Of a stretch of DNA of 64,000 bases, positions 1 to 64,000 are shown one piece after another. The position numbers were made by a program, and so were the translations under genes. Source of the stretch: Paraflavitalea pollutisoli. GTDB taxonomy: Bacteria; Bacteroidota; Bacteroidia; Chitinophagales; Chitinophagaceae. The DNA lies in contig NZ_JARKMX010000014.1 of assembly GCF_029360705.1 (NCBI RefSeq), forward strand, positions 620,001 to 684,000, written 5' to 3'. The notes below the pieces were generated by a model. The model was given only the letters and a program-made list of their open reading frames with translations, did no database searches and had not been told where the DNA came from. How positions within the stretch are numbered: position 1 is the stretch's first letter; each line of letters opens with the position of its first letter.

Positions 1-37
1 TGAAGAAGGTGGAGTAAGGTAAATCTTTTCAAAAAGT

Positions 38-71
38 AAAAAAGCAAAAGGCGATTGTCTTTTGCCTTTTT
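38..71. terminator. Bidirectional intrinsic terminator
   Basis: GCAAAAG at 44-50 pairs with CTTTTGC at 59-65 around an 8-base loop. The stem is extended by A-runs on the left and T-runs on the right, so a T-tract follows the hairpin on both strands. It lies 42 bases past the stop of the minus-strand synthetase gene and probably ends that transcript. No gene can be assigned in bases 1-37. Confidence 0.7.
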
Positions 72-112
72 ATGATCGTATGCCAAGGTGATAAAATACC
101 CTGCTTCGCGAC

Positions 113-1003
113 TCATCCCGGCAACAACAAAGCACCCAGATCTTCCCAATCACTGACGGGCTCTTTATGACCGAGCATTCCAGCGATCATGGTATAGACA
201 TCGGCTGCTGTTTTTCCTTCCTTGCGCCAGTATTGAATGGAGGTATCTGAAGCAGACTTGGAAAGCTTCATTTCGCCCTCTTTTTTCAACAGTGGGTGAT
301 GGTAAAAAGTAGTATTTAAAAAAGGTTGATCCTGTAAGAGCGTCGCGAGGTAAAGTTGTGCCAGCGTTGAGTCATAGAGATCTTCGCCACGCACCACCAG
401 GTCAACACCATAGTGGTGATCATCTACCACCGAAGCCAGTTGATAGGATGGATAACCATCCTTTTTGCGCACCACGAAATACTGCATGGTGGCCGGTAAA
501 CGCGCCTCCACACTGTTGTAGGGCCATTTCTTCATCCGCAATGGCCGGTCAGCGCTCGTATATACACGCCAATTCACCTCAGGCGTCTCCAACGGAATGG
601 ATTTCAGCAAACAGGTACCCAGGTAGGCTTCACCACCCTCCGCTGCTACCTGGCTGCGCGAACAATTGCAGGCGAACACCGCGTTCTTATCCTCCAGTCG
701 CATCAGCGCTGCTGCATATTGCGGCATGCGGTGCACCTGCGAATATTCTTTTTCAAACTGGGCTGCATCCCTTGGGCCTTCATCCCACGGAATTTCGAGG
801 AAATTCAGCGTATCGAATATATCCTGTACAAATGCCGGCTGCACCCGCTGCCGGTCGAGGTCGTCGATACGCAGCAGGATGCTGGCGCCCGCCCGGCGGG
901 CCATAGCAGCCGTCAGCGCAAAAGACAGTGCGTTGCCCAGGTGCAGGTAGCCGCTGGGAGTGGGTGCGATCCTTGTTTTCTTAAAAGACGGATTTTGTAG
1001 CAT
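113..1003 (-). CDS. gluQRS: Glutamyl-Q tRNA(Asp) synthetase-like protein
   Basis: A 296-residue class I aminoacyl-tRNA synthetase catalytic core. The HIGH-type motif is HLGN (residues 21-24) and the KMSKS-type motif is KLSKS (246-250). A zinc-site pattern C112-x-C114-x12-Y127-x3-C131 matches the arrangement known in GluQ-RS (YadB). The protein ends soon after KLSKS and lacks the C-terminal anticodon-binding domain of a full GltX (about 470-500 residues). The expected role is to attach glutamate to the queuosine base at position 34 of tRNA(Asp), a cytoplasmic tRNA modification. It is a single gene divergent from the glycosidase at 1098. A truncated GltX-like protein of other function is the main alternative. 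Confidence 0.78.
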   Translation of the reverse strand: MLQNPSFKKTRIAPTPSGYLHLGNALSFALTAAMARRAGASILLRIDDLDRQRVQPAFVQDIFDTLNFLEIPWDEGPRDAAQFEKEYSQVHRMPQYAAALMRLEDKNAVFACNCSRSQVAAEGGEAYLGTCLLKSIPLETPEVNWRVYTSADRPLRMKKWPYNSVEARLPATMQYFVVRKKDGYPSYQLASVVDDHHYGVDLVVRGEDLYDSTLAQLYLATLLQDQPFLNTTFYHHPLLKKEGEMKLSKSASDTSIQYWRKEGKTAADVYTMIAGMLGHKEPVSDWEDLGALLLPG

Positions 1004-1035
1004 CAGTGCAAACGGTTGAACAATTAGGAGAATGG

Positions 1036-1068
1036 TTTCAATATTCTGGCAAGTTTAATGAATATTTG
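1036..1068 (+). promoter_or_regulatory. Possible Bacteroidota-type promoter for the glycosidase
   Basis: AATATTTG at 1061-1068 has one mismatch to the Bacteroidota -7 element TAnnTTTG. TTTC at 1036-1039 lies 21 bases upstream, where the -33 TTTG/TTG element is expected. The site is 30 bases before the ATG at 1098. The match is weak and rests on two short motifs. Confidence 0.3.
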
Positions 1069-1097
1069 TTCAATTATTCATTCCACCACTGTCAGTC

Positions 1098-3359
1098 ATG
1101 AGAAGAATTCCGCTTGGTTGCTTGCTGTCCATGATCTTTTTGCCGGTTGTATCCGCATTTGCGCAGCCATCCGGCAAACACAATTTATCATTCAACCAGC
1201 TCGCCAACCGCTGGGATGAAGCCATGCCTCTTGGAAATGGCATGCTGGGTGCACTCATCTGGCAGAAGCAATCCAAACTACGTCTTTCGCTCGATCGCGC
1301 TGATCTCTGGGATGAAAGAAAGGCGATGGATATTTCGAAGTTTAATTTTGCCTGGGTAGAGCAACAGGTGTTGAAAAAAGATTACAAACCCGTACAACAA
1401 CTGGGTGACTATCCCTACGACAATGTCCCCTATCCTACCAAACTACCCGCCGCGGCCATGGAATTTGACATAGCATCCCTGGGTAAGGTAGTATCCAATA
1501 CGCTCGATATACAAACTGCACTCAACACGTTGAAATTCGCCAATGGCGTCGTATTCAACTGCTATATCCACGCCACAGATCCCGTTGGCTATTTCGGATT
1601 TGAAAATCTATCAGCTGGTAAGTTCGCTGATCTGTTGCCCAAACTGATCGTGCACAATTACAACAATGGCAAAACCAACGGCAGCGATAACAGTCATGCG
1701 GGCCAGGGCCTGGAAAAACTGGGATACCAAAAAGGAACTGTTACCCAAACAACTAACAGTATCCGCTATCGTCAGCCTACCTATGACGAACACTTTTACG
1801 AAGTATTGGTGCAGTGGACGAAAATGCCCAATAACAAACTGATCGGCAGCTGGACGGTATCCAACGACAAAGCAGCCAGCCTGCCTAAGATCGACTCTAC
1901 CAGCGCTGAACCAACCGGCTGGCCAACCCATATCACCTGGTGGCAACAGTACTGGGCACAATCATCGGTGAGCCTGCCGGATGCCGCCCTTGAGAAGCAA
2001 TACTATCTCGAGCTCTATAAATTGGGCAGCGTTGCCCGCGCCGGAGCACCAGCCATCACCTTACAAGCCGTATGGACCGCCGACAATGGTAGCCTGCCGC
2101 CCTGGAAAGGAGATTTCCACAACGACCTCAATACACAATTAAGTTACTGGCCTGCTTATACCGGTAACCGGCTGGCTGAAGCAGCCACCTTTACCGATTG
2201 GTTGTGGAAGATCAAGCCGAAGAACCAGCAATACACCAAACACTATTTCGGCGTAAAAGGTCTCAATGTACCCGGCGTGGCTACTTTGAGTGGCGACCCG
2301 ATGGGTGGCTGGATCCAATATTCCTTATCCCCTACTGTGGGTGCCTGGTGCGCACAGCATTTCTATTGGCAATGGAAGTATTCGATGGACAAACTGTTTC
2401 TGAAGGAGCGAGCGTATCCCTACCTGCACGAAGCGGCTACCTACCTCGAACGGATTACCCGGCTTAAAAATGGCGTACGCAAATTGCCTTTGAGTAGCAG
2501 TCCGGAATACAACAACAATGACATCAGTGCGTGGTTCCTGGAATGGAGCAATTTCGATTTATCCCTGGCCAAATTTCTCTTTGCCGCAGCAGCGGAAGTG
2601 AGCGATGCAGCGGGTAAGAAATCGGAAGCCAAGCATTGGAAAGCCGTCTTGGATCAATTACCCGCGTATGAAGTGAATGAAACGGGTTTTACGGTCGCGC
2701 CGGGTCAGAACCTGAACGAATCGCACCGGCATTTCTCTCAGTATATGTCAATCTATCCCCTGGCCCTGCTCGACATCAACCGGCCTGCTGATAAACCGAT
2801 CATCGAAAACTCGCTCCGGCGCATCGAAAAAATGGGTACCCGCGCCTGGTGCGGTTATTCTTTTGCGTGGATGGCCTGTCTGTATGCCCGCACTTACCAG
2901 GCCGACAGTGCGCTACGCCAGTTGCAGATCTTTGCCTCCAACTTCTGTTCGCCCAATAGCTTTCATCTGAATGGCGACCAGAAAGGCGGCCAGTACTCCG
3001 GCTTCACCTACCGCCCTTTTACACTCGAAGGCAATTTTGCTTTTGCGCAAGGCGTGCATGAACTGTTGCTGCAAAGCCGGCAGGGGTATGTAGAAGTATT
3101 TCCGGCCGTGCCGAAAAGTTGGGATGATGTATCATTCAGCAGTCTGCGGGCAGCTGGCGGATTGCTGATATCGGCCACCAAGGTGGAAGGACTGAGTACC
3201 ACGGTCGAGATCAAAGCGGAGAAAGGCGGGCTAGTTCGCGTCAAACTGCCCTTCACGCATTACCAATGCTCCGACCGTACGAAACCTATTGAATCCAAAG
3301 ATGGCATTCTCACGTTTCTGATGAGCGCTGGAGAAAGCGTGACGTTTATCGGGCGGTAG
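1098..3359 (+). CDS. Secreted glycoside hydrolase, GH95-like (alpha-L-fucosidase family)
   Basis: A 753-residue protein with a signal peptide (about residues 1-22, ending AFA before QPSG), so periplasmic or exported. The N-terminal domain has the LGNGMLGA and DRADLWD motifs typical of GH95 and related families. The alpha/alpha-barrel region has NDLNTQLSYWPA at about 342-353, which corresponds to the GH95 segment carrying the two catalytic Asn residues. Here that pair reads D-L-N instead of N-x-N. SSSPE at about 466-470 resembles the segment holding the general acid Glu. The usual reaction is inverting hydrolysis of alpha-L-fucosides or galactosides in plant or animal glycans. The Asn-to-Asp change makes the substrate uncertain, and a GH95-related subfamily is possible. 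No SusC/D genes are nearby, so this is not a complete polysaccharide utilisation locus. Confidence 0.72.
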   Translation: MRRIPLGCLLSMIFLPVVSAFAQPSGKHNLSFNQLANRWDEAMPLGNGMLGALIWQKQSKLRLSLDRADLWDERKAMDISKFNFAWVEQQVLKKDYKPVQQLGDYPYDNVPYPTKLPAAAMEFDIASLGKVVSNTLDIQTALNTLKFANGVVFNCYIHATDPVGYFGFENLSAGKFADLLPKLIVHNYNNGKTNGSDNSHAGQGLEKLGYQKGTVTQTTNSIRYRQPTYDEHFYEVLVQWTKMPNNKLIGSWTVSNDKAASLPKIDSTSAEPTGWPTHITWWQQYWAQSSVSLPDAALEKQYYLELYKLGSVARAGAPAITLQAVWTADNGSLPPWKGDFHNDLNTQLSYWPAYTGNRLAEAATFTDWLWKIKPKNQQYTKHYFGVKGLNVPGVATLSGDPMGGWIQYSLSPTVGAWCAQHFYWQWKYSMDKLFLKERAYPYLHEAATYLERITRLKNGVRKLPLSSSPEYNNNDISAWFLEWSNFDLSLAKFLFAAAAEVSDAAGKKSEAKHWKAVLDQLPAYEVNETGFTVAPGQNLNESHRHFSQYMSIYPLALLDINRPADKPIIENSLRRIEKMGTRAWCGYSFAWMACLYARTYQADSALRQLQIFASNFCSPNSFHLNGDQKGGQYSGFTYRPFTLEGNFAFAQGVHELLLQSRQGYVEVFPAVPKSWDDVSFSSLRAAGGLLISATKVEGLSTTVEIKAEKGGLVRVKLPFTHYQCSDRTKPIESKDGILTFLMSAGESVTFIGR

Positions 3360-3755
3360 ATCCGCGCCACAAAACCTGGCAAAACAGGCGCATTCCACTT
3401 CCACCACCGATCAACCACCAATAACACCCATAAACCAATAACAATCAACCATTCAGTATCATTCTCCAGCCACATGGTCGGAGAACTGTCTGTTCCCACT
3501 CTACACATCCTCTACACATCCTCTGAATCCTCTCTGGTAAGCAGAGCATATCCAGAAGGGGTGCAGACCATGTGCAGACAATATCCAGGCAATGTGGCGA
3601 GAAACCAGCAGCTAATGAACATCCACCCTATGCACACGCTTGCTAAACGCATTTAAAAACTCCTACATGGCCCCAAAACCCATCAAGCAAGAGTAAGACC
3701 CAAAAGCCAGTTCCGGGCGCTTAAAACGCCTTAAAATCGATGGCGGAATTTCAAC
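3360..3755. other. Intergenic stretch without recognised gene
   Basis: About 400 bases between the glycosidase stop and the terminator of the sensor kinase gene. The short reading frames here have no start context, signal peptide or family resemblance. The only structure seen is a small direct repeat, CTCTACACATC at 3499-3509 and again at 3510-3520, followed by a degraded third copy. No clear hairpin terminator for the glycosidase was found. Confidence 0.6.
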
Positions 3756-3784
3756 AAAAAAAGGGCTCAAAAAGCCCCTTTTTT
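3756..3784 (-). terminator. Intrinsic terminator of the regulator-kinase operon
   Basis: AGCCC/GGGCT stem (63-67 and 73-77 of the 37xx block) with a CAAAA loop, flanked by seven A on the left and six T on the right. It therefore works on both strands. It lies about 50 bases beyond the sensor kinase stop on the minus strand. Confidence 0.65.
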
Positions 3785-3832
3785 ATAAATCTTTTTTTAT
3801 ACGCCAGGTTTTCTGGCGAAAAACCGGCGCAA

Positions 3833-5179
3833 TTAAAACTGCAAACTGAAAGCCGTACCCTCGCCCTCCACGGAGTTGACGTTGATCTGCCCCCGGTGCA
3901 GCATCATGATCTGCTTACACAAACTGAGGCCAATACCACTTCCACTTTTCTTCGTGCTGAAGAAGGGTATGAATATTTTATCCAACAACTCTTCCGGCAT
4001 ACCGATACCATTGTCAGCCACCTTGACGACCACCCGGCGATTGGATGCCAGATAACCCGACAATACGATCCGTGGCTCTGCCTGGTCCTTCACCGCCTCC
4101 ATGGCATTCACCACGAGATTGATCAGCACCTGCTCCACCAAGCTCGTATCGGCTTCCAGCATCAGGTCGGGATCTTTGAGGATGATCTCCATCTCGATGT
4201 TCTTGGCATCCAGCGTCGGTTCCATCAATTGGTGCAGGTTCTCGAACAGGTCGCGCACATATACCTTCTTCAGGTTGGGTTGTGTGATCTTGTTGAGGTT
4301 ACGGTAAGTCTCGGCAAATTTCAACAACCCTTCACTGCGCCGCTTGATCGTATCGATGCCCAGCTCCAGGTCATCGAGCTGGCCGCCTTTGTTATCGAGC
4401 GAACCCATCGACTCCTGCAAACGCAACTTCAACGTGGCTGCCAGTGAAGAAATGGGTGCAATGGAATTCATGATCTCATGGGTCATTACACTCAACAGTT
4501 TCTGCCAGGCTTTCGACTCCGTTTCGTCCAATGCTTCGTTTACGTTTTGAAAGGCCACCAGTTTGTATACAACACCTTCCGTCTGGAAAGCAGTCGCTGA
4601 CAACAGTACTTTCACGGCATTCTTTTCCGGGTGCGCCGTTGCGATCTTGCTGTCGCCGGGCTTCAGGATGAGTACCTGCCGGTACAGATCGCCATCGCGC
4701 TTGGACAACGAATGGATCGTTTTCAGGTAAGGCAATTGCAACATACGCTTCAATGCCTCATTCATCCACACTACATCTCCTCCCTCCTCTTTGAACATCA
4801 GTATGCCGGTATCGATCAGTTCAAGTATCTTTTGCAAATACTGGTATTGCGTTTCTTTCTCCTTGCTGATCACCTTGAACGTAGAATTGATCTCGTTGAA
4901 TCCCTTGCGCAACGGTTGAAGTTCTACCGGGGCATGTTTCACATCGAAATACCGGGAGAAATCCCGGTAATGTACCGACTCCACAAACGCATTCAATTCA
5001 TCGTGCGCCTTCCGCTGAAAACGGTACAGGTCCACCATCTGGTAAGCGATCACCGGCAACATGATCACCAGGTAGATAAAATACTGGTGCACGATCAGGA
5101 AGGCGGTGGCCGTCAATGTTACCAGCAACAGGAAAATGCGGCTCAGGATGCGCCATTCTATATTCCGAAAATCCATCAT
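3833..5179 (-). CDS. Membrane sensor histidine kinase, NtrB-like
   Basis: A 448-residue protein. Two adjacent hydrophobic segments at about 13-30 and 33-48 form an N-terminal hairpin anchor with almost no periplasmic sensor. A linker follows, then a PAS-like region (about 110-215). The HisKA box THEIMNSIAP carries the predicted phospho-acceptor His234. The HATPase domain shows the N box (INLVVNAMEA), G1 (ADNGIGMP) and G2 (GSGIGLSLC). The gene lies 90 bases downstream of the sigma-54 response regulator on the same strand, so the two very probably form a two-component pair. Lack of a periplasmic domain suggests it senses the membrane, or a signal through its PAS domain. The overlapping plus-strand frame is a shadow. 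Confidence 0.9.
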   Translation of the reverse strand: MMDFRNIEWRILSRIFLLLVTLTATAFLIVHQYFIYLVIMLPVIAYQMVDLYRFQRKAHDELNAFVESVHYRDFSRYFDVKHAPVELQPLRKGFNEINSTFKVISKEKETQYQYLQKILELIDTGILMFKEEGGDVVWMNEALKRMLQLPYLKTIHSLSKRDGDLYRQVLILKPGDSKIATAHPEKNAVKVLLSATAFQTEGVVYKLVAFQNVNEALDETESKAWQKLLSVMTHEIMNSIAPISSLAATLKLRLQESMGSLDNKGGQLDDLELGIDTIKRRSEGLLKFAETYRNLNKITQPNLKKVYVRDLFENLHQLMEPTLDAKNIEMEIILKDPDLMLEADTSLVEQVLINLVVNAMEAVKDQAEPRIVLSGYLASNRRVVVKVADNGIGMPEELLDKIFIPFFSTKKSGSGIGLSLCKQIMMLHRGQINVNSVEGEGTAFSLQF

Positions 5180-5269
5180 AATAGTTCCGTTTCACTAAGG
5201 TTTGCCTCGTTACCGGGGCTTCTGAATGGCAGGCACCAGTCTGTTGGGGGTGGTGTACCGGCCGGCCGT

Positions 5270-6634
5270 CTAAATATCGTATTTACTCAGTCTTCTGTAC
5301 AAAGCAGTCCGGGTAAGGCCCAGCTCCTTAGCGGCCTTGGTGATATTCCCATTGTGCTTTTCGATCACGCGCAAAATGGTATTCTTTTCCACCGAACTCA
5401 GTTTCAGTTCGTCAGGTTCCGAATCCACGACCACCGTCGATTCGATGGGTGAGAAGATCAGGTCGCTGGCCTGCAGCACATTGCCATCGGCCATGATCAC
5501 GGCCCGCTCGATGGTGTATTGCAATTCACGAATATTGCCGGGGTAATGGTAGGTCAGTAATTTCTCCATTGCGCGGGTGTCGAACTCCAGTACCGGCTTG
5601 AGGTATTTGTTGCTATAGATCTTACTGAAATGTTTGGCCAGCAAAATGATGTCATTATCGCGCTTGCGCAAGGGTGGCACCATGATCTCTACGGTATTGA
5701 TGCGATAGATCAGGTCTTTGCGGAACTTGCTCTCGTTGGCCAATTCGGGCAACGGCACATTGGTGGCGCAGATGAGGCGGATATTGATGGGCAGCGGGTC
5801 GTTGGTACCCAGGCGTGTTACCTGCCGATTCTGTAACACACTCAATAATTTGGCCTGCTGGTGCAGCGAGATATTGCCAATTTCATCAAGGAACAGTGTG
5901 CCTCCATTGGCGCCTTCAAAGCGCCCAACGCGGTCTTCGCGCGCGTCGGTGAAAGCCCCTTTCTTGTGGCCAAAGAGCTCACTTTCAAACAGGCTCTCGG
6001 TCAGCGCGCCGACATCGACCTTGACATAGGCCTTATCTGCCCGTAGCGAATGCTGGTGAATGGCTTTGGCGATCAGGTCCTTACCGGTACCGTTTTCACC
6101 AAGTATCAAGATATTCGCATCCGTGGGAGCGATCTTCTCGATCTTATAGAAGATATCGCGCATGATCTCCGACTCGCCCAGCAATTCCTTGCCGATGATC
6201 GAGTCATTGGACAGGGCCGGCCCGGCAGCTGCCTTGCCCGACGTTGTACGCTTCAGTGCGTCCTTGATGGTCGTGATCAGTTTTTCGTTGTGCCAGGGTT
6301 TTACCACAAAATCGGCCGCCCCTTCTTTCAGGCTGCGCACCGCCAGGTCAATATCGCCATAGGCTGTGATCATGATTACCGCTGCCTCCGACTTGAACTC
6401 TTTCTTCACTTTGCTGAGCCAAAATATGCCCTCGTTGCCCGTATTGATCGAACTGGTGAAATTCATGTCGAGCAGGATCACATCGAAAGTCTGCTTGGAT
6501 AGCAGCCAACGCAGGTTTTCGGGGTTCTTTTCCGTAACCACCTCTTTGGCTTCGGTCTTGAGCAGGAGGCGTACGGCCGTCAACACATCGGTATCATCAT
6601 CAATGATTAAAACACTGGCATTCTTTAGTAACAT
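5270..6634 (-). CDS. Sigma-54 response regulator, NtrC family
   Basis: 454 residues from the chosen ATG at 6634. An upstream in-frame start at 6676 adds 14 residues that do not belong to the receiver fold, so it was rejected. The receiver domain has the acidic cluster IDDD (11-14), phospho-acceptor Asp56 and Lys112 in VKPW. The AAA+ domain has Walker A GENGTGKD (179-186), the sigma-54 contact loop as GAFTDA (226-231; canonical GAFTGA) and Walker B TLFLDE (246-251). A Fis-type helix-turn-helix with ITKAAKELGLTRTALYRRL lies at the C-terminus. It activates RpoN promoters after phosphorylation by the kinase encoded next to it. The paired sites at 6746-6786 and 53224-53264 are the likely targets, and the first pair lies about 110 bases upstream of this gene. 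Confidence 0.93.
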   Translation of the reverse strand: MLLKNASVLIIDDDTDVLTAVRLLLKTEAKEVVTEKNPENLRWLLSKQTFDVILLDMNFTSSINTGNEGIFWLSKVKKEFKSEAAVIMITAYGDIDLAVRSLKEGAADFVVKPWHNEKLITTIKDALKRTTSGKAAAGPALSNDSIIGKELLGESEIMRDIFYKIEKIAPTDANILILGENGTGKDLIAKAIHQHSLRADKAYVKVDVGALTESLFESELFGHKKGAFTDAREDRVGRFEGANGGTLFLDEIGNISLHQQAKLLSVLQNRQVTRLGTNDPLPINIRLICATNVPLPELANESKFRKDLIYRINTVEIMVPPLRKRDNDIILLAKHFSKIYSNKYLKPVLEFDTRAMEKLLTYHYPGNIRELQYTIERAVIMADGNVLQASDLIFSPIESTVVVDSEPDELKLSSVEKNTILRVIEKHNGNITKAAKELGLTRTALYRRLSKYDI

Positions 6635-6745
6635 AATGGGGAAAATATATATTGAGTTGGATGCAACATAACGCAACTACAATTATACCATAATTACAAA
6701 GGCATGGCAAACAATTTTTTACGCAAAAACAGCCTTTCAGGCCAA

Positions 6746-6786
6746 CTGTATCGAAAGCGGACAGTGGTTGTAGCGGTAACGAACAG
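6746..6786 (+). promoter_or_regulatory. Paired activator binding sites, copy 1
   Basis: Two related sites in tandem. Site A runs 6745-6765 (ACTGT at 6745-6749 and ACAGT at 6761-6765 form an inverted repeat around 11 bases). Site B runs 6768-6787 (TTGTA-CGG-AACGAACA). Their TGTA starts are 22 bases apart, about two helical turns. The block matches 34 of 41 bases of the block at 53224-53264, and both have site B 69 bases before a TGG core. The position, roughly 85-110 bases upstream of the expected start point, is typical of sigma-54 activator sites. The regulator at 5270-6634 is the inferred binder. Confidence 0.8.
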
Positions 6787-6834
6787 ATTCGTAGAGAAGC
6801 TGCGCCTAAGTAACTGGCTATCATAACACTTGCA

Positions 6835-6852
6835 TTCTGGCACGGCGTTGCT
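6835..6852 (+). promoter_or_regulatory. Sigma-54-like core promoter of operon 1
   Basis: TTCTGGCACG at 6835-6844 and TTGCT at 6848-6852 match the -24 and -12 elements. The GG and GC dinucleotides are separated by 9 bases, one fewer than the canonical 10. The second operon has the same spacing at 53313-53329, which argues against chance. A transcript would start near 6863. It would drive the adaptor at 6962 and the genes that follow. Confidence 0.72.
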
Positions 6853-6897
6853 TTCTTAGTAGGACAATTAGGTATTTCTCATGTGATTGTTATTGTG

Positions 6898-6932
6898 GTC
6901 ATCCGGCCATCAGCCAGCCGGATGACTTTTTT
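6898..6932 (+). terminator. Intrinsic terminator/attenuator in the operon 1 leader
   Basis: GTCATCCGGC (6898-6907) pairs perfectly with GCCGGATGAC (6917-6926) around a 9-base loop and is followed at once by six T (6927-6932). No plus-strand gene lies upstream, so this terminator sits inside the leader, between the sigma-54-like core and the GTG at 6962. It may be an attenuator, or it may end a short RNA of about 70 bases. On the minus strand there is no T-tract. Confidence 0.75.
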
Positions 6933-6961
6933 AAAAAAACTAAATTCTAAAAGCATATACC

Positions 6962-8218
6962 GTGGACAGAGTCATTGCCAAAAAGAAGTGGTCGAGCAAA
7001 AAAGTCTTAACGATCGGAGGTATTGTAGCCCTTGCCGGCCTGATCGGCGCCAGCATTTATTTCACCTCGGGTAAAAAACGCCTGAATGTCGACACGGAAC
7101 GTATTACCATCAGTGAGGTCAAGAAAAATGCATTCCAGGAAACTATTCCTATCAACGGCGTCGTATTACCGATCACCACCATTTACCTCGATGCCCAGGA
7201 AGGTGGCCGGGTGGAAGAAAAGTTCGTGGAAGACGGGACCGTCATGAAAAAAGGCCAACCGATCCTCCGCCTCTCCAACCCTGACCTGGCACTGAACCTC
7301 GTCAACCAGGAAACCTCGGTGTACAACCTGCTGACGCAGATGCAGATCGCGAGCAACAATGCCCAACAAAACACGGTCACCAAGCTGAACCAGATGACCG
7401 ATGTAGAAAACTCGCTCAAAGAAGCTGAGCGTATCTACAACCTCAACAAGAAGCTGTATGCCCAGAAAGTGATTGGCGAACAGGAATTCCGTCAGTCTGA
7501 AAATACGTACAACTACAACCTGCAAAAGAAAAAGCTGACGGCCGAGATCCTCAAACAGGACTCTGTATCTACCAATCAGCAGATCACGCAGGCCCGCCAG
7601 CTCTATGTTGGTTCTCAAAACGCCCTCGACCTGACCCGTAAAAAGGTTGGCGACCTGATCGTACGCTCTCCGGTGGATGGTCAATTGACCTCACTCGATG
7701 CGGAATTGGGTCAGAATAAGAACAAAGGCGAACGCCTCGGACAGATCGACGTACTCAGCGGCTTCAAAGTAAGAGCCGACATCGACGAGCATTATCTCTC
7801 CCGCATTTACAACGACCTGACCGGTACTTTCGATTTCGCCGGCAAGAGCTACAAACTCCGGATCACCAAAGTATACTCGCAGATCACCGCCGGCAGGTTC
7901 CAGGTAGATATGCAGTTTGTAGACGACGTCCCCAAGGGCATCCGTCGTGGTCAAACCTTACAGATCCGCCTGGCGCTCAGTGACGAAACGCAGGCTGTGC
8001 TCCTGGCCAAAGGTGGTTTTTACCAGCAAACCGGTGGCAACTGGATCTTCAAGGTGAGTGAAAATGGTAGCACGGCATATAAGGTCAACATCAGCCTGGG
8101 CCGTCAAAGTCCAGACTATTACGAAGTACTGGAAGGATTGAAACCTGGTGACAAAGTCGTTACCTCCAGCTACGAGAACTATGGGGATATGCAGGAATTG
8201 GTACTCAAAAAAGAATAA
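6962..8218 (+). CDS. Periplasmic adaptor (HlyD/MacA-type membrane fusion protein)
   Basis: 418 residues from a GTG start; an in-frame stop at 6941 leaves no other upstream start. One N-terminal membrane anchor lies at about 15-35. A lipoyl/barrel-sandwich half follows (TIYLDAQEGGRVEEK..., with GQPILRLSNPDL). Then come a long helical hairpin (about 105-215), the returning half (VRSPVDGQL) and a beta-barrel with membrane-proximal domain. Such proteins bridge an inner membrane transporter and a TolC channel. It is the first gene of the run, 51 bases before a small secreted protein and 315 bases before the ABC ATPase. No other adaptor is seen in the window, so it may serve all sixteen permeases. 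Confidence 0.9.
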   Translation: MDRVIAKKKWSSKKVLTIGGIVALAGLIGASIYFTSGKKRLNVDTERITISEVKKNAFQETIPINGVVLPITTIYLDAQEGGRVEEKFVEDGTVMKKGQPILRLSNPDLALNLVNQETSVYNLLTQMQIASNNAQQNTVTKLNQMTDVENSLKEAERIYNLNKKLYAQKVIGEQEFRQSENTYNYNLQKKKLTAEILKQDSVSTNQQITQARQLYVGSQNALDLTRKKVGDLIVRSPVDGQLTSLDAELGQNKNKGERLGQIDVLSGFKVRADIDEHYLSRIYNDLTGTFDFAGKSYKLRITKVYSQITAGRFQVDMQFVDDVPKGIRRGQTLQIRLALSDETQAVLLAKGGFYQQTGGNWIFKVSENGSTAYKVNISLGRQSPDYYEVLEGLKPGDKVVTSSYENYGDMQELVLKKE

Positions 8219-8268
8219 CCGGCTCATAATACCGGACAACCTGTAACATTCATCAACATTTATACGTC

Positions 8269-8487
8269 ATGAAAAGCAAGTTCACCTATGCCCTCTTACT
8301 GCTGCTTTGCGGCACCATGGGCGCCTCGTCCAACAGGAATGCGACCACCTGCGATGCGATCAAACGCACCCAGGATGCCGCCACCCTGATGGCAGAGCCA
8401 GGAACGCCGAAGGTCAATACGGAGGCCAATGCCGTCGTAGAAGCCACCGGATACCTGCCAGGATTGAACGTCGTTTTCTCCAACTAA
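8269..8487 (+). CDS. Small secreted protein of unknown function
   Basis: 72 residues. The N-terminus (about 1-20) is a plain signal peptide with a Leu-rich core followed by GASS. The mature part has one Cys (C28) and is otherwise polar, with no known family. It lies in line between the adaptor and the ATPase, 45 bases before the latter, and would be co-transcribed. It could be an accessory periplasmic peptide of the exporter, an exported substrate, or a spurious frame. The signal peptide and its spacing are the only support. Confidence 0.5.
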   Translation: MKSKFTYALLLLLCGTMGASSNRNATTCDAIKRTQDAATLMAEPGTPKVNTEANAVVEATGYLPGLNVVFSN

Positions 8488-8532
8488 CCTAACAGTCGCC
8501 GGGCGGCCGGGATAACAAATAAAACAAATAAC

Positions 8533-9210
8533 ATGATCAAAATCACAGACCTCGAGAAAGTCTACCGTACAGAAGAAGTTGAAACTGTGGCGCTGAACAA
8601 ATTATCCATTGAAGTAAAAGAGGGTGAGTTCGTAGCCGTGATGGGACCTTCCGGCTGTGGCAAGTCGACCCTGTTGAATATCCTCGGCCTGTTGGACGAT
8701 CCCGATGCCGGCAGCTTTGTGTTCAATGGCCAGGAGATCGCACACTTCAATGAGCGCAAACGTGCAGACCTGCGCAAACACAATATTGGTTTCGTATTTC
8801 AGAGCTTTAACCTCATCGACGAACTGACGGTGTTCGAAAATGTGGAACTGCCTCTCATTTATACCGGCGTTAAATCGGCCGACCGTAAAAAACGTGTGGA
8901 AGAAGCCCTCGACAAGATGCAGATCATGCACCGCCGCAACCACTACCCGCAACAATTGTCTGGTGGTCAGCAGCAGCGTGTGGCTGTTGCCCGTGCCGTG
9001 GTCAACAACCCCAAGCTGATCCTGGCGGATGAGCCCACCGGTAACCTCGACTCTTCCAATGGTAACGAGGTAATGACCCTGCTCACTGACCTCAACGAAC
9101 AAGGAACTACCATCGTCATGGTAACGCACTCCGAACACGATGCCCGTTACAGCCACCGCATCATCCGGATGCTGGACGGACAAGCCGTGTTGGAAAACAT
9201 CATGGTTTAA
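8533..9210 (+). CDS. ABC transporter ATPase, MacB/LolD type (ATPase 1)
   Basis: 225 residues, a single nucleotide-binding domain. Walker [10 protein letters not shown] at 38-46, Q-loop Gln90, signature [14 protein letters not shown] from 142, Walker B LILADE at 162-167, D-loop NLDS at 171-174 and H-loop His199 are all canonical. It hydrolyses ATP on the cytoplasmic side and drives FtsX/MacB-type permeases by mechanotransmission. It is the only ATPase gene in the first operon, ahead of fifteen permease genes, so it is the likely shared motor. It aligns without gaps to ATPase 2 at 55914 over at least the first 200 residues. Confidence 0.95.
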
Positions 9211-9222
9211 GTTGTTCGTGCC

Positions 9223-9264
9223 ACGGGTGTAGTGGTTGCGGCTCATGCCGTCCCCTACGCCCGT
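9223..9264 (+). other. Structured spacer between ATPase 1 and P1
   Basis: ACGGGTGTAG (9223-9232) pairs with CTACGCCCGT (9255-9264) with one G-U pair. An inner CGGC-TCAT-GCCG hairpin sits at 9239-9250. No T-tract follows, so it is probably not a simple terminator. It may affect RNA processing or stability and so set ATPase levels relative to the permeases. Confidence 0.45.
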
Positions 9265-9305
9265 AGCCGAAGTTATCCCATACACCGCTAAAAAAGCGTA
9301 TAGTC

Positions 9306-11729
9306 ATGATCTACAACTACCTGAAGATAGCCTTTCGCAGCTTGCTGAAGTATCGGTTTATCTTCTTCACGAATCTTTTTGGCCTAACCGTAGGTTTTAC
9401 CTGCTGTCTGCTCATCTTCGTGTATATCCTGCACGAGACCAGTTTCGATAAGCAACATCCCCGGGCCGACCAGACCTACCGGGTTACCCGTCTTTTCCGC
9501 AATGCCGAGACCGGCGCTACCAACCTTAACCTGGGTGCGGTAGCTCCTCCCTTTGCCCCCTATCTTACCAATGACTTCAAACAGATAGAAGGTATTACCC
9601 GTGTACTGCCCACCGGCAACCTCACGTTGCGTTATGAAGACAAACTGTTTAGCGAAAACGATGTTTACTTCTCCGACGAACAGTTCTTCGATTTCTTCGC
9701 CGTAGACGTTACCAAAGGCGATCGGAAAACTGCCCTCAATGAACCGTATACGGTGATGCTTTCGGAAGAAGTGGCCAACAAGTACTTTGGTAACAGCGAC
9801 CCCATCAACAAAATGGTGAAGGTTAACAACGAAGCCAAAGCATTCAAGGTGACGGGCGTATATAAGGCTTTCCCGACCAATATGCACCTGCGCCCCAACC
9901 TGATGGTGTCCTTCAATACGCTCCGCGACTCTACCATTTACGGTGAAGAGAACCTGCGTACCAACTGGGGCAATAACGCTTTCTACACGTATATACGTTT
10001 GCCAGCCGGATCGGATCCCGCAAAACTCGAAGCCCAGTTCCCGGCCTTTATAGACCGGCACCTTACACAAGGCTCGGCCGTTAAAGCGTCCAAATGGACG
10101 CAATTGTCATTACAAAAGCTCACGGACATACATCTCCACTCCCACCTCGACTCGGAGATCCGGGAAAACGGTGATATCCGTCGTGTATATATCTTCTCTG
10201 CTATTGCGTTGTTTATCCTGCTCATTGCCTGCATCAACTATATGAACCTGGCCACTGCCCGTTCGGTACTGCGTGCCCGGGAGATTGGTATTCGTAAGGT
10301 AGTGGGTGCAGAACGCAAAGAACTTATTTTCCAGTTCCTCAGCGAATCCACGCTGATCACCTGGCTGGCTATGATCCTGGCCTTTGTCCTCAGCTGGCAG
10401 CTGATGCCTTTCCTGAATAAGGTATCGGGACAAACACTCAGCATTACTGCCCTGCTGCGCTGGGAAGTATTGGTCCCCATCCTCCTCGCACCATTTGTCG
10501 TAGGCCTGGTCGCCGGTATCTATCCCGCCCTGTTCATGTCTTCCTTCCGCCCTATCAAAGTGCTGAAAGGATTCATGAAGACTGGCGGCGCCAACATCTC
10601 TTTTCGCCAGGTACTCGTCACTACGCAGTTTGCGGTTTCGATCATGCTGATCATCGCCACGGCAGTCGTGTACCGCCAGTTGCAATACATGCAGGAGAAA
10701 TCACTGGGTTTCGACCGTGAACATATTGTGACGATGGGTTATGACGGCGACCTCAGTCCGAGGTATGATGCCTTCCGTGGCGCCATGCTGTCCAATACAC
10801 AGATCAAAAGCATTGGTCGTTCTTCACGCATCCCCACCGGCCGCCTGCTGGATGCCAATGGCGCCTCCATTGAAAGGGGCGACTCATTGGCCCCCGTCAC
10901 TGCCGACATCAAATACCTGGTAGCCGACCAGGACTTTATTGGCACTTATGGCGTTAAGACTGTTGCCGGACGCTCTTTTTCCCGCGATTATGGTTTGGAT
11001 ACTGCCGGCTTTATCGTCAATGAAGCGGCGGTGAAAGCGATGGGCCTGGCTTCCAATGAAGCAGCCGTGGGTAAGAATTTCAGCTACGGCAATCGTAAGG
11101 GCAAGATCATCGGCGTGATCAATGACTTCCATTTCGAGTCCCTGCACCAAAGTATCATACCGCTGGTATTGCTGATGCCGGAAAGCGATCGCTACAACCG
11201 GCTCTCGATCAAAGTATCTGGTAGCAATATGCCGGCGGCACTCGCGCACATTGAACAAACCTGGAAACAGTTTCTGCCGGAAGCCCCCTTCAGCTACACC
11301 TTCCTGGATGACCGCTTTGCCGACCTGTACCGGGCCGAGCAACAGCAGGGCACCCTGTTCACCATCTTTGCGAGCATCGCTATCGTGATCGCCTGCCTGG
11401 GCTTATTCGGGCTGTCGGCCTTTGCGATCAACCAGCGCATCAAAGAGATCGGTATACGGAAAGTGATAGGCGCTTCCGTACCAAGTATCGTGACCCTGCT
11501 GTCGAAAGACTTTCTGAAACTGGTAGCTATTGCCACGGTCATCTCCTTCCCCATCGCCTGGTACGCGATGAACAACTGGCTGGAGGATTTTGCGTACCGC
11601 AGCACGATACCCTGGTGGATCTTTTTAGGAGCCGGCATCATCGCGGTGATCATTGCCCTGGGCACCATTAGTTTCCAGGCGATCAAAGCGGCTACTGCCA
11701 ACCCTGTTAAAAGTTTAAGAAGCGAATAA
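9306..11729 (+). CDS. Double-FtsX ABC permease P1
   Basis: 807 residues, two MacB-like halves fused in one chain. First half: TM1 about 20-42, periplasmic MacB_PCD-like domain about 43-290, TM2-4 about 293-315, 347-370 and 388-412. Second half: TM5 about 435-457, a second periplasmic domain to about 680, then TM6-8 about 681-704, 737-756 and 767-789. After TM2 and TM6 lie the two cytoplasmic coupling segments REIGIRKV (325-332) and KEIGIRKV (711-718). A fused pair like this resembles a LolC-LolE dimer in one polypeptide. Second-domain motifs NDFHFESLH and YTFLDDRF recur in most paralogs, as does the C-terminus NPVKSLRSE. ATPase 1 lies 95 bases upstream. The substrate is unknown; export or extraction from the membrane is inferred. 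Confidence 0.93.
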   Translation: MIYNYLKIAFRSLLKYRFIFFTNLFGLTVGFTCCLLIFVYILHETSFDKQHPRADQTYRVTRLFRNAETGATNLNLGAVAPPFAPYLTNDFKQIEGITRVLPTGNLTLRYEDKLFSENDVYFSDEQFFDFFAVDVTKGDRKTALNEPYTVMLSEEVANKYFGNSDPINKMVKVNNEAKAFKVTGVYKAFPTNMHLRPNLMVSFNTLRDSTIYGEENLRTNWGNNAFYTYIRLPAGSDPAKLEAQFPAFIDRHLTQGSAVKASKWTQLSLQKLTDIHLHSHLDSEIRENGDIRRVYIFSAIALFILLIACINYMNLATARSVLRAREIGIRKVVGAERKELIFQFLSESTLITWLAMILAFVLSWQLMPFLNKVSGQTLSITALLRWEVLVPILLAPFVVGLVAGIYPALFMSSFRPIKVLKGFMKTGGANISFRQVLVTTQFAVSIMLIIATAVVYRQLQYMQEKSLGFDREHIVTMGYDGDLSPRYDAFRGAMLSNTQIKSIGRSSRIPTGRLLDANGASIERGDSLAPVTADIKYLVADQDFIGTYGVKTVAGRSFSRDYGLDTAGFIVNEAAVKAMGLASNEAAVGKNFSYGNRKGKIIGVINDFHFESLHQSIIPLVLLMPESDRYNRLSIKVSGSNMPAALAHIEQTWKQFLPEAPFSYTFLDDRFADLYRAEQQQGTLFTIFASIAIVIACLGLFGLSAFAINQRIKEIGIRKVIGASVPSIVTLLSKDFLKLVAIATVISFPIAWYAMNNWLEDFAYRSTIPWWIFLGAGIIAVIIALGTISFQAIKAATANPVKSLRSE

Positions 11730-11755
11730 TTTACCTCATTCATCAACCGAAGTAT

Positions 11756-12160
11756 ATGAAAAAGTATAGTCTCCTCCTGTTACTCGCCGCGCTTGCTTCA
11801 GGCGCCATGGCCCAGGAGAAAAAAGAATACACCAGTATCAGCAAAAGCATCAGCGATGATGGCAAAACGCTGGACATGAAAGTATCTTTCAAAGCAAAGG
11901 GCGAGAAAACCCAGCATTATGAAAACACATTCGATATCCGTAACCTGAGCAAGAGCGACAAAGAAGCACTCGTGAGCAGGATCATGGATTCGCTGGGTGT
12001 ACCCAACCAGACACCGCCTGCTGCTCCTAAAGCGCCGGAACCACCTAAGTCGCCGGAGGCCCCCAAGGCTCCGGAAGCGCCCAAGGCACCCAAACAAAGG
12101 CGGTATGCTGCCGCCCAACCTATTCCTGCTAACGCTATCAACCTGCAACAATATGCGTAA
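11756..12160 (+). CDS. Small periplasmic protein with Pro/Ala/Lys-rich tail
   Basis: 134 residues with a signal peptide ending at about AMA-QEKK (19-20). A folded part follows (about 25-82), then a low-complexity tail with repeated P-K-A-P-E units (about 87-112). The folded part aligns by eye with the lipoprotein encoded next to it: both have a KSI/NSI start, alternating beta-type residues, a D/E-R-x-x-L stretch and end near DSL. No known family was recognised. It sits 26 bases after P1, and its last codons overlap the start of the lipoprotein gene, so translation is probably coupled. Confidence 0.75.
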   Translation: MKKYSLLLLLAALASGAMAQEKKEYTSISKSISDDGKTLDMKVSFKAKGEKTQHYENTFDIRNLSKSDKEALVSRIMDSLGVPNQTPPAAPKAPEPPKSPEAPKAPEAPKAPKQRRYAAAQPIPANAINLQQYA

Positions 12161-12410
12161 CCACCGTCACCTTACGCTCGTAGCGATTGCCCTGCTCGTC
12201 CTAGCAACAGCCTGCGACCGCGACACCGTCGTCAAAAACTCCATTACGTATGACAAGGACATCCTGAAGGTGGCCGTATACGTTAAGGTCGATGGCCAGG
12301 TACGTAAAGACTATAAACGGGAGATCAATGTAGCCGGTCTCCCCAAAGAAGAAAGGGATGCCCTGGGTAAGCAATTGCTTGACTCGCTCAAGGCTTTGCC
12401 CGACAACTAA
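12153..12410 (+). CDS. Small lipoprotein, paralog of the preceding protein
   Basis: 85 residues from the ATG at 12153, which overlaps the stop of the previous gene by 8 bases (ATGCGTAA). A longer frame from 11997 only reads the previous gene out of phase and was rejected. The N-terminus is a lipoprotein signal with lipobox LATAC, so the protein would be lipid-anchored at Cys21. The mature part matches the folded part of the protein at 11756 in length and pattern (NSITYDKDILKV; LPKEERDALGKQLLDSL). One soluble and one anchored paralog, translated together inside an exporter operon, may act as a partner pair. The function is unknown. Confidence 0.72.
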   Translation: MRNHRHLTLVAIALLVLATACDRDTVVKNSITYDKDILKVAVYVKVDGQVRKDYKREINVAGLPKEERDALGKQLLDSLKALPDN

Positions 12411-12478
12411 GCTTCCATCCACCTATGCTGGCCATACCACCCTACCCATTGTTCATTACCCAACCAATCTAAATTAGT

Positions 12479-14893
12479 ATGTTTAGCAATTACATGAAGA
12501 TCGCCTGGCGCAACCTCTGGAAACACAAGGTATTTGCCACGATCGTAGTATTTGGTATGGCCATCGCCTTTGCCGCAGCTTTGTTGCTCTCGGCCACTGC
12601 GTACCACGAATTGTCGTACGACCAGTTTCACGAAAACAAAAACCATCTTTACCAATTCTATTTCCAGGAGCAGCATGCCAACAGACAGGAAGAGAGTTCC
12701 TCTATGCCGGTTCCCCTGGCCCCTGCCCTCAAGGCCGATTACCCGGAAATAAAGCATATTACCCGCTACGGAAGCAGTCCCTATAGTACTGCCCGCTACA
12801 ACAACAAGGAAGTGAATTTCAACATCCGCTCGGTAGACCCCGATTTTCTGCAGATGTTCACTTTCCCGGTAGTTCAGGGTAATACCAAGGCCCCCCTCGG
12901 CAACCTCAATGACGTGGTACTCACCGACCGCGTGGCCAGGATCATTTTCAAAGAAGAAGAGCCAATCGGCAAAACAATCGAACTGAAGCAAGACAACGGC
13001 TGGCAGTCATTCACCGTTGCTGCCATCGTCAAAGACTTCCCCGACAACAGCAGCTTTACTTTCGACATTCTCCAACGTTTCGAGCATTTTGGCGGCTACC
13101 GCGATCTGACCGATGTGTGGGATTCTGACAACCACGAAGTATTTATGCAGCTGCAGGACAACGTGCAGCCCGCTGCCTTCGAAAAACAAACTTATTCCTT
13201 CGTTCATAAACACTATGCAGAGAAACTCACCTCGCTGAAACGCGATGGCGCCCTTCCCGACAATACTGGCGAACTCGTTCGCCTGCGCACGATCCCGATG
13301 AGTGAGATCCACTTCAACGAGATCAGTAATTCGGGCGAAGGTGTCAATGCCTTCTATCCTTATCTGCTGCTGATCATCAGCGGCTTTATCCTGTTTATTG
13401 CCTGTGTGAATTTTGTGAACCTATCGCTGGCCCGTTCCTTCACCCGCTCGAAAGAGATCGGCATCCGCAAGGTGATGGGCGCTATGCGCTGGCAACTGAT
13501 CTCCCAGTTCTGGGGAGAAGCACTGATCGTGAGTCTGCTGGCCCTCGTAGCCGGCGTGGTGCTTGCCTGGGGTATCATGCCTTACTACAAACAAGTATTT
13601 TACCGCAGCATGTCGATGGAGATGCTCAGCTCGCCGATGATGTTGCTGTATATCGTTGCAGGTTTCATTCTCGTCACCCTGATCGCTGGCGGCTATCCAG
13701 CCTGGATCATCTCCGCCTTCAAAACCGTAGAGTCGGTGAAGGGCAAACTGCCTGTGGGCCGATCGCACAAAGTGCGCAACACCCTGATGGTGGTTCAATT
13801 TGTGTTGTCGTCCCTGCTCATCATCTGCACCATGATCGTATGGCAGCAGCTGAACTACCTGCGTACCAAACCACTGGGCTATAACAATCACCAGGTGATC
13901 AGCTTGCCCATTGGTCCGGCCATGGACCCAGAGAAGGCCCTGCACCTGATGCGTGACCGGCTGGCGAAAGAACCCCGTATCCTGAGCGTCACGGGTACAG
14001 ACATGAATATGGGACGTGGTCGGGATGGCTCTTCCTCTACCTCGATCATGGGATTCGATTATAAAGACAAGGGCATCAAAACGCACTGGCTGCGGGTCGA
14101 TTATGATTACCTGAAAACAATGGATATCCAGTTGCTGGAAGGGCGTGATTTCTCACGCAATTTTGGCACAGATACCGGTGGTGTGATCATCAATGAGACC
14201 ATGGCGCGACAATTGGGTGAAAAAGATCCTTTGACGGCCGTACTGGACATCGATGGTGGTAAGTTGAACGTGATCGGCGTCGTGAAAGACTTTCACTTCA
14301 AATCCCTGCACCGTGAATTGGCTCCACTGACCCTGACGATCCGTCCCAACTGGGGCATGTCGTATATCTTTATCCGTGTACAACCGGATAACCTGCCTGC
14401 TTCGATGGACGTGATCAAGGGTGCCTGGAAGGAAGTAAATCCCAAAGCCACCTTCAATGCCTCTTTCCTCGATGAGAATACAGATCGTACTTACAATGGA
14501 GAAACGAAATTATCCAAAATATTCATCAGCGGTGCCGTCTTGGCGATCCTGATCTCCTGTATGGGCTTGTTTGCCATTGCCCTGCTGGCGATCCTGCAAC
14601 GCACCAAGGAGATTGGTATCCGCAAGGTGCTGGGTGCCAGCGTACCGCATATCGTCGGCCTGGTATCCCGCGACTTTATGATCCTGGTGCTGGTCGCCAT
14701 TGTGATCGCGTCGCCGATCGCCTGGTATGCCATGCACAACTGGCTGCAATCATTCTATTACCGCATCGATATTGCCTGGTGGATCTTTGCATTGGCGGGT
14801 GTCCTGGCGCTTGTCATCGCCTTTATCACCCTGAGCCTGCAATCGGTAAAAGCTGCCCTCAGGAACCCGGTAAAAAGTTTGCGCAGCGAATAA
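12479..14893 (+). CDS. Double-FtsX ABC permease P2
   Basis: 804 residues with the same eight-helix, two-periplasmic-domain layout as P1. Coupling segments are KEIGIRKVMGA (first half) and KEIGIRKVLGAS (second half), both intact. TM1 departs from the paralogs: the usual IN-x-x-GL-x-x-G segment is replaced by ATIVVFGMAIAFAAALL. The first periplasmic domain ends with EIHFNE where several copies have DIHLHS. The second has KDFHFKSLH. It ends NPVKSLRSE. It starts 68 bases after the small lipoprotein gene, so those two small genes separate P1 from the rest of the array. Confidence 0.92.
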   Translation: MFSNYMKIAWRNLWKHKVFATIVVFGMAIAFAAALLLSATAYHELSYDQFHENKNHLYQFYFQEQHANRQEESSSMPVPLAPALKADYPEIKHITRYGSSPYSTARYNNKEVNFNIRSVDPDFLQMFTFPVVQGNTKAPLGNLNDVVLTDRVARIIFKEEEPIGKTIELKQDNGWQSFTVAAIVKDFPDNSSFTFDILQRFEHFGGYRDLTDVWDSDNHEVFMQLQDNVQPAAFEKQTYSFVHKHYAEKLTSLKRDGALPDNTGELVRLRTIPMSEIHFNEISNSGEGVNAFYPYLLLIISGFILFIACVNFVNLSLARSFTRSKEIGIRKVMGAMRWQLISQFWGEALIVSLLALVAGVVLAWGIMPYYKQVFYRSMSMEMLSSPMMLLYIVAGFILVTLIAGGYPAWIISAFKTVESVKGKLPVGRSHKVRNTLMVVQFVLSSLLIICTMIVWQQLNYLRTKPLGYNNHQVISLPIGPAMDPEKALHLMRDRLAKEPRILSVTGTDMNMGRGRDGSSSTSIMGFDYKDKGIKTHWLRVDYDYLKTMDIQLLEGRDFSRNFGTDTGGVIINETMARQLGEKDPLTAVLDIDGGKLNVIGVVKDFHFKSLHRELAPLTLTIRPNWGMSYIFIRVQPDNLPASMDVIKGAWKEVNPKATFNASFLDENTDRTYNGETKLSKIFISGAVLAILISCMGLFAIALLAILQRTKEIGIRKVLGASVPHIVGLVSRDFMILVLVAIVIASPIAWYAMHNWLQSFYYRIDIAWWIFALAGVLALVIAFITLSLQSVKAALRNPVKSLRSE

Positions 14894-14936
14894 CCCACGA
14901 ACTAAACAACCAACACCAACCATACAAACAGTATCG

Positions 14937-17312
14937 ATGTTCAGGAACTATCTAAAAACAGCTTTCAGGAACCTGTGGAAACACAAAGCCTTTTCCTTCA
15001 TCAATATCATGGGGCTTACCGTGGGCATGACGGCCTGCTTCCTCATCTTCCTGTATGTACGCTTTGAACTATCTTACGACACTTTCAATACCAAAGCAGA
15101 CCGGGTGTACCGAATCGTGGGGGATCTGAAAACGCCTTCCGAAACACTGAAGACCGGCGGTCCTTCGTGGGCAGCACCTCCCAATATCAAAGATGAGTTT
15201 CCCGAAGTGGAAGCCTTTGTGCGTTTCAACGGCGATTATATGCTGCTGCGTCGCGGCGATATAAAGATCCAGGAGCCCAGCATCGGATTTGCCGACTCCG
15301 CCCTCTTCAAGATCTTCGACTTCAAACTGCTGCAGGGTAATCCCGAAAAAGCATTGACCGAACCACAGAGCATCGTATTGTCGGAAAAAGCCGCCAAGAA
15401 GTTTTTTGGCAATGAGAACCCCATGGGGCAAACGCTGCTGATGTGGGATAGCGGCGAGCCAGCCAAGATTACGGGTATTATGAAAGAAATTCCCGAGAAT
15501 TCGCAGCTCAAGGTAGATGTCTTTGTATCGATGAGTACGCTCACCGGCAAATTTGCCAAGGACCTCGACAACCAATGGGGTAACTATGGCACTTCTGCCT
15601 GGTTGTTGCTAAAACCCGGCACCAATTACAAGGCGCTGGAATCGAAGTTCCCGGCCTTCATCAAAAAGCGGGCGGGTAAAGAAGAGGCGGAGATGCAGAT
15701 GTATGCCACCCTCAAGCTGGAGCCTTTACTCGATGTATACCTGCATTCGGAATACGCAGCCAACGGCAGCATCACCAACGTATACATCTTTTCGATCGTT
15801 GCCGTTTTCATCCTGCTGATAGCCTGTATCAACTTCATCAACCTCACCACTGCCCGCTCTACCGAGCGTGCCAAAGAGGTGGGCATTCGTAAAGTGGTGG
15901 GCGCCGGTAAGGTGCAGCTGGTACGCCAGTTCATTGGCGAATCGGTTATCCTTTGCGTGGTCGCTTTCCTGTTTACCATCGGGCTGGCAGCTTTGTTGCT
16001 CCCCTTGTTTAACCAGCTCGCCGGCAAGGAAGTGAGCCCTGGTATTTTTAGTAACTGGGGGTATATCGGCACCCTGTTTGCGGCAGCAATTGGTATTGGT
16101 ATGCTGGCTGGGATTTATCCCGCACTGGTACTCACCTCCTTCCAACCGATCGTGGTATTGAAAGGCCGCTTCTCGACCGGTATGCGCGGCATCTTGCTCC
16201 GGAAAGGGCTGGTAGTAACGCAGTTCAGTATTTCCATTGCGCTGATCATCGCCACCATCATCGTTTACCGACAGATGGACTTTATGCGTAACCAGGACCT
16301 GGGTTTCAAAAAGGACCAGATGGTGATCATCAATACCAATAATGATCCGGCCCGGGAAGCCTTCAAACAATCGTTGACTACTGTGCCTGGCGTACAGGCG
16401 GTATCGTTGGCCGGTAGTGTACCCGGCGGTGGCAATCCAGGTGCCTATTCGGAGGTGGAAAACTTCAAAGGCGACCTGCAGATCGCCAACCTCGACCTGT
16501 ATTTTGTCGATTTCGATTATATCAAGATCTATGATATGAAGATGGCAGCGGGCCGCCCTTTCTCCCGCGATTTCCTTACGGATACTACGCAGGCCATGAT
16601 CATCAATGAAACTGCTGCGCGGCTTTTCGGCTATCCCAGTGCCGAGCAAGCCATTGGTCGTCGTTATAAACAGTGGGGCAGCGAAGGCAGGATCGTCGGT
16701 GTGGTGAAGGATTTTCATTTCCGTTCCCTCCAAAGCCAGATCAAGCCGCTGACCATGCGGATCAATCCTAAAGGCTCGGGACTGGTATCTGCGAAAATTG
16801 CCCCTACCAATGTCAAAGCCACGTTGACGGCTATCGAGAACAACTGGAAACGCATCATGCCCAACCGGCCTTTCAGCTATCGGTTCCTCGACGAACAATT
16901 TAATGAGCAATACCGTGCGGAAGAACGTTTTGGTAACCTCTTCTTCAATTTCGCCATCCTCGCCATCTTCATTTCCTGCCTGGGCTTGCTGGGCCTCGCC
17001 GCCTATAGCACCGCGCAACGGACCAAAGAGATCGGCATCCGTAAAGTGATGGGCGCTTCGGTAGCCGGCATCATCAACCTGGTATCGAAAGACTTCCTGA
17101 AACTGGTCGGTATTGCCTTCGTGATTGCCGCGCCTACTGCCTGGTACTTTATGCACAAATGGGTAGAAGGTTTCGCCTACCGTACCCCAATCGCCTGGTG
17201 GGTATTCCTGCTGGCCGGCGCGCTGGCCCTGGTCATCGCCGTGGCCACCATCAGTTTCCAAGCCATCAAAGCAGCTATCATGAACCCTGTAAAAAGCTTA
17301 AGAAGCGAATAA
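14937..17312 (+). CDS. Double-FtsX ABC permease P3
   Basis: 791 residues, the shortest of the sixteen, with the P1 layout. Start ATG follows P2 by 43 bases. TM1 keeps the family pattern INIMGLTVG and is followed by FELSYDTF. The first-half coupling segment is KEVGIRKVVGA and the second-half is KEIGIRKVMGAS. The first periplasmic domain ends DVYLHSEYAANGSI and the second has KDFHFRSLQ and YRFLDEQF. It ends NPVKSLRSE. A long minus-strand frame opposite this gene (15726-17261) is a codon-bias shadow. Confidence 0.92.
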   Translation: MFRNYLKTAFRNLWKHKAFSFINIMGLTVGMTACFLIFLYVRFELSYDTFNTKADRVYRIVGDLKTPSETLKTGGPSWAAPPNIKDEFPEVEAFVRFNGDYMLLRRGDIKIQEPSIGFADSALFKIFDFKLLQGNPEKALTEPQSIVLSEKAAKKFFGNENPMGQTLLMWDSGEPAKITGIMKEIPENSQLKVDVFVSMSTLTGKFAKDLDNQWGNYGTSAWLLLKPGTNYKALESKFPAFIKKRAGKEEAEMQMYATLKLEPLLDVYLHSEYAANGSITNVYIFSIVAVFILLIACINFINLTTARSTERAKEVGIRKVVGAGKVQLVRQFIGESVILCVVAFLFTIGLAALLLPLFNQLAGKEVSPGIFSNWGYIGTLFAAAIGIGMLAGIYPALVLTSFQPIVVLKGRFSTGMRGILLRKGLVVTQFSISIALIIATIIVYRQMDFMRNQDLGFKKDQMVIINTNNDPAREAFKQSLTTVPGVQAVSLAGSVPGGGNPGAYSEVENFKGDLQIANLDLYFVDFDYIKIYDMKMAAGRPFSRDFLTDTTQAMIINETAARLFGYPSAEQAIGRRYKQWGSEGRIVGVVKDFHFRSLQSQIKPLTMRINPKGSGLVSAKIAPTNVKATLTAIENNWKRIMPNRPFSYRFLDEQFNEQYRAEERFGNLFFNFAILAIFISCLGLLGLAAYSTAQRTKEIGIRKVMGASVAGIINLVSKDFLKLVGIAFVIAAPTAWYFMHKWVEGFAYRTPIAWWVFLLAGALALVIAVATISFQAIKAAIMNPVKSLRSE

Positions 17313-17377
17313 TTCATCATTATAAAACTGCACACCACCCACCACCCATCATTGACTATCATTAAAACCAACAAGCC

Positions 17378-19789
17378 GTGATCATCAACTATTTAAAAAT
17401 CGCCTGGCGTAACCTGGTTCGGAACAAAACGTTCTCCTTTATCAATGTATTTGGCTTATCGGTGGGCCTCACTTGTTTTTTACTGATAGCAGCCTTTGTT
17501 TATGACGAGCTGACCTATGACCGCTATGCCAAAGATGCCGCCAATATGTACCGGGTGCAACTGCACCTGGACGAAAATGGTGGTACCACAGATTTCCCGA
17601 TGGTGGATGCCGCCGTGGGCGAAGGCATTAAAAATGCTTTTCCGGAAGTTGTTAGCTTCACCCGACTCATACGTCGTGGCGGCTGGTTTTTCCAGTACCA
17701 GGGTACTACCTTCAAAGAAGACCGGGTGGCGATCCTCGATGATAATTTCCTCTCGTCCTTTTCCATCAAATTGTCTGAAGGCGATATCAAAACGGCCTTG
17801 CTGGAACCAAACACCATCGTGCTTTCCCGCGCTACGGCCATCAAGTATTTTGGAGAAGGTCCGGCGCTGGGCAAAATGCTGACGGCCCAGGACAAGAGCT
17901 ACCAGGTAACCGGTGTTTTTGAAACATTGCCGGGTAACTCTCATTTCCATTTCGACATGGCCTTTAGCATGAACAGCCTGCAGGCCCGTCAGGAAACCTG
18001 GAGCAATGTATCCCATTATACCTATGTAACCCTTCAACCCGGAACCGATCCTGCCAAACTGGAAGCTAAATTCCCCCAACTGGTGGCCAAATATGTCGTA
18101 CCTGAAATACAGGCCGACATGGGCGTATCATTGGCAGAAGCGCAGAAATCGATTAATACCTTTCGTTTCTTCCTGCAGCCGCTGGCCGACATCCACCTGC
18201 ATTCCAATACGAAATACGAACTGGAAGCCAATGGCGATATCAGCTATGTCTATATATTCAGCGCCCTGGCTTTGTTCATTTTGCTGCTGGCTTGTGTCAA
18301 CTTTACCAACCTGTCTACTGCCAGCGCAACGCGTCGTGCCCGTGAAGTGGGTATCCGTAAAGTGATGGGCTCACAAAAAACACAATTGGTATTGCAGTTC
18401 CTGACAGAATCGATCCTGCTCAGCCTGATCGCTACCGGCATTGCGCTGGCGATCGTATACGCCTTGTTACCGGCCTTCAACCAGGTTAGCGGCAAGGCGA
18501 TCCATATGAATTTCTTTCTGCAATGGCAGACCTTATTGGGTGCCGTAACGGTGAGTCTGCTTACCGGTATCCTCGCCGGCCTCTACCCTTCTTTTGTGTT
18601 GTCGTCTTTTGCCCCCATCAAAGTGTTGAAAGGCCGGCTGGCCACCCAACCCCGTGGCCATTTGCTGCGCAGCGGGCTGGTGGTATTCCAGTTTGTGATC
18701 TCTACTGCCCTGATCATCTCGACCATCATCGTATACCGCCAGCTGTATTTTATGCAAAACCAAAAGCTGGGGTATGATAAAGACCAGGTGCTGATCATCC
18801 AGGATACCTGGGCTGGCCTTGGCAATAATGAGGCCGCCTTCAAACAACAGCTCTTAGCAGATACGCGTGTAAGCCATGCCACCATTTCGTATTCTGTACC
18901 AGCCAATGGCAGCAACGATGGTACGCAGGTATACCTGAAGGCGCAGCAGGAGGGCGACGCCCGACAGGAGATTCAGACGGGTATTTTCCGCGTCGATTAT
19001 GATTACCTGCATACGCTGGGAATGAAGATGGCAGCAGGCAGGAACTTTTCAGCCGACCATCCTGGCGATTCGGCTTCCGTGGTCGTGAATGAAACTGCCG
19101 TACGGGCACTGGGCATTACTGGTAACCCGATCGGCCGCACCATTGTGCGTTCCGGACGCAGGGAGTTTACCATCGTAGGGGTCGTGCAGGATTTTCATAC
19201 CGCTACTGCCCGGCAAAAGATCGCTCCCTTGATGATGTTGCTGGGCCGTAACAACGGCGCCATGATGGTGAAGGTGGCCTCAAAAGATATGACGGCCTTC
19301 CTCGCAGACACCAAAAAGGTATGGCAGTCTTTCAGTCCGCAGACACCTTTCACCTATAGTTTTCTCGATGACCGGTTTGCTCAATTGTATGCAGCTGAAG
19401 AGAAGAGCGGTCAATTGTTTTCAGTGTTTGCCGTGGTCTCCATCGTCATTGCCTGCCTGGGCTTGTTTGGCCTGGTAGCATATACCGTTGAGCAGCGTAC
19501 CCGTGAAATTGGTATCCGCAAGGTACTGGGCGCTTCCGTACAGCAAGTGCTGGTGCTCGTATCGAAAGAGTTCCTGTTGCTTGTGGGTATTGCATTGGTG
19601 ATCGCTGTGCCGGCCAGCTGGTGGGCGATGACCCAATGGCTGGAAGATTTTGCGTATCGTACCCGCATCGATGCGGGCGTATTTATACTGGCCGGGGTGA
19701 TCGCTTTGCTGATCGCTGCCGTCACCATCAGCTTCCAGGCCATTCGGGCCGCGCTGATGAATCCCGTCAAGAGCTTAAGAAGTGAATAA
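17378..19789 (+). CDS. Double-FtsX ABC permease P4
   Basis: 803 residues from a GTG start; the first residues INYLKIAWRNL line up exactly with those of its neighbours, which fixes the start. Coupling segments are REVGIRKVMGS and REIGIRKVLGAS. TM2 is followed by STASATRRARE, so the TARS motif of most paralogs is altered. The first periplasmic domain ends DIHLHSNTKYELEANGDI, close to P1 and P7. The second has QDFHTATARQ, a weak form of the KDFHFxSLH motif. It ends NPVKSLRSE. Confidence 0.92.
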   Translation: MIINYLKIAWRNLVRNKTFSFINVFGLSVGLTCFLLIAAFVYDELTYDRYAKDAANMYRVQLHLDENGGTTDFPMVDAAVGEGIKNAFPEVVSFTRLIRRGGWFFQYQGTTFKEDRVAILDDNFLSSFSIKLSEGDIKTALLEPNTIVLSRATAIKYFGEGPALGKMLTAQDKSYQVTGVFETLPGNSHFHFDMAFSMNSLQARQETWSNVSHYTYVTLQPGTDPAKLEAKFPQLVAKYVVPEIQADMGVSLAEAQKSINTFRFFLQPLADIHLHSNTKYELEANGDISYVYIFSALALFILLLACVNFTNLSTASATRRAREVGIRKVMGSQKTQLVLQFLTESILLSLIATGIALAIVYALLPAFNQVSGKAIHMNFFLQWQTLLGAVTVSLLTGILAGLYPSFVLSSFAPIKVLKGRLATQPRGHLLRSGLVVFQFVISTALIISTIIVYRQLYFMQNQKLGYDKDQVLIIQDTWAGLGNNEAAFKQQLLADTRVSHATISYSVPANGSNDGTQVYLKAQQEGDARQEIQTGIFRVDYDYLHTLGMKMAAGRNFSADHPGDSASVVVNETAVRALGITGNPIGRTIVRSGRREFTIVGVVQDFHTATARQKIAPLMMLLGRNNGAMMVKVASKDMTAFLADTKKVWQSFSPQTPFTYSFLDDRFAQLYAAEEKSGQLFSVFAVVSIVIACLGLFGLVAYTVEQRTREIGIRKVLGASVQQVLVLVSKEFLLLVGIALVIAVPASWWAMTQWLEDFAYRTRIDAGVFILAGVIALLIAAVTISFQAIRAALMNPVKSLRSE

Positions 19790-19844
19790 CAGATAAGGCT
19801 ATGAGGAAAATGTAAGTCATTCTCAACAACTAAAACCTGTCTGT

Positions 19845-22289
19845 ATGTTTGTGAATTTCTTCAAACCAGGGTGGAGAACCTTGTTACGTAACAAGGGATA
19901 TACTACCATCAATGTACTGGGGTTGGCGCTGGGCATCAGCTCCTGCCTGGTTATTTTCCTCATTGCCAGTTATGAACTGGGTTACGATCGTTTTCATCCT
20001 AACCGCGACCGCGTCTACCGAATTGTAGGTGCCAGCCAGTTTAAGAACGAAGCGGTCCGCAAAAAAGGCTATGTGCCCGCGCCGGTACCCATGCGGGTAC
20101 GCGAACAGGTGAGCGGGCTGGAACAGGTAACTGCTTTCCACAACTACTATGCATCGGTAACCGTGCCTCAGCCCAACCAGGAGGCGAGGGTATTTGAAGT
20201 CGTACGCGATCAACCTTCGCCGGTTATCATAACCGAACCTTCTTATTTTTCCATCTTCACGTACCAATGGCTGGCTGGCAACCCCGCAAAGGCGCTGTCG
20301 GCCCCCTTCCAGGTGGTATTGACGGAAAAAGCGGCCAGCCGCTATTTCGGCGACCAGCCTGCTGCCAACCTCATCGGCCGGGAACTCTACTACAATGACT
20401 CCCTGCATGTACAGGTTGCCGGTATCGTGCGCGACTGGACGGGTAACACCGATTTTGGTTTTACGGATTTCATCTCCTTTGCTACTATACCCAATAGCTT
20501 CCTGAAAGAGAACATCGATATGAATGCGTGGGGCATGTGGGACTACTACTCACAGGCCTATGTAAAGCTGGCGCCCGGTACCACTCCTGAGCAGGTCAAT
20601 GCCCATCTTACCCGCTTTGCCAAAGACAATATGCAAGGGCCAGGCAACCAGTTGCAACTGCAACCCCTGTCGGATATTCATTTTAATGAAGACTATGCCG
20701 ACGGTTATGCCCGCAAGGTGCATTTACCCACCTTGTACGGATTGATGGGCATTGCCCTGTTCATACTGCTGATCGCTGTGATCAACTTTGTCAACCTCTC
20801 GACGGCACAATCCATCACGCGCGCCAAAGAGATCGGGGTACGTAAAGTGTTGGGTAGCGGACGGGCGAGCTTGCGGTTGCAGTTCTTTGGCGAAACCTTC
20901 CTGATCACACTCGCAGCCCTCGTACTCTCCGTGATCATGCTGAAACCCATTTTAGCCGCCTTCAATGACTTTATACCGACCGGCGTACTGGTCAATCCTT
21001 TCACGAAAACGACCTGGCTGATCCTGGCCATCATTTTGGTAGCAACCACCTTACTGGCCGGCTTTTACCCGGCCGGTGTTATTGCCGCCTTCAAACCCGT
21101 GACCAGTCTGAAAGGACAACCATCGACTACCGTACATGGCAAACAATACCTGCGCAAATCGCTCATCGTATTTCAGTTTACCGTATCGCTGGTCTTCATC
21201 ATCGGAACATTGGTGGTGGGCAAGCAAATTCACTATATGCTCAACACGGACCTGGGTTTCGATCATGATGCGATCGTCAACCTGCGTCCGGGGCGTGATG
21301 CCTCTGCTGCCAGTAAACAATTGCTGGCCCAACAACTGCTTCAGTTGCCCGGCGTCAAAGCGGTTAGCATTCATGGAGAAACTCCGGCCGCCAAAAGACA
21401 TGGTGGAACCTCTATCAAGACGCTCGGCAGCCAGCTGACAGACAATGAGATCACATCTTCATTTGGATATGTAGATGCGCAATATTTATCGCTGTACCAG
21501 ATCAAACTACTGGCTGGGCGCAACCTGTTGCCATCCGACACCCTGCGTGAATTTGTGGTCAATGCCACCTGCGCCCGGGCGCTGGGCTTCGACACACCCG
21601 AAAAAGCCATTGGCCAAATCGTACAAGTCGGTATAGCCGGAAAAACAGGACCAATAGTTGGCGTTATGGATGATTTTCATGCGAAGTCGTTCCATGAAGC
21701 GATCCCCCCTTTCTTCCTGACAACCGAGGCCAAGGCCTACCGCACCATCAGCGTTAAACTGGCTACCGGCCAGCAACAATTGGGTACCGTAAAAGGCTTA
21801 CTGGCCGCCATCGACAGTAAATGGAAAGCAGTATACCCCGACAAAAAACCATCGTTGACCTTTTTTGATGAAACACTGGCAGCGATGTATGAAAAAGAGC
21901 AGAAAACAGCGCGGTTGATGAATACGGCCATGGGTATGGCTATTTTCATCTCCTGCATCGGTTTATTTGGACTGGCTACTTTCACGATGCAGCAAAGAGC
22001 CAAGGAGATCGGCATCCGCAAGGTGCTGGGAGCTACCGTTGGTAATATCACCTCGATGCTGACCAGGGAATTTGTACAGCTGGTGTTGATCGCAACGCTG
22101 ATTGCAGCGCCGGTGGCCTGGTACTTTATGCATCACTGGCTGGAAGACTTTGCCTACCGCACCGCCATCAGTTGGTGGATCATCGCACTGGCAGGCATAC
22201 TGGCTACCGGCATCACGTTGTGTACGATTGGTATACAGGCCATCCGGGCAGCCATGGCCAACCCGGTTAAAAGTTTGAGAAACGAATAA
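19845..22289 (+). CDS. Double-FtsX ABC permease P5
   Basis: 814 residues, joint longest in the array. The N-terminus FVNFFKPGWRTLLRNKG departs from the common KxAWRNL. Coupling segments are KEIGVRKVLGS and KEIGIRKVLGAT. TM2 is followed by STAQSITRA. The first domain ends DIHFNEDYADGYARKV and the second has DDFHAKSFH. It ends NPVKSLRNE. A hairpin without a T-tract lies directly behind the stop (22295-22316), so this gene may close the first transcript segment of the array. Confidence 0.92.
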   Translation: MFVNFFKPGWRTLLRNKGYTTINVLGLALGISSCLVIFLIASYELGYDRFHPNRDRVYRIVGASQFKNEAVRKKGYVPAPVPMRVREQVSGLEQVTAFHNYYASVTVPQPNQEARVFEVVRDQPSPVIITEPSYFSIFTYQWLAGNPAKALSAPFQVVLTEKAASRYFGDQPAANLIGRELYYNDSLHVQVAGIVRDWTGNTDFGFTDFISFATIPNSFLKENIDMNAWGMWDYYSQAYVKLAPGTTPEQVNAHLTRFAKDNMQGPGNQLQLQPLSDIHFNEDYADGYARKVHLPTLYGLMGIALFILLIAVINFVNLSTAQSITRAKEIGVRKVLGSGRASLRLQFFGETFLITLAALVLSVIMLKPILAAFNDFIPTGVLVNPFTKTTWLILAIILVATTLLAGFYPAGVIAAFKPVTSLKGQPSTTVHGKQYLRKSLIVFQFTVSLVFIIGTLVVGKQIHYMLNTDLGFDHDAIVNLRPGRDASAASKQLLAQQLLQLPGVKAVSIHGETPAAKRHGGTSIKTLGSQLTDNEITSSFGYVDAQYLSLYQIKLLAGRNLLPSDTLREFVVNATCARALGFDTPEKAIGQIVQVGIAGKTGPIVGVMDDFHAKSFHEAIPPFFLTTEAKAYRTISVKLATGQQQLGTVKGLLAAIDSKWKAVYPDKKPSLTFFDETLAAMYEKEQKTARLMNTAMGMAIFISCIGLFGLATFTMQQRAKEIGIRKVLGATVGNITSMLTREFVQLVLIATLIAAPVAWYFMHHWLEDFAYRTAISWWIIALAGILATGITLCTIGIQAIRAAMANPVKSLRNE

Positions 22290-22294
22290 AGTGT

Positions 22295-22316
22295 CAGCCT
22301 GCTGTCAAGCAGGCTG
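22295..22316 (+). other. Hairpin between P5 and P6
   Basis: CAGCCTGCT (22295-22303) pairs with AGCAGGCTG (22308-22316) around GTCA, a perfect 9-base stem six bases after the P5 stop. The following bases (TGCTTGTAC) are not T-rich, so it is more likely an RNA-stabilising or processing element than an efficient terminator. Confidence 0.5.
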
Positions 22317-22352
22317 TGCTTGTACTATATCAACCAATAAAATCTATCGACC

Positions 22353-24740
22353 GTGTTCAGGAACTATTTAAAAACCGCCTGGCGGAACTTGTGGAAGAAC
22401 AAAACCATGGCCTTCATCAATGTGCTGGGCCTGGTAACGGGTATTACCTGCTGCCTGCTGATCGGCCTGTACATACAGCATGAATACAGCTTCGACAAGT
22501 TTCAGGCCAAGGGCAACCGTATTACCCGGGTAATCATGGACTACCGGTTTTCGAGTGGCGATGGTAAAAAGGTGGCTGTGACCAGTACCAAAGTATTGCC
22601 GGTCTTTGCACGTACTTTTCCGGAGATAGAATCGGGCATGCGCATGACGTCTGCCTTCCGGGTGGTAACATTGGGTGACCAGCGCTTCGAAGAAAAGAAC
22701 TTCCTTTATGCAGACTCAACTTTCTTCGACCTGTTTTCTTTTTCACTGACCCAGGGCGATCCCAAAAACGCCTTATCAGGTATAAACAAGGTGGTGCTGA
22801 CAGCCAGTACAGCTACTAAATATTTCGGTCTGCAAAACCCGATGGGTAAGATCTTACAGATCGGCGCCAATGCAGTGCCCTATGAGGTCACCGGCATCCT
22901 GCCCGATCTGCCTTCCAACTCGCAGATCACGTTCGACTTCCTGTGCTCTTTTTCCTCGCTGCAGGCCAACCAGGAGAAGACCTGGTGGAATGCCAATTAT
23001 ACGACCTTCCTGTTGCTGAAAAAGGAAACCGATTTCGCGCCGCTGGAAGCCAAGATCAAGGCGTATATGGATAAAGACATGAAGGGCGCCAACGCCAGCA
23101 TCGAGTTTACCCTGGAACGTTTTGATCGTATCCACCTCCACTCGCCATACGATGGTCTGGTACCGAATACCAATATCACGTACCTGTATATCCTCACCGG
23201 TGTGGCCTTGCTCATCCTGAGCATTGCCTGCATTACTTACGTTAATCTCAGTACGGCCCGCTCCATCGACCGCAGCCGTGAAGTGGGTATCCGTAAAGCG
23301 ATCGGTGCCTTGAAGCACCAGATCTTCCGCCAGTTCATTGCCGAATCACTGCTGCTCTGCACACTGGCTATGTTGGCCAGTGCTGGTGTGGTGGCATTGC
23401 TGCTGCCGGCCTTCAATCATTTATCTGGCGCCAGTTTATCGTTTCCCTCCTTGCTGACACCCGCCATTCTCGGGGTGATGGGCCTTATCATTGCCTGCGT
23501 GAGCTTCCTGGCGGGCAGCTACCCCGCACTGGTGCTGGCCGCTTTCAAACCGGTCAAGGTGTTGAAAGGCGCAGCCGTCAAGAATAGCTCCGGCGCCTGG
23601 TTGCGCAAAACACTCATCGTATTCCAGTTTGGCATCTCGGTATTCCTCGTGATCGGTACGCTCATCATTCACCAGCAGATGACCTTCATCCAGGAAAAAA
23701 AGCTGGGCTATGATCGTGACCATATCCTCGTTTTGCCGCTCGATAGTAAACTGCTGGATAAATATGCCACGCTGAAAGGTCAACTACTCAATCAACCGGG
23801 CGTAGTGAGCGTAACACGTTCCAATGCCCTGCCTACGCAGATCGGCAGTGGCTTCAACATGCGTAACGCCACCATGGCCGAAACAGACAATATGGCCGTG
23901 ACCGCCGCCACGATCGACGAAGACTATCTGAAGACGATGGGTATAGAACTGGTGGCCGGCGCTCCCCTCACCCACCAGGATTACATCGATGGCACACTCG
24001 ATAGCTTCGAATTACGCTACTACCATTATATCCTCAACGAGTCTGCTGCTAAAGCACTGGGATGGACACCCCAAGAGGCCATTGGCAAAAAGATGTGGCT
24101 CGACGCGAGCCGGCCGGGTGAGGTAAAAGGCGTAACCAAAGATTTCCATTTCCAGTCGCTGCATTCGGCCGTGATGCCGCTGGTGTTGTTTACAGACACC
24201 TGGGGGGCCAACCTGCTCGTCAAGATCTCCGGTGAGCATATCGGTAACACCCTCGAAGCGATCAATTCCACCTGGAAATCCATGGCGCCGCATCGTCCGT
24301 TCAGCTATCATTTTCTCGATGAGGACTACAATAAAATGTATGCTTCCGAGCAGCGGTTGGGCAAGATCATGAACCTGTTTGCCGGCATTGCCATCGTACT
24401 GGCCTGTATGGGCTTGTTTGGCCTGGCCTACCACGCCATGCAGCAACGGCAAAAAGAGATTGGCATCCGTAAAGTATTGGGGGCATCCGTGGCACAGATA
24501 CTCGTACTCGTATCCAGGAACTTCCTCCTGCTGGTATTAATTGCTTTTGCGATTGCGGTACCAGCCACCTGGTGGGCGATGAATAACTGGCTGCAAGACT
24601 TTGCTTACCGGATCGACATCAACTGGTTGGTCTTTGCCGTTGGCGGTTTGCTGATAATGGCCATTGCCGCCGTGACCGTCGGGGCGCAGGCGATCAAAGC
24701 AGCGCTGACGAATCCCGTTAAGAGTTTGAAGAACGAATAA
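22353..24740 (+). CDS. Double-FtsX ABC permease P6
   Basis: 795 residues from a GTG start; the opening FRNYLKTAWRNLWKNK matches P3 and P11 and supports it. Coupling segments are REVGIRKAIGA (Ala for the usual Val) and KEIGIRKVLGAS. The first domain ends RIHLHSPYDGLVPNTNI and the second has KDFHFQSLH and YHFLDEDY. TM1 is followed by HEYSFDKF. It ends NPVKSLKNE. It lies 63 bases after P5, across a hairpin, and 28 bases before P7. Confidence 0.92.
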   Translation: MFRNYLKTAWRNLWKNKTMAFINVLGLVTGITCCLLIGLYIQHEYSFDKFQAKGNRITRVIMDYRFSSGDGKKVAVTSTKVLPVFARTFPEIESGMRMTSAFRVVTLGDQRFEEKNFLYADSTFFDLFSFSLTQGDPKNALSGINKVVLTASTATKYFGLQNPMGKILQIGANAVPYEVTGILPDLPSNSQITFDFLCSFSSLQANQEKTWWNANYTTFLLLKKETDFAPLEAKIKAYMDKDMKGANASIEFTLERFDRIHLHSPYDGLVPNTNITYLYILTGVALLILSIACITYVNLSTARSIDRSREVGIRKAIGALKHQIFRQFIAESLLLCTLAMLASAGVVALLLPAFNHLSGASLSFPSLLTPAILGVMGLIIACVSFLAGSYPALVLAAFKPVKVLKGAAVKNSSGAWLRKTLIVFQFGISVFLVIGTLIIHQQMTFIQEKKLGYDRDHILVLPLDSKLLDKYATLKGQLLNQPGVVSVTRSNALPTQIGSGFNMRNATMAETDNMAVTAATIDEDYLKTMGIELVAGAPLTHQDYIDGTLDSFELRYYHYILNESAAKALGWTPQEAIGKKMWLDASRPGEVKGVTKDFHFQSLHSAVMPLVLFTDTWGANLLVKISGEHIGNTLEAINSTWKSMAPHRPFSYHFLDEDYNKMYASEQRLGKIMNLFAGIAIVLACMGLFGLAYHAMQQRQKEIGIRKVLGASVAQILVLVSRNFLLLVLIAFAIAVPATWWAMNNWLQDFAYRIDINWLVFAVGGLLIMAIAAVTVGAQAIKAALTNPVKSLKNE

Positions 24741-24768
24741 CTCCTTATAAGCCTTATACAAGCAACCT

Positions 24769-27162
24769 ATGTGGCGCAATTATTTTAAAACAGCTTTCCG
24801 CAACCTGCTTCGCACCAAAGCGTATGCAAGTATCAATATCGCGGGACTTACGATCGGGCTCACGGCCTTCTGGCTCATTGCCCTGTACATCGCCGACGAG
24901 CTCAGCTATGAACGCTTTCATACGCAGGCGAATCGTATTTACCGCGTGGCCCAGCATACCCGCTGGGATGGTGGGGATATGCACCAGGCATCTACATCGG
25001 CGCCCTTCGCCCCCGCTCTGAAGGATTACTTTCCCCAGGTGCAGGAAGCAACCCGCATTATCCCCGAAGGCGGCGGCATTATTGCGTACAACAACAAACC
25101 CATCAAAGCAGAAGATATCTTCTTCGCCGATGCCAATATCTTCAAAGTATTTACTTACCCTTTCCTGGCCGGCGATGCGAATACGGCGCTTGCCCGCCCC
25201 GAGTCGATCGTACTGAGTGAAACACTGGCGCGTAAATTATTTGGTGATCCGAGAAAGGCGTTGAATCAAACGGTATACTTCAGCAATAACTATCCCAACC
25301 TGGTGACGGGTGTGATGCGTGATGTACCTGCCAATACGCACCTGCGCTTCAGCGGCCTGCGTTCTTTACCGGCGAACTATACCGACAACTGGCAAAACTT
25401 CAACAGTTATACTTACCTCTTGTTGCGCGCGGGCACCGATGTTCACCAGGTAGCAGCCGGCCTGCCTGCTTTTGCTGCCGGCAGCATCCAGAAGATCATG
25501 CGGGTGACAGACTACCGGCTGGAGCTGCAACCACTGACCGATATACACCTGCACAGTAACCTGCAGTACGAACTCGGTCCCAACAGCAGCATCAACCGGG
25601 TATACATCTTTTCAGCCATCGCTTTGCTGGTCCTGGCTATTGCCATCATCAACTATATCAACCTGTCTACCGCCCGGTCTTCTACGCGTATCCGCGAAGT
25701 AGGGGTACGTAAGGTCATTGGCTCCGGCCGCTGGCACCTCATCGGTATGTTCATTGCCGAGGCGCTGGTCTTGACCCTGGTATCAACCCTACTGGCCTGG
25801 TTCTGTACGCAGATCCTGTTACCCTTGTTCAACTCATTGTCGGGCAAGGAACTCAGCATCTGGCGTTTCGGGGTACCACTCACCTTGCTGTTCATCCTGG
25901 CGTTTGCGTTATTGACGGGCGCCATGAGTGGCCTCTACCCGGCCATCTTTCTTTCGCGCTTCAAGGCTATTCCGGCTTTGAAAGGACAAATGGGTAACCT
26001 GTCGACCAGTATCTTCTTCCGCAAATCATTGGTCGTATTTCAATTTACCATTACAGTGATCATGATAGCCGGCTCGCTGGTCATCTACCGCCAAATGCAG
26101 TTTACATCCAAAAAAGACCTCGGCTTCAACAAAGAACAGGTACTCACCTTTCATATACATGACCGGGAGGTTCGCAAACAAGTCAGCGCTATCAAAACGC
26201 AGCTGCTGCAAAATCCGCTGGTGCAGGGGGTATCGGCAGCCGGCAATCCCATCGGCAACAATGACCTCGGTGAACATGGATTCACTTTCGAGACCAATGA
26301 CGGCTCCTTCACCACCAGCAGCAAAATGGCGCAGGAACTGATGGTGGATGCAGAATACCTGGGCACAATGGGCATTCAGCTGGCACAGGGCCGCAACTTC
26401 ATTCCCGGCGCCGAAGCGGATAAATACAGCGGCGCCATCGTCAACGAAACCCTGGTGAAGGAAATGGGCTGGACAAATGCCCTCCATAAACGCGTACGTT
26501 TCAAATACGGAGCAGACGAAGTCGGTGAAAGAACTGTGGTGGGTGTTGTGAAAGATTTTCACACCTACTCTCTACAGCATAAGGTAGGATCGATGGTATT
26601 GCTGATGCCGCCCGTCGCCACCATGGAAGACAACCTGTATGTAAAGATCAATACCGACCATACGAAACAAGCACTCGCCTGGATCGAAAAAGTATACAAG
26701 GAGTTTGACCGGAGCAACCCTGTCGAGTTCAACTTCCTCGACCAGAATTTCGCCCGGCAATATGCAGCCGAGCAAAAGCAGGAAACCCTGTCACTGATAT
26801 TCACCATACTGGCCGTATTGATCGCTTCCCTTGGCCTCTTTGGCCTGGCTGCCTTTACGGCGCAGCAAAAGATCAAAGAGATCGGTATCCGCAAGGTATT
26901 GGGAGCCTCTGTGCCTTCGATCGTACGTATGCTCAGTACCGACTTCATCAAACTGGTAGCCTTCGCGATCGTGATCGCTACACCGATTGCATGGCTGTCG
27001 ATGCACCAATGGTTGCAGGGCTTCGCCTACCGGATTGACATACAATGGTGGATATTTGGACTGGCCGGTATCCTGGCCCTGTTCATAACGCTGGCAACGA
27101 TCAGCATACATGCCATCAAAGCCGCGTTGGCAAACCCGATAGAAAGCCTGCGCAACGAATAA
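24769..27162 (+). CDS. Double-FtsX ABC permease P7
   Basis: 797 residues, ATG start. Coupling segments are REVGVRKVIGS and KEIGIRKVLGAS. The helix after the first coupling segment reads GMFIAEA where most copies have QF-x-x-E. The first domain ends DIHLHSNLQYELGPNSSI and the second has KDFHTYSLQ and FNFLDQNF. The C-terminus NPIESLRNE replaces the common Val-Lys by Ile-Glu, reversing a charge in an otherwise constant tail. It lies 38 bases before P8. Confidence 0.92.
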   Translation: MWRNYFKTAFRNLLRTKAYASINIAGLTIGLTAFWLIALYIADELSYERFHTQANRIYRVAQHTRWDGGDMHQASTSAPFAPALKDYFPQVQEATRIIPEGGGIIAYNNKPIKAEDIFFADANIFKVFTYPFLAGDANTALARPESIVLSETLARKLFGDPRKALNQTVYFSNNYPNLVTGVMRDVPANTHLRFSGLRSLPANYTDNWQNFNSYTYLLLRAGTDVHQVAAGLPAFAAGSIQKIMRVTDYRLELQPLTDIHLHSNLQYELGPNSSINRVYIFSAIALLVLAIAIINYINLSTARSSTRIREVGVRKVIGSGRWHLIGMFIAEALVLTLVSTLLAWFCTQILLPLFNSLSGKELSIWRFGVPLTLLFILAFALLTGAMSGLYPAIFLSRFKAIPALKGQMGNLSTSIFFRKSLVVFQFTITVIMIAGSLVIYRQMQFTSKKDLGFNKEQVLTFHIHDREVRKQVSAIKTQLLQNPLVQGVSAAGNPIGNNDLGEHGFTFETNDGSFTTSSKMAQELMVDAEYLGTMGIQLAQGRNFIPGAEADKYSGAIVNETLVKEMGWTNALHKRVRFKYGADEVGERTVVGVVKDFHTYSLQHKVGSMVLLMPPVATMEDNLYVKINTDHTKQALAWIEKVYKEFDRSNPVEFNFLDQNFARQYAAEQKQETLSLIFTILAVLIASLGLFGLAAFTAQQKIKEIGIRKVLGASVPSIVRMLSTDFIKLVAFAIVIATPIAWLSMHQWLQGFAYRIDIQWWIFGLAGILALFITLATISIHAIKAALANPIESLRNE

Positions 27163-27200
27163 AGAAGTATAGCCTATTAAACGTATAAAAACAGTTACCC

Positions 27201-29603
27201 GTGTTCAAAAACTATTTCAAAACTGCCTTCCGTAGCCTGATGAGAAACAGGAGTTATGCCGTGATCAATATCACTGGCCTGGCCGTGGGTATTGCAGCCT
27301 GCCTGTTGATCTACCTGATCACCAGCTATCACCTCAGCTTCGATAACTACCATACCAAAAGGGACCGGATCTACCGGATGTACACCGAGACCGGTGGTGT
27401 TGGCGGGGGCCGCAGTGCCGGTGTACCCTGGGCGGTACCGGAAGGATTGCGCCAGGATTTTCCCGAACTGGAGAAAGTAGCCGGCGTATTTGGCAGCGGC
27501 GGCGACCAGATCACTGTACTGGATGAACAGAACAATCCGGGCAAGAAATTCAAGGAAGCGCGTGGCTTCTTTTATGTTGAACCGGCGATCTTCGACATCT
27601 TCGATTTCACATGGCTGGCCGGAGATAAAGCGACCGCTTTATCCGGCCCCGATATGGTCGTGCTGACCAGGGAGATCGCGGAGAAATATTTTGGCGACTG
27701 GCAAAAAGCCGTAGGACGCTCTATCAAATATGACAACGCCAAAGTATATAAGGTCACCGGCATCCTGGCGGATCCTCCACCCACTACCGATATACCTTTC
27801 CGCATCGTGGCTTCCATGAAGTCATTCAAGGAACCCGACTACACCGATTGGATCAGTATCTGGAGTGGTCATCACTGTTATTTCGTGTTACCGGAAAACT
27901 ATCCGGCATCCCGGCTGAGCAAGCTGCTGCCCGGCTTCGTCAAAAAACACAAGCCTGTCGAAAACCAAAAAGAAGGATTTGGCCTGCAGGCCCTGACCGA
28001 CATGCACTTCGATACCACCCTGGGCGTTTATTCGCGCCAGGTATTCAGTAAAGAGCTCATCACTACGCTGTCGCTGATCGGACTGTTCCTGCTCATCATC
28101 GCTTGTGTCAACTTCATCAACCTGGCCACCGCACAGGCCGTGAACAGGGCGAAGGAAGTAGGTGTTCGCAAGGTACTGGGCAGCAGCCGTCGCAACCTCA
28201 TCACGCAGTTTCTCGGCGAAACCCTCATCATTACCGGTACTGCGGTATTGCTGGCCACGGCTGTTGCCTGGCTCGTGGTGCCTGCACTCAACACGCTGCT
28301 GCAGATACAGATCAGTCGTAACTTCTTTGGCAGCCTTACCGTTCCGCTATTTGCTATCGCCATCACCGTGATCGTAACGTTCCTGGCAGGCTTTTATCCG
28401 GCGCTCGTATTATCAGGTTATAATCCCATTACAGCCTTGCGCAGCAAGATCGCTGCCAAAACTTCCGGTGGCCTCACCTTACGCAGGGGCCTGGTCGTCT
28501 TCCAGTTTGCCATCGCCCAGGTACTCATCATCGGTATGCTGGTGATCGTAGGTCAGATGAATTTTTTCAAGAAGACCTCCATGGGCTTTACCAAAGATCA
28601 TATCCTCACGGTTCCGATACCGGGCGACAGTGCGAGCCGCAGCCGGGCCGAATACCTGCGTGGAGAATTGGAGCGGCAACCGGGCATCAGCGATGTCAGT
28701 TTTGCCTTCACCAGTCCTTTCGACAATGGCAACTGGAGCTCTGATTTCAAATTCGACAACAATCCCAACAATACAGGCTTCGAAGCCAACCTCAAATTTG
28801 CAGACGTCAATTACTTCAAGACCTATGACCTGCAGTTCATCGCCGGGCGGCCGTTCTATGAAAGCGATAGCATCCGGGAGTTTGTAGTGACCGAGCAATT
28901 CATCAAGCGGGTAGGTCTCCATGATCCACAGGAAGCGATCGGCAAAAAGATCGATCTGTGGGATGGGCAACATGTAAAAACCATCTGCGGTGTCGTCAAG
29001 GATTTTCATAGCCAGACATTACGCCAGGCACTGGAACCAGTCATCCTCGCTTCGCAAAGGACGTCTTACAACATGTTTGGCTTAAAACTGGAGCCCGGTA
29101 AGACGAAAGAAGCACTGGCTTTCATTGAGAAACTTTGGACGACGACTTATCCTGATTTCGTGTACGAATACCAGTTCCTCGACGATAAAGTAGACCGGTC
29201 CTATCGCCGCGAAACACAGCTTTCGCACCTGTACACCATTTTCGCCGGTATCGCCATCTTTATCTCCTGCCTGGGTTTATACGGGCTGGTGTCTTTCATG
29301 GCCACCCAACGCGTAAAAGAAGTAGGCATCCGCAAAGTATTGGGCGCTTCGGTAGGTCATATCGTGTATCTCTTTTCGCGCGAATTCACCATCCTTGTAT
29401 TGCTGTCGTTTGTGATTGCAGCACCAGTGGCCTGGTACCTGATGACCCGCTGGCTAGCCGATTTCGAATACCGTATTCCTTTAGGAGCGAGTATATTCCT
29501 GCTGGCCATAGTCGGTTCGATCGCCATTGCCTGGATCACGGTCGGTTACCGCGCCGTCAGGGCCGCACTGGCCAACCCTGTGAAAAGTTTAAAAAGTGAA
29601 TAG
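27201..29603 (+). CDS. Double-FtsX ABC permease P8
   Basis: 800 residues from a GTG start, opening FKNYFKTAFRSLMRN like its relatives. Coupling segments are KEVGVRKVLGS and KEVGIRKVLGAS. TM1 is followed by YHLSFDNYH, where the conserved Glu of E-L-S-Y/F-D is His. TM4 ends SGYNPITALRSK where most copies have SSF-x-PIKVLKG. The first domain ends DMHFDTTLGVYSR and the second has KDFHSQTLR and YQFLDDKV. It is the only gene of the array to end in TAG. Its tail is NPVKSLKSE. Confidence 0.92.
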   Translation: MFKNYFKTAFRSLMRNRSYAVINITGLAVGIAACLLIYLITSYHLSFDNYHTKRDRIYRMYTETGGVGGGRSAGVPWAVPEGLRQDFPELEKVAGVFGSGGDQITVLDEQNNPGKKFKEARGFFYVEPAIFDIFDFTWLAGDKATALSGPDMVVLTREIAEKYFGDWQKAVGRSIKYDNAKVYKVTGILADPPPTTDIPFRIVASMKSFKEPDYTDWISIWSGHHCYFVLPENYPASRLSKLLPGFVKKHKPVENQKEGFGLQALTDMHFDTTLGVYSRQVFSKELITTLSLIGLFLLIIACVNFINLATAQAVNRAKEVGVRKVLGSSRRNLITQFLGETLIITGTAVLLATAVAWLVVPALNTLLQIQISRNFFGSLTVPLFAIAITVIVTFLAGFYPALVLSGYNPITALRSKIAAKTSGGLTLRRGLVVFQFAIAQVLIIGMLVIVGQMNFFKKTSMGFTKDHILTVPIPGDSASRSRAEYLRGELERQPGISDVSFAFTSPFDNGNWSSDFKFDNNPNNTGFEANLKFADVNYFKTYDLQFIAGRPFYESDSIREFVVTEQFIKRVGLHDPQEAIGKKIDLWDGQHVKTICGVVKDFHSQTLRQALEPVILASQRTSYNMFGLKLEPGKTKEALAFIEKLWTTTYPDFVYEYQFLDDKVDRSYRRETQLSHLYTIFAGIAIFISCLGLYGLVSFMATQRVKEVGIRKVLGASVGHIVYLFSREFTILVLLSFVIAAPVAWYLMTRWLADFEYRIPLGASIFLLAIVGSIAIAWITVGYRAVRAALANPVKSLKSE

Positions 29604-29627
29604 TTCAACCTTTTAAAACAATGAGCC

Positions 29628-32039
29628 GTGCTTAAAACATACTGCAAGATCGCCTGGCGCACCGCACTCCGTAATAAAAGTTTTACGGCCATTAGTCTGG
29701 GCAGCCTGGTATTGGGCATCACGATGTTCTTCTTCATCAGCCTGTGGGTAAAAGATGAACTGTCGTTCGATGCCGGATATGCCGACCAACCCAACGTATG
29801 CCGGTTGGAAACAACCCTGGTACTGCCCGACGGGCAGACGGATAAAATGGCTACTGTGGGCTGGCCAGTCGGCAAGGCCTTGCAGGCGCAATATCCCGAG
29901 ATCGAGCACCTGACCTATGTACGGGAATGGTACCCGATCATCAAAACCGAGCAAAGACGTTTCTATGAAAATGCATTCTACGCCGACGATCAATTCTTTT
30001 CCGTTTTAAACTATCCCCTCCAGGAAGGTAATGCGGCGAAGGCATTGACCGAACCCTACAGCGTTGTGATCTCTCAGGACGCCAAGGCCAGGTATTTCGG
30101 ACAGGGAGAAGCGCTGGGTAAAATACTGATGGTGAATGATACCGTTCCTTTCAAAGTCACGGGTGTCTTCGCGGAGTTGCCAGCCAATTCGCACCTCAGC
30201 TTCGACATGATCGCTTCTTTCAGTTCTTATTGCAGCATGGATCCGGAAAGCTGTCAGCAGGAATTTGCCAAGGGCTGGTTCGATATCAACGTGTACAATT
30301 ATGTACGTCTGCGCAAGGACGCTTCCGTCATCGGCACCAACGCCCGCATCAGCAACCTGGTACAAGTGGCCGGCGCGGCTCAGGTGAAAGAAACAGGTTT
30401 TAAAAGTACCCTGTCCCTGCGGCCGGTGAAAGATATCTACCTGTACTCCGGTATGCGCACGGCGCGGGGAGAACTGGGTAATATCAAAACCATCCAGTTC
30501 TTTCTCGCCATCGGCATCTTCATCCTGGTGATCGCCTGTCTCAACTTCATCAACCTGTCTACCGCCCGGTCGGTAGAAAGAGCCAAAGAGATCGGTATCC
30601 AGAAAGTGCTGGGCAATAGCCGCCGTCGCCTGATCGGCCAATTCCTGACAGAAGCGGCCATACTGTGTACCATAGCGGCACTGATCAGTATGATCGTCAT
30701 GGTGGCACTGCTTCCCCTCTACAATAGCTTCTCGGGCAAATCATTCACGGTGCCTACTTTATTGTCACCTGGCAATCTGCTGTTGTTGACGGGTATTATC
30801 GCCGTGCTGGTACCACTGGCAGGCTTCTACCCTGCCTGGGTGCTCTCGTCCTTCAAGCCTATCAAAGTGCTAAAGGGACGTTTCTCGCATTCCGGCTCCG
30901 GTACCTTGCTGCGTCAATCGCTGGTGGTATTGCAGTTTGTGATCTCGGCAGGCTTCATCATGTGTACCGCTATTATGTGGCAGCAAATGCGCTTTATGCA
31001 AACCAGGGAACTGGGTTTCAAAACCGACAATATGCTACTGGTGGATATTACGACCGTGCCTTGGGTACAACGGCATGATAAAGCCGATCTGTTCAAAAAA
31101 GAACTGATGCGCCGCAACGGCAGCCGCTCCATCACCGCAGCAGGGGCTATCCCGGGCCGTTCGGGATGGGATGGCCAGTTTGCTTATCCGGAAGGAAAAA
31201 CGAAAGAAGAAAGCCTGATCGTAGAATACATTACCACCGATCATGACTACGTCAAAACCATTGGTCTGCCGCTGATCGCGGGGCGCGATTTTCTGTCCAA
31301 CAGCGAAGCGGATACCAAAGAGGCTTTCATCATCAACGAAGCTGCCGTTAAACTATTTGGCTGGGGTACACCCCAACAAGCCATTGGCAAAAAACTAAAG
31401 ACCTCGGGGAAGGAAGGACAGGTGGTTGGTGTGGTGAAGAATTATCACCAGCATGGTTTGCAATCGAAGATCGGTCCGGTGGTACTGAGTCCTGTGGGAT
31501 ATTATAGCGTCATCGCGCTGCGATACGAAAACATCACACCAGCCCGGGCTATTGCCAATGCAGAAGCCGTGTGGAAAGAAGTATACGGCGATTATCCTTT
31601 TTACTACCGTTTCATGGACGAGGATTTTCAACGTCAGTACAGCAAGGAAGAAAAGCTGCATAGCTTTTTTGGCATCGCAGCCGGCCTGTCGATCCTGATC
31701 GGTTGCCTGGGACTACTGGGGCTCATCATCTATACCGCGCACAAACGGGTACGCGAGATCGGCATCCGAAAAGTACTGGGAGCAGGTATCGCGAATATCG
31801 TCACGCTGCTATCGATCGACCTGTTGAAACTGGTAGGCATCGCGATCGTACTGGCCATACCACTGGCCTGGTGGGTGATGGACAATTGGCTACAGCAGTT
31901 TGCCTTCCGCATCAACATGCAATGGTGGGTATTTGCTGCCTCGGCAGTGGCTGCTCTCCTGATCGCCTTACTGACCATTAGCTTCCAGGCCCTGAAAGCC
32001 GCCCTGACCAATCCTGTGAAGAACCTGAGAACCGACTAA
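29628..32039 (+). CDS. Double-FtsX ABC permease P9
   Basis: 803 residues from a GTG start, only 24 bases after P8. The first coupling segment is KEIGIQKVLGN, with Gln in place of the Arg kept in all other copies. The second is REIGIRKVLGAG and is intact. TM1 departs from the family (SLGSLVLGITMFFF). The second periplasmic domain has KNYHQHGLQ instead of KDFHFxSLH. The C-terminus NPVKNLRTD is the only one ending in Asp. A substituted first half with a standard second half suggests unequal roles for the two halves. Confidence 0.92.
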   Translation: MLKTYCKIAWRTALRNKSFTAISLGSLVLGITMFFFISLWVKDELSFDAGYADQPNVCRLETTLVLPDGQTDKMATVGWPVGKALQAQYPEIEHLTYVREWYPIIKTEQRRFYENAFYADDQFFSVLNYPLQEGNAAKALTEPYSVVISQDAKARYFGQGEALGKILMVNDTVPFKVTGVFAELPANSHLSFDMIASFSSYCSMDPESCQQEFAKGWFDINVYNYVRLRKDASVIGTNARISNLVQVAGAAQVKETGFKSTLSLRPVKDIYLYSGMRTARGELGNIKTIQFFLAIGIFILVIACLNFINLSTARSVERAKEIGIQKVLGNSRRRLIGQFLTEAAILCTIAALISMIVMVALLPLYNSFSGKSFTVPTLLSPGNLLLLTGIIAVLVPLAGFYPAWVLSSFKPIKVLKGRFSHSGSGTLLRQSLVVLQFVISAGFIMCTAIMWQQMRFMQTRELGFKTDNMLLVDITTVPWVQRHDKADLFKKELMRRNGSRSITAAGAIPGRSGWDGQFAYPEGKTKEESLIVEYITTDHDYVKTIGLPLIAGRDFLSNSEADTKEAFIINEAAVKLFGWGTPQQAIGKKLKTSGKEGQVVGVVKNYHQHGLQSKIGPVVLSPVGYYSVIALRYENITPARAIANAEAVWKEVYGDYPFYYRFMDEDFQRQYSKEEKLHSFFGIAAGLSILIGCLGLLGLIIYTAHKRVREIGIRKVLGAGIANIVTLLSIDLLKLVGIAIVLAIPLAWWVMDNWLQQFAFRINMQWWVFAASAVAALLIALLTISFQALKAALTNPVKNLRTD

Positions 32040-32071
32040 TTGGCCGCTGGCCACCACCCAATATAATTGCC

Positions 32072-34450
32072 ATGTTCAAGAATCAGCTGATTGCCGCCTG
32101 GCGCACCCTCACCAGGAACAGAACCTACACTACGATCAACGTGCTGGGGTTATCCCTGAGCGTGGGCATCGCAACGGTGTTGTTCATGATCGTACGGTTT
32201 GAAAAGAGTTTCGATACCTGGCATGCCAAAGCACCCCAACTGTACCAGCTCCTGGGCAAAGACCGCTTTGACGGGCTTAATTCGCATATTCCCCAGGGCG
32301 CCATCTATGCGCTCAACAATAAAATACCCGGTGTAGAACAGGCTGTGAATGTCATGGAGTACGAGCCTTACGGTATTCGTGTCAACAACGAAAACCTGGC
32401 CATGAAAAAGACCTACTTCGCCGGGCCCGAACTCTTCCACATGATCGATGCGCAATGGATCGCCGGATCTCCCGAAGCTTCCCTGAGCCAACCCTTTCAG
32501 GTAGTACTGGATGAACCCACCGCTATCCGCTTTTTTAAAAGCACGCAGCAGGCCATGGGGCAAATCATTCGCTACGAGAACAACATGGATATGAAAGTAT
32601 CCGGCATCATCAAAAAAATGCCGTCCAATACGCAGTTCACGATGCCCATGATCCTCTCGTATGCTTCCCTGCTGCGCTTCATGGATTGGTACAAAGACAA
32701 TACCTATTTCGGTGGTGGCGACTCCTATTTCCAGGGATTTGTGCTGCTGAAACCCGGCGCCCGGCCTTCGGATATTGTCAAAGCACTCAATGCAGAAGCG
32801 GCCCAGCACAAGCATGCGGCCATTATCGATTATCAACTGGTGAACCTGGCCGACCATCATTTCAATCCCAATCCCGAAATTGATTTTTTAAACTATGCCA
32901 TCCCTTACTGGTTGTTGAATACCCTCGTTGGCATTGGCGCTTTCCTGTTACTGATCGCCAGCATCAATTTCATCAATATGGCCACGGTACAGGCCATGCA
33001 GCGTAACAAAGCGACCGGTGTACGCAAGATATTGGGTAGCAGCCGCTGGCAGCTCATGGGGCAATTCCTGTTGGAAACTGGTCTGCTTGTAGTGGCAGCA
33101 CTGGGCGGCGGCGCTTTGATTGCTTATATCCTGTTACCCTTTACCAGCGAGCTGTTACACACCCAGGTGGCCGACGCCAACAACTGGAATGGCAGTACGG
33201 TGGTGTTCCTGCTACTCATTGGATTGGCATTAACGCTGTTGTCGGGCATCTATCCCGCGATCCTGCTTTCGGGTTTCAAACCCATACAGCTGCTTCGATC
33301 ACGCTTTTTCACCGCACGTGCCGGTGGCTTCTCCCTGCGCCGTATGCTGGTCGTAACGCAGTTTACCATCGCCCTGGTCCTCGTCATCTGCACATTGATT
33401 GGCGTAAAGCAACTCAATCATTTTTACCACAAAGAACTGGGCTTCGACAAAGCGTCTGTGCTGAAAGTCATGTTGCCGAATAGCCAGGACGAACGAGGCC
33501 GGCGGGTCCTCCGCAGCGAACTGGAAAACCAACCCGCCATTACGAACATCACCTTCGGCCTCACTACCCCCTCGGGTACCGGCAACTGGTGGTGGGCCAA
33601 TGTAAAACACCATGGACTGAAGGATGGCGAACAGCAGTTTCGCCAACAGTTTATCGATACCAATTACTTTTCCTTCTTCCGCATTCCATTGCTGACCGGC
33701 CGGTCGTTTACCGCTGCCGACAGCACAGCTCCCGTCGTACTGGTCAACGAAACAGCCGTCCGTCAGATGGGCTTTACACAACCTATGGAAGCGTTGGGAC
33801 AGGTCATAGCGCTCGGCAATGAACAATATACCGTAGCCGGCATTGTCAAAGACTACCAATCACAAAGTTTGCGTTTTGGCAGTACGCCGCACGTATTCAT
33901 CTATAACCGCCGTTATCAGACGGCCATGTTCCGAATACATCCCCAACAACAAGAAGCTGCGCTGAAACTGGTAAGCGCTGCCTTCAAAAAAGTATACCCG
34001 GACTATTACATGGATTATACCTTCCTGGATGATGAGCTGCGCACTTTCTACAGCGATGAAAGCAAACTGGCCCACTTCTTATCCTTGTTCTCCATCGTCG
34101 GTATCCTCATCGGCTGTTTGGGTGTGTATGGATTGGTTGCCTATGTGTGTATGCGCAAGACCAAAGAGATCGGTATTCGTAAGGTGCTGGGCGCCGGCTT
34201 TCTGCACATCATGGCCCTGCTCAATGTGGAGTTCCTGTGGCTGATCGGTCTCGCCTTTGTGATCGCTGCACCGGTGGCAGGACTGATCATGCATCGTTTT
34301 CTACAGGAGTACACTAACCGTATTGCTTTACCAGGATGGATCTTCCTGCTGACTGGGGCCGGTGCAGTGGTAATTACCCTGATCACGATCAGCTTTCAGG
34401 CCGTCCGCGCGTCGCTGGCCAACCCGGTAAAGAGTTTAAGAAGTGAATAA
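32072..34450 (+). CDS. Double-FtsX ABC permease P10, altered first coupling segment
   Basis: 792 residues, ATG start. The first coupling segment reads NKATGVRKILGS: the Glu kept in the other fifteen copies at this place is Ala. The second, KEIGIRKVLGAG, is normal. TM2 is followed by ATVQAMQR instead of STARS-x-x-R. The second domain motif is KDYQSQSLR. The first periplasmic domain ends DHHFNPNPEIDFL. These changes make it one of the most divergent copies, yet the frame is open, the length normal and the tail standard (NPVKSLRSE), so it is probably functional. Confidence 0.91.
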   Translation: MFKNQLIAAWRTLTRNRTYTTINVLGLSLSVGIATVLFMIVRFEKSFDTWHAKAPQLYQLLGKDRFDGLNSHIPQGAIYALNNKIPGVEQAVNVMEYEPYGIRVNNENLAMKKTYFAGPELFHMIDAQWIAGSPEASLSQPFQVVLDEPTAIRFFKSTQQAMGQIIRYENNMDMKVSGIIKKMPSNTQFTMPMILSYASLLRFMDWYKDNTYFGGGDSYFQGFVLLKPGARPSDIVKALNAEAAQHKHAAIIDYQLVNLADHHFNPNPEIDFLNYAIPYWLLNTLVGIGAFLLLIASINFINMATVQAMQRNKATGVRKILGSSRWQLMGQFLLETGLLVVAALGGGALIAYILLPFTSELLHTQVADANNWNGSTVVFLLLIGLALTLLSGIYPAILLSGFKPIQLLRSRFFTARAGGFSLRRMLVVTQFTIALVLVICTLIGVKQLNHFYHKELGFDKASVLKVMLPNSQDERGRRVLRSELENQPAITNITFGLTTPSGTGNWWWANVKHHGLKDGEQQFRQQFIDTNYFSFFRIPLLTGRSFTAADSTAPVVLVNETAVRQMGFTQPMEALGQVIALGNEQYTVAGIVKDYQSQSLRFGSTPHVFIYNRRYQTAMFRIHPQQQEAALKLVSAAFKKVYPDYYMDYTFLDDELRTFYSDESKLAHFLSLFSIVGILIGCLGVYGLVAYVCMRKTKEIGIRKVLGAGFLHIMALLNVEFLWLIGLAFVIAAPVAGLIMHRFLQEYTNRIALPGWIFLLTGAGAVVITLITISFQAVRASLANPVKSLRSE

Positions 34451-34480
34451 GCAATCACTTAACACCCTCAATAGTATACC

Positions 34481-36892
34481 ATGTTTAAAAACTATTTAAA
34501 AACGGCCTGGCGAAACCTGTGGAAGAACAAAGCCTATTCCGCCATCAACATCATTGGCCTGTCGATCGGCATGGCTGCCTGTATCGTCATCATGCTGTTT
34601 GTGCTGTATGAAAAAGGATTCGACGGCCGGCATACCAAAAACATCTACCGGCTCGATGAGGTACAAAAATTTCCTGGCATGGTGGCTCCCCAGCAGGTAG
34701 CCCTGTCGATGTTTCCGATGGGCCCTACCCTGCAGGCGGAGTTTCCACAAGTGAAACAATTCACGCGCATCAACAGCTACAACAAACCACCCATCACCTA
34801 TGGAGATAAAAAAGTATCACTGACAAACCTGTTCTGGGCCGACTCTACGTTTCTCGATATCTTCAACTTTCGCCTGCTCGAAGGAGACCGCCTGCAGGTG
34901 TTGCAGCAACCCAACAGTGTAGTGCTGACGCAATCGGCGGCCGACAAGATCTTTGGCCGCGAAAACCCGGTGGGCAAAACGATTACGATCAACGGCAGCG
35001 ATACCATGACCTTCAAGGTAACCGGCATCCTGGAGAATATCCCGGGCAATTCGCACCTACAATTTGAAGGGTTGCTGTCGTTCAACACCCGGCCGACGGC
35101 ACGCATGATGGAAAACTGGGGTGGCAACTGGGTCAATACCTACCTCGAGCTGGCGCCCGGTACCGATATCGCCGCCCTCGAAAAAGCCTTTCCGGCATAC
35201 CTGAAGCGGCATATGACGGAAGAAAGGTCTACCTTCTATGAACTGTTCCTGCAACCCCTGGCAGCGGTCCATGCCGGATCTTCGCACATCACGCATGACT
35301 ACAACAACTACGGGAAATTCGATGGCTCTTATACCAACCTGTTCTCGATCATTGCGCTCATCGTACTGGTGATCGCCTGTATCAATTTCATGAACCTTTC
35401 CACCGCACGCTCCGCTGGCCGGGCCCGTGAAGTAGGGGTCCGAAAATCGGTTGGTGCCCACCGCTTTCAATTGGGCATACAGTTTATCGGCGAGTCCGTT
35501 CTGCTGTGTATCCTGGCATTGATGATCGCATTGGGTCTGGTGCAACTCACCTTACCCTGGGTATCGCAGCTAAGCCAGCGTGACCTTAATATGATCGTAT
35601 TCATCAATGGTCCATTGTTGTTGACGGCTTTGGCAGGATCACTACTGGTAGGCATCCTCGCAGGCCTGTATCCTGCAGTGTACCTGTCCTCTTTCCAGGC
35701 AGTGAAAGTGTTGAAAGGCACTATCACAGCGGGCAACCGCAAAAGCCTGTTCAGGAACGTGCTGGTCGTGGGGCAATTCTCGAGTGCTATCTTCCTGATC
35801 ATCGCAACGCTGTTTGCCGTACGGCAGCTCAACTTCATGCAGCACAAAGATCCCGGATTCAACAAAGAGCAGGTATTGACCATACCACTCACCTTCGCCA
35901 CCCAACAACGCTACGAAGCTGTAAAATCCGAGTTACTCAACAATACCCTGATCACAGGCGTTTCTGCCTCCACCCAACGCTTGGGTAATAACCTGCACCA
36001 GACCGGCGTCAATTACTATCCCGGCGATAAACCCATGCGCAGCCTCACGACCTCACAGGTGGTTGTAGACCCCGATTATTTATCCGTATACAAGATACCC
36101 CTGCTTGCCGGCCGCAATTTCTCCAAAGACTACGCCACCGACAATGCCAAAGCCTATATCGTCAACGAAACGATGGCCAAAGAACTGCTGAAGGAAACAC
36201 CACAGGCCCCGTATGCCAGCCTGATCGGCAAACGTTTTGGTTTCGGCGGCATGGATTCTGCCGGTACCATTGTAGGCGTATCCAGGGATTTCAACTTCAA
36301 CTCGCTTCACCATAAGATCGAAACCCTGACCATCCTGGACCAGAAAGACTGGGGTTATTCCGAAATTTCGGTGCGCGTCAACGGCGCAAAGGCCAAAGAA
36401 GCGGTAGCCTTTATACAGGGTGTTTGGCAAAAAGTAAATCCGGGTGAAGAACTGGAATTTACTTTCCTTGACGATCACTTCAAAGAGCTGTACCACGCCG
36501 ATGCACAGGTTAGTCAAACAGTAGGTGTACTCGCCGGACTGGCGATCGTTATCTCGTGCCTTGGTTTGTTTGGCCTGGCATCCTATGCTGCCGAGCGCCG
36601 TATCAAAGAGATCGGTATCCGCAAGGTGCTGGGAGCGTCCATACAGAGCATCGTCCGCCTGATGTCGAAAGACTTCCTGCGGCTGGTGTTGATCGCCAAC
36701 CTCATCGCCTGGCCGCTTGCCTGGCTGGCCATGTACAAATGGTTGGAGGATTTTGCGTACCGCATTCCCATCAGCATTTGGGTATTCCTGGCAGCTGGTG
36801 TTGCCGCTCTGCTGATCGCGCTGTGTACAGTTGCGTTCCAGGCGTTGCGCGCTTCGATCGCCAACCCCGTTAAAAGTTTACGGAGCGAATAA
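34481..36892 (+). CDS. Double-FtsX ABC permease P11
   Basis: 803 residues, ATG start. Coupling segments are REVGVRKSVGA (Ser for the usual Val) and KEIGIRKVLGAS. The first domain ends AVHAGSSHITHDYNNYG, without the HLHS found in several copies. The second has RDFNFNSLH, with Asn for His in DFH, and FTFLDDHF. It ends NPVKSLRSE. The next gene, 53 bases on, is the DUF4097 protein rather than another permease. Confidence 0.92.
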   Translation: MFKNYLKTAWRNLWKNKAYSAINIIGLSIGMAACIVIMLFVLYEKGFDGRHTKNIYRLDEVQKFPGMVAPQQVALSMFPMGPTLQAEFPQVKQFTRINSYNKPPITYGDKKVSLTNLFWADSTFLDIFNFRLLEGDRLQVLQQPNSVVLTQSAADKIFGRENPVGKTITINGSDTMTFKVTGILENIPGNSHLQFEGLLSFNTRPTARMMENWGGNWVNTYLELAPGTDIAALEKAFPAYLKRHMTEERSTFYELFLQPLAAVHAGSSHITHDYNNYGKFDGSYTNLFSIIALIVLVIACINFMNLSTARSAGRAREVGVRKSVGAHRFQLGIQFIGESVLLCILALMIALGLVQLTLPWVSQLSQRDLNMIVFINGPLLLTALAGSLLVGILAGLYPAVYLSSFQAVKVLKGTITAGNRKSLFRNVLVVGQFSSAIFLIIATLFAVRQLNFMQHKDPGFNKEQVLTIPLTFATQQRYEAVKSELLNNTLITGVSASTQRLGNNLHQTGVNYYPGDKPMRSLTTSQVVVDPDYLSVYKIPLLAGRNFSKDYATDNAKAYIVNETMAKELLKETPQAPYASLIGKRFGFGGMDSAGTIVGVSRDFNFNSLHHKIETLTILDQKDWGYSEISVRVNGAKAKEAVAFIQGVWQKVNPGEELEFTFLDDHFKELYHADAQVSQTVGVLAGLAIVISCLGLFGLASYAAERRIKEIGIRKVLGASIQSIVRLMSKDFLRLVLIANLIAWPLAWLAMYKWLEDFAYRIPISIWVFLAAGVAALLIALCTVAFQALRASIANPVKSLRSE

Positions 36893-36945
36893 GCAACTTT
36901 CCGATTATTCAGTCGACCTTATTACTAACAATAAAATGATTATAT

Positions 36946-37983
36946 ATGAAATCATTCTTTTCCCTTCTCCTGGCAGCTGGCCTGTGTCAGGTTGCCCAGG
37001 CGCAAACCGAAACGCCTTTCCAGACCAAATCCCTGAAAGATGCCGGTATTGAAAAGGTAACAGCCGAAACATCGGGTGGCAATATTTCCGTGACGGGCGG
37101 AGCCGCCGACCTGCGGATCGATGTATACATCCGGCCAAGCAATGGCCGCATAAGTACACTCAGTAAGGAAGATATCCAGAAAAGACTGGAGGAAGACTAC
37201 GACTTTAAAGTAACCACAGAGAATCACCAGCTCACGGCGATCGCGCGGCCTAAAGATCGTTCCGGGAGTTATGATTGGAAACGCGCCCTATCGATATCTT
37301 TTGTGATCTATGTACCCCGTAATGTAGCCACCAGCCTCACCACCAGTGGTGGAAATGTGGCGCTCGCCCACCTCGCGGGTGTACAGGATTTCCGCACGAG
37401 TGGCGGCAACCTCTCACTTGATGACCTGACGGGCAATATCAAGGGGTCTACGTCCGGCGGTAATATAGATATCAAAGATTCCAAAGACGATATCACGTTG
37501 ATCACCAGTGGTGGTAATGTAAAAGCCGCCAACTGCGATGGTAAGATCAGGTTGACGACCTCAGGCGGCAACGTGACACTGGATCAATTGAAAGGCACGA
37601 TCGATGCTACCACCAGTGGTGGCACCGTGCGCGCCACCACGGTTGGAGGAGATCTTTCTGCAGTGACTTCCGGTGGCAATGTACACCTGGAGAACCTGTC
37701 GTGCAGCGTTCGGGCCTCTACTAGCGGCGGTAATATGACCGTGAGCCTGAAAGAGCTGGGCAGCTTCGTGAAGCTTGCTAATTCAGGCGGCAATATCAGC
37801 CTGGACCTGCCCGGTGGAAAAGGACTCGACCTGCATATCACCGGCGGTAAAGTAAAAGCGGGTACCCTGAGTAATTTCAGTGGTACGGTAGAAGATGATT
37901 CCATCGATGGTAAGATCAACGGCGGAGGCATTCCCGTTACCGTGAAAGGCGGCAGCGGACGGGTGACCCTGTCGATCAAATAG
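36946..37983 (+). CDS. Secreted DUF4097-type beta-repeat protein
   Basis: 345 residues with a signal peptide ending at about AQA-QTE (18-20). The mature protein is dominated by ten spaced SGG turns (eight TSGGN, one TSGGT, one NSGGN) between short beta strands, the pattern of DUF4097 beta-helix or beta-solenoid domains. These proteins are predicted periplasmic or surface proteins of unclear function. No adhesin motif, lipobox or sorting signal is visible. It is the only large non-permease gene inside the array, between P11 and P12. A strong hairpin follows it. It may be a periplasmic scaffold or envelope-stress partner of the exporters, but that is inference from position only. Confidence 0.83.
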   Translation: MKSFFSLLLAAGLCQVAQAQTETPFQTKSLKDAGIEKVTAETSGGNISVTGGAADLRIDVYIRPSNGRISTLSKEDIQKRLEEDYDFKVTTENHQLTAIARPKDRSGSYDWKRALSISFVIYVPRNVATSLTTSGGNVALAHLAGVQDFRTSGGNLSLDDLTGNIKGSTSGGNIDIKDSKDDITLITSGGNVKAANCDGKIRLTTSGGNVTLDQLKGTIDATTSGGTVRATTVGGDLSAVTSGGNVHLENLSCSVRASTSGGNMTVSLKELGSFVKLANSGGNISLDLPGGKGLDLHITGGKVKAGTLSNFSGTVEDDSIDGKINGGGIPVTVKGGSGRVTLSIK

Positions 37984-37998
37984 TATAAGATATCGATT

Positions 37999-38029
37999 GC
38001 CCTCCATCGGTCAGGAACCGATGGAGGGC
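37999..38029 (+). other. Strong hairpin after the DUF4097 gene
   Basis: GCCCTCCATCGGT (37999-38011) pairs perfectly with ACCGATGGAGGGC (38017-38029) around a 5-base loop, 16 bases after the stop. The bases behind it (TTCATCCATTC) are only partly T-rich. It could be a weak terminator or a stop to 3' decay, separating P11-DUF4097 from P12. Confidence 0.55.
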
Positions 38030-38080
38030 TTCATCCATTCATAAGCACCTGTATTCACTGCACACCAAAACCAAACAAAC

Positions 38081-40492
38081 ATGTTCCGTAACTATTTCAA
38101 AACCGCGATCCGCAATATCTGGCGCTACAAATATTTGTCGGCCATCAATATCGGCGGGCTCAGCCTGGGCCTGGCCTGCGTGATGCTCATCATGCTGTTT
38201 GTGAATGATGAGTTCAGCTTCGACAGGAACCACGTCAAAGGCGATCGCATCGTGCGGCTGGTACAAACCTTTACCGATACGAGTGGCCAGGAGTCGCGCA
38301 CCGGCATCTCTTCCACAGCGGCGGGTCCGGCGTATATGTCCTCCATTCCGGAACTCGCGCAATATTGCCGGGTGAAAGGCTGGCGGCGTACGGTGAAGAA
38401 AGGCGCCGAAGGTATCGAGGAACAGGTGATGATGACAGACCCCTCATTCTTCGAGCTTTTTACCGTCGACCTGCAAAGCGGCAACCGGGCTACTATGCTG
38501 CAACACCGTCATTCTATCGTGATCACGGAAGAGATGGCCTTGAAATATTTTGGTCAACAGGATGCGATGGGCAAGATACTTGAGCTGGATATGGATGGCA
38601 CTTTCGAACCTTTCGAGGTGACGGGCATCGTCAGGAACGCACCACTCAATTCTTCTATTCAATACAGCATGATCATTCCCTTCGAGAACGACCTCTCGAT
38701 CGACCCGGCCGAACGCGCCCAACAATTGGGCAACTGGGGCATGAAACACCTGAACACTTTCTTCCTGCTCCACAGGGCCGAAGACCGTGCCAAAGCGGAA
38801 AGCAAATTACTGGCGGCCTACCAACAGCACAACAAAGCAGCCTATGAAGAAGCCATGAAACGCGCCGGCGCAACCGCACGGCTCGAATTGTTCCTGCAAC
38901 CGCTGCGGGAGATCCACCTTGACAACCGTTTCTTTGCCTCGAACGGTTTGCGGTTCTGGAGCGACTCCAAATATTCTTATATCCTTTCCGGCCTCGCCAT
39001 CTTACTGCTGGTGATCGCCTGTATCAACTTCATCAATATCTCACTGGCCAGGTCGATCCGCCGCAACAAAGAGATCGGTATCCGCAAGGTCTCCGGTGGC
39101 TCCCGCACACAAGTGATGATCCAGTTCCTCGCAGAGTCGTTTATCGTGACGGGCCTCGCCTTTTTGCCCGCTATTTTACTGGTCTATCTCTTCCTTCCCA
39201 CCTTCAGTACACTGGCTTCGAAGCATTTTGATATCACCTATCTTTTCCAGCCATCCATCCTGGCGCTCTTTACCGGTCTGTGGGTACTGGTATCCCTCCT
39301 ATCCGGTGGCTGGCCCGCCTTTGTGGCTTCGGGTTTTACCCCTTCCACGACCTTGTATGGTCGGTTCAAACTCGTTAACAAGAACAGGCTGGGCAAATCG
39401 CTGGTGGTGATGCAATTTGCCATCGCACTGGGGCTTATCATCAGCATGGTTTTCTTCAACAAACAGTTCACCTACATGACCCGTAACAACCAATTGGGTT
39501 ATCGTACTGAAAATGTGATACGGCTCTCTACGCCCTGGGGCAAACCGGAAGAAGGCCGCCTGTTGCGGCAAACACTCGCCCAAAACCCGGCCATCGTGCA
39601 GGTTGGGTCCAAAGGCGGCGACTTCAACAAATCGAAATACTACATCGGTACCAAACCAACGGACTGGATATACACGGAAAATATCGACGATCAGTACCTG
39701 CAAACACTGGACATCGGGCTCGCCAAAGGACGCTACCTCAGTTATAACAACACCATCGACACCATTTCGACCTGCCTGGTCAATGAAGCATTCGCCAACG
39801 AACTGCTCGATCGTAGTAAAGACCCTATCGGCCAGATCGTGAAGCTGGGCAACCAGCGAGACGAACTGCAGATCGTCGGCGTAGTGAAGAACTACCACAT
39901 CGCTTCTTTCAAAGAAAAGATTTCACCAGCCATCTATACGCTCACCAAGAGCAATGGCGGCAATGTTTTCATCCAGTATGCCTCAGGCAAGGCACAACAG
40001 GCCACCGCAGCGCTGGAAAAGGCTTACGCCACCCTGTTGCCTTACTTTACACTTGATTACACATTTATGGAAGACTGGAACCGCAACCGCTATGGCCAGG
40101 AAGAACAGTGGAAAAAGATCGTAACCTATGCGGCCTCAATCGCCATCCTGATCTCCTGCCTCGGCTTGTTTGCCCTCGCTACCCTATCAGTGGAGCAACG
40201 CGTTAAAGAGATCGGTATTCGCAAAGTACTGGGCGCTTCCGCCATCCAGGTAGCTGGCATGCTATCAGTCGACTTCCTGAAGCTTGTATTGATTGCGTTC
40301 CTGATCGCTGCACCAATAGCAGGCTGGCTAATGTATGACTGGTTGCAGGACTTTGCCTACCGCATACCGTTCAGCGGCTGGATCATTGCCGGCACTGGCC
40401 TGGCTGTACTCGCCATTGCCCTATTGGTCGTGAGCCTGCGCACCATTGGCGCAGCCCTTGCCAATCCCGTAAAGAATTTAAGAAGTGAATAA
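38081..40492 (+). CDS. Double-FtsX ABC permease P12
   Basis: 803 residues, ATG start 97 bases after the DUF4097 gene. Coupling segments are KEIGIRKVSGG (Ser-Gly-Gly for Val/Leu-Gly-Ala) and KEIGIRKVLGAS. TM2 is followed by SLARSIRRN. The first domain ends EIHLDNRFFASNG and the second has KNYHIASFK in place of KDFHFxSLH. TM4 runs into SGFTPSTTLYGR, another departure from the usual PIKVLKG. The tail is NPVKNLRSE. Confidence 0.92.
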   Translation: MFRNYFKTAIRNIWRYKYLSAINIGGLSLGLACVMLIMLFVNDEFSFDRNHVKGDRIVRLVQTFTDTSGQESRTGISSTAAGPAYMSSIPELAQYCRVKGWRRTVKKGAEGIEEQVMMTDPSFFELFTVDLQSGNRATMLQHRHSIVITEEMALKYFGQQDAMGKILELDMDGTFEPFEVTGIVRNAPLNSSIQYSMIIPFENDLSIDPAERAQQLGNWGMKHLNTFFLLHRAEDRAKAESKLLAAYQQHNKAAYEEAMKRAGATARLELFLQPLREIHLDNRFFASNGLRFWSDSKYSYILSGLAILLLVIACINFINISLARSIRRNKEIGIRKVSGGSRTQVMIQFLAESFIVTGLAFLPAILLVYLFLPTFSTLASKHFDITYLFQPSILALFTGLWVLVSLLSGGWPAFVASGFTPSTTLYGRFKLVNKNRLGKSLVVMQFAIALGLIISMVFFNKQFTYMTRNNQLGYRTENVIRLSTPWGKPEEGRLLRQTLAQNPAIVQVGSKGGDFNKSKYYIGTKPTDWIYTENIDDQYLQTLDIGLAKGRYLSYNNTIDTISTCLVNEAFANELLDRSKDPIGQIVKLGNQRDELQIVGVVKNYHIASFKEKISPAIYTLTKSNGGNVFIQYASGKAQQATAALEKAYATLLPYFTLDYTFMEDWNRNRYGQEEQWKKIVTYAASIAILISCLGLFALATLSVEQRVKEIGIRKVLGASAIQVAGMLSVDFLKLVLIAFLIAAPIAGWLMYDWLQDFAYRIPFSGWIIAGTGLAVLAIALLVVSLRTIGAALANPVKNLRSE

Positions 40493-40508
40493 ACAAAAAT
40501 AGATCACC

Positions 40509-42953
40509 ATGATCGCTAACCACCTTCGGATCGCTGTACGCAACCTGCGCAAACGCAGGGGGCACACCCTGCTCAACCTGACCGGCCTGACCATCGGTAT
40601 GACCTGCTGCCTGCTGATCTTCCACTATGTATCGTTCGAGAAAAGTTATGATACCTTCCACAAAGAAGCCGATGACATCGTACGCCTGCAGATAGACCGG
40701 TACAAAGAGGGGGTGCTGCAATGGAAATCGGCCACGGTATATCCCGCCATCGGGCCAACCCTGAAAAAAGATTTCCCGGAGGTTGCCGACATATGCCGCC
40801 TCATCGATGCCGACATGCTGATCACCAATGAAGAGCGGCAACAGAAATTTAACGAGACCAAAGGATATTTTGCCGACCCGTCAACCTTGAACATGTTCGA
40901 CATCCGGTTTACGCAAGGCAACCCGGCAACCGCCCTGGTGGGTCCCGACAAACTGGTCATCTCCGAGAGCATGGCCAATAAATACTTTGGAACCACCCAG
41001 GCCCTCGGCAAACGACTGTCGGTACGCTACGGCGGTTTGACCTTGCCCTACGAGGTAAGCGGTGTATTCAAAGACTATCCGGCCAATTCCCACCTCGACA
41101 TTCAATACCTGGCCCCCTACGATGCATTCAAGAAGGTGATCCTGACCGTGTGGCGCGACAGCAGCAATCCTGCCGATAACGCCTGGGGCTGGTACGACTT
41201 CTACACCTATGTGAAGCTGAAACCAGGTACGGACGTGGCTAAATTTTCCGCCAAACTACCCGGCTTCAGCGATAAGTACATGAACAGTTCCGAATATGCG
41301 AAGAAGAACAATCACCGGACATTTGTACAATGGATGCCTTTGCAGAATGTTCACCTGTATTCACAACTGAACCAGGAAGCCGAAGTGAACGGCAACGGAC
41401 AGGCGGTAGGTTTTTTGTTCCTCGTCGCCATCTTCATTATCGGTATTGCCTGGATCAACTACATTAACCTCGCCACGGCCCGTTCGGTAGAACGCGCCAA
41501 AGAGGTAGGAGTTCGAAAGGTACTGGGGGCCCTGCGCACCGACCTCATCCGGCAATTCCTCACGGAAAGCTTCCTGCTCAACCTGCTGGCGCTGGCGCTT
41601 TCGCTGGGACTGTTCTTTGCGCTGCTTATACCCTTCGGCCGGTTTGTAGGACAGCCGGAGAACAGCATGAACCTGTCGCCACACTACTGGCAACTCTTTG
41701 CCGGGATCTTTGTGGGCGGAACCCTGCTCTCGGGCCTTTATCCTGCCTTTGTATTGTCTGGCTTCCAACCGATCAAAGTGCTGAAAGGCTTATTCAAGAA
41801 TTCTACCAGCGGGCTGCTCCTGCGCAAAGGGTTGATCGTACTTCAGTTCACTACTTCAGTAGTATTGATTGCAGGCACCATTGTCGTATACCGGCAGGTT
41901 AGTTATATGCGCAACCAAAAGCTGGGTGCCAATATCGAACAGACATTGGTATTGCAGGGCGCTACCTCGCCCAATGACTCTACCTACAAGCAACTCATGC
42001 AACCCTTTAAATCGGCGATACTACAACAAAGCGGCATCAAACAGATGGCGGTATCGTCCAACGTAATGGGGCAGGAAATATACTGGACCAACTCACACAA
42101 GCAGGTAACGCAGCAAAGCCAGGCCGCTACCACGTTGTACAACCTGGGTATCGACGCCGACTTCGTACCTATGTTTGACATGAAGCTGGCAGCTGGCAGA
42201 AATTTCGATCCCTCGTACGGAACAGAGTACAGCAATGTACTGCTGAATGAAGAAGGTGTTAAGGTCATGGGCTTCGCCAACGCTGCCGAAGCTATTGGCA
42301 AACGCATCAACAGCGGTCGCGATACTGCCACGATCGTAGGCGTACTGGCTAATTATCACCAACAGGGATTACAAAAAGCAATCTCGCCGTTGTTGATACG
42401 TTATCAACCCGATAACCGCAATTACTATTCGATCAGGATGAGTGCGGGTAATGTCAAAGCTACAGTGGAAGCGGTTAAGCAGGAATGGGATAAATATTTT
42501 CCGGGCGACCCTTTCAATTATATTTTCCTGGACGACTATTTCAACAAGCAATACCAGGCTGACCTGCTCTTCGGTAAAGTGTTTGGCATCTTTGCCTCAT
42601 TGGCGATCCTCATCGCCTGCTTCGGCCTGCTGGGCCTTTCGGCTTACAATGTGATACAACGTACGAAAGAAATAGGCATCCGGAAAGTATTGGGCGCCTC
42701 TTCTCAAAGTATTCTCGTATTGTTGTCGAAGGATTTCATGAAGCTGATCGTGTTATCGCTGGTGCTGGCCATCCCGATAGGCTGGTACGTAATGCATATA
42801 TGGCTGCGGGATTTTGCCTATCGTATTACCCTCGCCTGGTGGTTCTTTGCCGTGGCCGGTGTATTGGCTCTAGGGATCGCCTTATTGACCATTGTATTAC
42901 AGGCAGCGAAAGCCATCGTCCTAAATCCCGTTAAAAGCCTGAGAAGCGAATAA
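40509..42953 (+). CDS. Double-FtsX ABC permease P13
   Basis: 814 residues, ATG start only 16 bases after P12, the closest spacing in the array. Coupling segments are KEVGVRKVLGA and KEIGIRKVLGAS. The N-terminus is IANHLRIAVRNLRKRRG, unlike the common NYxKxAWRNL. The first domain ends NVHLYSQLNQEAEVNGNG and the second has ANYHQQGLQ, close to the P9 form. It ends NPVKSLRSE. Confidence 0.92.
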   Translation: MIANHLRIAVRNLRKRRGHTLLNLTGLTIGMTCCLLIFHYVSFEKSYDTFHKEADDIVRLQIDRYKEGVLQWKSATVYPAIGPTLKKDFPEVADICRLIDADMLITNEERQQKFNETKGYFADPSTLNMFDIRFTQGNPATALVGPDKLVISESMANKYFGTTQALGKRLSVRYGGLTLPYEVSGVFKDYPANSHLDIQYLAPYDAFKKVILTVWRDSSNPADNAWGWYDFYTYVKLKPGTDVAKFSAKLPGFSDKYMNSSEYAKKNNHRTFVQWMPLQNVHLYSQLNQEAEVNGNGQAVGFLFLVAIFIIGIAWINYINLATARSVERAKEVGVRKVLGALRTDLIRQFLTESFLLNLLALALSLGLFFALLIPFGRFVGQPENSMNLSPHYWQLFAGIFVGGTLLSGLYPAFVLSGFQPIKVLKGLFKNSTSGLLLRKGLIVLQFTTSVVLIAGTIVVYRQVSYMRNQKLGANIEQTLVLQGATSPNDSTYKQLMQPFKSAILQQSGIKQMAVSSNVMGQEIYWTNSHKQVTQQSQAATTLYNLGIDADFVPMFDMKLAAGRNFDPSYGTEYSNVLLNEEGVKVMGFANAAEAIGKRINSGRDTATIVGVLANYHQQGLQKAISPLLIRYQPDNRNYYSIRMSAGNVKATVEAVKQEWDKYFPGDPFNYIFLDDYFNKQYQADLLFGKVFGIFASLAILIACFGLLGLSAYNVIQRTKEIGIRKVLGASSQSILVLLSKDFMKLIVLSLVLAIPIGWYVMHIWLRDFAYRITLAWWFFAVAGVLALGIALLTIVLQAAKAIVLNPVKSLRSE

Positions 42954-42979
42954 TATTGACCCTCTAAAATTAATATACC

Positions 42980-45385
42980 TTGATCAGAAACTTTTTCAAA
43001 ACAGCCTGGCGCAAGATGTGGAAACACAAAAGTGAAAGCGCCATCAACCTGGCAGGATTATCGATTGGCATGACAGCCGCGGTACTGATCATGTTGTGGG
43101 TACAGAACGAGTTGAGCTACGACAATTATCATCCCAGTGTGGAGCAGGTCTACCGGATCACCAACCATGTGCCCATAACCCCGGAGGAAACCTGGGTATG
43201 GGAGAACTCTCCTTTTCCGCTGACAGAGATCGCCAAAAAAGAAATACCGGATATTGAAGCACTGGCCTTCATGAGTCAGGGCTATGGTACCACCTTCAAC
43301 ATCCGGGGTGAGCTTTTCAAGGAAAAGAAGGCGGCGAACGTATCAGCAGAATGGTTTGACGTCTTCAAATACGAATTCGTATCCGGATCACCGACCAGCT
43401 TTTTCCAGGCTCCCTTCAATATGGCGATGACCGAATCGGCCGCGCGCCGCTATTTCGGTAAGGCCGAGCCAATCGGACAACTGGTGAAGATCGATACCAT
43501 CAACTACCAGGTAACGGCCATCTTAAAAGACAACCCCACCAATTCGAGCTTTCAGTACGACGTACTGATGCCGATGGCGGCCAAACACACCAACCCCAAA
43601 CAGTTGGCCAATGACCGGCAATGGGGTAATTTCAACCACATCACTTTCATCCGGATCAACCCGAAATCGAATCCCCAACAGGTAAGTGCCAAGCTCACCC
43701 AGTTGCTGGACAATAACCGGAAAGAAAACAAGGTCAGGGCCGCTCTTCTTCCCCTGCGTGAACTGCATTTCGACAACACGGTTCAGAATACGGTGTTCCA
43801 GACCGGTAGCCGGCAGGCAGTCTATGTATTTGCCTTCCTCGCCGTATTGATCCTGGTGGTTGCCTGTATCAACTATGTCAACCTTACGACGGCCCGTGCC
43901 AGCATGCGCGCCAAAGAAGTAAGCATCCGTAAGATCGTGGGCGCAGCCCGGGGCTCGCTCTTTGGTCAGTTCCTTGCAGAATCGCTGTTCACCGGGTTTA
44001 TTGCCTTACTGATCACTATTGCCCTGGTGCAACTGGCATTACCTTTCTTTAACGAGGTTACCGGCCAGCCATTCAGGCTGCCGCTGACAGCTGCCAGTTT
44101 CTGGCTGCTCATCGCTGGAACCATCGTAACCGTCACGTTGCTGACGGGCATCTACCCGGCCCTGCTGTTGTCGTCTTTCAAACCCCTTAGTCTTTTTAAA
44201 GGCGGCAGCATATTGAAGCTGAAAGACGTTACCCTGCGAAAGATCCTGGTGACTACACAATTTGCCGTTTCGGTCATGCTCATTGCGGCGACCCTGATCA
44301 TCTATAAACAATTGGCCTTTATCCGCAGTCAAAATACCGGGTACGACCGGTCGCAGGTGCTTACTTTTACCCTGCCCTGGAAGGTGCTGGAACCCTATCG
44401 TAAGGACAATAATCAGGTCGTTCTATTTCACAACAGGTTACAGCAACAATTAATGGGTATCAGCGGCATTGAAAAAGTAACGACTGCCAACGAATCGGTG
44501 CTCAGCATAGAAAGCAGTTCTGCGGGTAATGCAGACTGGGCTGGCCGTCCCAAGGAATATGAACCATCACTGGTACGATTATCCGGCGATGAGACATTCC
44601 CCTCTTTCTTTGGGCTTGAGCTGGCGGCAGGCCGGTGGTTCCGTCCACAGGATGAGAACGACGCCATGAATAGTTTTATCCTGAACGAAACGGCCATTAA
44701 ACAACTGAAGATCCGGCAGCCAGCGGTTGGCCAGTATTTCAAGTTCAACGGCGACTCGGGTCAGATCGTTGGCGTTGTCAAAGACTTTCATTTCCGTAGC
44801 TTACACACCGCGATATCTCCCCTGGTGTATCACATCGGTGATGATTGGCGATTGAACTACTTCCTGAAGGTATCGCCCAAAAGTATCGGCTCGGTAATAC
44901 CTGCTGTCGAAAAGATCTGGAAATCAACCGTACCTACGGTTCCGTTCGAATATGAATTCCTCAACGAATCATTCGAAAAACAATACCGGGCGGAGAACCG
45001 GATGTCGACCCTGATGATCATCTTTGCCAGTATCGCGATCTTCATTTCGTGTCTGGGATTGCTGGGTCTCGCAGCCTTTAGTGCCGAACGCAGGACCAAG
45101 GAGATCGGCATCCGTAAAGTACTCGGTGCCAGTATATCCAGCATCATTGCCTTGCTGAGCCGCGAGTTCCTCCTGCTGGTGATCGTTGGTGGATTGATTG
45201 CTGTACCGGTGGCCTGGTGGGCCATGAACAAATGGCTGGAGAATTTCGCTTACCGGGTGTCGCTTAGTCCGTGGACCTTTGCCGCTGCAGGTATACTGGT
45301 ACTGGCCATCACCCTGGTCATCGTTGGTCTGCATAGCCTGCGCGCGGCCTCCAGCAACCCCACCAGTAGTTTAAGAAACGAATAA
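42980..45385 (+). CDS. Double-FtsX ABC permease P14
   Basis: 801 residues from a TTG start; IRNFFKTAWRKMWKHK aligns with the neighbours and fixes it. Coupling segments are KEVSIRKIVGA, where Ser replaces the conserved Gly, and KEIGIRKVLGAS. The first domain ends ELHFDNTVQNTVFQ and the second has KDFHFRSLH and YEFLNESF. The tail NPTSSLRNE lacks the usual Val-Lys pair. A terminator-like hairpin follows directly. Confidence 0.92.
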   Translation: MIRNFFKTAWRKMWKHKSESAINLAGLSIGMTAAVLIMLWVQNELSYDNYHPSVEQVYRITNHVPITPEETWVWENSPFPLTEIAKKEIPDIEALAFMSQGYGTTFNIRGELFKEKKAANVSAEWFDVFKYEFVSGSPTSFFQAPFNMAMTESAARRYFGKAEPIGQLVKIDTINYQVTAILKDNPTNSSFQYDVLMPMAAKHTNPKQLANDRQWGNFNHITFIRINPKSNPQQVSAKLTQLLDNNRKENKVRAALLPLRELHFDNTVQNTVFQTGSRQAVYVFAFLAVLILVVACINYVNLTTARASMRAKEVSIRKIVGAARGSLFGQFLAESLFTGFIALLITIALVQLALPFFNEVTGQPFRLPLTAASFWLLIAGTIVTVTLLTGIYPALLLSSFKPLSLFKGGSILKLKDVTLRKILVTTQFAVSVMLIAATLIIYKQLAFIRSQNTGYDRSQVLTFTLPWKVLEPYRKDNNQVVLFHNRLQQQLMGISGIEKVTTANESVLSIESSSAGNADWAGRPKEYEPSLVRLSGDETFPSFFGLELAAGRWFRPQDENDAMNSFILNETAIKQLKIRQPAVGQYFKFNGDSGQIVGVVKDFHFRSLHTAISPLVYHIGDDWRLNYFLKVSPKSIGSVIPAVEKIWKSTVPTVPFEYEFLNESFEKQYRAENRMSTLMIIFASIAIFISCLGLLGLAAFSAERRTKEIGIRKVLGASISSIIALLSREFLLLVIVGGLIAVPVAWWAMNKWLENFAYRVSLSPWTFAAAGILVLAITLVIVGLHSLRAASSNPTSSLRNE

Positions 45386-45388
45386 TAG

Positions 45389-45425
45389 AGCAGCCGGGCA
45401 GGTAATTCCTGTCCGGCTCTTTCCT
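45389..45425 (+). terminator. Terminator-like hairpin between P14 and P15
   Basis: GCCGGGCAGG (45393-45402) pairs with CCTGTCCGGC (45408-45417) with one G-U pair around TAATT. A T/C-rich stretch TCTTTCCTTCTTCC follows. This is the best intrinsic terminator candidate inside the array and would lower or stop read-through into P15. Confidence 0.6.
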
Positions 45426-45450
45426 TCTTCCAACTTTTAAATCAATTCGT

Positions 45451-47847
45451 ATGTGGCGCAATTTTGTCCTGCTCGCCTGGAGAAACCTCATCAAGCACAA
45501 GACCTTTTCGTTAATCAACATACTGGGCCTATCTGCCGGGATTGCTTTCGTATTTCTGATTGGCACCTATGTATGGGGAGAGCTACGGGTGAACAAAAGT
45601 ATTGCCGACAACGAACGTGTATACCTGGTGCGCAGTAAATGGAAGAAACCGGAGATGGGCATGGATCTTACCACGTTGGGAGCGTTGGGCAGATCGCTTA
45701 AAAACGACTATCCCGGCCTGGTAGAGTCTTATTATCGGCATGATGGGATCAGCTCCATTGTATCCAGGGGTAACAAATATTTTCGGGAAGGATTGCAACC
45801 TGGCGACAGCACCTTTCTATCCATCACGGGTTTCCCCTTGGTGCAAGGCGATGCGCGCACAGCCTTGCATGGTCCTAATGCCCTGGTACTGACCGAAAGC
45901 AAAGCTCAAAAGTATTTTGGCCGCACCGATGTGCTCGGCGAAACGCTGACCCTGCAATCTTTTGCCGGCGGCAAACAAGACTTTGTCATCACCGGTGTAC
46001 TGAGAGATCTGCCGTATAATACGATCAATAATTTTACCAATACCAAGAACGAGATCTTCCTGTCGGAACAAAGTCTCCGTTTCTTTGGCCGTTACGAGGG
46101 CTTTCAGGCCTGGCAAAATGCGTACATCATCAACTATGTTAAGCTCCGCAAAGGCGTACAGCCGGCCGATCTGCAAAAGCCTATCCGGCAGCTGCTGACC
46201 TCAAATACCACGCCTGATATACAAGCCAACCTGGAAGTGTACCTGACACCGGTCAGTGATTATTACCTGGAAATGAACAACGGTCTCGCGCGCCGTATGG
46301 TATATACCCTCAGCATGGTGGCCCTGTTCATCCTCGTGATGGCGGTGATCAATTTCATCAACATCACCATCGGCAACTCCACCACCAGACTGAAAGAGAT
46401 CGGCTTGCGCAAAGTCATGGGTGGCAGTCGCCAACAACTGATAGGTCAGTTCCTGACCGAATCGGTGGTATTGGCATTGCTTTCCGTTGTGCTGGCCTTG
46501 TCCATCTACCAGCTGGCCTACCCTTTCTGCGGTAAGATGCTGGGTCGGGCCCTGCCATCGCTGACGGCTATGCCGATGGCAGCTATGGCTATCCCCTTCG
46601 CTACGGCGTTGTTGATCGGCCTGCTGGCCGGTTCCTATCCTGCCCTGATCCTTTCCCAGCAGCCTTCCGTTGACTCCCTGAAAGGCAAACTAAAGACAGT
46701 CAAAGAGAAAGTAATATTCCGGCGCGCACTCATCGCCCTGCAGTTTACGACGGCTATCGTTGTCTTTGTTGGCGCCATGGTAGTGGGCCGCCAGGTCGAC
46801 TACGCCTTCAACAGCAGCCTGGGCTACGATAAAGCACAGATCATCACTGCCACGGTGCCACGTGACTGGACCACAACAGGCGTGCATCATATGGAAACTG
46901 TCCGTAACGAGCTATCGCGTCTGCCCGAGGTGGTCAGCGCCAGCGTATCTTACGAGATCCCCGATGGCATGAGTGGCAATGGCGGCAACCTGTATCCTGC
47001 CTCAGGCGATTCCATACAAGCCGTTATTTGCACGGGCCTCGCAACCGATGACCAGTACGCTGCTACTTATGGCCTCACCATGGCTGCCGGCCAATATTTG
47101 GATCGGGACACCACGAAACTGGTGATCAACGAAACAGCAGCCCGATTGCTTGGGTGGAAGGATGTGCAGACTGCCGTAGGACAACCCGTAAAGCTGGTGG
47201 GTGTTCGGCAAACGCTGACCATTGGCGGCGTTGTCAAAGACTTCCATTTCGAGAGCAAGCATGTAGCTATTACCCCAATGGTGATCAGCCATATTCGCAA
47301 TACAGCCACCTACCGGTACCTGTCATTCAAAGTAAAGGCAGGCAATATGGCAAAGACTTTGTCCGCCATAGAACAAAAATGGGCGACTGTACTGCCGGGT
47401 GCTCCGTTCGATTACAAGTTTATGGACGATACCCTCGGTTTCCTTTACCGGTCGGAAATACAACTGAAGCAAGCCGCCGAAACCGCTACCCTGCTGGCCA
47501 TCGTTATCGTATTATTGGGCGTATTGGGGGTGGTGACCCTCAGTATTACCCGTCGCATGAAGGAGGTAGGTATCCGTAAAGTATTGGGCGCTTCCGGCGC
47601 CCAGATCATCAGCCTCTTCCTACAGGAATTTGCGTGGACGATCGTGCTGGCAAATCTCATTGCCTGGCCACTGGCCTGGTGGGCGCTAAATAATTGGTTG
47701 GGCAACTTTGTATACCGCATTCAACTTAATCTCGCACCTTTCGCCCTGGTGGCCGTTGTAATTGCCTTACTGATCGCAGCGATCGTATCGCTGCAGACCA
47801 TCGTGCGGGCCTTGAAGAATCCGATCAGGAATCTGCGGAGCGAATAA
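45451..47847 (+). CDS. Double-FtsX ABC permease P15, last of the array
   Basis: 798 residues, ATG start 65 bases after P14, behind a terminator-like hairpin. The region after TM1 reads GELRVNKSI, so the E-L-S-Y-D pattern shared by most copies is lost. TM2 is followed by TIGNSTTR instead of STARS. Coupling segments are KEIGLRKVMGG and KEVGIRKVLGAS. The second domain has KDFHFESKH. The tail is NPIRNLRSE. Its 3' end faces the channel gene on the other strand, with only three bases between the two stops and no clear terminator. Confidence 0.91.
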   Translation: MWRNFVLLAWRNLIKHKTFSLINILGLSAGIAFVFLIGTYVWGELRVNKSIADNERVYLVRSKWKKPEMGMDLTTLGALGRSLKNDYPGLVESYYRHDGISSIVSRGNKYFREGLQPGDSTFLSITGFPLVQGDARTALHGPNALVLTESKAQKYFGRTDVLGETLTLQSFAGGKQDFVITGVLRDLPYNTINNFTNTKNEIFLSEQSLRFFGRYEGFQAWQNAYIINYVKLRKGVQPADLQKPIRQLLTSNTTPDIQANLEVYLTPVSDYYLEMNNGLARRMVYTLSMVALFILVMAVINFINITIGNSTTRLKEIGLRKVMGGSRQQLIGQFLTESVVLALLSVVLALSIYQLAYPFCGKMLGRALPSLTAMPMAAMAIPFATALLIGLLAGSYPALILSQQPSVDSLKGKLKTVKEKVIFRRALIALQFTTAIVVFVGAMVVGRQVDYAFNSSLGYDKAQIITATVPRDWTTTGVHHMETVRNELSRLPEVVSASVSYEIPDGMSGNGGNLYPASGDSIQAVICTGLATDDQYAATYGLTMAAGQYLDRDTTKLVINETAARLLGWKDVQTAVGQPVKLVGVRQTLTIGGVVKDFHFESKHVAITPMVISHIRNTATYRYLSFKVKAGNMAKTLSAIEQKWATVLPGAPFDYKFMDDTLGFLYRSEIQLKQAAETATLLAIVIVLLGVLGVVTLSITRRMKEVGIRKVLGASGAQIISLFLQEFAWTIVLANLIAWPLAWWALNNWLGNFVYRIQLNLAPFALVAVVIALLIAAIVSLQTIVRALKNPIRNLRSE

Positions 47848-47850
47848 CCT

Positions 47851-50337
47851 TCATGTTGTACCCGGCTTTTCTTCAGAAGCCTCCACCGTGATATGCAGGT
47901 CCTGGTGCGGATAAGGTATATCGATACCTGCGTCTTTGAAAGACTGCTGAATGGCATTGATCACATCGCTTTTCGTCTGTCCCAGGTCGCGGGGATGCCC
48001 CAACCAGAAAAAGAGCTGAAAATCGATAGCACTGCTGTTAAAAGATGTATTGAGCACGGCAGGAGCAGGGAACTTCAATATTTTTTCGTGCGATTGCAGG
48101 ATATGTTGCAGGATCTCTTGGGCCTTTCCCAGATCAGTACCATACCCCACCCCTACCGTGAGGTCGCCCCGGCGAAGCGTATTGCCTTGCGTCCAGTTGA
48201 CCACATGCTGGTTGAGCAGGTCACCATTGGGGATCACCACTACCGCGCCATCCCAGGCTGCCAGTATACTGCTTCGAAAACCAATCGATTTGATCGTACC
48301 TTCTTTACCAGCAACAGATACGATATCCCCTACATTGACTGGTTTCTCGAAGGCGATGATGAGGCCACTCACCAGGTTGTTGACCAGCGTCTGCAAACCA
48401 AATCCAATGCCTACGCCCAACGCACCGAGTATGAGGGTAATTTTATCCAGCGGAATACCTGCAGCTGCAAAAGCCAGGAACATACCGATGCTGATGATGG
48501 CTATACGCACCAGCAGCAACCAACTGCCAAGCCCCACTTTCTTTTCACCTGAAGACCGGCTGCCGTTGTCTTCAGAAGCAAAAAAAGACACGATGCGGGA
48601 TACCACGACCGACAATGCCAGGATGAGGAAAAAAGCCAGTACACCACCTATGGAAAAAGAATAATCTCCAATGGTCCTGGGGGTAAACAGCAGGTCCTCG
48701 ACCGGATCTGTCAGCAGGTGGAAGAGATAAAAGTTGCGACCAAAGAGGATAAACCACCCCACTACCAGGAATAAATAAAATATGGGAGGCGCTTTTTTAC
48801 CGATACGGTCGAAATTTATGTAGAATAATTTTTTATCCGGCGTGTGATAAACCTGCGAAGCGAGATAAAGACCTTCATTGATCAGCCGGATGGTCCACAA
48901 CATCTGGACAGCGATCATTCCACTGCAATAGCCGCTCACCAGGCTCGTCTTCGAAAAATTGTACCAGCCATAAAGATTGGCGATGGTGGCCATGCCCTCC
49001 AATGCCAGCATGAAACCGGCAAAATAGAGGATCGCTTTCTCCCGTAATTCATTACGGTGTTTGTTAAACAACAGCAATGCACCCAATACACAACCCACTC
49101 CCGATAACAACATCATACACCAGCGTTCGGTACGGGATGGCTGCAACACCAGGTTGACGGCACTAGCTGCGATGTAAAGACCAATAAGAACGAACCAGGC
49201 ACGTAGCCAATACACGGCAACCCCATGTCGGAATACAAAACTGAGGCAAATAGCTACCACCAACCACAAGGAGGCACTGAATACAAAAGGAGGATTCGGG
49301 AAGATGAATTGAAATAGGGTTACAACAATTACGATGGCCGATAGCAATGGAAATCGCAATAGGTGCTGCCCTTCATATTCCTTTTGCAGCAACCCGGCTT
49401 TGACCGTTTTCTTTTTCAGGGACCGCAGAAAAACGGTCGCCGCCAAGATGAGTAGCGCCAATAAAAACAGGTTGCCCCGGTTATTTTGTAGAAAGAATTG
49501 CCAGCTCAAGCGGTCTTTGGCCACAGAAAATGCGAGCACCTCGCGCAGGGTGCGATGGGTAAAAGCCGGTTTCCAGAGCGGAGGCAGTTCACCGGTGAAA
49601 CTCCGGACTGATACAGCCAACCGGTGCTGTTCGATCTCTTCCAGCCCCGCAATAAGGATCGATACCAATTCATCACAGCGCAATTGAAATGTCCGTATCC
49701 TGGGTACTACTTTTTCCAGGATGCTGTCGGCCGGCCGTAGTTCGTGTGCAACCGACTTTAGCTTTTGAAAATACTGTACCAGTTGCAGGCTATCATTGCT
49801 GAATGCATACAACGTGGAATCACTGGTCAGTGAATCCACATTGTTGCGGTACCGCATCAGGTCACGTTGCAGGCGGTCTATCTGCTCCTTGCGCACGCTG
49901 GCTTTTCGCAATAACTCTTCCAATATCTTAGTCGTGGTAGCCAGGTTGCGGTGGGTGGGTAATTCGCCGGGGTTCGTAAATACACCTTCACCGGCGATCG
50001 TGTACCAATGGGTGATCTGGTCAAGATCGTCGATAATGGCTGCTGTGTCGAGTGAACGTTTCAGGTAGGCTTTAGCATTGTTGATGTTCTTACGTATTTG
50101 TTCCAACAGATCATCCTGTCGAATCGCCAGTTTATCCGTTCTGAATTCAGCAATACTTTCACGTCCCCGGTCCTTGATGCGCTTGATGGGATCACGGAAA
50201 ACAGGCTCGACAGTATCTGCTATTCCAGGTACTGAAACGGTAGTATCTTGCTGCTGGCCCTGGACTACGCCAACCGACACGCACAACAACAGGGTGGGTC
50301 CAAACAGCCATCTTGATAATATCTGGTATACACGCAT
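47851..50337 (-). CDS. Large MscS-family mechanosensitive channel
   Basis: 828 residues from the ATG at 50337. That start opens a clear signal peptide (MRVYQILSRWLFGPTLLLC..., cleavage near VQG-QQQ). The in-frame start at 50397 would put 20 polar residues before it and would include the upstream terminator, so it was rejected. A helical, coiled-coil-like periplasmic region spans about 25-260. Multiple membrane helices follow (about 280-640). The MscS core is near the C-terminus: GALGVGIGFGLQTLVNNLVSG is the pore-lining helix, followed by FEKPVNVGDIVSVAG and VVVIPNGDLLNQHVVNW. The layout resembles the MscK/MscM class. It would release solutes under hypo-osmotic shock. It lies just downstream of the T9SS protein gene, across a terminator. 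Confidence 0.9.
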   Translation of the reverse strand: MRVYQILSRWLFGPTLLLCVSVGVVQGQQQDTTVSVPGIADTVEPVFRDPIKRIKDRGRESIAEFRTDKLAIRQDDLLEQIRKNINNAKAYLKRSLDTAAIIDDLDQITHWYTIAGEGVFTNPGELPTHRNLATTTKILEELLRKASVRKEQIDRLQRDLMRYRNNVDSLTSDSTLYAFSNDSLQLVQYFQKLKSVAHELRPADSILEKVVPRIRTFQLRCDELVSILIAGLEEIEQHRLAVSVRSFTGELPPLWKPAFTHRTLREVLAFSVAKDRLSWQFFLQNNRGNLFLLALLILAATVFLRSLKKKTVKAGLLQKEYEGQHLLRFPLLSAIVIVVTLFQFIFPNPPFVFSASLWLVVAICLSFVFRHGVAVYWLRAWFVLIGLYIAASAVNLVLQPSRTERWCMMLLSGVGCVLGALLLFNKHRNELREKAILYFAGFMLALEGMATIANLYGWYNFSKTSLVSGYCSGMIAVQMLWTIRLINEGLYLASQVYHTPDKKLFYINFDRIGKKAPPIFYLFLVVGWFILFGRNFYLFHLLTDPVEDLLFTPRTIGDYSFSIGGVLAFFLILALSVVVSRIVSFFASEDNGSRSSGEKKVGLGSWLLLVRIAIISIGMFLAFAAAGIPLDKITLILGALGVGIGFGLQTLVNNLVSGLIIAFEKPVNVGDIVSVAGKEGTIKSIGFRSSILAAWDGAVVVIPNGDLLNQHVVNWTQGNTLRRGDLTVGVGYGTDLGKAQEILQHILQSHEKILKFPAPAVLNTSFNSSAIDFQLFFWLGHPRDLGQTKSDVINAIQQSFKDAGIDIPYPHQDLHITVEASEEKPGTT

Positions 50338-50338
50338 G

Positions 50339-50364
50339 AAAAAAGGTGGACTTCCGTCCACCTT
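50339..50364 (-). terminator. Intrinsic terminator just before the channel gene
   Basis: Read on the minus strand, AAGGTGGAC (50364-50356) pairs with GTCCACCTT (50351-50343) around four bases, and a run of T (50344-50339) follows, ending one base before the ATG at 50337. It ends the T9SS protein transcript 40-60 bases past its stop. It may also restrict read-through into the channel gene. Confidence 0.7.
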
Positions 50365-50400
50365 GATAAGACACCTTTCGACCGGAGAAACCGCCAACTG

Positions 50401-53139
50401 TTAGTTTGCCACTACATAGCGCACCACCTGCCGTTCTTTACGGGTAGTCGTTACTTCTATGAAATAAATCCCCTGCGCCAAAGCGGCTGCGTTTGAATAA
50501 TAAGCATTCATGCCACGACCCAACAACAGTTGACCGGTGCTCACCAGCTTCCCCAGTCCATCGGTCACCCGGATCGTTGCCACAGTTGCAGCACCTGAGA
50601 AAATATTCAACGTATAATTGCCCGGCCCCGGATTCTTCAGCACCTTTACCTGCAACTGGTCGCCGAAGTCACCTACCTGAATGACACGCGAGTATTCAAA
50701 GCGGCCATCCTTGTCTACCAGCCTCAGCCGGTACCAGGCGGTACTGTTAGTGCCTGCATCCCGGAAGTTATAGGCATGTTGCCCACCCTCTCCGATGGCC
50801 TTTACCCTGCCTATATCGCTGAATGTATTGCCGTCTTTGCTGCGTTCTACCACATATTCATCAAAGTTCACTTCATTGTCGACTACCCAATCCAGTAAAT
50901 GAGCCCCTTGCTGCGACTCACCCCGGAAGCTGATCAGGTGAACGGGTAAGGGATTCGTTAATGAATTGATGGATGCCAGCGTAAATGGACTGAAGGAAGG
51001 TACAGCATTGGTCGTCCGCACATAATTAGGTGACTCCGCTACATTGCCCGCATCCTCCCATAGGCTACCATTCCACCTTGACACCCGCAGCTGCGCAGGC
51101 GCTGTAATGGTACCGCTTCTTCCGCTTACATAAGAGAGAGAAACAAAGGGATTGGAAGCGGTGCCCGTCTTGTTGATCATCCAGTATTCCACATCGCTTA
51201 TTTTTTGCAGGCTAGGTTGCTTAGCATTGTCATTGTACAATGGACCGGGATCAACATGAAAATACTGGGCGGTCACGACATCGGTAGCCGGTGAGGTGAT
51301 CTTGGCTGGCGCATAGAAACCCTGGTTGCCGATCGGGAACACGAAATCGGCATACCAACTGAATTGTACCGGCCCGTCGACGAAGCTGAGGTTGCTGGCT
51401 TCATACGCTACTGCCTGGTTCTTGAATGACAGGTAATTGGTGCTACTGCCCATCACGATACCGCGGGTGAACCGGATGAATTTCGGGCCGTTGCCATCGG
51501 CAAACTGGTCCATCACCACCGGCGAGCCCAGAATTAGGTTACCGGATGGTTTATTGACGATAAAAGATCCATTCCAGGCGTCGATACGGGTGGGCGCAAA
51601 CGTCAGTGTTTGATCGCCAGTGCCGGTAAATAACAGGTTGGAGACACCGGCGGTCGGATTGGCACCTGCTTCAAAATTGATATTCCCCTTGGCATCAAAT
51701 GCACTACCCGTTTGTCCCTGCATCGTACCCGAGCGGAAGGTCAAGGTGCCATTTACCACCAGCGTATCCGCTAATCCTGGTGTAAACTGTGACTGGTTAT
51801 CGAAAATGAGGTTATTGAAGGTTTCACGGTTAGCCGTCAGGTTGGTACCGGTAGGAATGGAAGGATAATAGAAGACATAAGTGCCACCATTCGCGTTAAA
51901 CACGCCACCCGAGTTGATGTGCTCGCCGGTGTTGTACAGGTAGTTATTGGGTGCATTGAAAGTGCCACCCGGCTCTATCTCCAGGCTCCGGAAACGGCTG
52001 CGGATCGGGTTGTTATTGGGAAACTGTATGATGCCCCGGCGCACAATGAAGCGGGCATCGAAATTCCCGATACGGATGGTGTCATCCACTGCACCGGCGC
52101 CACGGTAAACATTCACCACGACATTCGGTGATGATTTGATGATACCTACGAAATTCGTAACCCCTGTCACCGCCAATGGCGCCGCAAGCGTAACTGTACT
52201 GGGATTGGGTCCCGTACAAGCAATAGGGATAGAAGATCCACTGAAGGACGTTCCTGTCGTGACATCTTTTTCTATCTTAATAAATCCGCCGCCGGAGAAT
52301 TGACCGGACGTCAACGTAAGCAGGTTATTGATTTGAAAGGTATCCGCAGCAGCTGTCGTATTAAAGTTTATTCGACTGGTTCCCGCTTTGTTGATGATGA
52401 GGTTGTAAAATACCACCGTACCAGGATCGTTAGCGGTTACAATGACCACATCCTGCTGGCCGGCGCCATTGAAGGTAAAAGTACTGGTGCCTGCCACTAC
52501 GGATAAAGGTGTAGCGATGGTCATATTGTTGCCGATAAGAACGTTGCCGCTCCCGGCATTCAAAGTCCCTCCTGTTACCTGGAAAGAATTGTTAGCGACC
52601 TGCAAGGTGCCACTGTTTACATTAAAAGCACCATTAGTTAACGAGAATGTACTGGCCGCTGTGAATGAACCGGCACCGAGCGAGATCGTTCCACCACTCA
52701 TGGTAAACGTGTTGGCCGCACTAATGGCGGAACCGTCCGCATCGATGCTACCATTGGAGATGGTAAAAACACCATTGGCCAAAAACGCAGCTGTAGCGGA
52801 TAATGTGATGGCGCCCCCCGTTACCGAAGTATTGTTGCTGACTGTCAACCGACCGGCACTGCCAAGGGTCAGTGCACCACCGGAGAAGGTAAGCGACTGC
52901 ACGGTCGTGGTGACGTTTAAAAGAGCCGCGTTGGGCGTTACCCGGTCGAAGAATACAGCATCGTTGCTGCCGGGCACCGAAGCACCGCCCGCTCCTCCCG
53001 GCGCGGTAGACCAATTGGTCGTCGTATTCCAATCCGTAGAGGTAGCTCCCACCCAGTAACGCTGGGCTTGCAAAACAATCGAGCTGAAGACGAGGTAGCA
53101 AACTGTTAGTAGAGATCTCTTCATGGTTTTCATATTCAT
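50401..53139 (-). CDS. Large T9SS-exported surface protein
   Basis: 912 residues with a signal peptide (cleavage near VLQA-QRYW). Residues about 25-230 are built of short beta repeats rich in SGG, NNS and TVS. A long beta-rich middle follows. Near residues 740-830 lies the PVHLISFRGE...LDWVVDNEVNFDEYVVERSKDG stretch, a fibronectin-like module common before Bacteroidota sorting domains. The last ~80 residues (LKNPGPGNYTLNIFSG... GIYFIEVTT) match a type A sorting domain. It should pass the outer membrane by the type IX system and stay on or leave the cell surface. The function is unknown. The gene is divergent from P16; the activator sites at 53224-53264 lie about 85 bases from its start and could affect it too. 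Confidence 0.85.
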   Translation of the reverse strand: MNMKTMKRSLLTVCYLVFSSIVLQAQRYWVGATSTDWNTTTNWSTAPGGAGGASVPGSNDAVFFDRVTPNAALLNVTTTVQSLTFSGGALTLGSAGRLTVSNNTSVTGGAITLSATAAFLANGVFTISNGSIDADGSAISAANTFTMSGGTISLGAGSFTAASTFSLTNGAFNVNSGTLQVANNSFQVTGGTLNAGSGNVLIGNNMTIATPLSVVAGTSTFTFNGAGQQDVVIVTANDPGTVVFYNLIINKAGTSRINFNTTAAADTFQINNLLTLTSGQFSGGGFIKIEKDVTTGTSFSGSSIPIACTGPNPSTVTLAAPLAVTGVTNFVGIIKSSPNVVVNVYRGAGAVDDTIRIGNFDARFIVRRGIIQFPNNNPIRSRFRSLEIEPGGTFNAPNNYLYNTGEHINSGGVFNANGGTYVFYYPSIPTGTNLTANRETFNNLIFDNQSQFTPGLADTLVVNGTLTFRSGTMQGQTGSAFDAKGNINFEAGANPTAGVSNLLFTGTGDQTLTFAPTRIDAWNGSFIVNKPSGNLILGSPVVMDQFADGNGPKFIRFTRGIVMGSSTNYLSFKNQAVAYEASNLSFVDGPVQFSWYADFVFPIGNQGFYAPAKITSPATDVVTAQYFHVDPGPLYNDNAKQPSLQKISDVEYWMINKTGTASNPFVSLSYVSGRSGTITAPAQLRVSRWNGSLWEDAGNVAESPNYVRTTNAVPSFSPFTLASINSLTNPLPVHLISFRGESQQGAHLLDWVVDNEVNFDEYVVERSKDGNTFSDIGRVKAIGEGGQHAYNFRDAGTNSTAWYRLRLVDKDGRFEYSRVIQVGDFGDQLQVKVLKNPGPGNYTLNIFSGAATVATIRVTDGLGKLVSTGQLLLGRGMNAYYSNAAALAQGIYFIEVTTTRKERQVVRYVVAN

Positions 53140-53223
53140 AACTGGTAAACATTAAGCAGGGTCATGCCGGACGGCAGCCCGGAAAAGCAACCGTCACCCC
53201 CACCGGCAGCTGGCCGGCGGACG

Positions 53224-53264
53224 CTGTATCGAAACCGAACAGTTTTTGTATCGGAAACGAACTG
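53224..53264 (+). promoter_or_regulatory. Paired activator binding sites, copy 2
   Basis: Site A runs 53223-53243 (CTGT and ACAG as inverted arms 11 bases apart), site B 53246-53265. The TGTA starts are at 53225 and 53247, again 22 bases apart, and site B is again 69 bases before the TGG at 53316. Identity with the block at 6746-6786 is 34 of 41, including CTGTATCGAAA, ACAGT, TTGTA, CGG and AACGAAC. The flanking sequence is not similar at this level, so the match looks selected rather than a recent copy. Confidence 0.8.
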
Positions 53265-53312
53265 TACAGCCGTTCAATAAGCTTATATTACACTGTAAAT
53301 CATACCACTACG

Positions 53313-53329
53313 TTCTGGCATGTGATTGC
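53313..53329 (+). promoter_or_regulatory. Sigma-54-like core promoter of operon 2
   Basis: TTCTGGCATG at 53313-53322 and TTGC at 53326-53329, with 9 bases between GG and GC, as at the first promoter. A related TCATA-CACT sequence precedes both cores (6821-6830 and 53300-53309). The expected start is near 53341, driving P16, ATPase 2 and the TolC-like gene. Confidence 0.7.
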
Positions 53330-53481
53330 CATACTACGGGCAGGCATCCGGATGGCAGGGAAAGCATAGCCATGGGAATGAAGGGGAAAGTAAAGCCGTG
53401 AAAAACAGACTTCTTCCGATGCAACAAAATGCCAGCTGGATAGCCTATTATTTTGCACCGGTATTATAAAAGATCATCAAC

Positions 53482-55872
53482 TTGATTAGGAACTACCTTA
53501 AAATAGCCTGCAGGAACCTTGTAAGAAACAAGGTATTCGCATTCATCAATGTCTTCGGACTTGGATTGAGTATGGCGGTCTGCCTGTTGGTGATCATCCA
53601 TGTAAAAGACCAGCTGGGCTATGATACATTTCATCCCCGGTCCGATCGCATGGTGCGCATCATTACTCATGTTACAGGTCGCGAAGGAAACACCTATACA
53701 TGGGCCAGCACGCCACTGCCGCTGGCTCCTAAACTGAATGCCGAGTTTGATCCCGCGGCGCTCCAGGTACGTGTTTACCCCTACAACAACAATGCCACCA
53801 GTGGTGTCAAAGATTTCTACTTACAACAAGCATTTGTCGATAGCGGCTTTTTCCAGCTTTTCGGATTCCCCCTGCAGGCCGGCAATGCTGCCACTGTGCT
53901 CAGCGCACCCAACAGCATCGTGTTAAGCCAGGCTACTGCTACCAAATTTTTCGAGCCGGGACAAGCCATGGGACAAACCATCTCCATCACCGGCCTGGGC
54001 GACTTCACCGTGACCGGTGTGATGCAACCGCCGCCCGGCAAATCGCACTTGCTTAAAGATGCCTACCTCTCCATGAGTTCTGTCAATGTGTTGGAAAAAA
54101 CCGGAAAATTGCCGGCCATGCTTCAACAATGGGACCTTACCAAAGCCTATACCTACCTGCAATTGCCACCACATCGTTCTGCCAGCCAACTGGACAAGTC
54201 ACTTCAGTCTGTCTCCCGGGAATTACTGCAGCAGTCTAACAAGATTGGCCAGGAGAGTTTTTATTTTGAAGTGCAGCCCTTCGACAAGATCATACTCAGC
54301 GAAGAAATGGGTTTTTCTTTGGGCGATACCGGTTCCCGCGGAAAGGTGTGGGCCGAGATTTCGGTCGCCTTCGTCATCCTGCTATCGGCTTGTTTCAATT
54401 ACACCAACCTGTCTATCGCCCGTTCTTTACGCCGCGGTAAAGAAGTTGGGGTACGGAAGGTCGCTGGCGCCAGGCGTGTACAAATATTTACACAATTCAT
54501 TGTAGAATCTTTGCTGACAGCCTTTCTCGCGCTTGCGCTGGGATATGTCATGCTTCACCTGATAACAGGACAACCATTCAGCCGGGAAATCACGTCGGCC
54601 GACGAACTTTCCCTGGATGCAGCCACGGCTGGATGGTTTGTTCTGTTTGCTTTGTTTGCCGGTCTGCTGGCGGGCGGTCTGCCGGCCTGGGCGCTCTCTT
54701 CTTTCAAACCGGTAGCGGTATTGAAAAATCTTACGACCGTCAAATTATTCCTGGGGAATGGCGTACGCAAGGGGTTGCTGGTAATACAATTTGCGCTCTC
54801 GCTGATCGCGATCATCTTCACGCTGACCTTTTACCGGCAATTCAGCTATATGGCATCGGCCGATCCAGGGTTCAGAAAAGATCATATCATTACGTTGCCC
54901 GCTACGCCTGAAAGCCAGCCCCGGTTGAAACAGGCGTTGGAGCAATTGAACGGTATTACCGGTGTAGCCACCGTATCTACCGTGCCCGGTAAAAATGCTA
55001 CGGGCACCACCAAAGTGCAAACCCAGGCCGGCAAAGACTATATCGGTATGGATTACTATTATGCAGATCCGGAGATCTTTTCCGTCATGCAATTGAACTT
55101 TCTGGCAGGGCGTCCCTTTATTGCCATCAACGATAGCCTGATGGGCGAGCGCCAGGTGGTGATCAATGAACGTGCTTTGCAACCACTGCAACTCGGCACA
55201 CCCCAGGAAGCTGTGGGCAAAACCATCCTGCTGGATGACAGCATCACCGTGCAGATTGCCGGCGTCGTAAAAAATGTATTTCACCGGGGCATGGCCAGCC
55301 CCTATATTCCGCTCGTAATACGGAACAAGCCCTTTGCCACACATTTCGTTGTTGCCAGTACGGTCAATACGCTTCCCCCCGGTTACCTGGCACGGGTAGA
55401 AGCTGTCTGGAAAAATCACTATCCCGGGCAACCCTTTGCCGGAAGTTGGATGCAGGACGAATGGGATGGCCGGCACGCAGCAACCGGCACTGTGGGTATG
55501 CTGGGTTTTCTGACCCTCATCACCGTGACGATCGCTTCGCTTGGTTTGCTGGGTATGGTGATCTATACGACCGAAACAAGGCGCAAAGAGATCGGCATCC
55601 GCAAGGTAATGGGGGCCGGTGTTGGTGCTGTTATGGCGCTCCTGAGCAGGAACTTTGTTAAACTGTTGTTGATCGCCGGATCGATTGCCCTGCCCATCGG
55701 TTTCCTGCTGGGCCATTTTTTCCTGAATATATTTGCCAACCGCATACAGGTGGGCATCGACATACTATTGATAAGTTTTGGGGCGATGCTTTTGATCGCA
55801 TTAATGACTATCATTACACAAATTTACCGGGTAGCCACAGCCAATCCGGTCAATAGCCTGAGAACAGAATAA
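53482..55872 (+). CDS. Double-FtsX ABC permease P16 (operon 2)
   Basis: 796 residues from a TTG start; IRNYLKIACRNLVRNK fits the family opening and fixes it. It has the eight-helix layout of the array copies. Coupling segments are KEVGVRKVAGA and KEIGIRKVMGAG. TM1 is followed by DQLGYDTFH, with Gln for the usual Glu. The first periplasmic domain ends KIILSEEMGFSLG, without the HLHS motif. The second has KNVFHRGMA in place of KDFHFxSLH. The tail is NPVNSLRTE. It is set apart from the array by two minus-strand genes, and it alone has an ATPase directly downstream (41 bases). Confidence 0.92.
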   Translation: MIRNYLKIACRNLVRNKVFAFINVFGLGLSMAVCLLVIIHVKDQLGYDTFHPRSDRMVRIITHVTGREGNTYTWASTPLPLAPKLNAEFDPAALQVRVYPYNNNATSGVKDFYLQQAFVDSGFFQLFGFPLQAGNAATVLSAPNSIVLSQATATKFFEPGQAMGQTISITGLGDFTVTGVMQPPPGKSHLLKDAYLSMSSVNVLEKTGKLPAMLQQWDLTKAYTYLQLPPHRSASQLDKSLQSVSRELLQQSNKIGQESFYFEVQPFDKIILSEEMGFSLGDTGSRGKVWAEISVAFVILLSACFNYTNLSIARSLRRGKEVGVRKVAGARRVQIFTQFIVESLLTAFLALALGYVMLHLITGQPFSREITSADELSLDAATAGWFVLFALFAGLLAGGLPAWALSSFKPVAVLKNLTTVKLFLGNGVRKGLLVIQFALSLIAIIFTLTFYRQFSYMASADPGFRKDHIITLPATPESQPRLKQALEQLNGITGVATVSTVPGKNATGTTKVQTQAGKDYIGMDYYYADPEIFSVMQLNFLAGRPFIAINDSLMGERQVVINERALQPLQLGTPQEAVGKTILLDDSITVQIAGVVKNVFHRGMASPYIPLVIRNKPFATHFVVASTVNTLPPGYLARVEAVWKNHYPGQPFAGSWMQDEWDGRHAATGTVGMLGFLTLITVTIASLGLLGMVIYTTETRRKEIGIRKVMGAGVGAVMALLSRNFVKLLLIAGSIALPIGFLLGHFFLNIFANRIQVGIDILLISFGAMLLIALMTIITQIYRVATANPVNSLRTE

Positions 55873-55913
55873 CAGGCAAGCACCTAAATAGTAAACACAA
55901 AACAAACGATCAC

Positions 55914-56576
55914 ATGTTAGAGCTCAAGCACATCTCCAAATGGGTAAATGTAGGCGGCAAGCCCACCTTCCTGCTGAAAGATATCAACTTCAAGGTCGAT
56001 GCCGGCGAATTCATATCCATTATGGGCCCCTCGGGATCGGGTAAATCGACCCTGCTGCACATTGTCGGCATGCTCGACGATGCCAACGAAGGCGAATATT
56101 TTTTCAATGGTGAGCCTGTACATTCGATGAAAGAAAAACAACGCTCCCAGTTATATAAAAAACACATTGGTTTTGTATTCCAGGCCTACCACCTCATCGA
56201 CGAACTGACGGTGTATGAGAACATCGAAACACCCCTCATATACCAGGATATCAAATCCTCCGAGCGCAAGGCCATGGTAGCAGATATACTCGACCGGTTC
56301 AATATCGTAGGTAAGAAAGACCTCTTCCCTACCCAGCTCTCCGGTGGTCAGCAACAACTGGTGGGTATCGCCCGGGCCCTCATAGCTAAGCCACAATTGC
56401 TGTTGGCCGATGAGCCCACCGGCAACCTCAATTCCAAACAAGGGGAAGACATCATGGAACTGTTCCAACAACTGAACAAAGATGGCGTCACCATCATCCA
56501 GGTAACGCACTCCGAAAAGAATGCAGAATACGGTACACGGATCGTGAACCTCCTGGATGGGCGAATAGACAATTAA
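55914..56576 (+). CDS. ABC transporter ATPase, MacB/LolD type (ATPase 2)
   Basis: 220 residues. Walker A GPSGSGKST at 38-46, Gln90, Walker B LLLADE at 162-167 and His199 are canonical. Two places differ from ATPase 1 in a gap-free alignment: the signature reads LSGGQQQLVG, with Leu149 for the usual Arg, and the D-loop is NLNS, with Asn173 for the conserved Asp. The protein should still bind ATP, but turnover or partner choice may differ. It lies between P16 and the TolC-like gene, so it probably energises P16. It could also serve array permeases when operon 1 is on. Confidence 0.94.
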   Translation: MLELKHISKWVNVGGKPTFLLKDINFKVDAGEFISIMGPSGSGKSTLLHIVGMLDDANEGEYFFNGEPVHSMKEKQRSQLYKKHIGFVFQAYHLIDELTVYENIETPLIYQDIKSSERKAMVADILDRFNIVGKKDLFPTQLSGGQQQLVGIARALIAKPQLLLADEPTGNLNSKQGEDIMELFQQLNKDGVTIIQVTHSEKNAEYGTRIVNLLDGRIDN

Positions 56577-56604
56577 TTTAGGAACATAATAAAGAAACTG
56601 AAAC

Positions 56605-57939
56605 ATGAAACCCGGTAAAGCCTTGATGATCTGTTATGCGGTAGTATCGATGTCGCTGAACAGCCAGGCACAGAATGCACCCATAACACTGAAGCAGGTA
56701 GTCGATGCGGCTATTGCCAGGAATTTTGATGTAAAAAATAAGGAGTTCGACATGGACGTGTCGCACATCGATTGGAAGCAGGGTAAAGCTAATTTGCTGC
56801 CCAGCTTCAGCGCCAATATCAACCATAATTTTAACCAGGGACGAAGCATCGACCCTACTACCAACAGCTACGTAAATTCAAACTACTCATCTGCCTCCTA
56901 CAACCTGGGAGGGGATGTAACTTTATTCAGTGGCTTACGCTGGATGAATAACATGAAGGCAACCCGATATGCCTACGACGCCAGCCGAAGCGCCTTGCAG
57001 CAACAAAAAGATGACATCACGCTGAATGTGATCCTGGCCTACCTCGACATGTTGTCCAACTACGACCTGCTGGAGCAGGCGAAAAAACAAGTAGAGGTTA
57101 CGCAAAAGCAGGTAGACCGTCTCACAGTAATGAATGAAGAAGGCGCTATCAAACCGTCTGACCTGTACGATGTAAAGGGAACGCTGGCAGATAATAAGAT
57201 CGGGCTGACCAACGCACGGAATAACCTCGCCACCTCACGGCTTAAACTGGCGCAATTGATGAATGTGCCCTATGACGAGCACCTTGAAATAGAAAGGATC
57301 GGCATAGAACAATTTGCCACAGATTATACGGCCACAACAGACAGTATCTACGCTGCTGCCCTGGAACACATGGGCCTGGTAAAGCAGGCGGATCTACTCG
57401 TCAAAAGCCTTCAAAAGTCTTTAAAAGCCAGCAGAGGTGCCTTATGGCCCACACTCAGTTTTGGCGGCGGTATCGACACAAGATTCGCCAGCACGCCTGA
57501 TGCCACCGGCAACAAGGTGCCCTATTATGATCAGCTCAGTAACAACTATTTCACCAACTACGGTTTCGGCTTACGCATTCCTATACTCAATTCATTGGTG
57601 GCGAAACACAATGTGGAACGATCCAAAGTGGCGGTAGAAAGAGGACAGTTTAATCAACAGGCCACTCTTACTACGCTAAAACAGAATATTGAACGTGATC
57701 GCCTTAATCTGGAAAACACCCGCAACCGTTACCTGGCACTCGTAGAGCAGGTATCCGCTTATACAGAAAACTTCCGCGCTGCCGAGATCAGGTTCAACAA
57801 CGGTGCTTCGAACTCAGTGGATTACCTGTTGGCGAAAAACAACCTCGACCGCTCCAATACCAACCTGATCATTGCTCGCTACGAATACGTATTACGAACT
57901 AAGATCCTCGATTATTACCAGGGGAAATTTGTTTACTAA
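56605..57939 (+). CDS. TolC-like outer membrane efflux protein
   Basis: 444 residues with a signal peptide (cleavage near SQA-QNAP). Two outer-membrane-efflux repeats follow, each with a helical hairpin and a beta hairpin: the first about 25-220 and the second about 235-440. Typical features are ITLKQVVDAAIARNFDVKNKE at the start, long helices (DDITLNVILAYLDML) and the LLPSFSANIN strand. It would trimerise into a channel-tunnel that accepts the adaptor encoded at 6962. It is the only outer membrane factor gene in the window and ends operon 2 before a terminator. Confidence 0.92.
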   Translation: MKPGKALMICYAVVSMSLNSQAQNAPITLKQVVDAAIARNFDVKNKEFDMDVSHIDWKQGKANLLPSFSANINHNFNQGRSIDPTTNSYVNSNYSSASYNLGGDVTLFSGLRWMNNMKATRYAYDASRSALQQQKDDITLNVILAYLDMLSNYDLLEQAKKQVEVTQKQVDRLTVMNEEGAIKPSDLYDVKGTLADNKIGLTNARNNLATSRLKLAQLMNVPYDEHLEIERIGIEQFATDYTATTDSIYAAALEHMGLVKQADLLVKSLQKSLKASRGALWPTLSFGGGIDTRFASTPDATGNKVPYYDQLSNNYFTNYGFGLRIPILNSLVAKHNVERSKVAVERGQFNQQATLTTLKQNIERDRLNLENTRNRYLALVEQVSAYTENFRAAEIRFNNGASNSVDYLLAKNNLDRSNTNLIIARYEYVLRTKILDYYQGKFVY

Positions 57940-57966
57940 ATATAGTGTTTGAAAATTCGGCCAAAG

Positions 57967-57997
57967 AGGGTGTACGATACAACGTGCACCCTTTTTC
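57967..57997 (+). terminator. Intrinsic terminator of operon 2
   Basis: AGGGTGTACG (57967-57976) pairs with CGTGCACCCT (57983-57992) with one G-U pair around a 6-base loop, followed by a short T-run. It lies 28 bases after the TolC-like gene stop. Confidence 0.75.
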
Positions 57998-58089
57998 ATT
58001 TGCCCCTGCCAGGGATATTTAGCAGGCTGCCTTGCTAAAAATTAGGCCGTAGAGTTAAAATCCGCGAATGCATCAGCAATATCGGGTTA

Positions 58090-58118
58090 TTGCGCCAGCT
58101 AATTCCCCACCATCTTTG
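58090..58118 (+). promoter_or_regulatory. Possible Bacteroidota-type promoter for the peptidase operon
   Basis: CATCTTTG at 58111-58118 has one mismatch to TAnnTTTG, and TTG at 58090-58092 lies 18 bases upstream. The site is 23 bases before the ATG at 58142 and behind the operon 2 terminator. The motif is short and the support weak. Confidence 0.3.
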
Positions 58119-58141
58119 CAATACCCATAAATAATGCTGCA

Positions 58142-60304
58142 ATGAAAAAATGGCAACCCGCCTTAAGCCTGATAGGCCTGCTCTGTCTATTCAACCTGAC
58201 TGCCCATGCCCGGCAGACCTGGGATTCGGAAAATACCTATCTCGCCGCAGAACAAGGAAATATTGTAAGAACTTCCTTACCCGGCCTGACCAAAGAAACC
58301 CTGGTCTCCTCCGCCCAACTCACACCCCCACAGGGCGGTGGGCCACTGAGATTCTCTCAATTCGTACTGTCTGCCGACAAAAAAAAGCTGCTGTTATTCA
58401 CCGATAGCCGTCGTGAATACCACAATACCTTCAGTTCTTGCTGGGTGTATGATATTCCCGCAGCAAAACTCTGCCGGATCGGGGCACGGCACCAGCCCGG
58501 TCAATTGCTCAATGCCACCCTTTCGCCAAATGGCCAATATGTGGCCTACGTGTACGACAACAATATCTACGTAGAAAATGCTGCCTCACAAGAGGTACGT
58601 CAACTGACAACAGATGGTAATGATAAATTATTGAACGGCTGGTTTGATTATGTCTACAGCGAGGAGCTTTTCCTCACCAACGGTATCCGTTGGAGTCCCG
58701 ACAGCAGGAAGATCGCGTATTGGCAAATGGACCTGTCCAAAGTAGGCACCTTCCACATGATCAACAATACGGACAGCATTTACCCGAAGCTGGTTCCTTT
58801 TGCTTTCTCCAAACCGGGTGAACCGAATGCAGAAGCGAAGATCGGCATCGTAGCTGTAGAAGGCGGTAAAACTCAATGGATTCAGCGTCCCGAAAATCCG
58901 CAGGATCTATACCTCACACAGATGGACTGGACGCCCGATGGTTCGCGGTTGCTGTTGCAGCAGATGAACCGGAAACAAAATGAAAGCAAACTGTTCTTAT
59001 GCCATCCTGCAACAGGCGACAAGCAGCTGATCTATACCGACCGCGACGAAGCATGGATCGATGTGAAGTCATTCTGGATGCGGGGTGGTGGCAATTATGA
59101 CTGGGTGAATAACGGAAAAGCATTCCTGTGGGCCAGTGAAAAAAGCGGTTGGCGAAAACTCTACCTGGTCGACCTGACTGGCAAGGAATTGCTGATCACC
59201 AAAGGTGATTATGATGTAACGGCCATAAGCGCCATCGACGAAAAAAATGGGTTTGTATACTTCATGGCATCACCCGCCAATGCGACCCAGCTGTACCTGT
59301 ACCGTGCTTCGCTGAAAGGTACGGGCACACCGGTCAGGATTTCGCCGGCAGCATTGGAAGGCACACACCGCTATTCGTTTTCACCGGAGGGCAAGTGGGC
59401 GCGTCATTCTTTCTCCAGCCATAAATACCAGCCGGCCTCCGAATGGTTGCTGATGCCCGCCCATAAAGCCACGGACACTGCCACGGCCATCGAGCAACAC
59501 CTGAAAGAAAATCCAGCCTACAAGAACATCAGCTTTTTCAAAGTCACCACCGATGAGGGTGTCGAGATGGATGGGTTTATGGTAAAGCCGGCCAACTTCG
59601 ATGCCACTAAAAAATACCCGGTTGTATTTTATGTGTATTCAGAGCCCGCCGGCGCCTCCGTAAACGATGGGGCCGGTATTGGTGGCAGGGGTGGCTTCTT
59701 CAATACCGACAGTGGCTATATCGCCATTGCCGTGGAAGGACGCGGGGCTCCCGCGCCGAAGGGACGCGCCTGGCGTAAGGCCATCTATGGCAACCTGGGA
59801 TGGATCAATGTGAATGATCAGGCCGCGGCGGCCAGGAAGATCATCGAGTGGCCTTTTATTGACCGCAACCGCGTAGCGGTATATGGGTCAAGCGGCGGCG
59901 GATCTACTACATTACACCTGCTTTTCCGGTATCCGGAGATTTACAAGGTAGGACTCGCCTCGGCCGGTGTACCTTCGCACTTCGTGTACAACAGTATCTA
60001 CCAGGAACGTTATCTCGGTGTGCTGCCGGAAAGCCGCGCCAATTATATCAAGGGTTCGGCCATTACCTATGCCAAAGGGCTGACAGGCCATTTGCTGATC
60101 ATGCACGGTACCGGCGACCACAACGTACATTACCAGGGTGAGGAAATGCTACTCAATGAACTGATGAAACACAACCGCCAGTTTCAGTTCATGCCCTATC
60201 CCAACAGAACCCATGGCATCTCTGAAGGCGAAGGTACAGGACTGCACAGACGAACCATGATGGCCGATTTTTTAAGACAATATTGCCCGCCGGGCGGAAT
60301 TTAA
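58142..60304 (+). CDS. S9 family peptidase, dipeptidyl peptidase IV-like
   Basis: 720 residues with a signal peptide (cleavage near AHA-RQTW), so periplasmic or exported. An N-terminal eight-bladed propeller domain (about 30-470) is followed by an alpha/beta-hydrolase domain. The catalytic triad reads Ser584 in YGSSGGGS, Asp659 in GTGDHNVHY and His691 in NRTHGI. DPP IV proper has GWSYGG at the nucleophile; GSSGGG here means a related subfamily with a possibly changed pocket. The family removes X-Pro or X-Ala dipeptides from peptide N-termini. The gene lies 9 bases before the cyclodeaminase-family gene, so the two form an operon. Confidence 0.88.
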   Translation: MKKWQPALSLIGLLCLFNLTAHARQTWDSENTYLAAEQGNIVRTSLPGLTKETLVSSAQLTPPQGGGPLRFSQFVLSADKKKLLLFTDSRREYHNTFSSCWVYDIPAAKLCRIGARHQPGQLLNATLSPNGQYVAYVYDNNIYVENAASQEVRQLTTDGNDKLLNGWFDYVYSEELFLTNGIRWSPDSRKIAYWQMDLSKVGTFHMINNTDSIYPKLVPFAFSKPGEPNAEAKIGIVAVEGGKTQWIQRPENPQDLYLTQMDWTPDGSRLLLQQMNRKQNESKLFLCHPATGDKQLIYTDRDEAWIDVKSFWMRGGGNYDWVNNGKAFLWASEKSGWRKLYLVDLTGKELLITKGDYDVTAISAIDEKNGFVYFMASPANATQLYLYRASLKGTGTPVRISPAALEGTHRYSFSPEGKWARHSFSSHKYQPASEWLLMPAHKATDTATAIEQHLKENPAYKNISFFKVTTDEGVEMDGFMVKPANFDATKKYPVVFYVYSEPAGASVNDGAGIGGRGGFFNTDSGYIAIAVEGRGAPAPKGRAWRKAIYGNLGWINVNDQAAAARKIIEWPFIDRNRVAVYGSSGGGSTTLHLLFRYPEIYKVGLASAGVPSHFVYNSIYQERYLGVLPESRANYIKGSAITYAKGLTGHLLIMHGTGDHNVHYQGEEMLLNELMKHNRQFQFMPYPNRTHGISEGEGTGLHRRTMMADFLRQYCPPGGI

Positions 60305-60313
60305 CCACAGAAT

Positions 60314-61282
60314 ATGCTAATTATTTCAAACCAGGATATTGAAGCGTCGCTGGACTATGCCGAGCTCATTGCCAACCTGCGGGAGATCTTTTCCGGAGAA
60401 TTTACCATGCCACTCCGCCACCATCATTTTTATGGTTTACCGGGAGGTATCGAAAATACTTTGATCCTGATGCCATCCTGGACCAATGAATATATGGGCA
60501 TCAAACAGGTGGTGGTCGCTCCGGATAATGCCACACGCGATCTACCCTCCATTCATGCGCAATACACCTTGATGAGTGCGGTGACCGGGGTGCCGCTGGC
60601 GATGATGAATGCGAGCCTGCTTACTTCATTCCGCACCGCCTGCGCCTCCGCGCTGGCGGCCAATTACCTGGCAACCAGAGACGCCTCCGTGCTGCTGGTC
60701 GTTGGCACCGGAAAAGTAGCCTACCACATGGTGGCGGCGCATAACTCTGTGCGGGATTATAAACGGATGTTGGTATGGGGAAGAAATGAAACGAAGGCAG
60801 CAGTTATGCAACAGCAGCTGCAGCAATCGGGACATGCCATTGAAATAGTGACTAACCTGGAAGAGGCAGTTCGTGCAGCCGATGTGATCTCCTGCGCCAC
60901 CATGTCTCAGGAACCATTGATAAAAGGCGCCTGGTTAAAGCCCGGGCAACACCTGGACCTGGTGGGCTCGTATAAGCCTGCCACCCGTGAGGTCGACGAC
61001 GATGCCGTGACGAGATCAACACTGTTTGTTGATGCGAGAGCGGGTGCACTGCATGAATCGGGCGAACTGGCTATTCCTATCAAAAACGGTCTGATCACCC
61101 CTGAAGCTGTCAAGGCCGACCTGGTGGAGCTCTGCAAAGGTATTCATCCCGGCAGGACGTCTCCCGAAGAGATCACCTTGTACAAGTCCGTTGGACTGGC
61201 CATCGAGGACCTCGCTGCGGCCCTGCTTGTGTACAAGCGGGTCAGTGCAAAAGGCAAATCCAAAGAACCAGTCATTTATTAA
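60314..61282 (+). CDS. Ornithine cyclodeaminase/mu-crystallin family enzyme
   Basis: 322 residues, cytoplasmic. A Rossmann motif VVGTGKVA at about 135-142 binds NAD(P). Other family marks are SLLTSFRTACASALAA before it and SVGLAIEDLAAA near the C-terminus (about 295-306). The family covers ornithine cyclodeaminase, alanine dehydrogenase and ketimine reductases such as delta-1-pyrroline-2-carboxylate reductase. The exact reaction cannot be read from sequence. Its pairing with an X-Pro-type peptidase makes a role in proline or hydroxyproline metabolism attractive, but this is inference. Confidence 0.85.
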   Translation: MLIISNQDIEASLDYAELIANLREIFSGEFTMPLRHHHFYGLPGGIENTLILMPSWTNEYMGIKQVVVAPDNATRDLPSIHAQYTLMSAVTGVPLAMMNASLLTSFRTACASALAANYLATRDASVLLVVGTGKVAYHMVAAHNSVRDYKRMLVWGRNETKAAVMQQQLQQSGHAIEIVTNLEEAVRAADVISCATMSQEPLIKGAWLKPGQHLDLVGSYKPATREVDDDAVTRSTLFVDARAGALHESGELAIPIKNGLITPEAVKADLVELCKGIHPGRTSPEEITLYKSVGLAIEDLAAALLVYKRVSAKGKSKEPVIY

Positions 61283-61290
61283 ACGATAAC

Positions 61291-61319
61291 AAAAGCCCCC
61301 GGTGAAAGCGGGGACTTTT
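61291..61319. terminator. Bidirectional intrinsic terminator
   Basis: AAAAG and CCCCG (61291-61301, one unpaired C) pair with CGGGG and CTTTT (61309-61319) around GTGAAAG. It lies between the convergent stops at 61282 (plus) and 61360 (minus) and has T-runs on both strands, so it can serve both. Confidence 0.8.
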
Positions 61320-61359
61320 GTCGTATAATGGGTTATATGATGTTTCTTTGCAGCAGCTA

Positions 61360-64000
61360 TTATAGCTTGATCAGTTTGATCACCTTCCGGCGTTTACCCT
61401 GTACCGCTTCCAGCACATAATACCCTTTCTGATATCGGGCGCCTAGTTGCAAGCGGCTGCCGATGGATACATTGTCCCTGACCTCTACAATCCGGCCAGC
61501 CTGGTCAAATACCCGTATCATTACTTTTTCATTGGCAGCACCCTGCTTCAGGTGCACCGTGAAATCGTGGTAACTGGGAATCGGTGACACGACGACTTGA
61601 AAATCACCGTCCGTGACTACGGCATCCGTAGTTGCCGTAGCCGTCGTCGATTCCCGCAGGGTAATGATGGTTGCTTCGTCCACCACACCGTTGCAGTTGT
61701 TGTCCTTGCCGTCTTTCAACTCTGGCGCGCCGGGATAGATCGTAGGATCGTAGTCATGGCAATCGTCACCGCGGGTCACATAACCCGTCAAGGGAACCGC
61801 TGAATAAACAGCTCCTTTGTCGCGGCCATAACCATCCTTGTCCACATCGGGATAAAACCACTGCTTGGGGAGTCCCTCATCGATCAGCCCATCACAATTG
61901 TCATCCCGACCATTGGGCAGTTCGGGCGCTCCGGGATAGATGGTCGCTTCCCAATCGACACAATCACCCGCTATCAGCACCATGCCGGCAATCGGTATGG
62001 CAGACAACTTCGAGCCGCCGTCGCGACCAAATCCATCATGGTCGGCATCGATATAATATCGTTTCATTGGTAATCCTTCATCGATCTCACCGTCGCAATC
62101 ATTGTCACGGCCATCGGCCAGTTCCGGTGCACCCGGATAGATGGCGGCATCCCAATCGATGCAATCACCGCCTACCAGCACCATGCCGGCAATCGGTATC
62201 GCCGACAACCTTGAACCTCCGTCGCGACCAAATCCATCATGGTCTGCATCGATGTAGTATCGTTGCAGGGGTAATCCTTCATCGATCTGTCCGTTACAGT
62301 TGTTGTCTTTCCCATCGGCCAGTTCTGGTGCACCGGGATATACACTGGCATCCCAGTCGATACAATCACCGCCTACCAGCACCATGCCGGGAATTGGTTT
62401 CGCCGACAATACGGAACCACCATCGCGACCAAATCCGTCATGATCCGCATCGATGTAATAGCGTTGCAAGCCACAACCTTCATCCACCAGCCCATCGCAA
62501 TCATCGTCGATGTTATTGCCACAGATCTCGGTAGCGTTGGGATGCACGGCCGCGTTGTTGTCATTACAATCCTTGTTATTGGTTACATAACCAGCCGGAG
62601 GAGCACAGGTGGTACCTTGTTTCTTATCGGTAGGGGAACCAAATCCATCTCCATCCGCATCGCGGTAATAGGTAATGATGAAGCCTTCATCTATTTCACC
62701 ATCGCAATCATCATCCACGCCGTTGCACACTTCCTCCGTGCAGTCGTCAGTGATCCTGATGGCGGTTTCCGCTATCAGCTTCATAGCTTCCACGTTACCG
62801 GTATTGTCTGCAGCTATCACAAAAAAACCATAGGTGTTACCAGCTGCACCGGAGAACTGGAGAGCTGTGTCGGCACTCGCAGCCTGTACCGGTTTGAATA
62901 CACCGCCATTCTCCGACACATACAAACTATAGTCGCGTACCCCCGACCCACCGGCATCGTCGACCCCATGCCAACTGACGCGGAAGGACGCCTCCTTACC
63001 CGTGGCAGGCAATGCCTTCACCTTACTGACCGGAGCTACCGCATCGATGGTGTTGAAGATGGACGGCGTTTCAATGGCCGCATTGACATCGAATACGATG
63101 CTGGCTTTCGCATGGAGGGTATCACCAGTCTGCGTATCGGCTCCCGGGCTGATGGTATAGGTAACGAAGCCCTCGCCCTTGCCGGTAGAATCGTTGATCG
63201 GCAAAAAGCCCAACAATGCATTGGCTGGTGGCAATCCGGTATTCGGATCTTTCGACTCGAAGATCCAGAACACTTCGCGTTTTGTAACATCGATACCAGC
63301 TACCACATCTACCACTACACCCAGCGAATCCAGCAGGTTGAGGCGGGTAGTATAATAAGTTTTATCGGCCGGTACCGCAAAGGTCATATTGGCAAAACCA
63401 TAGTCACCGAGGCGCAGCGAATATAGATTGGCATTGGCATCGATGGGATGGTTGATCTTCACTACCTGAGCTGGCGCGGAAGCAAACTCCGGATCATTTT
63501 CGAATCGCACCATATACGAATGACGCTTCGACCTGGCGATCATCTTCGCCGGCCCATAACCCTCGGGGCCTACAATATCGTTGGGGTCGCGTGAACATAC
63601 AATGGGAACAAAAGTGACCTGGCCGCCCTTTGTTTGCGAGCAACCTCCTTCCAGATCCTTCACCGTTACGGAATAGTAACCCGAGGAACTGACAGTCTTC
63701 ACGCCGCCCGGCCAGCTGTATTCATAATTGCCCGAGCCATTGGAAGCCGAAGCCACCAGGGTGATCGAGGGATTTTCGTCCTGGCAGAACTGTACCGATC
63801 CGAAGCCCGCTACATCCACCTGCAGGCCCTTATCCTCCAGCTCGAAGTCTTTGGGAAATTCGCATTCCGTATCCTTTCTGCGCACCACAGCGGTGTGTTT
63901 ACCGCCAGCAAGTTTCTTGAAAGTATTGGAGGCCTGCCAGGGTGAACCATCTACCCGGTATTCGAACGGACCTTCATCGCCTGTCACTACGATCTTTGCC
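61360..64000 (-). CDS. MopE-like T9SS surface protein with tandem repeats, partial
   Basis: The frame stays open to the window edge, so the N-terminus lies beyond base 64000; a GTG at 63987 is not the real start because coding continues upstream of it (AKIVV before TGDEG). At least 879 residues are present. An N-terminal SprB/PKD-like piece is followed by a conserved region with SRDPNDIVGPEGYG and then FDVNAAIETPSIFNT, common in Bacteroidota surface proteins. A fibronectin-like module (APVSKVKALP...) follows, then at least five Asp/Asn/Gly-rich MopE-type units (YYIDADHDGFG... NNCNGQIDEG), which probably bind calcium or another metal. A type A sorting domain closes the protein. Export by the type IX system to the cell surface is expected. 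Confidence 0.85.
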   Translation of the reverse strand, partial: AKIVVTGDEGPFEYRVDGSPWQASNTFKKLAGGKHTAVVRRKDTECEFPKDFELEDKGLQVDVAGFGSVQFCQDENPSITLVASASNGSGNYEYSWPGGVKTVSSSGYYSVTVKDLEGGCSQTKGGQVTFVPIVCSRDPNDIVGPEGYGPAKMIARSKRHSYMVRFENDPEFASAPAQVVKINHPIDANANLYSLRLGDYGFANMTFAVPADKTYYTTRLNLLDSLGVVVDVVAGIDVTKREVFWIFESKDPNTGLPPANALLGFLPINDSTGKGEGFVTYTISPGADTQTGDTLHAKASIVFDVNAAIETPSIFNTIDAVAPVSKVKALPATGKEASFRVSWHGVDDAGGSGVRDYSLYVSENGGVFKPVQAASADTALQFSGAAGNTYGFFVIAADNTGNVEAMKLIAETAIRITDDCTEEVCNGVDDDCDGEIDEGFIITYYRDADGDGFGSPTDKKQGTTCAPPAGYVTNNKDCNDNNAAVHPNATEICGNNIDDDCDGLVDEGCGLQRYYIDADHDGFGRDGGSVLSAKPIPGMVLVGGDCIDWDASVYPGAPELADGKDNNCNGQIDEGLPLQRYYIDADHDGFGRDGGSRLSAIPIAGMVLVGGDCIDWDAAIYPGAPELADGRDNDCDGEIDEGLPMKRYYIDADHDGFGRDGGSKLSAIPIAGMVLIAGDCVDWEATIYPGAPELPNGRDDNCDGLIDEGLPKQWFYPDVDKDGYGRDKGAVYSAVPLTGYVTRGDDCHDYDPTIYPGAPELKDGKDNNCNGVVDEATIITLRESTTATATTDAVVTDGDFQVVVSPIPSYHDFTVHLKQGAANEKVMIRVFDQAGRIVEVRDNVSIGSRLQLGARYQKGYYVLEAVQGKRRKVIKLIKL
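61861..62463 (-). repeat. Three 201-base tandem repeats in the MopE-like gene
   Basis: Units at 62463-62263, 62262-62062 and 62061-61861 each encode 67 residues beginning RYYIDADHDGFGRDGG and ending DEGLPxx. A fourth, diverged unit (WFYPDVDKDGYGRD) follows at 61860, and an older unit precedes. The nucleotide similarity suggests recent expansion and likely copy-number variation. Confidence 0.85.

Follow-up and report, generated by a model that had tools for sequence, protein, structure and literature searches.

The permease locus and its associated genes

The window, i.e. the entire stretch of 64,000 nucleotides analysed here, contains a row of fifteen genes encoding double permeases between positions 9306 and 47847. 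The original prediction of fifteen same-strand permeases with two FtsX-like halves was confirmed: all are encoded on the forward strand, are 791–814 residues long and contain no internal stop codons. The row consists of permeases 1 (9306–11729), 2 (12479–14893), 3 (14937–17312), 4 (17378–19789), 5 (19845–22289), 6 (22353–24740), 7 (24769–27162), 8 (27201–29603), 9 (29628–32039), 10 (32072–34450), 11 (34481–36892), 12 (38081–40492), 13 (40509–42953), 14 (42980–45385) and 15 (45451–47847). The short spacers that had been predicted are present between direct neighbours (16–65 nt), but the row also holds non-permease genes. The host of the array is a soil-type bacterium.

The Pfam search of the window's double permeases covered the first and a sixteenth (53482–55872), both of which contain two MacB_PCD and two FtsX domains. 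The other permeases were aligned along their whole length and are assigned by alignment, hydropathy and coupling motifs. Hydropathy analysis, which included permease 1, gives eight transmembrane (TM) segments in 15 of the 16 permeases and nine in permease 14. All 16 aligned sequences contain both cytoplasmic coupling motifs, and each motif predicts a coupling helix that lies between TM helices 2 and 3 of its half. A strict regular expression for the two motifs misses 33 of the 173 ORFs in arrays and 5 of the 18 outside them; in permeases 7 and 10, the two misses that we inspected, lysine replaces the first arginine of the expression.

The fifteen array permeases share a mean pairwise sequence identity of 33.7% (range, 26–44%), the most distant pair being permeases 10 and 15 (26%). 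Such low identity marks them as old paralogs. Conservation is uneven along the chain: the two coupling segments are 52 and 57% identical among the fifteen paralogs, the two periplasmic domains 25 and 27%. For each of the 16 permeases, one or more other genomes of the genus encode an ortholog of 67–83% identity, and no pair in the window exceeds 44%, which rules out recent amplification or an assembly artefact. All 16 are under purifying selection, with pN values of 0.10–0.23 and pS values of 0.65–0.75. The dN/dS values are rough, because pS is near saturation; dS could not be computed for three pairs with G004, and G003 lacks an ortholog of more than 60% identity for permeases 11 and 12. Given that every reading frame is open and pN is far below pS, the permeases are not pseudogenes.

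As predicted, an adaptor and an ATPase gene precede the array. The periplasmic adaptor (6962–8218, forward strand) is HlyD/MacA/DarC-like by profile matches, and ATPase 1 (8533–9210, forward strand) is a canonical nucleotide-binding domain (NBD) by profile match and motifs. An ORF between them (8269–8487, forward strand) encodes a microprotein of 72 residues with a signal peptide and a hydrophobic C-terminal tail. A Pfam search with this microprotein returned no match; its gene is conserved and is a newly recognised part of the locus. Between permeases 1 and 2, also on the forward strand, lie genes for a secreted protein of 134 residues with a Pro/Ala/Lys-rich C-terminus (11756–12160), likewise without a Pfam match, and for a small lipoprotein-like protein (11997–12410). 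The two ORFs overlap, and the true start of the second is probably near position 12150; it has a counterpart in all four other genomes of the genus. A LiaG-like secreted repeat protein of 345 residues is encoded between permeases 11 and 12 (36946–37983, forward strand). Its match to the NCBIfam LiaG family (E = 2e-12) is under the cut-off, and the protein is also present in genomes G001–G004, G020 and G031.

Two regulatory genes lie on the reverse strand upstream of the adaptor: a histidine kinase (3833–5179), with a Pfam match to HATPase_c and one to HisKA under the cut-off, and an NtrC-type response regulator (5270–6676), identified by its Pfam domains (receiver, sigma-54 activator, Fis-type helix-turn-helix) and conserved position. 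Judged by eye, the kinase has two N-terminal TM segments and almost no extracytoplasmic loop. A sigma-54-like site, CTGGCACGGCGTTGC (6837–6851, forward strand), is located 124 nt before the adaptor, and all five genomes of the genus have such a site at 124–130 nt. A second pattern match, CTGGCATGTGATTGC (53315–53329, forward strand), precedes permease 16, and again all five genomes have a site 137–224 nt ahead of the first permease of this 3' segment. The two sites, too, are newly recognised parts of the locus. Genome-wide we found no excess of such sites (36 matches versus 30 with the reversed pattern), so the case for sigma-54 depends on the position and conservation of the sites. The spacing within the sites of the locus is one base shorter than in what we take to be the consensus, and the strict pattern is absent from 77 of 92 adaptor upstream regions.

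Gene order and the two ATPases

The original prediction placed the sixteenth permease in a second operon. Permease 16 (53482–55872, forward strand; Pfam, alignment and synteny) is indeed followed by ATPase 2 (55914–56576, forward strand; profile match and motifs) and a TolC-family outer membrane channel (56605–57939, forward strand; profile match and synteny), but this group is not separate. Relatives place the three genes in the same locus, of which they are the displaced 3' end in the window; hence there are two ATPases, not one. Comparing copy number and synteny across related genomes, as the original prediction proposed, revealed a conserved order: the kinase and NtrC-type regulator, divergent from adaptor, ATPase 1, N permeases, ATPase 2 and TolC, with N ranging from 1 to 24. 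Of 18 fetched relatives, 14 have the kinase and regulator genes divergent to the adaptor, as do most of the named loci, and most fetched relatives carry their permeases between adaptor and TolC. Two Sediminibacterium metagenome-assembled genomes contain a one-permease form, adaptor–ATPase 1–permease–TolC. Tandem duplication is clear in other relatives, with neighbouring permeases 86% identical in G004 and 73% in G022.

ATPase 2 differs consistently from ATPase 1 in its motifs, with LSGGQQQLVG after the signature and LNS in the D-loop. The D-loop aspartate is kept in all 106 readable ATPase 1 sequences (of 107) and in none of 27 ATPase 2 sequences. This contrast suggests an asymmetric motor, in which the two proteins may pair as a heterodimer of unlike NBDs. 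We found no report of a conserved two-ATPase asymmetry in type VII systems in the literature searched. An ATPase 2 ortholog is present in all 15 tested family relatives bearing the locus. Twelve of 17 further genomes have no ortholog, with no match at E ≤ 1e-88, a threshold chosen once the gap between 1e-88 and 1e-74 was apparent. Nine of these twelve have at least one to four double permeases each and G155 has at least seven (counts cover the twelve except G174 and G175). ATPase 2 is thus ruled out as an essential subunit of the minimal system.

Permease 16 has a mean identity of 29% to the array members, which average 34% among themselves, and its divergence is clearest in the second FtsX half (39% versus 51%). 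This greater distance would fit a separate partner for ATPase 2. A private pairing of permease 16 with ATPase 2 appears unlikely, because relatives have ATPase 2 behind the whole array and retain it even where a close ortholog of permease 16 is lacking.

Census of double permeases and matching ATPases

The genome encodes 34 double permeases of the array kind, 16 in the locus and 18 outside, and two ATPases adjoin these permeases. Dedicated ATPases for each permease elsewhere in the genome, the arrangement that the original prediction named as incompatible with a shared motor, were not found: none of the 18 outside permeases has a MacB/LolD-type ATPase scoring above 120 bits beside it in the fetched flanks. 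Searches of the same neighbourhoods with the locus adaptor and TolC as the two queries also gave no match. Other LolD-like ATPases do exist in the genome; the five that we read adjoin half-size permeases, a distant permease of 868 residues, or other genes. Every one of the 18 outside permeases has its best match in an array permease from a different genome. For 15 of them the identity to such foreign members is 48–76%, compared with 34–46% to the best member of their own array, and permeases thus seem to enter and leave arrays.

We also drew 119 genomes from the class and scored the best seven permease and best 24 ATPase candidates of each. Double permeases occur in 19 of these genomes, each of which also has an ATPase 1 ortholog; one genome has ATPase 1 alone, and 99 have neither. 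Part of this co-occurrence is inherent, since permease and ATPase 1 genes sit together in the locus. Within the family, double permeases were found in all 15 tested genomes with the locus and in none of the 12 tested (of 17) without it. Sharing is not the sole arrangement, though: in G020 (C130) one intact double permease outside the locus adjoins its own ATPase. In five other ATPase–permease neighbours (G003 C20, G020 C39, G107 C10, G112 C11 and G132 C2) a stop interrupts the permease match. These five probably represent paired half permeases, because the stop-bearing matches resemble a pair of half-size permease genes at C1 in the array's own genome. Two to four ATPase-1-like genes are present in each of G089, G096, G151 and G155. 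The idea of one motor for many permeases therefore stands in part: 34 permeases to two ATPases and co-occurrence in 19 of 19 genomes speak for it, but the ATPases are two in number and some relatives have extra copies.

Relationship to known systems and possible mode of action

An AlphaFold2 model of permease 3 (pLDDT, 89; pTM, 0.83) was compared with known structures using Foldseek. The top match is YbbP (E = 3e-18), followed by MacB (3e-14) and LolE (4e-10), and the TM-score of the YbbP match is only 0.45. The characteristics of type VII ABC systems, an FtsX fold and a MacB-like periplasmic domain on stalk helices, are present according to the Pfam matches of permeases 1 and 16 and the model of permease 3. 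The array system is a new variant of these type VII (MacB-type) systems. It resembles MacAB-TolC in the FtsX fold, the MacB-type periplasmic domain, and the adaptor and TolC encoded alongside. In MacB, however, the NBD is fused to a four-TM permease, whereas here separate ATPases accompany eight-TM double permeases; two MacB halves per chain, the many permeases and the second, altered ATPase are further differences. The Escherichia coli YbbAP-TesA system likewise combines a separate ATPase with a double permease made of one chain and bearing two periplasmic domains. YbbP has ten TM segments, with a linking helix pair between the halves (PMC12646458), whereas hydropathy gives eight in 15 of our 16 sequences, and YbbAP has one permease.

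Two protein families come close at the sequence level. ADOP (TIGR03434) gives a full-length match (803 positions), and it too occurs in many copies per genome, 28 and 33 reported by annotation in two Dyadobacter (PMC11573002). The best score in the array's own genome is 346.7 bits, however, against a curated cut-off of 622.3, none of the 119 class genomes has a match above the cut-off, and nearly half of the copies here are in one locus with ATPases. DarC and DarD are the best NCBIfam matches of adaptor and ATPase, and DarB is the second match of permease 1, but the scores fall short of the equivalog cut-offs (DarB, 199 versus 700 bits; DarC, 160 versus 450; DarD, 299 versus 375). We found no description of such a permease array in the open-licence literature searched.

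ABC transporters are usually regarded as fixed sets of motor and permease. We think it probable that the locus instead encodes a sigma-54-controlled, MacAB-TolC-like tripartite exporter with exchangeable permease heads on a common motor. Each double permease would be a complete single-chain transmembrane unit, with two MacB halves, four plus four TM segments and two coupling helices. ATPase 1 would be the common motor, to which larger systems add the altered partner ATPase 2. The motor would dock on the conserved coupling helices of any permease, whether in the array or scattered, and its ATP-driven closure would move the two periplasmic domains of that permease; these domains vary among the copies and would choose the cargo. 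The kinase/NtrC pair would turn on both parts of the locus during envelope stress. The original prediction likened this logic to ECF transporters; a closer precedent is MsmX, an ATPase common to several sugar-importer permeases (PMC7658222), although MsmX serves type I importers and the present system is of the MacB export type.

More tentatively, the system may be a type VII export hub, in which a single adaptor, a single channel and an asymmetric motor combining ATPase 1 with ATPase 2 would serve some thirty interchangeable single-chain permeases, roughly half of which lie in one locus and the rest elsewhere. The small secreted peptide would be dedicated to this hub, as its original cargo or as a periplasmic regulator. 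If so, gaining or losing a single permease gene would be enough for bacteria of this group to acquire or exchange an export specificity. With specificity residing in exchangeable permeases on a common motor, transporter genes would have to be counted and annotated differently, and a shared motor might account for the orphan double permeases that the ADOP family names. The array provides natural matched parts for asking how a motor accepts many permeases, and the conserved two-ATPase asymmetry becomes testable through the locus.

It is unlikely, though worth weighing, that the permeases are mechanical devices, each using the shared ATPases to move its own periplasmic partner (an enzyme or lipoprotein) or to pull membrane lipids, like YbbAP-TesA or FtsEX, and that adaptor and TolC serve just one or two of them. 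The nearest solved fold is YbbP, which belongs to no tripartite pump, the two queries found neither adaptor nor TolC near the outside permeases, and small secreted proteins are interspersed through the locus. On the other hand, most fetched relatives have their permeases between adaptor and TolC, the one-permease Sediminibacterium genomes included.

We consider it improbable that the locus is a sensing array, in which the permeases would be receptors read by the loop-less kinase, so that many antimicrobials are detected and answered by one response. The coupling of Bce-type permeases to kinases is known in Gram-positive bacteria, and BceAB-BceS likewise ties a type VII permease to a kinase with little extracytoplasmic sensor. 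The two-TM kinase with hardly any loop, its divergent linkage in most relatives and the recurrence of LiaG-like proteins would fit such a role. However, the locus differs in its many permeases, its Gram-negative export path, which is encoded in full, and its NtrC-type regulator, which we take to be unlike those of Bce systems; the permease–kinase contact that a sensing array requires would be hypothetical. Finally, it is very improbable that most permeases bypass the locus ATPases, working independently of ATP or with ATPases encoded elsewhere in the genome, and that the row reflects mere tandem duplication: duplication is clear in G004 and G022 and other LolD-like ATPases exist, but the five that we read have other neighbours, no double permeases were found in those tested family genomes and class-draw genomes that lack ATPase 1, and all 16 permeases have kept both coupling motifs.

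Permease array and conserved gene order

The genome of P. pollutisoli (G000; G numbers denote genomes) spans 8.76 Mb in 16 contigs and contains an array of double-FtsX permeases that is both real and unusual. All fifteen permeases of the original prediction are present at 9306-47847 (+) as open frames of 791-814 residues, with pairwise identities of 26-44%; a sixteenth lies at 53482-55872 (+). Hydropathy indicates eight transmembrane helices in 15 of the 16 permeases, and each has two periplasmic domains and two coupling motifs. A model of permease 3 based on 80 aligned sequences (pLDDT 89, pTM 0.83) matches E. coli YbbP best (E = 3e-18, TM-score 0.45), followed in order by MacB, a Porphyromonas gingivalis permease domain, LolE and BceB. 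Among the fifteen paralogs, identity is 52 and 57% in the coupling segments, but only 25 and 27% in the periplasmic domains, the pattern that would be expected if the motor were constant and the cargo varied. pN is far below pS relative to orthologs for all 16 permeases.

The array also contains genes missing from the original prediction: 3' of permease 1, a gene for a 134-residue secreted protein that overlaps with a lipoprotein-like ORF, and a LiaG-like repeat protein 3' of permease 11 (36946-37983, +), which recurs within the arrays of G001-G004, G020 and G031, and weakly in G022. Three spacers contain GC-rich hairpins that lack a long T run: one at 45392-45418 (found by scan), one behind permease 5 and one behind the LiaG-like gene (both found by eye). 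These could possibly be attenuators or processing sites. Further downstream, 61360-63987 (-) encodes a protein that looks secreted, carries five putative metal-binding repeats of MopE type and weakly matches a T9SS tail.

The adaptor gene (6962-8218, +), which has its closest titled relatives in Paraflavitalea sp. CAU 1676 (95%) and in a Niastella MAG (93%), is divergent to the genes of a histidine kinase and a regulator of NtrC type. Adaptor matches with E ≤ 1e-30 occur in 19 of 59 genomes including G000, all from one family. The fetched and annotated regions of the 18 relatives have a recurring order: histidine kinase and NtrC regulator, adaptor, ATPase 1, a variable number of permeases, ATPase 2, TolC. 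By this order, 'operon 2', comprising permease 16, ATPase 2 (55914-56576, +) and TolC (56605-57939, +), is the 3' end of the adaptor-ATPase 1-array locus, set apart in this genus. The gap holds a long MscS/MscK-type mechanosensitive channel gene (47851-50397, -), also found in G003. G022 is an exception to the order, with TolC first and one permease ahead of ATPase 1. ATPase 2 and TolC are on a different contig in G001, G011 and G032, and the contig ends early in G017, G027 and G034. Where adaptor and ATPase 2 share a contig (13 genomes, counting G000), the permeases between them number 24 in G004, 19 in G002, 16 in the window, 15 in G003, and 14, 12, 7, 6, 6, 5, 4, 3 and 2 in the remaining nine; in G004, at least 10 kb without permeases precede the last ones. 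Within the genus, individual permeases have been gained or lost, but their order differs only in G004, where 4 and 5 have changed places. For some array members, clear orthologs also exist outside the genus (50-69% for permease 3).

Two ATPases with different motifs

The original prediction of a single ATPase (ATPase 1, 8533-9210, +) was not borne out, as ATPase 2 follows the permeases of the same locus in relatives. ATPase 2 is present in all 15 locus-bearing relatives tested, a set that left out G017, G027 and G034. The fetched loci contain 134 ATPases of the two types, which come from related loci and so are not independent events. In 107, SGGQQQ is followed by Arg, and the D-loop has Asp in all 106 that are readable. 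The other 27, all in the ATPase 2 position, have Leu or Ile after SGGQQQ and Asn (24), His (2) or Gln (1) in the D-loop. All 134 retain Walker A, every ATPase with a readable D-loop retains the catalytic glutamate, and the H-loop is intact in 131 of 131 readable cases. According to a review, an Asp/Asn difference in the D-loop changes dimerisation of the TAP1 nucleotide-binding domain, and mutating this Asp in TAP1 gives an ATPase-deficient transporter (PMC7756269). We infer that ATPases 1 and 2 would form an asymmetric dimer.

Of 17 further genomes, five have an ATPase 2 ortholog at E ≤ 1e-88 and 12 have none at this threshold. Because these 12 include two Sediminibacterium MAGs with a single-permease locus (adaptor-ATPase 1-permease-TolC), the smallest set seems to need ATPase 1 only.

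Permeases outside the locus

G000 holds 18 more full-length double permeases of the array kind outside the locus. None has an ATPase scoring >120 bits against the ATPase 1/2 profile in the sequence fetched to either side (3 to 10 kb each). The five ATPases above this score that were read at other places in G000 neighbour half-size permeases (two), a distant-kind permease of 868 residues (one) or other genes (two). These 18 permeases are no separate kind: each has its nearest relative in the array of another genome (48-76% identity for 15), and the consensus of their coupling motifs is nearly identical to that of the array.

In a draw of 119 genomes from the class (best 7 permease and best 24 ATPase candidates scored per genome), double permeases occur in 19 (E ≤ 1e-60) and ATPase 1 in 20 (E ≤ 1e-78), namely the same 19 and G119. 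Both matches are impaired in G111, by a partial permease frame and a stop within the ATPase match. Within the family, double permeases were found in all 15 tested genomes with the locus (2 to at least 35 matches each) and in none of 12 tested from the 17 without it, whose best ATPase matches reach at most 224 bits. By subtraction, locus-bearing family genomes have from 0 (G008, G031) to at least 17 (G010, G033) permeases outside the array.

One double permease in G020 is intact and adjoins its own ATPase. In five other ATPase-permease neighbours the permease match is interrupted by a stop; these permeases are probably paired halves, like the two on contig C1 of G000. Two to four ATPase-1-like genes are present in G089, G096, G151 and G155. 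Motor sharing would thus be usual, though not universal. A putative motor shared by many permeases, as originally predicted, is well supported by the comparative evidence (0/18 flanking ATPases, 19/19 co-occurrence in the class); a single ATPase and exclusive sharing are not. Both the fold and the type of pump are known, but our search of the open literature found no description of the arrangement.

A second locus in G000 (L133, C1:71000-90999; positions 5045-13837) contains an adaptor-like gene, an unassigned 530-residue ORF, an ATPase, two half-size permeases, an NtrC-like regulator and a kinase. Its kin may include the broken double-permease matches next to ATPases in G003, G020, G107, G112 and G132.

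Secreted peptide and sigma-54-like sites

An ORF for a 72-residue secreted microprotein (8269-8487, +), with a signal peptide recognised by eye and hydropathy, lies between adaptor and ATPase 1. These two genes are adjacent in 103 loci, 60 of which have a gap of at least 140 nt. Signal-peptide-like sense ORFs of at least 40 residues occur in 40 of the 60, an upper figure as one (L088) looks spurious; the antisense strand gives 12 and shuffled sequence 1.1. The peptides at this position are 51-80 residues long and have similar hydrophobic C-terminal tails, which played no part in their selection. A C-terminal motif formulated after inspecting the tails, P-hydrophobic-x(1-2)-hydrophobic, is present in 22 of 32 distinct peptides (expected, 3.1; maximum in 1000 shuffles, 10). 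Four peptides tested had no Pfam match. Candidate roles are cargo, pump regulator or signal.

Sigma-54-like sites (TGGCAY-N4-TTGC) are located 124 nt upstream of the adaptor and 166 nt upstream of permease 16, and all five genus genomes have sites in the corresponding positions, ahead of the adaptor and of the permease that opens the 3' segment. TGG[CT]A-N5-TTGC occurs in 15 of 92 adaptor upstream regions, compared to 0.13 in shuffles; other spacings occur in at most 2 of the 92. The sigma-54 consensus spacing is one base longer than that of these sites. A 2025 regulon study (PMC12316311) predicts that FtsX-like permeases are under sigma-54 control in Bacteroidia and in other classes. A second sigma-54-like site is found at 53421-53435 (-), near the one preceding permease 16.
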